A stretch of 64,000 nt of DNA from Asterochloris sp. CNOR1 (taxonomy: Eukaryota > Chlorophyta > Trebouxiophyceae > Trebouxiales > Trebouxiaceae). Position 1 is the first letter of the stretch, and every line of letters begins with the position of its first letter. The notes below the pieces were generated by a model that ran no database searches, was not told the DNA's origin, and worked only from the letters and a program-made list of their open reading frames with translations. Position numbers and translations under genes: made by a program. The stretch is taken from assembly GCA_963969365.1 (NCBI GenBank), contig OZ017762.1, forward strand, positions 1,612,001 to 1,676,000, read 5' to 3'. Shown here piece after piece: positions 1-64,000 of this stretch.

Positions 1-20
1 GGGGCATTGTATCGCATCTG

Positions 21-195
21 GCCTGCACGAGGAGAGGGCCCTGCTGATGTGCAGCCTTCACTCCAGTCTCAGCTGAGCAGATCAGCCCCATTGAGCGACC
101 TTGTGGACCCTGATCAAAGTCCTGAAGCTGCGTTTCCCGCCCACTGCTTGCAGGAGGGGAGTGGTTGCTGTTGTGTGGGCTGCTCCCGGCTTCAT
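21..195 (+). repeat. Two decayed copies of a CEP76 exon start in the preceding intron
   Basis: The true exon begins at 243 after cctgcag with gaggagagagccctgctg. Similar stretches occur at about 21-52 (gcctgcacgaggagagggcc) and 145-195 (tgcttgcaggaggggagtgg, then ttgtgtgggctgctcc). Each contains the acceptor and the first 30-50 bases of the exon but then loses the reading frame. Confidence 0.7.
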
Positions 196-242
196 TTCAG
201 CTTGCCGCTGCCCAGTGTTCACTGCCCTTCCCCTGCCTGCAG

Positions 243-2167
243 GAGGAGAGAGCCCTGCTGCTGTGTGGCCTGCTCCTGGGGTTTGGGCTGGATGCATGGG
301 TCTGCTGCGGCACGAGCGAGCGCGGCGGGCACATGTGGGTGCTGACACGGTCTGCCAGGAACAATGCAACCTTCTGGGAGCCTGTCACAGGTCAGTGTGC
401 CGTGTGTCAGGTCATGCCTGCTCCTAGACTGATAAAAGTTGGTCTGTGTGGGATGAAGGCAGCCTTTCAGGGCCTTTCGTCATGTGTATGTGGGTATGGC
501 AGCAGCAGGGCCGAGGATGTGCATGCCAACTGGTTGATGCCTCGGCTGCGCGCACAGCACTGCACCATGCCCATGCTCCATGCCTGCACAGCAACAGCTG
601 GCCCAAAGCATCTGGCTCCACCTCACGTGTGCCAGTGCCGATGCCTGGGCTCTGTGTTCAAGCCTCCAGGACCAGCCCTGAAGCCAATTGCTTTGCACGT
701 GTGGGTAGCTGGTGATGCATACCAAGAGGCATTACTTGTCTGTGTAAAATAATTTTTGTTAAGCCTGAACTTTCTGCAGGCCAGCGATGCGTTTTGTTAT
801 TGAAACTTCTGAACTTCTGCCTGCAGGGCAGTGATGCATTCTGTTGCTATAACCTCTGCACTTCTGCCTGCAGGGCAGCGATACAGCCCAGGGTCCCCTG
901 GCCAGCCCAAATCGTGCCAGTGCCGCCGCCTGGGCTCCGTGTTCCAGCACCGGCGCGTCCTGGCCAACTGCCAGCGTGACGACAGTGTACTATCAGTGTG
1001 CTACAATTTTGAGGACAGCTCCCTCTGGAAGGAGCTGACTGTACAATCGCAGGATGTGTGTGGGCCCCCCTGGGTCCGATTTGACCTTCAGGTGGGGTGA
1101 CCCAACATTCTGCAGGTGCAGGCTGTGGGCTGAAGAGTTGCAGGCAGTTTGTGAGGGCCACAATGCGACCATGACATCGGCTTGGTCTTGGGTGGTGACA
1201 ATCAGCATTCCCAGGTTGTGAGTAGCGTTGCAGAGTGTGGACATCTTTGGGGCTGAGCTGTATGTTGGGGAGGAACTCAACACATGGCTTTCAACTGCAG
1301 ATGCTCCCACTGGATATTCCTGTGGCCGAGCACAGGCTAGAGGCAGACCTTCGAAAGTCGCTGACCGAGCACCGAGCGGAGGTTCTGGGCATTCCAGCGA
1401 CGCAGTGGGACGAGGGACTGGCCTTCCTGCTCATGCCAGCCCTGGCCTCATACGAAGCTGAGGCTGTCACAGGGCAGCCGGCGGCTGGGACGGAGGACTT
1501 TCAGCAGAGCATCAAGCGCAGCACGCCGGCAGGGTCAACATTCAAGGGTGTGCCTCAGCACCACAGGTGCGGTTATCATGACGTGCTGCCCATTCTCTGG
1601 GGTGAGGCTGAGAGCTCTCACCCTCTCACTCAAGCAGCAAATGCAGCACGCCTGCAGACCACCGCTCAAGGTTGTGCCCCAGCACTACAAGTGCGTCCAG
1701 AGGGTGGTCAAAGCATCAATCGCAGTATGCTGGTTCCAACATCGAAGGGGCTGCCTGCGCTGCACCACAGCATCTTGAGGGGTTGCATTGACTTGATGAC
1801 AGGTACATGCCGGCAGCCATTGTTGCCAGAAGGGTCGCCCCAGCACCAAAGGTGTGCTTTAAGTCAAGAGCTGGGATTGCATGAAATGAAAGGGAGGCCT
1901 CCTATAGGTTGGCCTTGATCCTGCTGGTGGCTGACAGGACATAACTCTTGCAGGGCTTCCTTAACGACTGTCTCTCATTGCTGCAGGTCGCTAGCCCCGC
2001 AACGCATCCTGCAGGCAATGCTCCGGGAGCAGGCCATCAAGGATATGCTGGTCACTGATATATCAGATGCCACCTTTGCGTTGCGCGCGAAGATCATCCA
2101 ATTCCCAGAGGGCATAGCGTCAGTGTGGACAATGCTGGCAGTTCGTTGCAATCGTACCACATTGTAG
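243..2167 (+). CDS. CEP76: CEP76-like centrosomal/ciliary protein, 3' part
   Basis: C-terminal part of a CEP76 homologue; the 5' exons lie before the window. CEP76 is a centriole/ciliary transition-zone protein with C2 and transglutaminase-like domains. Exons I support: 243-390, 874-1091, 1301-1566 and 1987-2167, all with matching phases. Exon 1 reads GFGLDAWVCCGT and then TFWEPVTG, the transglutaminase-like core. Exon 2 has LGSVFQHRRVLANCQ. Exon 3 has WDEGLAFLLMPALASYE and TPAGSTFKGVP. Exon 4 ends in FPEGIASVWTML, like the CEP76 terminus; the stop is TAG at 2165-2167. The match to my memory of animal CEP76 is collinear over all four exons, so identity is firm, while exact splice sites are inferred. 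A CEP76 gene suggests that the alga makes, or descends from makers of, centrioles or flagella. Confidence 0.85.
621..668 (+). repeat. Decayed copy of an internal piece of the next CEP76 exon
   Basis: The stretch tgccagtgccgatgcctggg and its continuation encode CQCRCLGSVF. This matches CQCRRLGSVF in the true exon at about 914-945, roughly 295 bases downstream. The copy lies in the intron and has no acceptor immediately before it. Confidence 0.75.
770..880 (+). repeat. 48-bp tandem copies of an acceptor and exon start (CEP76)
   Basis: The string ctgcaggccagcgatgc occurs near 774, ctgcagggcagtgatgc near 821, and the true acceptor ctgcagggcagcgatac near 869. The spacing is about 48 bases. Three successive potential 3' splice sites therefore precede this exon. 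Confidence 0.75.
1655..1857 (+). repeat. Copies of a CEP76 exon end with its donor
   Basis: The true exon ends at 1566 with ttcaagggtgtgcctcagca and ccacag, then gtgcgg. Similar strings follow in the intron at about 1664-1695 (ctcaaggttgtgccccagca), about 1745-1775 (tcgaaggggctgcctgcgct), and about 1828-1857 (agggtcgccccagcaccaaa, then ggtgtg). They become less similar with distance. Confidence 0.65.
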
Positions 2168-2351
2168 TTTTCTTCCAGTGTTGAAGGCCTGGCGCCACCT
2201 TGTCTTCCCAAACAGGATAGCACCCCTCTCACTCAAGGCACAGTCAAGCGCTTGACTTCTGAGAAAGCATCAATATATGTCAATGTCCAGATCTGTGAAC
2301 TGCTCACACGTCACAGTAACAATGCTGAAACCCAAAACAATGTTGCATCTG

Positions 2352-5300
2352 TCAGAGAAGTGGTTTGAGAGGCTTAAGACCACCAGCATCCCACAGCTCT
2401 GCAGCTGTGGTGCTGCTGCTCTGCTTGTACACTGCCAGCTCCTCAGTGAATGCTGAGATCACCTGTTGAATGAGCTTGTGGGCATCCTGCCTACGAGCCT
2501 CTGACACCTGCAGGTGTTGTGGAACACTGTGATGCAGCATAAGGGCAGCATTCCAGGCCACATCAAGGGCCCTGCTACCTTGGTTGCAGGGCCGGCAGCA
2601 TGGCCAGGCAACAACAAATCGCCACAAGTTGCAAAGCACATGCAACGCACATGATGCACCTGCGCTGACCTGCTTGTGACAGCTACCTGCGCACCTCCTG
2701 GCTGTACATGCAACACATGCCCACCTTGAGCCGGTCATCACCAGGCAGCACCTCAAACAGCTGCTCAGCACGCTGGGAAATGGTTTGGATGCCCCTGTGC
2801 CGGATGCCCAGGCTCTCCTCATATTGCTTCACTGAAGCCTCCAGCAGAGCAACGGCAGAGGCCTCTTCCCCTGCATAGTGTGACTCACTGTTTGAAGACT
2901 GTCACGGCAACAGGAGTGGCATTGCCTTGCACAAGAAGGTGGTTGTGAGCTGGTGCTGGTAGTAGAACTGTAGGGTGCAGGAGCGCATGTCTTGTCGCTG
3001 CATTGCACAGCAGCTCGTGCAGCTCGTGTTGGGTCCTGCACTGACATGATGATGGCCAGCTGAGGATTTGTTCATGGCAACCATGGCTCTGCTGCACAGA
3101 GCTCATGGAGCAGTCAACTTATGTTCAAGAACCAAGAAGCTTCGGGCCATGCAGGGTCATGTCAGGCTTGCTGCATGTGTCAGTCATGCCTCATCTCAAT
3201 GAAAAGGCCTTTGTCACTGAACAATAAAGGAAGGAAGGTAGGAGGGGGAGGGGGGTTTGTCGCAGGTCCTGTACGAGCCACAGGGATACCTGTGCAGCAA
3301 ACGTGCCCAGATGGCACTTTCATCCCACCTCAGGAGGCTCACAGGTGCACTTCTAGCCCCAGACTTACCCCAGGTCGGGCCGACAAGTCTGGGCAGGGCG
3401 GGCTCACCGCAAGTCCTGTAGCGGGCAGCCACCAGAGAGAGGATGCGCAACATGCGGGCCCTCACTGTACTCGCGTCCTCTGCCCAGTCTGGCACTGCCT
3501 CCAGCACACCTCCCAGGGCCTCCAGCTCAGGCAGCAGGCCTGGACCAAAACAGGAGTCAACTTGGTGTAACATCAAGGGTTTGATATCAGCATCAGCATG
3601 GCCGCTCTGCAGCGCACTGGCACAAGCTCCAGGGGCTTCAGCTCAGGCAGCAGGCCTGCATCAAGGAACTAACACCTGTGAGAGTCAGGGGTTGAGATTA
3701 GTCTCAGCATGTCCGCTCCTGCAGCGCACTGGCACACGCCGCAAGGCCCTCAGCAGGGCATCTTGATTGCTTGCCTTCTATCAGGCAGGCACTGGCATGA
3801 CAGCTGACTGCGCAACCTCCATGACACTGCAGACCGCCCAGCCAGCCAGCAGCAAACCAGGAGCAAGCAAAATGCAGCTTTGACAGTCAGGGTTGGATTA
3901 GGGGCATCAGCATGTCCGTTCCTGCAGCGCACTGGGACCAGGTCCAGGGCTTGCAGCTGAGACAGCATGCCTGCAGCAAGACGGTTACATTGCGTCTGAC
4001 TATTCTTAGGCACTGACATGGCAGCTAACTTCAGATCCTCCGTAGCACCGCAGGTCGTTGAGTCAGGCAGCAGGCTTGCAACAGGGCGGTGAGCGGCGCT
4101 GAGCTGGGTCTGATCGGGGCACAGTTGGCCTGCAGATTCTCTGACACCACCCCCAGGGCTTCAGACTCAGGCAACAGGTCTGCAGCATGGCAGGGCTACA
4201 GCCTACACAACAAGGCCACATCAGGGCGGACAACTGGGTTGACCACATGACAGCTGCCTGCAGTGCTGTCACACACTGCAGTCTCGTCAGCCAGGCAGCA
4301 GTCCTACAACTGCAGAGCTGCACAGCAGGCAACCCTTTGCATAGTTTCTGCAATGATGTCCAACTTGCTGCTGTGTCATGCAGTGACTCCATCGCACAAG
4401 GACAGCCGCGAGGGCAGCGCAGCGCCGCTCATAGAAGCTGCTTTCGCGTCTCCAGACATGCCTGAGCACGAGGCGACAGCACCAGGAGACACAGCCCAGC
4501 TCTTGCCCCGTGCATGTTGCTGGTGCCTGTCAGGGCACAGACTTGGGGCTGCACTGACTCACTTGGGTGCTCAGTGCTGCCCACCCACTGCTCCTTCAGC
4601 GCCACCGCCTGCTCCAGCAGCCTCCGGGCTCGTGCCTTCTCCCCCATGGACCCCAGCGCCTGAATGGCACACAGCTGCCCCTGAGTTCCTCTTTTTGCGC
4701 CTCATCAACCTCAGCCAAGCTGGCGCTCAGGATGGCAACTGCATCGTCACCGATCCTTCCACATATCAGTGCGCAGTCCAATCGTGAAACAAAAGCATGG
4801 CTGCAAAGAAAGTGGTGACGGACATATTCCAAAATGAGGATCATTGACTCCTTTGTTCGCAAACATTGCCGCTGCCAAAAGCTTTCCCAAGCAGTCGCAG
4901 GTCACTGAGAAGCCGCAACATGTGCTGGGTGCGCCTCTGAGGGTTCACACCCTTTCGGTGAACCCGGACCCCAGGTAGTGAAGCATGTCAAGAGTATGCT
5001 GATTCAGTGCAAGGGTCAGCCTTTTGATGTGGGGAGCTCTGCCAGGGTCGCAGAAGCCAGCCACAGGCCTCACCAGCGTGCTGGCCACGTTTCTGAGGGC
5101 CCACACCCTCTCAGGGACAGGAGTGGCGGCCTCTCGCTCCGCCAGTCGGGCTGCAGCGGTCACAGCCTGGTCTGGCCACTCCTCTTCTAGGAGCTTGGCT
5201 GCCAAAGCTGCCTGCATGTCACCAAAGAGGCAGTTGCTCAGTGCAACAGCGTCTCTCTCAGGTTTCCTGTTGATGTCTGGCCGCTCCCCTGCAACAGCTT

Positions 5301-8300
5301 GGCAGCCAGGGCGGCCTGCACATGACGGAAACCTGAAGGGTCAATGAAGTGCGACGTGGAGGGTTGTCCAGTTTCAGAAGGATGCCACTCATGTGACCAT
5401 CCCTGCAGCGCTCTGTCAGCCCCAATCTGTCTGAACATTGTTGAGAGACACCTGTGGAGGTCCACCACATCCAGCAGCATTCCATGCATGCAACCGTCTC
5501 CTGTCTGTTCTGGTCAAGCTACAATGGGACACCTGCTGGTGCGCACAGCCTCGCTGACAGAGCTTCCTGCCTGCAAGAGCCAGCTGGCACCCCAGCTGAT
5601 CATGATGCCGGTGACTTCTGATTTAGACCGCTGACAGGCCCTAGCAGGGTCCCTCAGCACTGTGGATCCATTAGCTAGTGGTCCCTGTAAGCTGTCTCGA
5701 CAGTATTCGACACATTGAGCAAGCTGCACGCATAAGCCAAGCCTTGTGCTGAAACTCTGCAAGCATGAATACCTCCAAGGCTGCCTGTGCACTTCAAGGC
5801 TGTTGCCATCAATGGACATTGTTACTGGCTCAATGCAGCATGCTTCTGGAGATGCCAGGCACCCCCAGCCTGCACCAGGCAACAGTCGTCACCATGTGTG
5901 CTGACCTCTGCAAGCTTCTGCTGCTCCCTGCGCTGCCTCAGAGCCCCTGCCGACATGTTTCCCTCCACCATCTCCCCCATGAGCACTGCCACCGGATGGC
6001 GGGGCCCCAGCACAGCGGCAGCCAGACCCCCAGCGGGACCCAAGGAGTCCTGCGGGCAGGAGGACAGGGGAGTTTCTGAACCCCTAGGGCAAGGGCTGAC
6101 AGGCCTGCGGCAGCTTGACACTCGGCAGCCGTCAATACTCTAGCTGACAAGGACTGGGATAGCTGTCGTTTTTCTCATGAGGGCTCCTGTCACATGACAG
6201 GTGCCCAGCACTGACATGGCAGCCCTTGCTGGCCACAGTGGGTTTTGCGTTGATATCAGCGCATGAAGCAATCAAGGGGCCAACAAGCAGGACACAATCA
6301 GCCAGGCACTGCTGCTGCTGCCAGCCAGCTCACAACCCCCAGCAAGTATTGCAGCTCAGGGTGGGGTGTGGCAGAAGGGTGAGTGGCACTGTTTTGCTGG
6401 TGCCTTTTAACCCTGCCTGGCAGAAGCCAGGCATGTGCAGATGTAGGGACAAAAGAAGAGCAGCGACAGACAGGGGGGCTGTGCACTGACCATCACTGAC
6501 AAGACTGGGCTTGTCGAGGGGGCTAAGCCATTTGGGCACCATCGCAGGCCTCCCATCTGACTATCCCAGGGGGCAGGTTTAACCACAGGGAGCCCCCCAC
6601 CTTCTGGGCTGCCTTGTAAATTTGCCTCAGCTCCTGCCGGACGATCTCGATTGCGTCCTCGTACCAGGGAGAGGCCTCGATCTGCTTGGCTGGTCGCGTG
6701 GCATACATGTGGTCCAGGAAGTGGGCAAACGTCAGCACGGCACCAAAGTGCGGAGGAAGTGGGTCCTGAAGCCCCTCCTGGAGAGCCTGCAGGCGGGCAT
6801 ACAGTGGCTGCACCAGCAAGTCTGTTGGTGATAATCCAGAGAAGTAGTCTGAGAACTGGCCGCACGTCAGCACCCCTCATAGTGTGGGGATGGCGATTTC
6901 CCATGGAGTGCATGCAGATAGTGGTAGCATGGCAGACATTAGGCAATGCCTGGCAGTACAGATGCGCACTCCTGCATGTTGCCGCCCCCCACCTCCGCAT
7001 CCTCGTCCATCATGGGACGCAGCACATCCAGCGCGCCATGCCTGTTGCCGCCCTCTACACAGGCGACAGCGCGGTCCAGCAGGGCGCTGGCACACTGAGG
7101 ATGGTCATCCGGCAGTATGCCACGCTGTGTGCGCACCTGCAGGGCAGCCAAGTGGGAATCAGATTCAGAGCATGGGTGCAGCTCTGCAGGGTCCAAAGCC
7201 AGGAAGGACACAGCGACCTTGACAGGGTGCAGGCTTGCAGGGCGTTGAAAGGGCTGAAGCAGCACCTCATGCTGAGTGCAGACCTACAGGGCAGTGGGAC
7301 AGGAATGGGTTGAGAGCAGGGCTGCAGCTGTGCAGGGGAGGTGCTCTGAGGGGTAGCCTGCAGGCACGTGCCGAAGCCGAGTAGCAAGCTTTGGGATGGG
7401 CATCGCAGCCCTCTACTGTTTTCAGTCATGCAGCACGCCTCAACGTGTCTGGGGCCCTGCTACCTGGCCGCTGGACGACAGCTCAGCAGGGGGTGGTATG
7501 ACCTGTGTCAGGCATGCGCTGGTTCAGGCCAAAGACAGGAGCGCCTGTATCTTGATTGCAGCCAACCAAGCCGTTCAGGCATGCTAAGGTCCCTGCTGCT
7601 TGCTGGTGCTACATGCCTGTGCGAGCATCCCCGCTGGCCATGTTGCGTAAGTTGCATCAGCAGCACAACCTCTGCAGGCCCATGTGAGACGCAGCTTGAC
7701 TACCCACATAGGGCTATCTGGTCGAACACCTGGTCAACCTTCTGCATCCTTGGGACAGCTGCTGACCTCTGTCTCACCCTCCAACGAGGCTGGCCTGTTG
7801 ACGCTGAAGCTGCTCAGCAGGCCCTGCGTGATGGCAGCGGCTGCAGTGATGGCTCGTGCAGCTGCCAGGTGGTTCCAGTGCTGCAGCTCTGTGGCGGACA
7901 TCCGTGTGAGGGCACCCTGCAGCAGGCAGCGTGTTTCTGATCATGCCAGTGTGCTGCGTTACTGGACTTGTTGGCACAACTTGAGACAGGCAGCTGGTAA
8001 GCGGTCCACAGGCAAGCTGGGGGCTAAGAGGACATTCATATACAGTAAGGCTTGCTGCCAGCTGCAGCTTTCGGCCAGCCCGTGCACTCCTCGCAGACAC
8101 TTCGATACAGCAAAACCCCTGCTGCAAGGCCCAAAGCACCTCTTCAGTCACTGCTCGCAGCCACAGCGCCTGCTCATGTGTCACCTGCCCTGAGCAATCA
8201 GCCTTGCCCAGCGGCCCCAGAGCCTCGGCCCTACTCCTGCACTGTATGCGGACCTTGCTGTCTGCCATGCTCCTCCAGAAGTGCTGCCCACAGCCACAGC

Positions 8301-8630
8301 GCCTGCTCATGACTCACCAGCCCTCCGCAACCAGCCTCCCTCGCAACACTACAGATGACTGTTGCATGCGCCTGCATTAAGCTGACAGCCAAGCCATTTA
8401 CGGGGTTACCTCAAGAGCCGATGTGAGTCCGCACCTCTCCAGTCATTGCCTGCAGCCGCAGGGCCTGCTCATGCTGCGCCAGTCCCTCTCGAGCAGCCTC
8501 GCCCAGCACCCCAAGGGCTTCAGCCCGTGCTCCCTCTGGCTCGGCAAAGTTGGCAGTGGCATCCTTGCCCTGGCCTCCCAGCAGGGTGCCCATGTGGCAG
8601 GTCAGTGTCACGCGGGCCTCCCTAGGGAAC
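2352..8630 (-). CDS. Predicted helical-repeat (TPR-like) protein, exon cluster
   Basis: I do not recognise this gene. Several minus-strand exons encode TPR-like helical pairs. The best resolved is 8435-8630, with LTCHMGTLLGGQGKD and AEALGVLGEAAREGL and a gtgcgg donor. Others are near 7050-7160 (CASALLDRAVACVEGGN), 6523-6870 (PLYARLQALQEGLQDPL and HFLDHMYATRPAKQIE), 5930-6100 (GLAAAVLGPRHPVAVLMGE), 4945-5217 (AALAAKLLEEEWPDQAV), 4430-4780 (GEKARARRLLEQAVALKEQ), 3370-3539 (LLPELEALGGVLEAVPDWAE) and 2720-2830 (YEESLGIRHRGIQTISQRA). The last exon reads EARRQDAHKLIQQVISAF and ends at the TGA complementary to 2352-2354. Not all junctions are solved, and more than one gene could be present. The coiled-coil exons upstream at 9185-11152 may be its N-terminal part. 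Confidence 0.5.
3500..4180 (-). repeat. Series of decayed exon-start copies in the TPR-like gene
   Basis: The true exon starts at 3539 on the minus strand (sense cag, then gcctgctgcctgagctgg). Related strings lie upstream in sense at about 3625-3658, 3937-3975, 4055-4081 and 4150-4178; on the plus strand they read like cttcagctcaggcagcaggc. Two also retain cagcgcactgg next to them. Most are no longer open. Confidence 0.65.
8130..8320 (-). repeat. Decayed copy of the TPR exon end at 8435-8630
   Basis: The minus strand encodes AEALGPLGKADCSGQ and HEQALWLRAVTEE. These match AEALGVLGEAAREGL and HEQALRLQAMTGE of the true exon, including a gtgc donor-like site. A shorter third piece (catgagcaggcgctgtggct in sense) lies near 8300-8312. 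The copies are downstream of the true exon in the sense direction. Confidence 0.75.
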
Positions 8631-9184
8631 CTGCCAGCTGTCTGCGCCCCCTGCGGGGCAAGGTAGGGTCCTCTAAGTGCCTATGCTGGGGCTGTTTGGG
8701 CAAGTGAATTTACCCAGCCCTCCCTGAAGGGCTCCCTTGATGCATGTCAGGCAAATCTGCCAGCCATGTGCATTCATGTGCAGGGCAAGCTGTGACACAA
8801 TTTTGCGTGGCTGGACGAAACTTATCACAGCTTGAACATCTGACACTAGCACAGGCTGTGGCCAGATATGACGTTCAAGCTGCCTCCTGCATTCCTCAGC
8901 GCCCTTGACACAGCTGTCTGACACTACATAGAATGCCCTTGATCCGCATGATGCCCTGGCTGAACCATACATTCTGTGTCACTTGGCACAAACCACTCTG
9001 GCGGTCTGATGATGATGACATCCAGAACAGCACACATCCCATTTTGCAGGGTGGTATGCTCTGCAGCTTGTGTAGGCAAGGCTGTCCGCATGTTCCAGCT
9101 CACCTAGGCCCTGTCTTGCATTTCAAAGCTCAAAGTCTCTTGGGGCAGCCGGCTCTGCAGCCTGTGCAGGCACATCCAGCTCAC

Positions 9185-11152
9185 CTGAGGTGCAGCCTCC
9201 AGCTTGACCCAGGCGGTGACCCGCACTGCAAAGGTCTGCATCTGTTGTCGCAGGGCAGCCCGCTCTGCAGCCCGCGCAGCAAGCTCTGCCTGCTGGGCTG
9301 CCTCCTCCTCCCTCTGCTTCTGCAGCCTGGCCCGCTCAGCCTGCCTGCGGGCCTCCTCAGCCTGCCTGCGGCAAGCGACAGCTTACTCATCAGCCGGGGA
9401 CAGCTCTTGGGGCTCCTGCAGCCTGGCCTGCTCTGCTTCCCGGCGTCAGTGGGGCATGCCTGTCACACTATTTGGTGCAGGGCAACCCATCGGGCAACGC
9501 TTGGGGATGCAGGCAGGAATGCTGCTGGATTATCAGCCGGAAGCGGCTCAACCCCGCTCAAGAGAAGGAGAGAGCTGCTACTTGACCCAGAGGCTGCAAG
9601 GTTTTTGATCCAAGGCCCTATAAGCAGCAGGGCCCATACAGCTCTGATGGTGACACCATCTGCTGAGCCACTGCGGGACGCTGCTGCGCCTGCCCCTTCT
9701 CTGTGACAGGTTGCTCTGCCTGTGTGCGCGCAGCTAGCTCAGTGCTCCAAGAGGAGCAGCATCCGAAGCAGCCTGGTGCAGGGAGCGCTGTCAAGGTGTT
9801 GGCATTCAACCACCCAGCCAGTGCCTGGCCCTGCTGGATGTGACATTGGCGGACCTGAAATGGGAAGCGCTGTCAAGAATTGGCACTCCCCTGCTCTGCC
9901 CAGCCAATGCCTGGCACTGGTGGCTGCGGTGCTGGTTGGGTCAAAGCATGGTGCTGGTGGTTGATTGCTATGGTGGGTTGAGCACCCCAGCCCAATCACT
10001 GATGTCACTGATCACCAGCGCAAAACAACAGAACCCTGTCGGGTTGTGCAGTCACCTCCTCTGCTCAGCCAGCATCTGCCTCTGCTGCTCCCGCCGTTCC
10101 TCTATGACTTTCCGCTCAGCCTCTGTGCGTGCAGCCAGCTCAGCCTGAGCAGCAGCCTCCTGCTCCTCAAAGGCACGGCGCTCTGCATCCCTCAGCTTGC
10201 TCAGGCGCTCAGATTCTTTCTGTGCCTCTTCCTGCATGAAGCAAGATGATGTGTGCATTGAACTCAAGAGGGTGATGTCGCACATACAAAGGCGCGTCCT
10301 GCAGCTTACGCAGCGCCCCCATACCTGCCAATTAGGCTCTTGTTTACACTACAGGAATCTTGTGTCTGCACATGCTTGACTTGGCAGGGGCAATGGGAGC
10401 TGTGCTGGCTAAATCCACTCACGGCTCCGATGCAGACACAGCACCCCCAACTGCTGATTCAGCCCACATTGCGCTGCGCAGGTCTGCTGCATGCACTGCA
10501 CGGCGCTGTTCTGCAGCATTGGGGTTGCTGCTGCCACCAGCCGCTCTGCTGCAGGGAGCAAGCTCCCCTATATCTGTCTCAGGCGCTCTGCTGCCTGTCA
10601 AGACGGACTCACCGTCACATCGCTGCCTGTCACCAGCATCTGTGCTGCAGGGAGAGAGGCGCTTACCTGTGCCCTGATATGGTCCAGGCATCAGAAGATT
10701 GAGGTGAACCAGACAATCAGGAACAGTGAAAGCAATGCATACACTGCTGCTGTGTTGCAGGCTTGAAGGGCACTGCTGCCATCAAGGGCTGCATAGAGAG
10801 CTCACCTGTGCTCGCCTCTCCCGCTCTGCCTGCCGCCGCTCAGCCTCCTCCACTCTGAGCCTGGCAGTCTCCATCCTGCAGGGTAGCAGTAGCTGCGTCA
10901 GCCATGCATGCAGCAGGAGGGGTGGCCCTGCTGGCCACCATGCTGCCGGGGCAGCCAGCATCAGCATCCCCAGCCTTGCGAGGTCTGATCTCTCTCAAGG
11001 CAGCTCAGGCAAGAAAAACAATTGAAGACAGAGCCTGCATTGCCTCACCTTCGAGCTGCCTCCCGCTCTCTCTGCTGCGCCTGCAGCTGCTGCTGCTGCC
11101 GCTGCCGCGCCCACATCTCTGTGTCGCGCATCTGGCGCGCTCGCCTGCGCGC
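9185..11152 (-). CDS. Coiled-coil exons of an unidentified protein
   Basis: Four minus-strand exons have good splice borders and encode charged heptad-like helix: 11049-11152 (RDTEMWARQRQQQQLQAQQ), 10806-10875 (ARLRVEEAERRQAERERRA), 10056-10231 (KLRDAERRAFEEQEAAAQAE) and 9185-9365 (RLQKQREEEAAQQAELAAR, then FAVRVTAWVKLEAA). They are rich in E, R, Q and A. Candidate upstream exons lie near 12340-12480 (ADLDVEVSHALHLFYQRI) and 11880-12110 (MQAPPIPLRQNPV, then a hydrophobic stretch ALAFLVMIALQLGFLAG that could be a membrane helix). The cluster could be the N-terminal half of the TPR-like gene further along the same strand, or a separate gene. Function unknown. Confidence 0.5.
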
Positions 11153-13113
11153 CTGCAGAACAGGTAGACACTGGCTGCAGCATGGAACCGCTGCAGGTGA
11201 GCGCTCCTGCAGACCAGGCAGACAATGGCTGCAGCAGTCTAAAATGCGACATCTGTGGAAGAGCTGAGAATTGACTACAGCACCGTCAGGTGCCTCCAGC
11301 GCTGCTGCCCAGGCAACTACAGGAGAGGGATCACACAAGCTGCCAGCAACACCAGCTATCTGTGTGGCCCATCTGACGCTCTTGGGCACTTGCCTGCACA
11401 GAGACCAGTGCAGGTTTGCAGACTTCATGCATGTCAGTCACGTAAGAAGTTGGGGTGCTCGGCTTTTGCTGCCGGGGCTGCACAAGAGTCTTTGCCGACT
11501 GATCCATGGTTGTGCTGGCGGCCAACATGGTTGTGCTGGCGGCCAAAGCTTCCAGTCCTTACAAGGCCCCTGGTCAGATGAGGCTTGCAGCAGCTAGCTA
11601 GGACAGCAGCAGACTCACAAACAAGAGACCATGGCTGTACACACTTCTGATAATTGAGCAAGAGGCATGACGGCATTCCTGACGTAGGAGCATGACTTGA
11701 ACCCCACGGAGGCCAGCACATGAAAGCCTGCAGCAGGAGATCTGAAGGGGCTTTGGGTGCACCCAGTGCACCTTCCCAAAGAGGATTACTGTCTCAATCA
11801 AAAGCAGCCGTCAGCAGAACACTCTGGAGGAACGTGAGAGACAGTCCTGAACCAATCTCACAGGTGAGCCCATACTTGGCTTCTCAAGCAGGCCCTCACC
11901 AGGACGCTCTGCAGGTCCTGAGGCTGCTGTCTGCCCGCCAGAAAGCCCAGCTGCAGTGCTATCATTACCAGAAACGCCAAGGCTGTGTCCTGCACCGTCA
12001 CAGGGTTCTGTCGCAGAGGGATGGGCGGCGCCTGCATGACGGCCATCTGCTGCTGGCCCCAAGTTCTGGCCTCAGGTGCTGATTTGGCCTCGGCCTGCAG
12101 CAAGTGAAAGTTTGTTGTGCAGAGGGAACAAGCCCTGTTGCAATGCGATGTGTTCAATGCATCTCGAGACTGTGGGCAAGATCGCTGAAGGGAAGGGGGG
12201 GCCAGCAGGAGATTCATGCCTGCAGAATGACAGCTTGGCAGGTCAGCAATTGCCTGTCTGCCACCAAACAGCCAGTCTACAGATCACTACACAGCTCAAG
12301 GTCAGGTAAATGCTGCCCATAGGCCATGTGGCTTCAGGTGACAGAATGCGCTGATAGAACAGGTGAAGAGCGTGGCTGACCTCTACATCCAGATCAGCAA
12401 GAGCAGCTGGCTGCTGCAGCAGCTCCTCTTGCTGTGGGTTTTCCTCAACAGTCTGGGATGTGCCATCCTTAACAGCCTCGCCTCTGCTTGGATGCCCCTG
12501 CAGCTGGCTGCACCCCCTAGATTTTGGGCGCTGCCTGCATGAGTTGCTGCTCAGCCAGCATCTGCAATGTGGCAGAGCCTGCATGCTGACACCCTCAGGC
12601 CTATGCAGCTGCAATGCAAATCAGGTCTCATGCAGACTGAGGGTGAGAGGCCTGCAGATTGTCCCTAGAAAGCAAGTATACAGGAACAGAAAAATTGGAT
12701 CTGCAAGGGCACTGACACTGCAGTGCAGCAACCATGCAAACGCAGGCATTCATGCGGGCAAGGCCATGCATGCACTCACAGAGCCGGACTCAGCGAACTC
12801 TTAGCTCATCCCATGCTGCTCTCCCGTGCCTGTCTGGCAGGCGCAGAGTACCGCAGCCGGCTAGGACAATTGTCCACACACCAGGCAGGCAGCATCACCA
12901 GGTGTGAGGGCTGCACCGTTCTGCAACAAGCCATGTCAGCCCTGCTGCTGACGCTTGCCCCCAGGCAGGCATTGACTGCCTCATCTGCGTGCAGCAGATA
13001 GAGTATGCATTCTGCTCACGGCAGCTGGATGTTTTCAAAAAAAATTGGCTGTCCTCTGTGAGACTCAGCCCTCCTGCCTTGTGTAGTCCCTGCATCGCCA
13101 GGCTGCAGCAAGT

Positions 13114-15771
13114 ATGGAGCGCAGGCTGAAGTGGTCCTTGAGGCCACTGGTGTGCCCATGTTCCTTGCAGCACTTCAGGCACCTGCAGCTCAGCAAGGTG
13201 ACAGCACGTCATCCTGCTGCAGATGGTACGGGCTGGAGAGGGCCAGCGACAAGGGCAGGGAGCGCCCAGCATCACAAAGAAAAGGGATTTTGGTCCTCCA
13301 AAGCTGCCCCCAATCAGCGACAAGGTGAGCGCAACCATCCCTCACTGGCCAGGCACTCCAGCACTGTCAGGGTGTCCAAACCAGGCGAGGCCCTAGCATC
13401 ATGGCAGTGTACTTCAGTCCTTTAAAAGCGCCTTCGATCTGTAAGGGCTGCAGCCTCGGCCTGGCCAGGCGCTGCCGCACTGTTGAAACATGCAGAAGCT
13501 GCTAGCTCATGAAACAGACACTGCATTTTTCCTTTGCTGGTCTCAGTAGCAACAAGGTGAGGGCTGCAGCCCCTGGTGGGCATGGCACTGCTGCGCTGTC
13601 AGGATCGCCGGAACATGCTGGCCTCCAGCATCACAACACACAGGTGTTACGGTCCTCTATTGCTGCCCCCATCATTGACCAGAATAGTGCCTAAGTCTCT
13701 GTTTGGCCAGGCACTACTGCGCAATGATGATGAGGCAAAGGGGGTGAGCGCAAGGGCTGTTCATACAGGCATTTTGCAGAGTCAAGACAGCCCCAACTGC
13801 TGGCCATGCATTGCCAGAGCCCTCAGCCAGCGCCTCCCGACACAGTCATGAACTGCTCTGCTACCAGCCTCATCACATGGGCCGTTCCCGCCAAGGTCTG
13901 CTTGGGCAACAGCCTCGGCTTTTCCTGCTCAAGAGGTGTGCTGGATAGTCGCTAACAATGATGTGGCTGCTGTGCAGGGTGGGGGTGGTGGAGGAGGCGG
14001 GTGGAGTCGAGGTGGGTGTCAAAACAGCCTGTGCTATTGCCTGCTTGTGAGGCGCCAGCTGTCATGCTGCCTCTGCCAGTGCTTTGCGGGGTGCCAGCCC
14101 AACGATGTCTGCTCGCTTTGGCAAGCACAGCACAAAGTGTCAGATGAGAAGCGTTGCTTTCTCATGGACAGCATTTGGCAGTACCAGGCAGGAAGATCCT
14201 GTCTGTCTGTTGGGGTAGCAGCCAGTAAAGTGCTGTATTGCCAGTGGCTTTGCCTGCCTGCTGTTGCGAAGCACTCTTGAGCTGTTGTGCCGACTTTGCA
14301 CTGCATGAGCTGCCCTTGTGAGTTGATGCACCTTTACACCTGCTGTGCCCTGCAGGAGCCATCATCAGGAATCTGGGGCTGAATGTCCTGGCCTTTGGCA
14401 TCTACATGATGATAGACCATGGAGGCGATGGCGGTGGTGGCGGTGGTGGGGGCGGTGGGGGCGGAGGTAAAACTGCTGCACTAGTGTGAGCAGCATTTGG
14501 GCGCTTGCTGCTGGCCCTTAGCACCTTCAGCAGCAGCAGTGGCCTTGGCAAGTGGCAGCGCTGTTTGAGCCCTGCCTGCCTGTCCTTGGCAAGCTGGAGC
14601 AGCAGCAGCAGCAGGCTCTCGGAAGGGGGCGCAAAGCTGGCTGCCTCCCCTGCAAAGTCGACAGTGGTGCCTTTTGGCCCATCAGCAGCAGAGGATCTGG
14701 AGGCTGCTGACAGAGCGCAACCTCTGCGCAGCTGCTGCCTGACTTTGGAGTGCACGTTGGAGCCACAGCAGTGGCCCATGAGAGAGGAGCCAAGAAGGGC
14801 TTTTGTCCCTTTATGAGCAGCTTTGCCTCATTGCCGGCGTTGTATCGCAAAGAAGAAGTTGAAACACTGCCTGCAGTTGCAGCAAGACCTCTGCGTGCTG
14901 GGTGTGGCAGCCGCCTCGCAGCATCCTGTTGTGTGGCTGATTGCTGCCTGGATGTGCAGCGCCAGTCCTCCTGAAGAGTGGTGCTTGCTGAGCATGGGAT
15001 GACTGTGCCAGCTTGGTGGCAGTTGTGCTACAAAAGCACCCCTCACTGCCCCTTGCTGATACGATTTAACTGCCTACATCTAGGTGGGGCTGGATGCAGC
15101 AATGGTGGGGCCTGCTTCTAGTTGCCAGCTCCCCTAGAGTGCTTTGCCCACAACCTGTTCCCAATGGCTAGGGCATTCCTTGTGGCGGCTGTGCGCATGT
15201 TGCAGTCTGGCGTGTAGGCAGCATCCGTCAAGTCCCATTGCTGACGCACTCTGCTTGCGGCAGGTGGGGGAGGGGGAGGTGGCGATGGAGGTGGCGGCGG
15301 TGGCGATGGCAACCGTCCAGATCGGCCCCCAGGGGACGATAAATATGCAAAGGACATGGATGTGAGTCACAGAGGTTGTGCCTGCAAGCATCATGTGTAC
15401 ATGGAGGCTACATGTGCTATAAGGTCAGGTTGCACCAGCCCTAGCAACATCATGGGTTTGGAGCAACTGCCTGTTCAGCCTGCATGCGGTTCCACCAGTG
15501 ATGTTGGGTGCATGGCGTGCAACAAGCCTAGCTCAATGCACAGCATGCCTGGCAGCGTGGTGCGTTAGCACCACTCAGGTGGTGGAAGGAGGTAAGGACA
15601 CTGCTGTGGCCCCACTCATGCTAAAACCTCTGCAGCTGGCACCCCACAATATCTCTCTGAATCTGACATCGATATCTGTCTGAAATGCAGAGTGATGATG
15701 AGGAGGAGGAGTCCTCCAAGCAGCGGCAGAAAAAAAAGTCCAAGAAATCGAATAGGGTCAACTTGCAATAG
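13114..15771 (+). CDS. Small glycine-rich single-pass membrane protein, probably organelle-targeted
   Basis: Four exons join in phase: 13114-13324, 14356-14466, 15264-15361 and 15691-15771, giving 166 residues. The N-terminus (MERRLKWSLRPLVCPCSLQ) is basic with few acidic residues, like a plastid or mitochondrial transit peptide. About residues 70-90 form a hydrophobic segment (NLGLNVLAFGIYMM), followed by a run of glycines that crosses the exon 2/3 junction, then NRPDRPPGDDKYAKD, an acidic patch (SDDEEEESS) and a lysine-rich tail ending NRVNLQ. No catalytic motif is visible and I do not recognise the family. The start is chosen because it opens the frame that joins to the hydrophobic exon. 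The large intron 13325-14355 contains another glycine-codon-rich stretch at about 13977-14010 that looks like a copy of the exon 3 start. Confidence 0.6.
13975..14015 (+). repeat. Intronic G-rich stretch resembling the Gly exon start
   Basis: The string gcagggtgggggtggtggag resembles the true exon start at 15258-15290 (gcggcaggtgggggaggggg). It lies in the first intron and is followed by out-of-frame sequence. Simple G-rich composition could also explain the likeness. Confidence 0.45.
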
Positions 15772-16018
15772 GCCGCAGGCTGTCAGGCAGTGAGAAGGTC
15801 GAGCTGCCTCAGATGTTTAGCTTGAACACAGTTGACATGCTACAAAGCAGCTCGTCCTTGCTATCAGCCTCCCAACCTGCTCCTGTCTGACTGGTGTTGA
15901 TCACCACACCCCCTTGAATGCATGCTCAAGTGACTTGCTTGAAGGACGTAAGGAATATGCAAATGAATAACAGGCTGAAGCAGCAGCAATGAAATATTGC
16001 AAGACTCCAATCCAGATA

Positions 16019-18451
16019 TCACTGTTTGGTGGTGCCAAAGCCACCGAACCCCATCATGGCTGCCATTTCAGGATTCATTTCCTCCTCTTCATCCTCACTT
16101 TCTGCTGCCTGCAGCACACCTTGCATGGCTTTCATGCTAGAATGTTGACCAAGGCGCTTGACACCACACAGCAATGGTCTGCAGCCACCTGGCAGTATCT
16201 CTGCATGAAATGCCTCCAGGTCACACACGCTGACCTTGAGGGCCTTCTGCTGGAGCTTTCTCTGCCGCCTAGATTCCTCTTCTCGCTTTGCTTCTTCGAC
16301 TTTGTGCTCCCAACCTGCAGGCACAAATGGACTCAACCCTCCCCATGGAGAACCAGACAACACTGCAAGCCAGGCTGAGGGCCAAGCATGTGAACCTTCC
16401 AGAGGCCATGCACCAACAGCCAAGCCTTTGCAAGCCTGGTCAGGGCAGAAGTTCTGATTCAGACCACCATTCTGTTGCTGCCTATGCAGACAGACAAAGC
16501 TGGCAAGGAACCTCCAGCACATGCAGGCAGTGCAGTCCATGCACGCAACCCACAGCCAGCCTGCCCCACGCCCAGCTGCATGCAGACGAAAGCCCTGGCC
16601 TTTTGTATGTCCCAACCATGCTGGGGGTGAGTGCTCAGGGCAGGCAAGTTGCATGTTATCAGCATCAGCAACAATGTCCATGTCTAGCACATGCTTCACC
16701 CCCTCACATGAGCCACATTCAAATGAACCACTGCACGCGCTCACCAACAACCCTTGCAGGCATCTCGGTCAGCCAGGCCACAAACCCCAAACCACTTATG
16801 AAGTCACACACCGTCTGCGACGCTGTCCATCTCTGGTGCCTGCTCCCTGCCCTCCTTCAGCTTCTCCAGACGCGTGCGCACATCATCTACTGTGCTCTTC
16901 TCCACGCGCATGCTCATACCCAGCGCTCTGTTGTGGTACTTGCCATTAATGTGGTCCAGGTAGGAGGCAGAGTCCCGCAGGATGCAGTCGCACACATTGC
17001 AGAAGTAGCCGGCCTGCAAACAGCTTGTCATTTCTTGTCATCTTTGTCTAATTCAGGAAAAAGGCCTATAATTGCAGGATGCAGTAGCAGTTGATGCAAG
17101 CAGCCGGCCTGCAGACAGGAGGCGTCCACGGCAGAACAGATCACAAATTGTTTGGATTGGCATTTCAGAGCGACAATGGTATGGGTAGTGCCAGTGACCA
17201 TCTGCATCTTTCCTGGTCTCCTACTCAAGGGGGGGGCATTCTTGCAGCGAATGGAAACGGAGATTTTGAGTCTCACCTGCTGGTTGATGGGGGTGGTGTT
17301 GGTGACCACCTGCGTCTTTCCCAGCCTCGCCTTCAGGTCCAGAGTGTAATTGCGCTGCTGCAGCTTTGAGCGCTCCACAATGAGTCCCTGATGGAGAGGA
17401 TCTCGCTCTGCAGAAGGGCAACAGTCATAGTCAACATCTGGACACCATGCAGCAGCCAGCCTGCGGCTGAAGCTCACAACACTCCCCAGCCAGGCCCTTG
17501 TGCCCAAGGATCTGCTCTGCAGCAGTGCGGACATATGTCTGGCAGTGCTGCACCTTGGAGGCGTTTGCGGGGGACCTGGTGCAGGGGGCTGCACAGTGTA
17601 GCAGGGCAGGCAAAGTGTTTTCTGTGCTGCATCTTGGTGATATCCGTAAGCAGGCTTTGTGCAGCAACCCCTGTGTTGTCAGTCAGGGGATTGCCAGGGC
17701 TGCAGCATGCACCTCTCCACAAATTCGCCACAGTGCAAGGGATTGCGCTTTGCAGCAGGACTCGAGTGCCATCCCTGCAAGTCATCCAGCCAGCTGGTGT
17801 TGGCGCACTGGAAGGTCTGCAAGGAGCCTCTTGGCATGTGCCTCAGCAGCCAGGTGGCTGTCAAAGCTCAGTGGAGTCCAGGGTGGGCTGTTCCTGCGTG
17901 GCCTGAAGCCTGTTGCAGACTGGGCATGCCAGGCCAATGTGCCGGCATGCTTTATGACACTGTGCAGCCAGGCCATTAGGAGCATAGCAGTCATCCCTTT
18001 TTGCTGCGCGAGTGGTCATGTACAGCACAGCAGGCAACTGTAGCATGCCTGCCCTTCCCCCAAGGCAGTGTGATGCCAAAGATCAACACATACCTAGACG
18101 TCTCCGTTTCTTGGCATCGAGTGCGCTCTCCTCAACGCGCTTCTCCTGCGGGTCAGAAGGCCACCTGCTCAGTGGAAGCAAGGGGAGACCCATGCCGCAG
18201 GCAATTTAGCTGTATCTGCAGATGCTATTGTGTGTGCGACGTGAGCAGAGGGGGACCCCATACTGCGTCAGCTGGGTTACGGAGCCATTTGTGAAGCTGC
18301 AACGGCCCTTGCATGTCGTGTAATTGCCTAACATGGTGCCCACCTCAGCCTCCCGTGTGGCAGCCTTGTCAGCAAACTCATCCACATCCCATGTCCGTCT
18401 GTTGGTATTGTCCACCCCAGCTGCCTTCCGCTTTGCCAACTCCTTGGGCAT
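16019..18451 (-). CDS. ZMAT2: SNU23/ZMAT2, U4/U6.U5 tri-snRNP zinc-finger protein
   Basis: Six exons join in phase on the minus strand: 18344-18451, 18094-18145, 17277-17407, 16812-17013, 16235-16314 and 16019-16108. The product is a core component of the spliceosomal B complex. The N-terminus has DNTNRRTWDVDEFADKA, like the family's conserved opening. The third exon ends RLGKTQVVTNTTPINQQ. The fourth carries the matrin-type C2H2 finger FCNVCDCILRDSASYLDHIN then GKYHNRALGMSMRVEKST, with both Cys and both His present. Lysine-rich helix KVEEAKREEESRRQRKL follows, and the protein ends MAAMMGFGGFGTTKQ, the family's typical tail. Length (about 220 residues) is normal. The Met at 18451 is the most likely start, although a short upstream exon cannot be excluded. 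Confidence 0.9.
17155..17225 (-). repeat. Decayed copy of the ZMAT2 exon 3 end
   Basis: Minus-strand translation gives PGKMQMVTGTTHTI. It mirrors LGKTQVVTNTTPI at the end of the true exon (17277-17407), about 105 bases away on the downstream side. It lies inside the intron and is not needed for the reading frame. Confidence 0.8.
17500..17770 (-). repeat. Decayed copies of the ZMAT2 exon 3 start
   Basis: Minus-strand translation near 17700-17765 gives KRNPLHCGEFVERCMLQ, clearly like ERDPLHQGLIVERSKLQQ at the true exon start. Further pieces with ggatctgctctgcagcag (plus strand) occur near 17505 and ggattgccagggctgcagca near 17680. They are upstream of the true exon in the sense direction. Confidence 0.75.
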
Positions 18452-20006
18452 GATGCCTTTGCTGCTGGGATCGTTACCCAAACAACAGTCCTGTGAGCAA
18501 CGACCTCTCCTGAGTCTATGCCTGAGAGGACATTCGAGTACGATGTAAGGAGTTTTCACATCAGCAACCGTGGGGCCTGCAGGTGGACTTTGCCGCTCTG
18601 TTGTGCACAGCTGACTGTTCACAGTGAGATGTAACCAGTAAGTCATTTCTGCAGCCATGAGATGCTGAACCGTGGTGGGGTGGGCAGGTGGCCTCATGCA
18701 AGTGCATCTGCCTCATGCACTGTGTGCAGCTCTCTGGCACCTGGTTGCCCTGCAGGCTGCAAGTAAGCGTGCTGGTTGGCTTTACCTTGCCGCTGGCTTG
18801 ATTGCCACACTGGCCTGGTGCAGGACTCTGAAGCAAGCAATTGCCAAGCAGGCCACAGTATTCAAACCGCCCTTTAGAGCTGCTGCACTCTCTTGCACCT
18901 GACAAAACAAGAGACCAATCCTCATGTGCCTCATGCAGGGTGGCATGCTTCCCAGCCCATTCTGGTTACAATGTGAGCCTGTGCTATGCAGGACACTGAT
19001 CCCTGCTTCCGTGCATGATGGAGAGCTGCCAAACTTGTGAAATCTGCTGAACAAGCGCAACCTGTACATCCAGGACAAGGAGGCTCTGGTGCCAGTCGTG
19101 CTCCGGTGTCGCATCACCTCGCTGCTCCTCCTAGATGCAATTGTCATACGTCTGTATCCCTCCTGCAATGCTGCTGAGGACAAGCAAAAAGTCGATCGCG
19201 TGGTGATTGCATTGGCTTACAATGTCACAAGCCCGCCCAATCAATAGAGGGGCTGCACGTTTTGGGGAAGGCCTGCCAACATCTTGAGCTATACTGCACC
19301 TCATTGGGCAGAGACCCATCGTGCAGCTCATGTTGCAGGATGGGGCCCCTCCTGATGAGTTCCCCAGACAGCAATGCTGAAGTTTGAGTGGCGTTCACTC
19401 AGAGGACGTAGCAATCCCATGCATGTCTTGCTTGCTGTCAAACGCTGTCACATGAAGCATGCACCTCAGCACCCCCACTAGAAGTCTCTGCATGCTTTTC
19501 AGAGAGAACAGATGTACTCCAAGATAGCCTTGTTCTCTGCCTTGTGCTGCGACCTCCCCTTTGTTGCCTTCGCCATGGCCAACAGTACATCTCTGGAGCC
19601 CTGCGGAGGTCTGTGGCAATCAGAAGAGGTCAGCTCCCTCATGACTGCTTGCCAGTGGTCATTTGGGGCCCATCAACATACTCAAGGGCCTTGTTGCGCA
19701 GCGCGCATATGCTGCCGCTGTATGCGCACAATGGTGTTCAGTTGACAACTAGTTGTCAGTACTGGTGCACTGACAGAAAGCTCAACCTGCAGAGCGCTGG
19801 TAAGTGCACAGTTGGCATTCTGTCACTCTGAAGCTGCTGGATGCTGGGACAACCTCCTGTGATACATGACCTCAGCTCCTGCTAGGATGATCAGAGCAAC
19901 CTGTCATTAACACAGAAAATTGTTGCTGAGATTACAGGTGCAAAATCGTTACCATGGAAAATCAGAATCACAAAAGGTCAACAGCAGCCTGCTGAGCGGC
20001 CAGCTA
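18452..20006. other. Unresolved interval between ZMAT2 and the methyltransferase gene
   Basis: No convincing gene found. Coding-looking fragments occur on both strands: plus strand 19040-19240 (NKRNLYIQDKEALVPVVLRC), and minus strand about 19510-19600 (GSRDVLLAMAKATKGRSQ) and 19690-19745. They lie in different frames with stops between and do not join. A decayed gene or mobile element, or exons of a gene I fail to parse, are the options. Confidence 0.3.
19932..19936 (-). terminator. Putative UGUAA polyadenylation signal
   Basis: Plus-strand ttaca (TGTAA in sense) lies 71 bases past the stop of the methyltransferase-like gene. UGUAA is the usual green-algal poly(A) signal; the motif is short, so chance is possible. 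Confidence 0.45.
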
Positions 20007-21586
20007 CTAAGGCAGACCAGGGACATGGGACTGATAAGCAACATACTCATTCTGAAATCTTTGGATGAGCTGTTTCTCCTCTTCACGGGCCTGTAGCGTG
20101 TACACCAAGAACATCCTGCAGATGCCACACACTGGTCAGAGGCTGTGCTTCTGAGGGCTGCAGGCACAACTCAACCTACCCAATGACCAGTAAGCCCATG
20201 GGCACTCCAGTTTTACAAATGGGGCATGTGGCCCCAATCATGATGACCTCACTGATGTACATGGGGTGCCTGAATTCAGCCAGCACAAGGGAGAGCCTTT
20301 GAGTACATGTTGATATGAATTGAGCTGCAAGCGCTGCTGTGGGGCTCAGTCGCTCCACTGGGGGCCAGGCCTCTTCCAGCACAAGTGTCATCCGGCAAGG
20401 TGCTCTTAGGGCATGTGGCGCATGGCCGCCACTCACCTGTGGATAGCATACGGACCCTGGGTGACAAGATGCTTGACTGGCTCCTTGTCCATATTTCTCA
20501 GGGCCTGCATGGGATCCTCTCCGTGATCAGGCAGATGCATTTATGCACAGCACTTGCTGGGCCAGCATGTTGCACTGTAGCGCTCCTTGTTGCAGGCTGC
20601 AAGATGCAGCACAAATTGCTGTGCTCTGCAAAGCTGGCCACGCAGCAACACATACAACCTCTGCATCACTCACCATGTCAGACCATCTGTAGACAGCCGC
20701 AGCTGCAAGAGCCGTGCACCATGCGGCGGTCTGGACTACAGGGTGGGCAATGTATGGCAGGGTCTCTGGTTTGCTGAGATACCAGTAGAAGCCTGCAGGT
20801 AGGGAACGACAGGTTGCAGCGCATCTGGCCCCTTTCAAGCAAGGTGAAGGTGCTGTCTGAAAGGAAGTGCCCAGCTCACCTGATAACATCATCAGTCGCC
20901 AGCAAAATCTGAGCAAGCGTCCAAGGCTTTGGACGTGAGCTGATGGAAAACGACAAAATGTCACCATGTACAGGCACATCAGCAGCCATCCATTCAAGGG
21001 TGTCTCTGCAGCACGCAGTGAAAGCTGCAATGGCAGTGAGTTGCGATGAGGAGCTGCTAAGCTTAGAGACGCCTCAGCACTGCTCACCTTGCAGTGGCAG
21101 AAGACCTGCAGCCTGAAAGACGGCAGGCCCAGATGCTTTATCTGCACCAACGACAGAGACGAGGACATGTTTGACCAGCCCGCCCAGGGCCTTCCCAACA
21201 AATTTCACTATGTCACAGATGCATGCAAAAAATAATGCCTGCAATATGAGGGCGAATGTGTCGTAAGCTTATCTCATGCAGACAGCTGCAAGATGATGGT
21301 TGGACTCCCATTTCAGATGGCAGCATGCAGTCACGACCGAATGGCTGAGCTGCTCAGCACAAGTGGTCACCTGCTGCAACCAGAACAGCAAATTGTGCGT
21401 GTCCCCTGATGCTTGCATCCCTGATGTTGCCCCTCTGTCTGCTTGGATCGCAGCTGGAGCCATGTGCCTCCTGCCTTGGTCATTGATGTCTGTGCCTAGA
21501 GCCTCCTCTGGGAAGGGGTCTGGATCCTCAAAATCTCCTGTGCCTACAGCTGTCCTGCCGGCCTTCAGCCTGACGAGCTTCTGCAT
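20007..21586 (-). CDS. Isoprenylcysteine carboxyl methyltransferase-like membrane protein
   Basis: Seven exons join in phase: 21371-21586, 21088-21238, 20880-21003, 20674-20824, 20437-20504, 20180-20269 and 20007-20115. The C-terminal half has the hallmarks of the ICMT/phospholipid-methyltransferase membrane family: LVTQGPYAIHRHPMYISEV (cofactor-binding GPY-RHPxY region) and, after a hydrophobic span GVPMGLLVIGMFLVYTLQ, the conserved AREEEKQLIQRFQNEYVAY ending HVPGLP. Upstream hydrophobic stretches (PVVQTAAWCTALAAAAVY) fit membrane helices. The N-terminal 70 residues are less hydrophobic and could be a targeting extension. The family methylates prenylated cysteine or small lipids using S-adenosylmethionine; the substrate here is unknown. 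Junctions of exons 3 and 4 are the least certain. It is divergent from RIOK2 across 248 bases. Confidence 0.7.
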
Positions 21587-21834
21587 CCTGACAGGTGCAT
21601 GGTAGGCTCCAAGAATTGCGCTCCGTAGACATCTAGGCTGCCAGCAGGAGTGATCACTAAAGAGGACATTCTGCATGGCGTGGTGGAGCAGCACCAAGGC
21701 TGCATGAACTGGCAGAGCGTTTGACTTTGGACTCTAAAAGTAACCACCGTGACCTAAATGAAGCCGCTTGTGCAACAGATCTGGCTGGGGTCTGGCTTGA
21801 ACTTTTTTTAGAGGTCTGACACAACCCAGGCGGC
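21587..21834. promoter_or_regulatory. Short divergent intergenic region, shared promoter candidate
   Basis: Only 248 bases separate the predicted start codons of the methyltransferase-like gene (minus) and RIOK2 (plus). Both promoters and 5' UTRs must fit here unless an upstream methyltransferase exon exists. I see no clear TATA box; a tttttttag stretch lies near 21803. Confidence 0.4.
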
Positions 21835-29496
<7,662 letters not shown>

Positions 29497-29818
29497 AGTC
29501 GCTATCTAGGAAGATATCCGGTGCATCACATGCACTTATGTTTGAGAACTCGGGACAGCCTCATGTGAACTCATGTGTGGTGTCATGAGGCCTCATCCCA
29601 TTCCAGAGGCTCTTGCAACACAGCAGGTGGTTTTCAAAGGCAAAGTTCTGGTGGCTCAGTGTACCTGCAAGCTGTCTGCCACCACAGAGAGGGCAGGCAG
29701 CATCTTTGGAACCCACAGGCTCATTTTGGCAGGAAACCACAGAGCAGCTGCCCCCAGGAAGCAGTCTCCTAGCTTCAGCAACCTGGGAACCTGGATGCTA
29801 CAGGACCCAGTTTGAGTG

Positions 29819-29823
29819 TGTAA
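29819..29823 (+). terminator. Putative UGUAA polyadenylation signal of RIOK2
   Basis: TGTAA lies 323 bases after the RIOK2 stop and before the next predicted start at 29968, a plausible 3' UTR length for green algae. Confidence 0.5.
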
Positions 29824-29967
29824 TGAGCTGCCTTATCTTGACTCATCAGCTTCTCAGGAGGCTTCTGACACAGGAGCCCTGGCAGCAGCAGAGGAGGACA
29901 AGGGGAAACTTTGACAGTCACAGCTGCACTGACATCTGCCTTCCCATTGTATCCTCAAACCAGGACC

Positions 29968-32004
29968 ATGCAGCCTTCTTTACCTCTGACTCTGGTGACA
30001 GCCCTGGTGATGTGCTTCCTGGCAGGTGAGCAACCTGCTGCTTGCAGCTGAGGGCTGAAGCATGCTGCGCAAGGCCCTGGGTGCTTGCAAGAGCAGCTTC
30101 TTTATAAGTCAAGCACCCTTGCTTCTGAGGCAGTGTCATTTTGAAACCCGCCCTGCACAAGTTGCCTGATGTCCCTTCTCAAGTATGTGCTGCAATGGGG
30201 TTGCTTGTGCCTGCGGCCCTGCAGCCCCCACTGAATCCTGGCGAGAGACTCCCCCTGAAATGCAGCAAGCTGAGGCCTGGTTGTGCTGTGTACAGCTGCT
30301 GACGCCTCCACCGGTGGTGGTACCCCCTTCCCGCCCCAGGTGTGCCCCTCCGGAGCCTGCATCTCACAGCTGGCGGCCAATGCGGTGCCAGCCAACACAG
30401 CCTTCCCCACCTCCTCAAGCACCTCAGTCATCGATGGACTGAGGGCCACCTGCTCAGATGGGGTAAGGCCGGTAGATGGCCAGCTGCCTGGGAGTGTGGG
30501 TGCCCTGTGCGTGTCGGCAGCAGTCTGCCGCGCTGTATGAGGCATCAGAGTGCCATGTGGCTGCGTAGTGCCACCCTTGGCGCTTGTGTCAAGCTGTGGC
30601 GCGGACCATGGCTCAGCCTTGGGGGCTGCTTTGCCGTCATCAAGCTTTTGGCGCGGCCCATGGCTTGGCACTGGGGACAGCTTTCTCGAGCTTTGCGCGT
30701 GGCCCATGGCTCAGCACTGCAGGCTGCGTTGCTCGCCACAATGCATAAGTATGACCATAACATCACAAAGGGACCAGCACGACACGGCAGCAGTGCTGCA
30801 ATGCAAGTACAACTCTGACGACATGACCAGCTCGCTGCCAAATGGGCTGCAATGCATGAGCACATGCAGCGGAATGATTTGTTGAATTGCTGCTGTCCTC
30901 ACAGGCCGCCACCCAGCTGGTGTTCAAGGGCGTCCTGCCAGGTGCCAACTACACCACAGATTATCCTGCCTTCTTCAATGCCAGCACCCTGGCTGCCACC
31001 GTCAGCATGAACTGTTTCCAAGGTGAGCTGCAGGGCGCTTGTATGGCAGCCGTTCACCATAAGCCCTGTGCTGGCAGAGACAGTGTGGCAGCAGTCGACA
31101 TGCTGCATCATTGTTTGGTTTTTAAGGGCTGCATCCCGATGCGTGGCATCTGCTCCGCACATAAGCGCCCAGCACCTTCCCAAACCCCCTGCCACTGGCC
31201 TGACCGATCGGCATAACCCTTGCAAGGGTCATGCCCATGCCAGCGTCCCTTGGAGGCAGCGCTGACAGTGCGCTCCTCAGCTCACGCCTTGGCACCAGCC
31301 CTGCTTCTGTCTTTGTATTGTAGCAGGGGTTGTTACCCACCCCCCAAAACAAGAATGAGCCCACCATCCACCAAAACAATGACGAGCCCTGAGTGTCCTG
31401 AGAAGGATTTAGCCCACCCAGTGGTCAAGTCCACGTGCATTAGGGGCCCAACTTTGGGTGTAACCAGGCCCAGCCAATCCTTGACGCACACAGCTTCTGC
31501 TGCTGCTGAAGGGCTGGCTTCCTACACCTTCCAAGTCCCCGAGACCTCATACACCATCCTCTCTGGCTTCACGACCCTGGGGAATGGCATCAGCACCCTC
31601 ACCGCAGGAGACACCGAGGTCAGCTGGCGCCTGTTGTGGCAAAGCCCTCCTCTGGCACCACATGTTGGGATCTGCTCTCTGCTCATGCGTGCACTCTGGT
31701 ACCTAGGCTGCATGCAATGCCTGGGCGCATGAACAACTGGCGCATCCTGCCCATCAGGTGCACCACATTGCTGCAGGTCCCTAAGGGCGGCCTGACAACG
31801 ACAACCGCGTGCTCCCCTGGCCAGTACATCGTAGGCATTGCAGGCTCCTCAGGTACCCAACAGCTTGCCGCCTCCCTGGAGTGCACTACACCCACGTGGA
31901 ACCTCCCTCTTGGCAACTTTGGCCTGCCCTTTGATCTGCAGGGAACGCTTTTGATGAGGTGCAGCTTTTGTGCAGCCAGGCTTGAGCAAAAGGCACAGAA
32001 GTGA
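29968..32004 (+). CDS. Secreted Cys-containing protein related to the neighbouring receptor-kinase ectodomain
   Basis: Five exons join in phase to 231 residues: 29968-30025, 30296-30462, 30905-31022, 31494-31618 and 31777-32004. The first encodes a typical signal peptide (MQPSLPLTLVTALVMCFLA). The mature part has PFPPQVCPSGACISQLA, GLRATCSDG, an N-glycosylation-rich stretch (ANYTTDYPAFFNAS), TILSGFTTLGNGISTLTAG, and CSPGQYIVGIAGSSG. The same motifs occur in the same order in the receptor-like kinase on the opposite strand. The IxGIxGxSG part recalls jacalin-like lectin folds, but this is only a hint. No membrane helix or kinase follows, so the protein is probably secreted to the wall or periplasm. 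Exon 5 is read straight to the stop; a further intron there cannot be excluded. Confidence 0.65.
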
Positions 32005-32240
32005 GGTCTTTCACAACAAGTTGCGTCCAGATGGGCCCAGCCACCAGAAAGGCATTGAAGAGGCCTGCAAGGATCGACAAACCCCCACGCAGAGCACAAC
32101 TGGCTGCTGTGCTCAGCAGCTTAACCCATGAGCACCAACCAAATGTGTCACCCCATGAATCTGGCTTGTGTACTGCGCCCCATATCATCATTTGATCTAG
32201 ACACCTGCATTGTTGCTTGGAGGCATGAATGACCAGTAAC

Positions 32241-32245
32241 TGTAA
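32241..32245 (+). terminator. Putative UGUAA polyadenylation signal
   Basis: TGTAA lies 236 bases past the stop of the secreted-protein gene, in the convergent gap before the receptor kinase gene. Confidence 0.45.
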
Positions 32246-32519
32246 GCGTGCCTCCTTTCATCCATCTGTCAAGCAGCTGACACCGTTCACAGACAAGAGA
32301 TGGACGAACTTATCCAACAAGACCACAAGGGAGGTCAGCAAGTCCCTCCATAGCAGGAGGCTCAAGGGATGCAGGAAAGAGGACTGGCATATTTCGACAC
32401 AGCAATGAGCGGCGGTTAGGCAGGTCAGCGGCAATCTCCAACCTCCTGTGAGGCAATTCAGTCTAAGAGCTGAGTGCTGGGGGATCAAGGGGGCCACACA
32501 ATGCAATGCTAGCATTTCG

Positions 32520-35500
32520 TCATGGGTTGAATCTGGACAAGGCTTGCCAATCTGGCGGGGGCAGTGCATGCAGTAATGCTTGGAGAGTTGCTATGATTTC
32601 CCGCGTCCCCGGTCTCATTTCGGGGTCTTTGTGGCAGCAGTTGTGCCACAACTCCACAACCTCTGCAGGTGCTTCCTGGGGGACCCTGTAGCACAAGCGA
32701 AGGTGCTTCTAAGAACAAGTCTCCGAATCTACAATGAAGGACAGGCATGCCAGCTAGAAGCATTGCCAAACCATTGCAGTTGAGGCTTGACAGGCGCCAG
32801 AACATGTGGAGACTTGCATAGGCGTGGCATCTTGCACTGGCAGCCCTCCAAACTCAGCATATCTTGACAGGACTGCGGCATTCTACATGAGGAGATTGGG
32901 CAAGGCTTGTTTGACTTTACGGTCTCACACGCTCAGCAAGGTGGGTGCTCACCAGATCTGCCTTAATCTGCCTCGCTGAGGAGGCTCCCCTGTTATTATC
33001 TCGTGAAGGGTGACACCAAATGAGTAGATGTCTGCCTTTACACTCACGCTCTCACCCATCATGATCTGCAGGGCAATTCGCACACAAGCGTGAAGGACAG
33101 CACCCACAGCAGGCAACACCAGACCCAAAGCGGCCTTGCGGGCAAGATGTTGGTCCATGATGCTTGTGGCCACAGGTGTGGCCGCCGGCATGCCCTATGA
33201 CCGCCGGCAAAAGCATGGTGATGCTCATTGGCCCACATCACAATATATAGCACAGCAACCAGACTGAGCTGGCTGACACCATTCAAGCGTCAACCACAAG
33301 CAGGCAGCACACATCAGGCAGTGATGAGACAGGCCTGTTGTAATGCTGCGTGAGGTGGGGACGTACTACCCCAGAGAAACATGCAGGGCAGCAATTGTCG
33401 GCATGCCGTGCTGAAGGCTGCAAAATTTTGGTCTGCTGTGACCACAAGCACATGGCACAAGTCAGGTGGAGGGCACCTTGAGGCAGACATGCGACCTCAG
33501 ATGAAGATTGTACAGGCCCACCTCAGGGGCACAGTAGGCCCAAGTTCCAGGGGAGTTGTGGTGTGACAGGTGCGTCTTGGTGAGGGCACATGACAGACCC
33601 ACATCGCCTGCATAGCGAGAATGAGCACAAGTGAGCCGGGCTTCCGAGGGAGTCGTGGTGTGACAGGTGCGTCTTGGTGAGGGCACATGACAACCCATAC
33701 TGCCTGCGCACTTTGAGTCGAACACGTGATTCGCGCATGTGATGTGAAATGATTACATGCATGAGAAGCAGCGAGGCCTCTGACTTGGAGCCTTTAGGAC
33801 GGACGTATGCTGCAGCCTGCAAATCCGTGGAGAGGCCCGCCCACTCACATTGCCATGCTGGTCAAGCAGGACACCCGTCAAACCTATGCAGGCCAGTGGC
33901 CACTAGCCAGTAGCCCTGCAGAGGCGGCAGCTCACCAAGCTTGGCATTGCCGTGCTGATCCAACAGGACATTGCCAGTCTTCAGGTCCAGGTGCATGATG
34001 GGGTGGGGCTGCATGTTGTGCAGGTAGTGCAGCCCTGCAGCAGTGCAGTCGACAGGATCAGGCTGGACATGGCCCAGATGAACATAACCATGAAATTGAT
34101 GTGTGCAAGTAGTGCCACAGCAAACAGCGCCACAGCAAACAGAGTGTTGCTGCGTGTGGCTTGATTTTCCTTTACACTTCATTATGTGCAGGTAGGTAGT
34201 GCAAAGATTTTGCTTTGACAAGGCTGCATATGGAGGCTGTTCCTGGTGATGTGGTGTCAGGCAGGGCAGTGATGACACTGCAGCTAATCAGCCTGCCGAG
34301 TGCACTGGCTACTGACATGGTTTGGCTTCAGCTGCATGGGCGACCTCTGAGCTTGTGCCTGAAGCATTGCTGCAGCACAACCTGAACTGGCAGCAGTGCA
34401 TATTGCAGCCGATTACCTGAGGCAATCTCGAGTGCCACATGCTTGCCCCTGCAGGTGAGCACCATGATCTCGCAATTGGATGTGTTTCAGCACCAGCACA
34501 GGCAAGGTGCAGATAAAGCAGCAATTGCCAATCACGGTCAGGCTTCTCTGGCTCTGATTCCTCCTAGAAGCAGACCGCAGCGCTCACTTGTTGTACCAGC
34601 TGAATAGGGCACTGCTCTCCGGCCTGAGCAGGGCCCTCCCCAGGTCGCCACCCTCCATGAGCTGCAGCGCAGGGTCACAAGCACTGCTCAGTCCCGGCAG
34701 CTACCTGTTGTGGCAGAGCTTGCAAGCAGCTGGACTGGGCTTCTGCATGCATAGAGTGGACTCAACAGAGACTAGTTGCCAGGCTGACCTGTAGTCAACA
34801 AGGGCATGCCATATGCTCACGCTCCATAAGTATCTTTATCTGCAGACAGCGCAAGGGGAGCTTCCGTGAGGGCATGCAGCTCACCTCTGTAATCAGCATC
34901 ACTTCATCGCCTGCGACAGCCACGCCGTAGAACTGCAGGATGTTGCGGTGTCTGCAGGGCAGGGTGTGGCAGTGAGCATCTGATGAGCCATGTGGCACAG
35001 TCCTTGCTGGCTTCCCACACAAAGCACATCTCGCCGCTGACAGCCCCACTGCGCCTGCAGAAGTTGGCTCCGCCGCAGCACCACCTGGAGAGGACATGGA
35101 ATGGAGGCATGGAGTATCACTGCATGACGCCATGCCACCTGTCTGTGCAGCAGCAGCAGTGCAGGACATGTTCCCTTGACAGCCTCACACCTCAGCACCA
35201 CACATGCCTATTGCACGGGACCATGCGCACCCTTACAGCCTGGACACCTCCAGCTCAGTTGTCATGTCAAACCCGGCACCATGGGGAGGGGCGCCCTTGT
35301 ACAGAGTCACACAGAGCTGCTTGATACATGCACCACCTTGAGCCCACGGCAGCATTTAAAGGAGAAAAGTTTTGCAACAGACAGCCCCGCACATGTGCAC
35401 AGCATGATTCAGAGGGGTTCGCAGTGTCTCTTGCCACAACTGCATATTGCCACAGAGCTGTAGGCAACCGGCAGGCAGCCCCACACACCTGCACAGCTTG

Positions 35501-38500
35501 AGCACCTCCAGCTCGTTTGAGATGTCAACTCTGCCCTCGAGGAATGCGCCCTTGAACCGCTTGACGGCCACAGGGTGCACTCCGTCCCAGACGCCACGCA
35601 TGTGCACAGCATGATTCAGAGGGGTTCGCAGTGTCTCTTGCCACAACTGCATATTGCCACAGAGCTGTAGGCAACCGGCAGGCAGCCCCACACACCTGCA
35701 CAGCTTGAGCACCTCCAGCTCATTTGAGATGTCAACTCTGCCCTCGAGGAATGCGCCCTTGAACCGCTTGACGGCCACAGGGTGCACTCCGTCCCAGACG
35801 CCACGAAACACATCTCCAAAGGCTCCAGATCTGAAGAAGCAAACCACTGCTTCAACGTGAAGCTGAGGCTGTCAGACTAGCAGCCCGCCAGCAGACCCTA
35901 GCAACGGTCACCCACAAGTTTTAAGAATGAGCGATGGCAGACAGCCTTGTCAACCTTCTCAGAAAATTCTCTGACGCCTTGGGACTTCAATGACATAGGC
36001 CTCAGCGGGTGGTGCCCTCTGCCCAGCACTGAGGACTTGCATGCAGCAGACTGCACTGCAGCCCAGCAAGCCGGACAAAGCCTTGCTGTGACACGTCATT
36101 TCAGCAACCTCGGAAGCCTGCTGCAGGGCAGCAACAGTATGCAGGGCAGCGGTCACACAAACAGGCTGCAGCTCATGGCAGGCCAGAGCACAGTGAGGGA
36201 ACAGGCCATTAGCCGCTCAGACAAGCTGCAGCCCAGACACCCACCCTAGGCGCCACTCGCTGCCGTCGGGGCGGCGGCTGAGCTGGATGCGGTCCAGAGG
36301 AATGGTGCCTGCGCTGGAGGCCAAGGCCTGCATGCCAGCCCTGCACACATTCGGAGCAGGCTGTAAGCAGCTCTCATTGTTGGAACCACAAGAGGTAATG
36401 GACAGGTGCCTGCACTGTTTGCCAGGGTGTGCATGACTGCCCAACAGGCACTCCTGAAGGGTTGTGATAAGCCCTTGGTTCTAGAGCATGCGCTTCACAT
36501 GTGGTGTTCTGCCGGTGTGACTGGCCTGCAGGTATGAGAAGGTTTGTCAAAAGGACTTGCAGAGGCCACTTCTGTGGCCAGCTTAGGTCTCGACAGCAGA
36601 GACAGGCCTGCATGGCAGCCCTGCAGGCAGCGTGGGAAGAGAACCCAGATTGGAGTGCATGATAAGATGTGTGCTGGGGCAAACAGGCATGCGGCCTACA
36701 GGCCAGCTTTGCGTACAGCCAGCCTCTGGCGGGTGATGGCCGCCATTCACACACAGAGCAGCAGCCTGTATCCTTACCTTGCTCCAGAGCTGTTGCTTGC
36801 GACAAGCGCAGGCTGCTGGGGCGCCCCAACCGAGACGCAGGTCCCAGAGCTGTTTGAGACAGCTGTCCCAGCCCAGTCTGTCAAGCCTGGGCTGTTGATG
36901 TGCCTCTCGTGCAGCTCCATGGGCAAGCCTGCGCGCAGGGCAAGGTTCACAGTTAATCGAGTTGTCAAAGCCCTGTGAGGACAAGCGCAGAGTGCAGCGC
37001 TGGTTGGCAAATTTCTGGGCCTCAGGACGCCTTGTGGGCAGGCATAAGGTCTCGTTATGCACCACAACATGCACTCAACTAACCTCAGTTTGCCACAGGG
37101 CCACATCCTCAAGTGCCGAGTGGAGATCTGCTGTTGCACAGAGGGCCAAGGCAAGTGCAGTTGCTGGCGGCACCATTTGTGCGCAGGACTGGCACCAGCC
37201 AGACACAGCTCAAGCAACTAATCGGGGGGATCAGCATGCCAAACAACCATCACAAGCGCGCACTCGTGACGGCCAGACTGGACATCATCAGGTGGTCGGT
37301 GGGGTTGTTGCTGTTGCTGTATTGGGCAGGGTCCAGCATCTTGGTGCCCTTGGTGTAATTCAAGCGTCCCCTCCGCCGCACATACAGAACAAGCAAAGTT
37401 GCCAGCAGACACAACAGCACGACGCCGCCTATCACAATTCCTGCAGGAAGGCAAAGAGTCAGGCCGCAGCTGCAGTGCAGCAACAGGGACACGCTGCCCG
37501 GAAAGGCTGCCAGTTATGGTGGTGTACACTGCAATGCCTGTGAAGGCTGTTGCAGAGGGGTTGACTTCATGGCAGAGGTGCAGCTCTGTGATGTGCACTG
37601 GTCTCCTGGTGAGCTGCATATTGCTTATGCCAGCCCATTGGCAGACACCTGCATGAGCAGCCTGCCTGCCAGCGCACATGGAACGCAGCCAACACAAGCT
37701 CCCTGCATCGTGTGACAACCATGCGTGCGCAGGATGACTTGCCTGCGACCGCCCCAGCATCTGGTGTGGAGCTATGCCTCAACTGCAAACCTGCATGAGC
37801 AGCGGTAAGATGATGAGGGAACTTCAGAGGGAAGGTGACTTCTCAGCAAAACAAGACGCACTGGATTGGTGGCAGCCAGGCAGCCTTTTCTCGCCACACT
37901 GTGCAGTTGACACTGGAAACTCAGGTCTTACCTGCATCAGAGCAGTCCACTTGCATCTGGCTGCAGTTGAACTGTACAGAGTCAAATGCATTTCCGGAGT
38001 TCCCTGCAGCACAGAGGAGACACAGGTCAGAGAAAGGGCACCAGGCAAGCATATCCATCTGACTCTGATGGCCAGGGTTGCCTTGATGCAGCCACACACT
38101 CACACCTCCAAGTTGCCCACTCAGAGCTTCCCAACCCTTCTGAGGACTCCGTAGTTGCCAGCAGCCAGCCAGGTCAACTGCGCGAAATCTGCTGCCACCC
38201 ATGCCACACCTCAACCCGCCCCAAGCATGCAGGTGGCAGCCGACGCCCCCATCCAGGAGGTACCTGAGATGCCTGAGATGTATTGCCCGGGGAGACAGTT
38301 AGCAACATCGCTGAGGCCTCCAAGAGGAAGGCCAGGGGTCCCGGCAGTCAGGCTGAGCAGCTCGCGAGTAAAGGTTGTCACCCCTGAAAAGATAGTGTAC
38401 ACTCCAGCGCTGGTGGTGTTGAAGGCGACGCTGTAGATGTTCAGGCCTGCAGCAGGGCAGCATGGTTGGGCTCAGATGGCCCTGGCGTGCTGCGACAGTA

Positions 38501-39538
38501 TTGGCCTACACAGAGTGGGGCAGCCGCATCAAGCTTGGTTGGAAAGGAGACAGGCCTGTGTCAGGGCAGCCGGGTTGGACTAAGCTAGGTGCAATTGTGA
38601 GCCTGCCAGGGTGGGATGGGTGCATCAGTCTGATGGATCTTGCAGGCAGTGCTGTGCATGGTCAGGCCTGCAGTCGAGCAGCAGGGCTTGGGCTCAGGGA
38701 GGCCTGCATCATGCTCAGTCAGGTCCGCAGAGGACATCTCTGCTAGGCAAGCCATTTCAAGGGTGGGCTGGCTGTGCAGCCAATGTGCACGTTCTTGGGC
38801 AGTATGCTGTGCTGCATGCAACAGCCAGCTCCCTGCCAGGGCAATACACCTGCCCTGGCTATGCTCACTGCCCGTCTGCAGACCAGGTGCCTGTGTTGCA
38901 TGCTGGGCCTGCAGTGAGGCAACTGGCCACTGCACCATGTCTCGACTTAGGTCTGACCAAGGCTGCTGCCGAAACCCAGCGCCAGCCCTATTCGACAGTG
39001 ATGCAGGCTGCAACAGGAGTCTTTGTCGCTGCACATGTGGACCAAATCAGAGGCAGCAGCCCAGGTGGCAGAGAAGCTGCCGGAAGTATAGCTGCTATCA
39101 GCTCCTTGGCCACCTAGCTGGAAGGACTCAAGGCAGGACAGGCTTGAATCCCCTTAACCTCAGGCGACGGCATGCTTGCACAGGCCACAAACCTCCACGA
39201 CAGCAACCCTGCCCGGATGACGGAATGCAAGCGTTGCCCACAGCTTGCGCACCGGGGAAGCAGCAGCCCGCAGGTGCCGTCATCTGGCTGGCATTGTACG
39301 TCGCAGTCCAGTTCTGCGTGTAGTGTGCCGCAGGCAGCACGGCCTGCAGGCTAAGCTGCGTCCCATCGCTGCAGGTGGCCTGGATGCCGTTGACGATGGC
39401 AAAGGTGGTGTTGGGGTCTGCGAGGCTGAAGCTGCCATGCAGGGGCCCTGCATTGGTTGCCAGGCTCCTGATGCAGGCTCCAGCGGGGCACTGCTGAGGG
39501 GGGAAGGGGCTGCCTCCATGAGTCTGAGGCGCGTTCAC
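32520..39538 (-). CDS. Receptor-like kinase of TKL type with lectin-like ectodomain, non-RD
   Basis: Fourteen exons join in phase: 39253-39538, 38264-38446, 37932-38003, 37254-37440, 36778-36972, 36245-36340, 35696-35830, 34885-34951, 34588-34661, 34417-34448, 33936-34034, 33522-33607, 32953-33065 and 32520-32685 (596 residues, lacking the signal-peptide exon, which I could not place). The ectodomain has PFPPQQCPAGACIRSLA, NGIQATCSDG, then CLPGQYISGISGNSG. The membrane helix is IVIGGVVLLCLLATLLVLYV followed by RRR. Kinase motifs are LGSGAFGDVFRGVW, VAVKRF, HRNILQFYG, HLDLKTGNVLLD, GDVGLS, TWAYCAPE, ADIYSFGVTLHEI and the C-lobe RP in PEMRPGTREI. The residue before the catalytic Asp is Leu, not Arg, and DFG is DVG. 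A membrane receptor sensing a carbohydrate or protein is inferred. Confidence 0.8.
33555..33710 (-). repeat. 97-bp copy of the kinase activation-segment exon
   Basis: gtggtgtgacaggtgcgtct at 33558 recurs at 33655 and both continue tggtgagggcacatgaca. The true exon is 33522-33607; the copy lies upstream in the sense direction and also encodes LSCALTKTHLSHH before its frame departs. Confidence 0.92.
33840..33895 (-). repeat. Copy of the catalytic-loop exon end with its donor
   Basis: attgccatgctggtcaagca at about 33849 resembles attgccgtgctgatccaaca at about 33945 in the true exon (offset about 96). The copy lies downstream in sense and is preceded by a ctcac donor on the minus strand. Confidence 0.75.
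35394..35806 (-). repeat. 207-bp near-identical tandem duplication spanning the kinase ATP-lysine exon
   Basis: Two units 207 bases apart (agcatgattcagaggggttc at 35401 and 35608), differing at only one or two positions (cagctcgtttgag versus cagctcatttgag). Each has the exon part encoding VWDGVHPVAVKRF to LEVLKLCR, the donor gtgtgt and about 80 bases of intron. 207 is a multiple of 3 and both units are open throughout in one frame. The downstream unit lacks the glycine-loop codons and an obvious acceptor. Confidence 0.95.
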
Positions 39539-39931
39539 CTGAAGAGACAGGTCAGAAGCCTGCTGCACATGAGCTGAGAGAGCCAGAGGATCCCTGCGGG
39601 AAACAATGTCTGGTGCAAGCTGACATACACACCTGTTGCATCTGCAAATTGATGTGCCTTGTCGATCTTCAAGCATAATCCAGACGAGGTGAGTGTTCAA
39701 GGGGGAGCTGCCCTGACTTTCCAGAGAAGGGGCCCACGCTGGCCCTATTACTGAGCTATCAGGCCCGAAAGCGGGTAGAGCATGCATTCAGTCGACTCTG
39801 CCATCGGCCTAGCTACGGGCCAATACGTTTAAAAGGGTGTTCAGAACCCTGATTCTGTGGGCACATCGGTTCAGATGTGTACAGCTCCTTGAATACAAGA
39901 GGTTTTTGATTACAATTACGTTGGACACCCA

Positions 39932-40387
39932 TTGCCCATATACGTGAACAACCTGCATCACCCAGCAGACTGTGAGCCCTTTGAAGCAGAGTCGGCTGAG
40001 AGTGTAGAGCACCACTCAGGCTTGTTCCTCCTCTTAAGAGGTGTTGCTGCTGGGACTGCAGTCAAATCTACAGCAGGCCTGGCGATGATGCTCGGTCGAG
40101 GCATCTACATCAACATCATGGCACAAAGGTCCATCAAGAGCAGTTTCAAGTGCTCTCAGCGCAGCAATCATGCCAGCAACCAGTGTGCATACACCTTGCC
40201 ATGGAACGAGCTTCAGCAGCAACTTCATACCCCATGCAATGACAGACAGGGCAGTCTTGCTGATGCTGTGGAAGAGGCTGCAAGGAATGCTTTACAGGCA
40301 AAGACATTGCAACAACTGACTGAATTGGGCATCACAGACACCTTGGAGCCTGCAGCACTCCCACAGCTTGTCCATGATGCCCTATGA
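39932..40387 (+). CDS. Uncertain 151-residue intronless ORF
   Basis: Open from ATG 39932 to TGA 40387 with no intron. The C-terminal third looks protein-like (EEAARNALQAKTLQQL, ELGITDTLEPAALPQL), whereas the N-terminal part is less convincing. I do not recognise a family. It lies between the 5' end of the receptor kinase gene (opposite strand) and the next plus-strand gene, and could be a 5' exon of that gene, although I see no good donor at its end. It could also be chance. Confidence 0.3.
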   Translation: MPIYVNNLHHPADCEPFEAESAESVEHHSGLFLLLRGVAAGTAVKSTAGLAMMLGRGIYINIMAQRSIKSSFKCSQRSNHASNQCAYTLPWNELQQQLHTPCNDRQGSLADAVEEAARNALQAKTLQQLTELGITDTLEPAALPQLVHDAL

Positions 40388-40775
40388 CCAGTAAACACAA
40401 TGCGGCTTGCACAAGCATAGATGGCAGAACCAAGGCTACTCTGCAGTAGATGTGCAAGAAGGGCAAAGGCTGCAGTGTTGCTCAAGGGCATGGCATTGAA
40501 GGGCTGCTGTGCCCCCACACCAAGCAGGTTCTGAGTTCATCCCATGAAGCTGTCAACATCGCCGAATTCTGATTCCTGAACAGAATTCCAGGGTGGCTCC
40601 TGACATCAGGCGTTCCGAGCAGGCAGTGTGCAAGCTTGTTGATCTGCTGCGACCGTTGCCTGAGGCTGGCTCTTCTCCCCTAGGGCTCATCGCCAAAGTC
40701 TTCAGCCTGTGCCTCGGCATCTGCCAGCTCCCTTCCACGCAGGAGCTCTCGGAGTCGATTGCCCATCGCAAGTTG

Positions 40776-43700
40776 GCGCCAGTCAGATCCGCATGTGCTG
40801 ATGGCTCTCCTTGAGAAGGTGCAGCCTGGGCTTAAGCAGGCCCCAGGGATGCTGATTCCCCTCATGGACGCCACAAGCCATGTGAGTCTGCCTGGACAGG
40901 GTGCTGCTCATGCAAAGAAGGTCATGGTACAAGCTGCAGGAATGGTTGCATCGAAACCTGCTGCACGCAAGGTGCATTCAGGGCCGCAGGTGCGCCTGCT
41001 GCCCGCAGCTGTGCTGTGACAATGAAGCAAGCTGCGCACAATGTGACAACTGCAGGCGTGTGGCCCTGATTTCTCTCACTGCCAGTCCAGCCTAGGCACC
41101 GTGGGCCTGGCTTTTCTGCAGGGGTGCTTGACACGACAGTCAATGCCTGATGCTTGGCAAGCTGACAATCCGTCAGTGGCTGCAGGCGGCGGAGCACGTG
41201 CAGGCAGCTGCAGCCAGTACAGTGCTGACAGCAGCCACATTGCCTGTCGGCCTCACACAGCCGATGGCAGTCGTCGCAACAGCTGGCAGGCAGTTGAGAG
41301 GATGGCTGGACGGGCTGTGGGTCTCTGCAACCCTCTCTGCCACCCTGTGAGACCAAGGGCGTGCTCGTCTTTGACAATCAGCGTGCTGTGGCATGGTCTG
41401 GTGCTAGGTGTTTATAACACCTGATGCCACAAGCATGGGCAGGTCATGGCTGCGGTGCAAGCAAGTCTGTACGCTCAGGAATGGGCTGGTAAGTTGGCTG
41501 CCACATGGCCAGGGTGGGGCCTCAGAGTCCACCCTACATAAGCAAGTGCCACAGAATCACCTTGGAACAGCACCTGGAAACAAGCTGTGCACCTGCCGCT
41601 CACCTGCAGATGGAGCTTTGCTGCATTGACAAGCCCATGCGCAGCCGGTCTGGTGTGCCACTCTTACTCCATGAGTTTCCTGCGCATATGTGCTTAAGGG
41701 CAGGCACGCCCTGCCAGAGCAGACCCAGAGGCGCCTGCATGTTTGCAGCAATGTCTGCTTTGCTGAACATATGTTCAGCTGCCTTGGCACATGCTCTTGT
41801 ACCGCGCCAGGAGACTGCACCTATTGTGTTGTGTACAGGAGTTTTGCCGGAGCAACTGCCCAGCTGCAGGTCGCTAGGGACATGGCAGTAGACGATTCAC
41901 CTGCCCTGCTGTGGGACAACTCCCACAAGGCTGCTGTGTGTGTGCAGGTACTTTGCAGCCGTAATGACCGCTCAGCTGCACGCAGTCGTCGCTAGGGACG
42001 TGGCAGTGGAGGGCCTGCCAGCCCTACTGCTGGAACAGGCTCAGGAGCTGCATGTGGTGGCTCAGACGCTGCGATACATGATGGCAGGCAGCGCACCGGG
42101 ACTGCTGCTGAAAGCCTGGCTGCTCCTGGCACAGGTGGGTTGACGTGCTGCAAGGCTCTGAATGGACAACATGACGAAGCTCAGCATGTGGGGTTTGCTG
42201 TTGGCAGCCAAAGGCTGCTGTTGGCTCAGGTGAGGTGCTGCAATGTGCACGCGGTGATGCACAGGCTGAGGCTTGTGCTGGCGTGTAGTACCCCTCAACT
42301 GCTGCTGACAGTCTGGTTGCTCTGGGCATACATGGGGTGGTGTGCTGAGACGTGCTGATGCCCTGGGAGCTTGCATCTTGATGTGAGAAGGGCGTGGCTG
42401 CTCCCTGCCATGGTGAGGTGTCGCAGTGCATAGCTTGCATGTTGCATCCCGGCCACCGCGCTGCACGGCGTCCAGTAGCCCGCCTGGATGACTGCTGACA
42501 TTGCAGCTGCTAGGCACGCTCTGTTGGTTGCACCCGCTGCTGCGCTGTCTGATGGCAGGCAGTGCACAGGTGCTGTATGGCTGCTAGAGTGAGCTGCTGC
42601 ACGGTGCAGGTGCAGAAACGGGCTCTGTATCTGGTGACACAAACGCTGTGATGCATATCGGCATGCAGCACACCAGCAAGACTGCTGCTGACGGCATGGC
42701 CACTGCGCAGGTGAAGTGGTGTGCAGGCAGGCTCTGCTTGCACTGAGGGCTTCGCGCAGTGCTCAAACTTGGGGACTGCTCTTAGCAGGCTAAAGTGGGC
42801 GTGGATGCTCCTTTCTCTGGAATGTGCTGTTGGGCGCACAATGACACCAGCAGTCCTTGGCCGCTGTTATGCACTGTTGGCAGCACACCAGGACTGCTGC
42901 TGATGATGTGGCTGCTTTACCACTGGTCAGCTGCAGCATTGCCAAGCCTTCGGTGCAGGCTCATGGTGTATGCTGTATGATGGTGCCCAGCAGCCCAGGA
43001 CTGCTGGTGTCACTGAGACTGCTCCTGTCACAGGTGGGCTGCTGAGGTCCCATGCCACACCTTTGAGGGTGCAAACTTGTCAGACTGAAGTGCGATTGCT
43101 CTGTCTCCAGGTGGTCGCAGTGGCTTTTGGGTTCTTGGGGTTCCTGTTTGCCCCACGCCTGACCCACGCCTTTGCAGCCCACCTGCGATTGCTCTTGCCT
43201 GCAGGTGGTCGCAGTGGCCTTTGGGTTCTTGGGGTTCCTGGTCGCCCCCAGCCTGACCCACGCCTTTGCAGCCCACCTGGACCTTAGCGTGGTGAAGCAG
43301 CTCGACAGATTGCTGGCGCCCACCGCAGCAGCACCAGGCGGTGCTGCCGGCGGTGCATTCGCACTGCAGAGAGCGCCTGCAGGGCTGTGCTCGACCTGGG
43401 GCCTGGAGGTGAGTTTTATTTCTCTGGCTCTGTGTGCTGGTGTCCATCAGGGTGGCTGCTGGCGGTGGTAGGGTCCAAACAAGCAACTGCTGTGACAGTA
43501 GGCAGGATGCAGGCTGCGCATGTGCCCTGCAGCAAGCACCTGCGGGGCTGTGCTTGGCCCAACTTCAACAGGTGGGGCCATCTAAGATACATCAAGCTGG
43601 TCATAGCTTGAGTTTCCTGTCTTGAGTCCATCTAACAGTTGATGTGCGGCCTAAGTCAGCAGCAGCCAAGGTGCTGCATGGAGCCAGAGCAGTCATCTTG

Positions 43701-46700
43701 GCAGACATAGGATAGCACAGGCTTGCCTGCCTCCTTTGAAGTCATTTGCCTTGATGTGCAAGCAGCCTGGGCATACCAAGGGGCCAGCAGCCCTGGGTAA
43801 GGGCAGGGCTTCTGTAGCTGAGCTGAGTCTAAAGGCAACCTGTCCATGTCGTGCAGCCTGGACGCATACATGTTGTGCCTGCTGCTGCTGCAAGCAGGGA
43901 TAGCTGGGAAGAGAGCGTTTGCGATGTTGAAACTCAATTTAATACAAATTGCATGCAAATGTCACTGTTGCTGTGCAGGCTGGGAGCATACAGGAGTGCC
44001 TGCTACTGGTGCGAGCAGAGCTGGCGCGCAGTGCAGAGCTGCGGCTGATGCTGAGCAGAGCAGGCGCTGCGGCAGTTGTGCAGGTGTGCCTGGGAGTGAA
44101 CAGGCCTCGCCTTCTTGAGTGATCTGCCAAGCCCTTACATGCTGTCGCAAAAAGGGTTTGTCACTGCCCCTTTCTGCTTCTTCTCGGCAGTGGGCCTGTG
44201 TGGCTGGTCAGAGGACAGTGGGTTGACCTGCTGTCACATGTGCAGTTTCGAGGTCAGGAGGTCAGCGCGATCGCCTGCCCTTCCTGTGGTACATCACCTG
44301 TGCGCTGGATTGCTATTTGAGCCCAGCCCAGAACAGCAGGCAAAGCTTGTGCTTGCCAATCGTGTGCAGATGCGGTGCGTCCTCTTGGATGGCCCATTCC
44401 CTTCCAGGGTGCTCAATAGCCACTGGCGGCAAGGGGTGTTCTCAGCATCCAGCAGCAACACAACCCTCCCTTTTCAGAGGACAATCAAGCATGCATCTCC
44501 CCTGCTTGCAGGACTGGCATGACCCCAGCACAGTGGACCTGACGCCTCAGGAGTTTTTGGCAGCCACTAAGGCTACGCAGCTCAGCCTGGGCGGCCGAGC
44601 AGGACTGGAGGGAGGAGCAGCCACGCCTGGGGAGGTATCGCCGCTGAGGTGAGGTCAGGAGTGGGGATCAGGCTGTGCAAGATGAGGAGGTGGCATGTGG
44701 CCAGCATTGTCTGCCAATTCCCTTGGGCCCAAGAATGGTGGTCCGGCTGATGGACAGACTGCGCCGAGCAGGTCAGGTTGACCCGCTTTTCTGGCCAAGT
44801 AGCAGGGCAATCAAGGTGCCCAACAGCACAGATGCAGGTAGACAAGATTGGGTACATGATGGTTCCTCAGGAAGCAAGGGCTTATGTTGTTCAACATGAT
44901 AAGCATACCATTGCTGCGCAGGATCAGCGTTGGGTCACCCTCGCCCACTGCATGGTCGACAGTCTGTCCAGCTTGGTGTTGCTAATCTGCCTTCAAACCC
45001 TAGTGCTGCTGCTGTGTAGGACCAGCTTTGGCTCCCCCACAGAGGAGGCAACAGTCAGGCTTGGCATGCGTGCCCACAGTGGCGGGACGCAGACAGGCAG
45101 CCCCGTGCAGCACAAGGGGCTGCCGGTGGGCAGCCCGATGCAGACGCGAGTGCTGCCCAGCCTCAAGATGCTGCAGACCCCGCCCAACCAGCAGCTGCAG
45201 GGCATCCCCACACAGGTGAGCAGGCCTGTGCAGTTCAATGCCCTGTCCAGCTCTGTGCCCTCACCAGTGGGCTTTGAGACGTCCCACAGGTCACAGGCCT
45301 GCGCACAGCGCCAGCTTGTGGTGGTCAAGACGCTGTTTGTCTGCGGGATGTAGAGCAGGGCTGGCAACTTTGAAGAGAATCGAAAGCCCTCCTGAAACAT
45401 CCCCGAGACCTGTTTGAAATGTGAGTGTTCAAGAACCTGTGCTCTTCCCCTCTCCTCTGCGGCACCAGCCCAACTCTGATGTCTGTAGGCCAGCACTGCA
45501 ACTCCATATGCATGACCCTGTGACCACATGCAGAGTGCTTGCACCTGCTCATGTCTGCCTCATCAGGTAAGCAACCCAGACTCTGTTGTCTGTGGGCCCA
45601 CCCGGCAACTCAACATGCTTGGCCCCATGAACACATGTGAGTTTTGCTGACACTTGCCCACCCCTGCCTCAGCAGGAGACCAGCCCAGACTCAGCTGTCA
45701 GCAGGGCCAGCGTTTCCACGACTGCAACAGGGGGGTTGGGCAGGCATGCCAGCCACGCCAGCAGCGGGCATGGCAGTGTCGGGGAGTCTGCTGCAGCAGC
45801 AAGCAGCATGGCAAGCTCCCAGCTGGCACACGCAATGCAGAGGCCGGGGCAGTCCACCACTGCCAGTGTCGGCCCTGCTGGGGTTGCCAAGGGGCCCATC
45901 AGGCAGGAGGCTGCCAGCAGCAGTCAGCAGAGTGCCCTGGCTTCCCAGGCACAGCGGGACAGGTGAGCACTCTGTGCACCTCCACTGCCAGCCACCTCTG
46001 CCTGTGCCAGCGCTGGTGTGCGCATAGCCAGCAGCAGCAAGCAGGTGAGTGCCAGCGGTGCACAAGGTGGTGGTCTGGCAGCCCAGGCAGGGCAGCCTGC
46101 ACGTGAGTGCTTCGTGCCCTCTCTGTGGCCCTCTTACCCAGAGGTATCCAGGTCCAGCAGCAGCAGGGATGCAAAGCAGCTGGCCTGCGTCATGCAGGCA
46201 GCTCGTCCCCCCTTCCCCCCGTCTGGCATACTTGATATCATTACTTCTCATGCCAACCTACATTGAAAGGGCAGGCTGCGGTGCTGCAGGTTCAGCACAA
46301 GTGAAGGGCTCAGGCAGGCCGCGAAGCGGCACGCAATGCAGCTGCTGCACAAGCCCCAGCAGCCGCGCAGCCCGCGGCGGACCTTTGAGCCAGACAGCCC
46401 CCGCGCGAGCGCCCTGCTGCGCACGTGGAGCCAGGGCAGTCCTGAGCGGCGCAGTGCCACAGGTGAGTCACAACCCTGTAGTTAGTACTCCTTAGTCGCA
46501 ACCCTGTTCCACTCTATTTTCAACCTCACAGGTTTGCGCCCTGCCAAAGGTGACTTGCTGCATGATCTGCCAACAGCGGACGGCAGCCGGACATGCGACC
46601 CAGGGAACCATGCAAGCTTGCAGCACACACACTCACAGACACACACCTGCTGCAGGTCCTGCCACCGACCTCAGCAGTGGCACCCTCTGGCCGAGCCCAT

Positions 46701-46942
46701 GCAGGGCAGCACAGCGCCCCTTTGCAGCCCACTTACACAGCCACTGCTCCTGCTGCAGCTCCTGCCATCACTCCGTACAGCAGAATAGGTCCTGAAACAA
46801 GAACCGTCTTGCTGCTGCTGCTGCAGTCGCTGACACCAGCTCGCGGAGCAGTGCCGCAGGCGAGTCCAGGCAGGGCAGCCCTGGCAGCAAGCCCACGGTT
46901 GATGTGGTTGATGTCATGGACCACCTGTGGGGCGGCCTGTAG
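40776..46942 (+). CDS. Unidentified multi-exon protein with hydrophobic segment and Ser-rich tail
   Basis: I do not recognise it. The 3' exons join in phase: 43205-43408, 43979-44083, 44512-44648, 45020-45215, 45676-45962, 46290-46462 and 46827-46942. Earlier likely exons are 41948-42134 (FAAVMTAQLHAVVARDVAV), one ending at 41346 (LPVGLTQPMAVVATAG) and one ending at 40881 (LMALLEKVQPGLKQAPG); the 5' end is not fixed. Exon 43205 has a hydrophobic stretch VVAVAFGFLGFLVAPSLTHA. The next reads ECLLLVRAELARSAELRLML, helical-repeat-like. The last 200 residues are rich in S, A, Q and P (QTPPNQQLQGIP, RRTFEPDSPRASALL) and end VDVVDVMDHLWGGL, possibly a binding peptide. An alpha-solenoid scaffold with a disordered tail would fit; this is inference. 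Confidence 0.55.
41860..41925 (+). repeat. Decayed copy of exon 41948-42134 sequence
   Basis: gtcgctagggacatggcagt and acctgccctgctg near 41869-41910 match gtcgctagggacgtggcagt and gcctgccagccctactgctg near 41987-42030, an offset of about 118 bases. The copy lies before the acceptor at 41947. Confidence 0.85.
42180..43050 (+). repeat. Array of decayed copies of the exon end at 42134
   Basis: The exon end gcaccgggactgctgctgaa, ctggctgctcctggcacagg, recurs in the intron near 42291 (ctcaactgctgctgacagtc), 42663 (ccagcaagactgctgctgac), 42889 (accaggactgctgctgatga) and 42990 (cccaggactgctggtgtcac, then cctgtcacaggtgggctgct). At least five units with variable spacing; each retains a different part of the exon end. 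Confidence 0.75.
43095..43300 (+). repeat. 94-bp tandem duplication at the acceptor of exon 43205
   Basis: gtggtcgcagtggcttttgg at 43111 recurs as gtggtcgcagtggcctttgg at 43205, both preceded by a cag acceptor and both continuing with gttcttggggttcctg and ctgacccacgcctttgcagc. Two nearly equivalent 3' splice sites result; using the first adds 94 bases (not a multiple of 3) if the second is not removed. Confidence 0.93.
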
Positions 46943-49008
46943 GGCAGCAGGTCACAAGCAATGTCTGGAGCAACTCATGGGCTCAGCCGAGCCCCCTTGT
47001 AGGATTGTGGCTGAGGTGCCAGCAATTTTGCAGACGGCATGAAGCAGCAGCACCTGCGAGGCCCTTTTTGAATTTTGTGATGAATGCGAGGCAACATGTA
47101 TCGCACCCATGGTGTATCAGCGGTAGTATAGCTTGCCAAGCCTGTCAGCTGGCGGCTTGACTCTGACCAAGGCATGACCTGCGAAGTTTGCAGTATACCT
47201 AGCTAAGCTCAGCCAGTGTTGTCAGAAAAGTCGCAATCACAAGACACAACAAAACACAAAAAGGGGGGTTTCCACTGCCAATCATTACCTCCCCCACGTG
47301 TATGGCCTTATAGAGGGCGAAGCATTGTTGTGGCACATTGCCACTCATGTCTTTTTTTGTTTCATGCTTTGGATTGAGTGTAGCTGGTGCATATGAACTG
47401 CTGCGAACTGTGCACAAAACTTTGCAGTAGCAAGTGCATCCAAGTTGAAAGTCACCGGCATGTTGGTGAACACAGAACATCCTGAATCTCCTTAGCTGGG
47501 GGATGAAGCAGTCATCATTTGAAAGGACAATGCTCTACGCTTTGTTGGTAGCATGTCAATCTACCAGATCAAGGTGCACCACAGGGTTGGAACTGCCCAC
47601 AGAAACCAAAGTGAGTCCTGAGAGGAGCATGACGCACCCATTTATCCTGTGTGCCACAGCCGCCCTGCGAGTGGTGTGATTATGAGATATGACCAGGCTT
47701 TCATGCGAGTTCAAAGGAATGACATGACTTCAACAAAATGTCAATGAGTACCAAGCAAAGGTCTTCTCTCATGATAGCATGAGGCATGCTCTAGAACTGG
47801 AGCATGCCGAACAAAGCTGTGGCTGTGATGAATCTGTGTTGCTACCTGAAGCCCAACAGAGTGGCAGGGCTGACAGATTCAAGGGGGAGGAGGGGCACTG
47901 AGCTGCCTGCAAAACACATGCAATGCTCTCATGATAGCTGCGTCCATCAGCTAAAGCTCAATCAGCTGGTGGGGCACCGTTGGCCTTCAAGTGGTGCGTC
48001 GGCACAGAGAGCTGCCCTTCAATGGTGCGTCGGCACAGAGAGCTGCCCTTCAGATGGTGTGTCGGCACAGAGAGCTGGCCTTCAGATGGTGCGTCGGCAC
48101 AGAGAGCTGCGCTGCATGCTAGGGGCGTAGACGGGAGTACCTGGCAGCACCTGCACAGGCAGACACCAGATGTGGGGTTTCAAGGGCACATGCAGCAAGC
48201 TGACTGCTGAAGCCAGGATGAAATACACAAACAAGCGGCGTGCATGCCCAAGTTGCTGCAAGAGGCAGAGCACCCCAGAAGGAAGTGGTGTGCAGCCTGA
48301 ACATGTGTACCCGGTGCTGCCATTGCCACCAAGGCGCACTTGCACTGTACTGTCTGATTGTCATTGACAGGGCTGTCCCAAACCATGATATGATATGGCA
48401 TGCAACAATGACAAACCTGGTCCTCCAGGGAGCGCCTCAGACCGGATCTAGGGCACAGACTGCGGCAGGCCACCCGCACAGCCCCCACCACGCCTCTTTG
48501 CGCAGCCTTGTGGCCAGGCGTCAGCTGCAGGTGACGCATGGCAGGTGTCAGCGAAGCAGGTGCGCAGCAGCACGAGGGCTCTGCGCTGAGGTGGGGGCCT
48601 GCAAGAGTCTGATGCAGTCTCTGCTTTGCAGGCAGGAGGAGGGGCCTGTGCTAACCTGCTGGCTTTTCAGATCTTAGTGGTGCAGCAATCCATTGCCACA
48701 GCAAGCAGAGCGGGCCGCAGGCGCAACTCCCATCCAGGCCCATACAGAGCAGGGCCTGCTGTTGGCGGAATGTCCATGACTCTCCTCAAGCGCGACGTGC
48801 AACACGAACTGCCACACGCTTGGCGATGAGGACCACTGACCTCTCCACACTCTGGGAGGCTGTCCAGGCGTGGCCTGAGCGTGCCCAATGGAGCACTGAC
48901 TGACGAGTCCCCTGCGTGGCTGTGCTCAGCTTTAACCCCTTGCAGTGCTGACGCCCCTTGTGCCAAAGCCTCTCGTGCTGCTGCAGCAGCTCTTCCTGCA
49001 GCAGACCG
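46943..49008. other. Gene-poor interval
   Basis: No gene resolved. It contains a minisatellite (47981-48112) and scattered minus-strand coding-looking pieces, such as ELLQQHERLWHKG near 48950-49010. That piece could be a further exon of the twin-LOV gene, but I cannot join it in phase. The stretch 47180-47800 is AT-richer and shows no open frame of interest. Confidence 0.5.
47981..48112. repeat. Minisatellite, about 32-bp unit, four copies
   Basis: Four copies of ggtgcgtcggcacagagagc plus tgcccttcaga-like spacer start near 47993, 48024, 48057 and 48088. Differences between copies are single bases. No spacer variation as in CRISPR. Confidence 0.92.
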
Positions 49009-52000
49009 TCAAAGGCTGTGATTACCCAGGACACGCTGGGTGGTGAGCAGAGGAACAGTCACAGAAGGGAAGGCTCTGGCTGCGATCAACTCCCCTAGTG
49101 GGCTGCCCAACCAGACAGTGCTGCATTCAGCAGTGGTGGCGAAACATGTACTTGAGGAGCTCAGACCAGGCCCTTTGCCCCCAACACCGCAAGCCAGGGC
49201 AGGCAGGGAGGCCAGTCCACGTCGCAAGGGGACATTTGAACCGAGTGCCCTGCCTTGGCGCACTTCTGGGCGCACCGCCCACACCATGCGGCCAAGTCCG
49301 CACCTGGACCAGGCTCCGAGCTCTGCTCTCCCTGGCCGGCTCGAAGCGCCCTGATGTGGCCTGGCTGCCTCTCCACAGCAGCGCGTGGCTCAGGGCCGAA
49401 CCTGGTCAGCGTGTGGCTGCTGGTGGGTGCCTTGGCAGGGGGTGGCACTCGAGTCACATCCAGCTGGATGCCCGCCAGGAACACCACCTGCGGCCAGCAT
49501 AGCAGCATAAAACCTAGACCCCAGCATTCCTGACAGGAGCCACGTGCAGGCTGCCCCAGAAGAGCACCCCGTCACAGCAGAAACAGGCTCATCAGACAAC
49601 CACTGACAGCACCAGCCAGCACATGTCTGATGATGAACAGTCACTGCCGCATAAGCCCTGCCCCTTGTGTCGCAGTCCCTGACATGCCTGGCCGGCCGCA
49701 CTCCAGGCTGCGATGTGCAGGCTGATTCCAGAAAGGTCCTGCCATTGCAGAAGTTCAGCAAGGGCTAAAGAGAATACGTTGCCCACACCTCTAATCCAAC
49801 AGAGTCCACACACAGAAGGATTGCAACCCCACCTGCATGGCAGAGTTCCCCAAACAGGCGCCTGCAGGCTGCCTCGGAGGGGGCAGTGTCATTTCTGACA
49901 TGCAGTGTCGTTTCTGACAAGCAGCGCTGGCCAGCAAGAGTTTTCTCTGCAAACTCCACGTCCACTGGCCTCCTGCCGCAGCCCCAGATTACTCCAGATT
50001 TTCACCTTTTCAGGGCAGCCCCAGGTTTGTCCAGGCCTGGATTCAGTGCCTGTTGAGATAAGCAGCCACCGAAACTGCTCAAAACCTGCATGACAATGCC
50101 CCAACCTCACCTGTCCTGCAGCATTTCGGACAGGTGCGACGTGCAAGCTGTTCCAGAAGGGGGTCCCATCGTAGCAGAAGTTCAGCAGGCGCACTGTGAC
50201 TGCACGTGGAGGCTCAGCGGCCAGGGCGTCTCGCAGACGCTGCACCTCTTCTGTGTCTGTGCCCTCGCCCTGCAGGAAGCGGCAGTTCCTGCCCAGCACC
50301 TGGTCCCTGCAGGTGCAGCAAGGTTTGGGGTGTCCTTCTGATAAGGCGTGGAGACGATGGTTGAAAAGCAGGTCTGATGAGATATTGTGCCCTCCCCCTG
50401 CAGGAAGCGGCAGTTCCTGCCCAGCACCAGGTCCCTGTGCGGGCAGCAAGGCACTGGGTGTGCTTGTACTCAAGCATGGAGACTTGATGATCAAGCAAGC
50501 TCACAGGAAGACTGTGCCCTGCCCGTGCCAGAAATAACAACTCCAGTCTGCCACCTGGTCCCTGCGGGAGTGGCAAGGCATCAGTCATGCTTGCAGTGAA
50601 GCATAAGGATGAATTTGTGGTTGAGCAGGCTCAGTGGTAAGGTGCGCCCTGCTCCTGCAGGCAGCAGAAGGGCCTGCCAAGGGGCTGGTGTTGTGGGGGG
50701 GCAGAAAGGATTTCTATCTGAATGAGGTACAGCCTGGGCACTCGTCTCTGCTCCTGCATCAACAGACACCCAACACCAGGGCAGGAAGGCTCATGAAGCA
50801 GTGCAAGACAGACCTGGCTGCTAGCCAGGTCACAGGAGGACCCAGTCGGCCGAAATGCTTCATTTCTTAGCAGCCTTGACGAAAAGCGCCCAAGGAAGCG
50901 GCAGTCACCTTTGCCCCGAAACCCACAGGCTGCTGAAGGCAACAGCAGGAAGGGTCACCTAGGGTATCCTGTCAGGTCCAGAAAGCCCTGGCTGGCGTGC
51001 ACAATGGGACAATCTGGCTGGCTGGGGTCCGACAGCACAAAGGACTGCTGCAGCTTCAGCAGGGGGGCCAGGAGGGAGACTGGGAGAGCTGGACTGGACA
51101 GACCGCCGCTGCTGCGCCCTGAGATGCCTGATGAGGACCTGAACAGCTCTGCGCTGGAGCGCCCTGCACAGGCAAGGCAGGCCTGCCACTCAGAAAGGGC
51201 GTGAAAAAGAGAAAGATGCATGTAAAGTCGGGGGCCCACAATGGATGGGAATGGGGCTTGATGGACAGGAGCACTGTGTGCTGGATGAGGACAGCCTGGA
51301 GATGCGAGATGAGGGCCATATCGGCCGAGCACTGGCGCCCTGCAGGTCAAGGAAACATGCCACTCAAAACAAGACACATTGGACAGAGGGCCTGAGGCCA
51401 TTTGAACAGCCCTGCGCTGGAGCATTCTGCAGGCAAATTGAGCATGGCACTGAGAATGCATGCGCAGAAAGTACCCCAGTCGCCTCAACTACAGATGCAG
51501 GCGACTGCAACCTGTAAGTCAAACTGTAGCACTCCCCAGAACCCGCCCTATAGGCAGAGGGCGAGATGCAGCGGAGTGGGAACATTCTCAGAAGCAGCCT
51601 CCGATATTGTGGCCTGCCAAAACAAAAAAAAACCTTGGCTGCCGCAAGTTGCCTGGGCAGCACTGGAAGCCGCCGCCCAGCAGCAGGAAGTAGCTTCTGC
51701 ACAGGGCAGTGTGTGCGTTGCAACACACCATGATTCACGTTGCTCACTGTCCCAGCAATTGAGTGCTCGTGTCCTGCAATGCCTGTTGCTGGTTGCACAT
51801 GCACAGCCCATGCAGGGACATGTACCGCATCAACACACACCCATCGACCAACTGCGATAACTTTTCCAGCAGCTGAGGGCTCCCTGCGGCACCACAGCCT
51901 TCTCTGGGCTGCCTTGCTGTGCAGCAGCAGGCAAGCAAGTGAGGCTGTTGCTGACCAGTACCCTGCATTGGCAGCCCTAGCCATGCAGAGGGCTGTCGAG

Positions 52001-53763
52001 GACATCTGACTCGCTGTGCCCTGCATCCTGCGGATCAGCTGCCTGCAGCAGTGACCCCTTCTGCTGGCTGACGGAGGGAAACAGGGCTGCCTCGACTCCC
52101 ATCCCTGGCTCACGATGCTCACTGTCCCAGCGGCTGAGGGCGCCCTGTAGGGACATGGCCTTCTGCTGCTCCTCGTTGGCCAGCCTGAAGTCGCCCTCCT
52201 GGTTGCTGTGCAGCGAGGGGATGCTGTGCAGGGACGAGTGCGAGTCCAGGCCTGCAGCAAGCAACATGGTCGAGGTGTGAGGCATAAGCATGGAGGCGTA
52301 CAACAACGCCTCTGCGCAAGTCGCTGAGGCGTGTCATCAGCCTTGCAGCCTAGGTGGTGCGTCACCATGCTGCCGTCCCCGGCCGGAGTGGGCACCTTTG
52401 GCGACGTGCACCCCTCTGACTGCGAGTGTCCCACCTGCCAGCTTCTCATCGGCTGCGGCCACACCCGCAGCTGCCTCTGCCTCCTCCACTTGCTGCGTCA
52501 CATCAGCCTGGATGCCCAAGTAGTGTGTCACCATGCTGCTGTCTCCCAGCGTGGCTGGCGCAAGATAAAACTGGTTCCAGAAAGGGGTGCCATCCTTCCT
52601 GTAGTTCAGCAGGCACACCTGCAGCAGGCAGACAGGTCAGGGCTTCATAAGGGCCAGCAGGATTCTGAAGGGGGTATTGGTTTCCTAGGGGTTCAGCCAG
52701 CACGCTTGCAGCAGGCTGGTAGGTGCATGCTCGTCTCTGACATGAAGCGAAGGTCATGAGGGAGCCACTGCACAGCCGTGGTAGCAGCACAATATCACTC
52801 ATGGCGTCTGCATGTGCAGGGCCCCACCTCGCAGGCGCGCTCCTCACGAATGGCATCCCTCATCTCTGCAACCTTGGCACGGCTGGTGCCTGGGCCTTGC
52901 ATGAAGCGGCAGTTCCGCGAGAGCACCTCAGCCGCGCTGTACCCTGTCAGGTCATAGAAGCCCTGCAGCAGGGACGCGAGCTGTGTAAGAGGGCCCTGCA
53001 ACCGGTGTACGCATGCCTGGAAGGATGCCTGCAGCGCCGCGCCCTGTCAGGCTGAAGAGACCCTGTGGCAGTCATGCACACCGCTGAGTGTGGCAGCGAC
53101 AGCCGTGGCAGCGAGCCTGTCCAGCTGTGCAGCCTCAGGGTGCTGGGAGCAACTCGACCACAGACCACACTGCTCCATCATGAAGCCCAGCTGTGCCCCT
53201 GTGCATTGCTGTGGCAGGGAGGGCTGCAGCCCTGCTCTTTCAGAATGGAATGGCAGCAGCATAGCAGGGTCCGGGCGCTGAAGCATGCCCAAATGTGGGG
53301 GACACTGTCCTTGTTTGTATTGCGCAGCCCGGGCAATGGGAACCAACCTGACTTCAGACCACCATGCACCACCATGAGGTCTATCTGCAGACCTCAGAAG
53401 CAGCCAGCCATGACTAGCCTTGTGCGCTCCCGCAGCAGTGGATGTGGCAGCACTGCTCTCTTCAGAGGAATCCCCCAGCGCCACGCGGCTGACATGCATG
53501 GCAGGGTGGTCGCACAGAGCTGCGCAGTCGCTCTGGGCACCTAGCACTCGTTTGGCTGACATGCACGTGGGGTTTCTGGCATGGTGCAGCCCCTCCAAAG
53601 CACAAGCCCTGTCAAACAACACCCTGATCCTCACCTGGCTGGCATACACGATGGGGCAGTCTGGCAGGGTGCAGTCAGCCACACAGAAGCTGAAGTTGAG
53701 CCTGGACAGCTCCTTGGCCAGCACTTCATCCATCTGAGGCAGCTGGGCCTGTAGCTGAGCCAT
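49009..53763 (-). CDS. Twin-LOV (PAS/LOV) flavin photoreceptor without kinase domain
   Basis: Eight exons join in phase to 472 residues: 53635-53763, 52828-52962, 52435-52618, 52123-52251, 50959-51163, 50111-50306, 49304-49487 and 49009-49265. LOV1 runs from NFSFCVADCTLPDCPIVYAS through GFYDLTGYSAAEVL, the flavin-adduct motif SRNCRFMQGPGT, and NYRKDGTPFWNQFYLAPA to YLGIQADVTQQV. A linker (HSSLHSIPSLHSNQEGDF) leads to LOV2: FVLSDPSQPDCPIVHAS, GFLDLTGYPRDQVL, GRNCRFLQGEGT, NFCYDGTPFWNSLHVAP and FLAGIQLDVT. Both adduct cysteines are present, so both domains should be blue-light active. The two-LOV order resembles phototropins and the LOV/LOV proteins of algae and mosses, but no Ser/Thr kinase follows. 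The tail is Ser/Pro-rich. The Met at 53763 is the simplest start; the last exon is the least certain. Confidence 0.85.
49560..49780 (-). repeat. Two decayed copies of the LOV2 exon 6 end
   Basis: The true exon has gatgggacccccttctggaa and cagcttgcacgtcgcacctg in sense. Copies lie further along the sense strand near 49710-49770 (LLNFCNGRTFLES) and 49550-49590 (gacggggtgctcttctgggg, cagcctgcacgtggctcctg). Frame is broken in both. Confidence 0.8.
50261..50900 (-). repeat. About 128-bp tandem array of the LOV2 adduct-exon start
   Basis: Plus-strand marker gccctcgccctgcaggaagc starts at 50261 in the true exon. Copies start at 50389 (gccctccccctgcaggaagc), 50516, 50646, about 50744 and about 50886, i.e. 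intervals of 128, 127, 130, 98 and 142. The copy at 50389 still encodes LGRNCRFLQGEGT; similarity falls off with distance. Each unit includes about 40 bases of exon, the acceptor and about 85 bases of intron. Confidence 0.93.
51700..51900 (-). repeat. Decayed copies of the LOV linker exon end with donor
   Basis: In sense the exon end is gccctcagccgctgggacag, then tgagcatcgtgagcc. Copies appear near 51735-51775 (gctgggacagtgagcaacgt) and 51860-51890 (gagccctcagctgctggaaa). Both lie in the downstream intron. Confidence 0.75.
52330..52400 (-). repeat. Decayed copy of a LOV1 exon 3 segment
   Basis: Minus-strand GDGSMVTHHLGCKADDT mirrors GDSSMVTHYLGIQADVT in the true exon 52435-52618. It begins about 60 bases after that exon's donor. 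Confidence 0.88.
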
Positions 53764-55143
53764 GACTGAGGCTGGCCTGTTCGCCCCCCAGTGACAGGAA
53801 CCAGTCCTTCCCAGGTGGCTGCTGGCCAGAAGTTGGCAGCTGCTTCGCAGTCTGAAGCTGCCTGCAGCCAAAGAGACAGCCATGGGTAAGGCTCTGCCCT
53901 GCATGCAGCATGCTGCAGTCAGCTGTGCTGTGTCCCACTGAACTTGTTGCAGCAGGAAAAATCTCCTTCCTGACGGTCGCAAGTTGCCCCCGCTGGTGGC
54001 TGCCAGCCTCTGCCAACGCCTGCACTTCAGAAGCCAGCAGGTGCTCAGTCCTGGGCTGAAAGTACCTGCAGCTGACTGTGGATGTATATTGCAAGGGTTT
54101 TCTGCATGAAGGATGCTGCATGGATCTGCTGCAGCTGCCAGCCCTGCATCAACCAGAGAGCGGTGACTGCGGCTGATGGCAGCCCCTGCTAGCTAAGCGA
54201 TGGCCCGAACCAGCAGCTGACACCTGAAAGTCAGCAGCTGCGCTATTGGCTTCTCGAGAGCCTGCAGAATTGCGACAAAGCATGGCTGAGGCGCTCCTTT
54301 GAGGGTTGGAATTATGATGAGCAATATTACAGCTGATGTACCTGCAGCAAACCAAGGAGGTACAATTGAGGCTGGATCCAGCCCAAGGATGCTGTTTTTC
54401 CCAGGGTGCTACAGCAATTGCTCTCCTGAGCCAGAAGCACGGTGGTGCGCTGAGCTGGAAGCACGCTGCGTTGAGCACTGAAGCAGCGAGATGCAGGCAG
54501 CCTGGGCACGACGTGCGGCAACATATGATTGCCTGTTGCAGCTTCAGCCTACTGCATGATACTGGTCAAATGAGCAGTGCTGTACAAGGACGGAATCTTT
54601 CCAGGCTCATGCAGCACACCTGCTAGGTGTGTTTTTGTGGACGCAAGTTCCTGTGCAGCAAGCAAGACCATTTGCAGATAAGTTTGGATGCAAAGTCTGC
54701 TGCAGCTTCCAGTGTCAGCACGCATGCAATGCCAGCTGTGTGCCAGGGTCAAGCACACATGTACTTTTGGGCACCTTCACAGCATGGAGACGGCTGCGGC
54801 TGGGTGTTGCAGCCAGCCTGTACTGCTGTCCTGCCCGTCTACGCGCGGACTTGACGTCCTGTTCCTGGATATCTCCTTCCGTGATGACTTGAACTTACGG
54901 CACACGAGCAGTCGCAGCTGTGTGTGAACAAGTGGCCCTCAACACCTGAGATTGTGGCCCTCCACAGACTTTTGGGATGCAGCATCTTCTCTCTTTCTTG
55001 CGTGGGGACCAGCTGGCCACTCTCAGCACAGATGAGCAGCCCTTGGCCTCTGCCAAAATTGCCGGCTGGCATGCTTTGTACCGTTTGATGAGCATAAATA
55101 GACACTTGTAGCTTGCCAAGTTAGAGCAGGGTCTTCCCAGGCC
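53764..55143. other. Divergent interval between the LOV gene and UPF3
   Basis: No gene resolved. It must hold the 5' regions of the minus-strand LOV gene and the plus-strand UPF3 gene, and possibly a 5' LOV exon (a minus-strand open stretch, PTSGQQPPGKDWFLSLGG, lies near 53790-53850). Confidence 0.4.
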
Positions 55144-58100
55144 ATGGCAGTGCAGAAGGAGGCAGCTGCGCGGACCAAGGTGGTGCTGCGCGGCCTGCCC
55201 CCTACTGCGGACGCAGCAGAGGTCCAGGCTGCCATTGATGCGCTGTGCGCTGGCAAGTACGACTGGTTCACTTTTGTGCCAGGCAAAGTCAGGTGTGCCC
55301 CTGCAGCTGCACAGCACAAGGCTTGTGCAAGGGGTGGCACCTTTGCATGCACTGTTGTCATCTGTGAAGGCAGCATAGCACGCGGCCAGGGACAGCTGCA
55401 GGGACTTTCAAACAGTCGTGCAGTCCTGGAGCAGCCTGGAGTGGTTACTTAGGAAGGATCCCACGCCAGCCAGTGCAAGCATCATTCTTGGCCAAGGCAC
55501 TGTTTAGCTGCAGCTCGTTTGCGCTGTATTACATGACCGCGACAGTCAAGCAGTTGTGCCAGAGCGAGCCACAGGCACAACATCTTGCCTCATGCCCCCT
55601 TGCAGAGGCGAACAAGCTCTGGAAGTGTGCCTAACCCCTCTCGCATAAGTGCCAGTCCATCTCTGTGTCTTGATTTCTCCTCAGCAGGCAGGCCTCACCC
55701 ACACATCTCTGGTCCACCGCCCGCCTGCTTGCCTGCAGCAACAAGCGCACAGTGCCAGCCCACGCCTTTTTAAACTTCACAAGCGCAGCAGACGTGCTGG
55801 CCTTCACTGTGCGTATGGCTGGGCGCTCCTTTGGGGGCGAGGGGGCCGCCAAGGCCAGTCAGTGGCGCTGCACAGTGGAGTATGCGCCCCATCAGAGGGT
55901 GCCGCGGGCTGTGGGCAAGCCTGACAACAGGGAGGGCACGCTGGACAAGGGTGAGGAGTGAGTGGGCTTGTGATGTTGGACGATTTTGCATGAGCCAGTG
56001 AGTGTCTGTGTGTGGCACTGACTGCCTGCCTTGACCTCAGGCGGGGGTGGCAATGGCATGAGCTAGTGAGTGTCTGTGTGTCATGCTGACCGCCTGCCTT
56101 GAGCTCAGGCAGGTGTCGGAACGCATGAGCTGAAGCAGGTCTGGTGGGGCATGCAACAGAAGGGGCCCTGTGTGCCATGTGCTACGGACAAGCTGCACAA
56201 ACGAGCTGCACCTTGACAGAGGGGCTGTATTGATGGAGGTGTATGGCCTTCAGGTTGCAGCTGGACTACAGAGAGGATTTACAGCCTGGACCCTCCTGTG
56301 GCCGTGTGTTCCCAAATTGCTCTTTGTTCACTAGTGGGTGCTGCCTGCAGATGCCGACTTCCTGGCCTTCAAGGAGCAGCTGGAGAAGGGCCCTGAGCCG
56401 CTGCCCAGCGCAGAGGCCCAACTGGAGAGGCAGGAGGCAGAGGCCCGAGAGAGGCAGGCTGCAGGTGAGCATCAAGGGAGCAGGGGGTGCTGTGTAAGCC
56501 AGATTCTGCAGACTCCGTGGGAGTGGTATAGCAGGCTAACAGGCAGGCAGCCCCAGGCAGACATGAGGGACAGTAAAACATTGTTATTACTCCGCAGCAG
56601 CCCAGGTGAAGAAGCAGAAGGCAGAGGCGCCGGACAGGAAAGCTGAAGGTGAGCATGCAGGGAGCAGCAGCGTGTCAATGCCATTCACAGTCTGCGCAGG
56701 GGTGTTGAGGCAAGCTGATAGGCAGGCAGACATGAAACAGATCAGAAACAACCTCCAGGCAGCAGCACAGGTGGAGGAGAGGCAGGCAGAGGCACTGGAC
56801 AGGAAGGCTGAAGGTGAGCATGGGGGGAGGAAGTCGAAGGTATGTTGTACATGCGTGTTTGGGCCAGGCAAGACTGCTTATCAAGGTGCAACATGCATGA
56901 GGCTGAAGAGGCAGGTCTGTAGGGCAGGTCTGCAGGCGAAGGTGAACTGAATACTGGGCCTGATCATGGGCTACTGTGCAGCGGCCCAGAGTCCAGCTTC
57001 GGTGGCGTTACAGGAGGCAGAGACTGGGAGAGGTCGGATGCAGGTCAGCATCAGGTTTGGTTTAAAGGACCCATCTGTAGATGACCGCTGCTGTTTGAGC
57101 GGCAGATGTAGGCTGGACAGGCTGAAGCAATGTGAGAGGCAGGGGTCTTGGCAGGAGTTGCCGCTGAGCCAGCGCTTAGCTCTCGGTTTCCAGGGCTGCT
57201 GCCACAGCTGCTCTGTTCTGCGACTCTGAGTGGCAGTCGCACCCTCTGCTGGCTTGAAGGCAGCGCTCATGCTTGCTGGGTATGAGCACGGCATGTCTTC
57301 GTGTGCAGAAGTTGGCCATACAGTCCAAAGATCTACTCAAAATCAGTTGTCTTCGTCGGCTCTGATGATGTTGTCAGGCCTGGCATGCGTTTGCTGACTG
57401 ACAGGCTCACCCCTTCACATGTGGCCCCTGCCCTCGCTGAGGAGCACTGTTCCCTCTGCAGGCCAGGAGGCAGCTCCCACCAAGGTCACCACGCCGCTCA
57501 TGCGATTCCTGACCGAGAAGCACACCCCCAAAACCCCCAAGCGGACTCCCAGCAAAAAGGTGAGCACAAGTGAGGACCGCCAGGGGCAGATGTATGCTGC
57601 TTGCTGGCCCAGGCATGGCATCCAAAGAACTGAGATTTCTGTGACAGTAATCTTGAATTTGCATGTGACTCTGCGCCCAAAGAGGCCACCCTACTACAGC
57701 CCGCCGCTGTGGTACTGTGCGCTGTTGCATGCTTGCTCAGTGGTATTGAACTCAGTGCCATGAGGGCAACTGCATGTCATGCACTATGAATGGGATGCTG
57801 CGTCGCCTGGATGTCCCATGCTCATAACAAAGTGGTGTTGAGCGCTGAACAAAATGGCATCTGCTGTGTCGCTTGACCACTGAGTGCCCAGCACCAGTAG
57901 AGAGGGCGGCCCTCAGCAGGGCGCCAGACGTTGCTATGCAGACAGGCTACTTCAGACGCTGGCTGCCTGCTGTGTGTCAACCTTCCCTTTCATGTACGGG
58001 ACGCCTGTATGAACCGTTGACGCGGCCAGCACTGTGAGCACTGCTCCTGCTGGCACCGTCCCTGGCAGACCAGTGTATGTGCCAGCATGCACCCCACATA

Positions 58101-60762
58101 CAGGCTTGCCTTCACCTGCAACCCTCGATTAGCATGCACTGCGGGCACACGCGTTCATTGCAGGGCCCAGCCACTCATTCCTTGTTGTACATGCAGTGCA
58201 GCCAGCGTCGCCACCCAGCACGCTGTAGTCCTGGCTGGTCTGGTCTTGTATGACAGCAGGCATGCACTGATCATGCAGGCATTGCATGTCCTGCAGGGTT
58301 GCACAGCAGCAAGCCAGAGCCTGGGCGCCCAGTCACCCCAGCCAGCTGTTGCAGGGAGGCTGCAGGCACTTGCTCAGCCACATCACGCGTCAGCAGGGCT
58401 GGGTACCTCCTGTGGTGCCAATCAAGTGGCTGTGAACCTCATGTTCAGCAGACCTGTCCCCTGCAGGCCTCTGCACGCCCGAGCGAGTCGAACAGCAACA
58501 AAGCAGAGGCCGGACGCACTGTGGTGCTGGTCAAGGCGCGGCCACCAAGTGGGGGTGGTGGCAACTGTGGCAAGGGGTCAGCTGGAAAGGCTGGCAAGGG
58601 GCCAGCCAGTGATGGGGCAGCTGGGGAAGCAGAGGTCATTGAAGGTGCTCCCCGCAAGGTGAGCACCCTCTGGGCAGATGTTGTAGCCATGCAAGATGTC
58701 TAACACTTTTGGCGGGGCCCAACTTGTGAGGGAGCAAAGCAGGGTCAGCAGCAGGGGCGCTGCCTGCGAGGTAAGTCTGGGCGCGGCTGCAGCTCGAGCT
58801 GGTGTGTCACAGAATAGACCAAATTGCGCCGCACAGCTGGTCAAGTGCACCTATACTTGTGCCTGCATGGCAGGTGTCCGGGCTGTGACTGCCGTGCTTT
58901 AAGCTTCCTCGCTGCACATCCTCTGCGCACATCCCTTCAACTCTGCATTCTTCATTCTATCCGTGCCAGCAACTGGTCTGCTGCAGTGCTTGAGCTGCTG
59001 CAGACTGGCCCCTGTCTCATGCAGTCAGGCCGTGACCCAGACCTGGCTTTCCAGATGTCACATGCTTCAGTTTTGTCTCCTTGCGATTGAGTCAGGCAGC
59101 GGCATGCCGATGTGTTGCCTTGGTGCCTGCAGGTGCTGTATCGTCCTGTGCCCATCAGCAACACCAAGCAGGAAGGCAGGGGGAAAGGGAAACAGGCGCG
59201 TGCCACCAGGGACCAGCCTCAGCAGCAGCAGAGCAACGCGCCCGAGGCCGTGGATGCGCCCCCTGCCAAGCCCGTCAAGCTGCTGAGGAAGGCAAATTCC
59301 ACCAACGCACAGCAGGAGAATGGCATCTCAAGCGCCCCCAGGCTGCAGGCTGAGGCAGCATCTCAGGTGGGCTGCACTTCTTGCCGCATGATCTCAAGCG
59401 CCCCCAAGCTGCAGGCCAAGGCAGCATCTCAGGTGGGCTTCAGTTCTTGCCGTGTGGCCCATGTTGGTGAGGATGACAGCAGTGCACCACAGCAGTCCAG
59501 CGCATCCAGCGCAGCCAGAGTCCAGACATGTCAGGTGGGGTCCATGTGCGTCATGCTGGCAGCCTCAAACAGCTGTGGGGGCTGGCATGGGTCATGGCAG
59601 CACACTGTCCTGGTGGTGCCTTCTGTGCTGTGCCGTTGGGCGGCATGCAATGCCTGATGGGCAGCCAGCGGGCGGAAACACATGTACTCCCGTGCCCGGC
59701 CCCCATGAGCGATACGGTGTTTGGCAAGCTTCAGGACCAGCAATGCACCAGCAGCATGTGCCCACACTGGCTTCCAACCTACTGCGTTGTGAAATGTGCA
59801 GAGGTGTGCACTTGCCTGAGGGGGTCTTGAGCAACCATGCTGTCTGCATTCCCCCTGGTCCCTCGAGATTCTCAGCAATGCAATCATCTGACTGAAGGAT
59901 GCCTGGATGTTACTGGGTCGACTTTGCGGTCATGCCCTCTCCCGACTAGCTGCCTGCAGGATGCCCCTGGCCGGCCCTGCACTCGCTCCCTTCCCGCAAG
60001 ATGCCTGCAGGCTGCCCATGGCCGGCCCTGCACTCGCTCCCCCTCCTCGGATGCCTGCGTCGCTGTTCACCCTGCACTCGCTGCCTGCAGGATGCGCCTC
60101 CTGGCAAGCTGCCCAAGCCAGCCATGGGCTCACTCTGCATGTACTGCCTGTAGGATGCACCTCCTGGCAAGCCGCCCAAGCCAGCCAAGGGCCCCAAAGT
60201 GCGCCCAGGGTTCCAGCACTACGTGCCAGGTGCCAAGCGGCGCCAGCAGCCATCTGAGGCCGGCGATGAGGGCAGTCAGGGAGGCAGCAGCTCCGCTCTC
60301 AAAGAGGTACGTGGCAGTGGCCGTGGCTGACAGGGCTGCTGCCTTACCCAAGCAACTTGCTGCCCATCGACACCAGCTTTCCACCTGAATGACTCTGCCA
60401 CCTTGCTGCATGAGGAAAGTGTACACAGCAGAAGCGAGTCATACTCTGTAGTCATGCTCTGCCTCCAGGCTACAGGCACAGCAGGGGCCAGCTGCTGAAG
60501 TTGTGCTGCCATCAGCAAGGGTAGCGACTGCGGTGGGGCACAGGCGGCGAAGCTTGGTATCCTGGCTTATGGTAGTTCACTATGCCTTCTCTCGGTGCAG
60601 GCTCAGGCAGCAAGCAGCGCTGCTGCAAGAGGCATTGAGGGTGGTGACCACAGTGGAACGCAGGCAGCTGGCGGTGGGAGCGGCAGTGGCAAGCAGTGGG
60701 GGGGCCATGAGCGCAGCAAGAACAAGCGCAGCCAAAATGGCTACTCTGGAAATGTGCCGTGA
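55144..60762 (+). CDS. UPF3: UPF3, regulator of nonsense transcripts 3
   Basis: The Smg-4/UPF3 RRM-like domain is encoded by exons 55144-55292 (KVVLRGLPPTADAAEVQAA, YDWFTFVPGK), 55739-55950 (PAHAFLNFTSAADVLAF, CTVEYAPHQRVP) and 56351-56464 (DADFLAFKEQLEKGPEPLP). These are followed by short charged exons 56598-56648 and 56763-56813, then 57462-57559 (TPLMRFLTEKHTPKTPKR), 58467-58658 (RTVVLVKARPPSGGGG), 59133-59366 (LYRPVPISNTKQEG), 60154-60306 (GPKVRPGFQHYVPGAKRRQ) and 60601-60762. Phases match except around 56982-57461, where one short exon is still missing. UPF3 bridges the exon-junction complex and UPF2 in nonsense-mediated decay. Domain order and the basic C-terminal part fit the family. 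Confidence 0.88.
56590..56813 (+). repeat. Tandemly duplicated 51-base UPF3 exons, both usable
   Basis: Exons 56598-56648 (AAQVKKQKAEAPDRKAE) and 56763-56813 (AAQVEERQAEALDRKAE) are both 51 bases long, have the same phase and have acceptor and donor intact. A third related stretch (AAQSPASVALQEAE) lies at 56982-57043. Confidence 0.85.
59325..59440 (+). repeat. 66-bp in-frame copy of the UPF3 exon 59133 end
   Basis: atctcaagcgcccccaggct at 59325 recurs as atctcaagcgcccccaagct at 59391, both ending in gcatctcaggtgggct. The offset is 66 bases (22 codons) and the intervening sequence is open, so the exon may end at either donor. Confidence 0.93.
59951..60190 (+). repeat. Series of copies of the UPF3 exon 60154 start
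   Basis: The true start gatgcacctcctggcaagcc follows a tag acceptor at 60151-60153. Copies follow gcag acceptors at 60091 (gatgcgcctcctggcaagct, 63 bases upstream) and, more decayed, near 60010 and 59959 (both with ggccggccctgcactcgctc). The copy at 60091 is open until the tag of the true acceptor. Confidence 0.92.
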
Positions 60763-62207
60763 ACACCCCTAGCAGGCCTCCCTGTTACACTCCCAGAGCA
60801 GTCTTGCCTGCGCATGAGCAGCTGCCCTGGCCGTCAGCGGTCCCAGACAGCCAGTGCTTTGCGAGCTTGCAGCCCAAGCCCCAGAGACTGGAGCATTGCT
60901 GCTGGGCATTCTAAGGCCACACAAGCTTGTGACTAGGGCCCTGTGCCAGCATTGCGCAGACACCTACTGCCAGCACAACTAGTAGACACCAGGGGTGCGG
61001 CTTCATGCTGCTTGTACACCGCTCCCTTACATCGCCACTTGTGTGCTGAGTCACTGGGCCACGTGTCTGTCTCAACATAAGCATGGATACAACTTGGCAG
61101 AGGCATGAGCTGGTTGATTTATGCCAGTCCTCAGACACAACCACCTGCTCACTGCCCATCAACAAGTGCGCAGAGAGAAAGGCTATGAAATTTAAAGTGA
61201 TTGCTGTTCGCAGATGTTGATGGAAAGATTTTGATGAAAAGGGGCCGGCCTTGATGGGAACCCTTTACTGTCTTGACACCAGAAAGGAGTGTTGTGGGAG
61301 TTGCAAAGCCAAGATCATCAGGGCCGATGTCTTTGAGCCCCTGGCTGAAAGCACACGCAAAGCATGAACATGTTGCAGCTGCATCCCGGCATGGACCTGG
61401 CTAGGGGCTTGGGCACCAAGGCCCCTGGCTGCAGACCCCAGGAGAGCACCTTCCACAAAGGACTGCGTAAGCTGTAGCACCTTGCAATTGCCAGACGATG
61501 CTGCAGCCCTGGCAGGTCGTTTTGCTTTGCGGCACTGGCCGTAACTCCCCTCAGCTGTACTGATTCAGACAAGGGCAGCAGATGGAGCGCACTTCTCACC
61601 TAGGAGTACCCCTTGTCAGTCGGTACAAGCTTTCGCAAAGAGCGCCCCACCCAAGGGTGCACCTGCAGCTGCCCCGGCAAGGCATACTTCCCTCTGCAGA
61701 AAGCCTGTTTCATGCCTCTTGCAAGCTGAATGTCCCTGCGTGCAGCCGGTTGCCTTCCTGGGCTAATCACTCAATGCATCAATGGCGGTCTTGAGGACTC
61801 GACAGCTGATAGTACTTTTACAGATTATGAACTCACCTGTTGGTCATCCTGATCTGTTCACTGGCCCTCCAAATCAGGGGCTGGCACAGCATGATGCAGA
61901 ATTGTCCACAGCCTGTTTAATGGCTACAGAACATTCAGCTTTGCAAGAGCATATCATTCCCTTGGAACGTTTCAGCTAAGCCAGATCTGCCCTGAGGAAG
62001 ACCAGCGTCAGCCCTGCCACCAGCCAAAATGCCAACAAACAGGGTGTGGGGATTGCCAGCAACCACTTTGTTACAAAGAACAAGTGCATTGCATGGTCAC
62101 CAGTGATACCAATGCTCAAGTAGGTCATCACTGACCAGCCTGATCAAAGTTGCAGCCACTGCAGTTGCTCACCTCGTGGCTCACTACAAGTTGAGCAACT
62201 GCAGGGG
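60763..62207. other. Interval without recognised gene
   Basis: I see no convincing exon chain, no tandem repeat and no RNA gene in this stretch. Confidence 0.5.
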
Positions 62208-63315
62208 CTACAAGTTCTCATGCCAGCATTTCAAGTGCTGCGCTCCAGGAACAACATCAGCCCTGTTGACCAGAATGGCGCCGGCTGCTGAGCCCAGCTC
62301 CTCCAGGAGGGAAGCACCGATGACCTGAGTGCCTTGCAAGAAGGCCTCTTCCTACTCACTCTCTGACTGCGTGGCCTGCTCAGGCCCTGCCTGCTTTGCA
62401 CTGCAGTAACCAGCACAGTGATGAAGGGAGGCTCCTGAAGACTAGTGAGCCTTGCTCACCATGACCTCAGGTTGTGCTGACATCAGCCCATCCCCCACCA
62501 GCCTCAGCTTGCAATCAGTATGGCAAGCTTGCCGCACCGCACCAGCATTTTCTGTGAGGCGTGTGGCAGAACCTTCGCACTGGCGATGCCACAATGTGTA
62601 CCTTAGTTGCGCAGTCTGGGTGGGATGGACACTGCGTGACGGGGAGTCAGCTACATGCATATGTCTGCTTGATGCCCACACACAAACAGCCTGACTACTC
62701 CAGCCAGAGTGTCCATGAGCCTGTATGGCAGGGATGCGGGCAGCGCACCACCTGCTACGTCAGTAGTGATGTACAATCCCCTGCAGCCCTGGCGCTGATC
62801 CTCACCTCCAACTGCTGCTGCGCAACCAGCAGGCATCTGTTGCCTTCAACTCTCCTGGTGCAGACCGGCTCAGCACGTGGAGCACACCTCGACTCCCCTT
62901 CAGGACAGTGACGCGGCCATCTCAAGCAGTGCCACATGTAAGGCATGCTGCCTGCTGCTGTGCGTCAGGGTCCGCGGCCCTCGGCCACCCACCTGTGCCA
63001 GCTGGGAGGGCACCTGGGTTGCAACTCTCCAGGATCGCTTTGATTAGGACGCCAGGGAGTGGAGGTGCCTCTCTCAGCAAAGCCATATCTGCCCTGGCCA
63101 GCATGCTGGGCGTCCTGAAACTCCTGATACAGAATGCCCACATCTGTGCTATCAAAGGCAAGGACGTCATCAGCTGTCAGCCCCTGCTGCATCAGGAGCT
63201 GACGCATCTCACCCCGAGTGGTTGCCCGTCTCAGCATCTGCAGCCGCAACAGTGTACAAGTCATCGGGACCGGCTTGGGCTGGCAGCACATCTCCGAGTC
63301 GTCATAGGGCCGCAC
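62208..63315 (-). CDS. Exons of an unidentified minus-strand gene, probably extending beyond the window
   Basis: The last exon 62208-62351 reads EEAFLQGTQVIGASLLEELG and AGAILVNRADVVPGAQHL to a TAG at 62208-62210. The exon before it ends at ATG/gtgagc near 62459 with RLVGDGLMSAQPEVM and joins in phase. Further upstream are exons near 62812-62900 and 63000-63260 (RGEMRQLLMQQGLTADDV, FDSTDVGILYQEFQDA). Family not recognised; no signal peptide or membrane helix seen in these pieces. The junctions between the upper exons are unresolved, and upstream exons may lie past 63315. Confidence 0.45.
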
Positions 63316-64000
63316 TTTGGGTGTGGCGGCATATTAGATCACTGTCAGACTGTTTATACCCAGGTTGTGGCTCTCACCTCCTGCTGCTGCATCGTCGATA
63401 TGGCTGCTGTGTTAACACCCGTCCGTTTGGATGACGTTGACCCTGGCTGCCGACACCTAAGTCCCAGTCAGATCACCCTAGCTCGCCAAAGTGCCCTTTT
63501 TGATTGGCAAGATCTTCTCAGATAACCACAGCGAAGATTTGATGAACAGGAGCATGTCCTCTTGTGGAGCCTCTGCTGCTTGACTAGTACATGGTCTGCC
63601 GGCTGTAGCCGCCTGCTATGGGAGCTGCAGCCCTGCGCTCCGGCAGGCAGGCTCCAGCACCCTCCTCCAGGGCTGCGCAAGGGTCAGGCACCTGCAGGTG
63701 TCACACAACAGCAACAGCAATGTCACAGTTACAATTTCTGATGGTCTGACAAAAGTTGCATAGCAGCATGCGATTTGACAGCCCGCAGACTGCCAAGTCA
63801 GGCACAATGTAGCCACAGGAGACTTGCCACAATGGCATGCCAGCTGCTGCAGTGCCAGGCCATGCTGCGCCATGCTGCTTGGCTGAGCAGAGCCTGTGTG
63901 GGACTTTCCCGGATGACTTCGACATGTGCAGGACCTCAATTCCTGCCCTACATGCACACGCACTCAGTTCTGGCAGTGCAGGTTGTCCCACCTCCCGCCC

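Follow-up and report, generated by a model that had tools for sequence, protein, structure and literature searches.

Exon edges copied into adjacent introns in an Asterochloris genome, with an old pulse of small tandem duplications as a possible source

Genes and duplicated exon borders in the window

The window, that is, the whole 64,000-nucleotide stretch of DNA analysed here (C17:1612001-1676000 in a genome of 56.4 Mb and 21 contigs), comes from the green alga Asterochloris sp. CNOR1. It contains a RIO2 kinase gene on the forward strand (21835-27469), for which nine exons were found by protein homology and joined: exons 1-5 at 21835-21918, 21994-22040, 22178-22261, 22608-22719 and 23666-23778, and exons 6-9 at 24548-24695, 25488-25598, 26664-26770 and 27397-27469, with the 3' end of the gene probably lying beyond these. 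The predicted protein is collinear with RIO2 of jgi/Astpho2 (which we take to be Asterochloris glomerata under its JGI genome code), Trebouxia and Myrmecia; jgi/Astpho2 is the best match (94% by BLASTP with 94% of the query covered, and 99% in the multiple alignment), followed by Trebouxia at 82%. Several introns of this gene hold copies of the neighbouring exon edge in the same orientation. Decayed copies of the ends of exon 4 (23012-23057, lag 335) and exon 5 (23828-23870, lag 95) lie downstream of these exons and have lost the donor GT. Upstream of exon 6 is a copy of the acceptor end and exon start with the AG kept (24284-24326, lag 257), and downstream of it, after a 13-nt spacer, the last 45 nt of the exon recur at 93% identity (24709-24753, lag 58) in a copy that halts at the exon end and in which the GT is absent. 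Exon 7 is preceded by three head-to-tail 77-bp units of acceptor and exon start (25298-25525, lags 77 and 154), the third of which contains the true exon start (25488), and is followed by a copy of its end that has lost the GT (25726-25785, lag 163). A 16-bp minisatellite of about eight copies occupies 23083-23213 in intron 4.

The first gene of the window is CEP76-like, with peptidase-like and C-terminal domains of this centrosomal protein at 126-1918, in what is probably a lichen alga. Between the two CEP76 stretches, a 47-bp unit that carries an acceptor-like CTGCAG is present in 2.3 copies on the forward strand (774-882), and an exon of our ab initio gene model starts within the last unit. 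On the reverse strand, a 207-bp tandem duplication that is 99% identical takes in an exon end, its donor and the intron start (35387-35805); the sequence reads by eye like a protein kinase, and Pfam gave no kinase in the open reading frame (ORF) itself and a sub-threshold kinase match in a neighbouring one. Tandem duplications on the forward strand also lie over an ab initio acceptor (94 bp, 43091-43279) and an ab initio donor (66 bp, 59325-59452, with about 42 exon and 24 intron nucleotides by eye), and a duplication with a lag of 128 bp lies at an ab initio exon border on the reverse strand (50258-50483). The translation of this 128-bp unit (50240-50520, reverse strand) presumably resembles a LOV photoreceptor motif, and a Pfam search of the ORF that holds it found nothing. 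One further duplication, with a lag of 97 bp and 94% identity over 51 bp (33545-33692), is intron-intron according to the ab initio model. A 32-bp array of four units lies in an ab initio intergenic stretch (47984-48110), and three similar exon-like units at 56409-56830 (lags 165, 184 and 349), each closing with a GTGAGCAT donor that is intact, could represent coding exons that are genuinely repeated and not decoys. Overall, Pfam matches among ten ORFs of the window comprised two to CEP76 above the cut-off and three below it (kinase, CC142_N and SNRNP27), and five ORFs were without a match. Elsewhere in the genome, at C19:10167-10916, a nearly full kinase domain (profile positions 3-263 of 263) lies in a single open frame of 713 amino acids; it is unlike the exon-by-exon kinase matches elsewhere among those listed and could be a foreign or intronless gene.

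At a score of at least 18 and lags of 10-2000 bp the window holds 84 direct repeats, 80 of them with a lag below 500, whereas an equal lag span at 8-10 kb gave none and only two inverted repeats were found within 2 kb. Twenty random 10-kb stretches, all on contigs C1-C4, contained 98 direct repeats, two inverted repeats and none at 4-5 kb, so the short-lag repeats are not confined to the window. Per base, repeat density in the window is about 2.6 times that of the random stretches, and the window is therefore not typical in this respect. A first, sequence-only reading of the window had described its introns as filled with copies; this was too strong, since the detected duplicates make up 3.9% of the window, a figure obtained with a low-complexity filter by which long repeats are wrongly discarded.

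Exon edges and their flanking introns

A small gene finder was trained on the window and the random stretches. The gene model used recovered seven of the nine RIO2 exons exactly, and retraining drifted to many tiny exons. By this model, 23 of 65 repeats in the window held a splice border compared to 18.7 expected (P 0.15), as did 27 of 75 in the random stretches compared to 18.6 expected (P 0.025), and the weakness of the association is probably due to false mini-exons in the models. Homology-anchored exons were used in place of the ab initio models for the border test: eight TCP1/CCT genes, three kinesins and RIO2, with exons fixed by Pfam matches (80 exons and 68 introns of mean length 616 bp), which with four more kinesins makes 16 genes. 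Fifteen of these (all but RIO2) were picked blind to repeats; 15 of the 16 belong to two families, and their exon borders are predicted.

Among the 49 local repeat pairs in the anchored genes, 18 span an acceptor, with the intronic partner upstream in each, compared to 4.2 expected when positions were shifted (none of 2000 shifts reached 18). By hand count the 18 pairs sit at 14 acceptors, four at one exon of locus L029 and two at RIO2 exon 7, and so are not fully independent. The remaining pairs span a donor (4, with 3.6 expected from the shifts), are exon-only or lie at an edge (12, with 14.7 expected) or are intron-only (15, with 26.5 expected). Matches between different genes, a comparison with 38 times the cells, numbered one for acceptor-intron, none for donor-intron, five for exon-intron and 19 for intron-intron; scaled to the local comparison, this predicts 0.03 acceptor, 0 donor and 0.13 exon-intron pairs, where 18, 4 and 11 were observed. 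The predicted acceptors share a strong consensus (CTGCAG before the junction and G after it) and, like the weak ab initio enrichment, this would fit an origin of the pairs in chance or in shared splice-motif similarity. However, the near-zero counts between genes indicate that the acceptor pairs do not stem from the shared CTGCAG motif, queries of exon sequence alone still find copies (see below), and a divergence of 7-26% between the anchored repeat pairs is not that of an assembly error; chance, motif similarity or misassembly is almost certainly not the explanation. The between-gene counts also bear out the sequence-only reading in its claim that the copies are not a mobile or introner-like family.

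We then aligned each exon edge to its own flanking intron and to intron stretches of other genes, and counted copies at p≤0.01 (counts vary by one or two per run because the decoys are randomly drawn). In 66 introns, the downstream exon start was copied in 23 and the upstream exon end in 18, compared to 0 and 3 on the wrong side and 2 of 64 and 0 of 62 for exon interiors. The four added kinesins, in which two borders have poor splice scores, gave starts in 3 of 14 introns and ends in 2 of 14 (controls 1, 0, 0 and 1). Thus exon borders are commoner in their own introns than in unrelated ones, as had been proposed from the window, with starts in 26 and ends in 20 of 80 introns and each control between 0 and 3. 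Queries restricted to exon sequence still found 19 starts and 18 ends in the 80 introns, where the controls gave 0 and 1 (wrong side), 3 of 78 and 0 of 76 (interiors), and 1 and 1 (antisense). Among the 48 introns with continuous profile coverage, RIO2 left aside, 19 starts and 11 ends were copied (12 and 10 with exon-only queries), compared to 0 and 2 on the wrong side, 2 of 48 and 0 of 45 for interiors, and 1 and 0 in antisense. In all 74 introns other than those of RIO2, a start copy was found in 22, an end copy in 16 and either in 35.

The signal is concentrated at the very edge. With 25-nt windows, exon starts were copied in 20 of 66 introns at -1 to +24, in 9 at +11 to +36, in 6 at +23 to +48 and in 1 at +35 to +60, and exon ends in 12 of 66 at -26 to -1, 5 at -50 to -25, 3 of 65 at -62 to -37 and 1 of 65 at -74 to -49; the signal thus fades about 50-60 nt from the exon edge, although a later start window (+59 to +84) gave 5 of 64 compared to 1.3 expected. 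Overall, the results confirm that short-range copying of exon edges into introns is real and reaches beyond the window. Local copying takes in exon edges and, in part, the splice sites next to them; copies of exon starts lie upstream and those of exon ends downstream, also in genes of other contigs.

Decay, age and simulated origin of the copies

In 39 copies compared with their exons, the mismatch rates at codon positions 1, 2 and 3 were 0.163, 0.147 and 0.226, the pattern expected of a freely drifting copy beside an exon in which most changes are silent; the copies thus decay roughly as near-neutral sequence. Could the copies be kept because they work, either as splice sites (decoy or alternative) or by mimicking the exon edge in regulation? 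Among copies found by exon sequence alone the acceptor AG is kept in 12 of 19, and very young edge copies are few, both as such a function would have it. Against it, mismatches fall at every codon position, the donor GT is kept in only 3 of 16 such copies, and only 6 of 30 lags (hand count) are divisible by three and thus give no sign of in-frame use, and we regard functional retention as quite unlikely. Whole-exon tandem duplication with exclusive exons did not emerge from these data either, the interiors being copied as rarely, and the lags being as seldom multiples of three, as given above. The sequence-only reading had further held that, in the clearest arrays, similarity is highest in the copy closest to the exon, which does not hold in our measurements: neither the 18 acceptor pairs (rho 0.18) nor the 12 pairs at donors or exon ends (rho -0.22) show a correlation of lag with identity, and of the copies before RIO2 exon 7 it is, by eye, the farther one that agrees better with the exon part.

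The copy of the RIO2 exon 6 end, with its spacer and its stop at the junction, is not expected from simple tandem duplication, and past -7 of the acceptor and +6 of the donor the identity of exon-anchored copies is on average about 0.3. Both observations would suit a process coupled to splicing, templated by RNA or working by patch repair, in which short pieces of exon ends are inserted non-tandemly. Yet the youngest duplications are simple tandem units whose exon and intron parts vary, and since decay affects both sides of the intron part, some fading there is to be expected; such insertion appears very improbable. Insertion of spliced-junction fragments was rejected by eye in two introns (one of locus L028 and RIO2 intron 6), in which the start and end copies are not adjacent.

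We next considered how age relates to placement, using the window together with the random stretches (140 repeat pairs). With the ab initio models, the 12 pairs of the youngest class (identity at least 0.95) lie as if at random (border 2 compared to 2.9 expected, and intron-intron 5 compared to 4.2), and there is no border excess among these few duplications. Exon-exon pairs number two in the youngest class and none in the three older ones (3.1, 3.6 and 1.0 expected). From the youngest class to the oldest, exon-related and intron-intron pairs stand at 2:5, 15:12, 31:23 and 33:6, where chance gives about 4:4, 12:12, 25:22 and 21:14; the last class, below 0.80 identity, is expected at 21.4:13.6. 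At identities of at least 0.96, eight of ten pairs have a length-to-lag ratio of 0.84-1.21, with lags of 21-207 bp and one pair belonging to a 16-bp minisatellite, and the other two are one short repeat of locus L015 counted twice (ratio 0.60). Since length is close to lag in these eight, births look tandem; the 20 complete repeat pairs have lags of 25-207 bp. In the anchored genes, by comparison, only one of 34 exon-related pairs reaches an identity of 0.93, and a second stands at 0.926.

These observations suggest the following explanation, to which we give about an even chance. Tandem duplications of some 20-210 bp would strike the genome more or less uniformly, and those within exons would be purged. 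Duplications that span a border would survive if splicing stays with the outer site, which is the acceptor on the downstream side or the donor on the upstream side. The spare copy would then pass into the intron with no change to the mRNA, which would place copies of exon starts upstream and copies of exon ends downstream and leave interiors almost uncopied. As the spare copy decays neutrally beside a fixed exon, edge copies would stay legible at ages at which duplicates within introns can no longer be recognised. The majority of visible copies would stem from an older episode in which duplication was much commoner than today.

We simulated introns beside fixed exons (63-70 introns per run), letting small duplications fall uniformly and adding substitutions, indels and deletions for balance. 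When duplication ran steadily at 0.0012 per site per substitution, a rough estimate from the young pairs, only 3% of introns had start copies, and this rate was rejected. Raising the steady rate to 0.015 did give them in 33%, but with 2.61 intron-intron pairs per intron compared to 0.22 observed (12 times as many) and with 22% young edge copies. Steady targeting of borders failed as well, predicting that 39% of edge copies would have an identity of at least 0.93 (observed 1 of 34) and that interiors would be copied in 19% of introns (observed 3%). Simulated pulses were nearer to the observations. Among five such later runs, the best uniform one had a pulse, then quiet time, and units that took in no more than 45 nt of exon, the pulse and this limit being fitted after the data were seen. 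With a cut-off of 0.0133 and 150 decoys in the simulation, compared to 0.01 and 300 in the observed counts, it gave starts in 0.32 of introns (observed 0.35), ends in 0.33 (0.27), interiors in 0 (0.03) and a ratio of exon-related to intron-intron pairs of 1.94 (2.27). It misses the median lag (107 compared to 161 by hand count), the young copies (0.09 compared to 1 of 34), the donor pairs (0.16 per intron compared to 0.06) and the -1 to +24 window (0.19 compared to 0.30). When the exon limit was removed, copies went too deep into exons (simulated interiors 0.08-0.13). Limiting units to 80 bp also cured the depth, but the median lag then fell to 63-69. The 45-nt limit is imposed on the simulation rather than derived from it; possibly, longer spare exon pieces would carry splicing signals enough to compete with the true site.

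A mutation process that itself prefers borders, through breaks, nicks or R-loops tied to splicing or to exon nucleosomes and acting mostly in the past, would account for the excess of acceptor-spanning pairs over shifted positions, and would suit the finding that a uniform steady rate fitted to the starts yields far more intron-intron pairs than observed. A pulse of this kind, with intronic duplications four times rarer and again at most 45 nt of exon, gave starts in 0.35, ends in 0.30 and interiors in 0.02, a ratio of 3.09, a median lag of 84 and a young share of 12%, and in these simulations the uniform and the fourfold border-preferring pulse fit about as well as each other. Against border preference stand the random placement of the 12 youngest duplications and the failure of steady targeting, and we regard it as rather unlikely. 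It is likewise doubtful that a process coupled to splicing or exon chromatin copied exon edges, and nothing but edges, into the adjacent introns of this lineage at a high rate and in one past period; if such edge copying were true, the growth of introns would be recorded in them as datable fossils.

Known systems and intron growth

The proposed old pulse of roughly uniform duplications filtered by splicing may have had its source in DNA repair. Small tandem duplications arise from end-joining repair of staggered breaks with fill-in, according to the excerpt of Schimmel et al. 2021 (PMC8355091), and insertions in rice include partly tandem copies as well as non-tandem copies from within 200 bp of a break, according to a passage of PMC7407515 that we take to describe its reference Vaughn and Bennetzen 2014. 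As described in these excerpts, small tandem duplications are likewise local and arranged head to tail, with copies tens to hundreds of bp long; the repeats of the alga look head-to-tail at birth, with units of tens to hundreds of bp and no sequence common between loci. In contrast, the old copies of the alga are legible at exon edges in 35 of 74 introns. In the portions of PMC4974935 and PMC2891723 at hand, two routes of intron gain come close. In the potato RdRp gene (PMC4974935), a duplication across an intron-exon boundary holds intron end, acceptor and exon start, as in the alga, but yielded a new intron in one gene, whereas the alga has spare copies within existing introns of many genes. 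The Rogers or AGGT route of intron gain by exon duplication (PMC4974935, PMC2891723) shares with it local tandem duplication and redundant splice sites. Intron birth by AGGT was rejected: the donor border and the acceptor border of the same intron agree at a mean of 8.8 of 36 positions compared to 9.1 by chance over 83 introns, one of which reaches the 99th percentile of the null. Introner elements, described in an excerpt of PMC9860276 as repeated sequence in introns, resemble the repeats of the alga in their location, but the alga has no family common to loci. Among the literature matches listed, a scope with subscription papers mostly outside it, no report described exon-edge copies as a genome-wide intron feature; what is new here seems to be the scale and the exon-edge readout.

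The sequence-only reading had proposed that local duplication across splice junctions lengthens introns and might seed alternative splice sites. Its copying, polarity and non-mobile character stand and its similarity gradient does not, and the lengthening would follow if duplications of the inferred pulse, passing a splicing filter with its limit of about 45 nt and perhaps born of end joining, were retained. The results suggest that introns grew via small local DNA duplications tolerated by splicing. How introns grow where transposons are few is an open question, and the published genome of A. glomerata, in the part of PMC6652019 consulted, has 56 Mb, nine introns per gene and only about 5% repetitive DNA. 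Because the constrained exon is a fixed reference, old local duplications can be counted and dated at its edges after intron-intron copies have faded. The edge test needs exon coordinates alone and can be applied to any genome, and would tell whether edge fossils are widespread in eukaryotes or confined to this lineage, and whether duplication comes in bursts.
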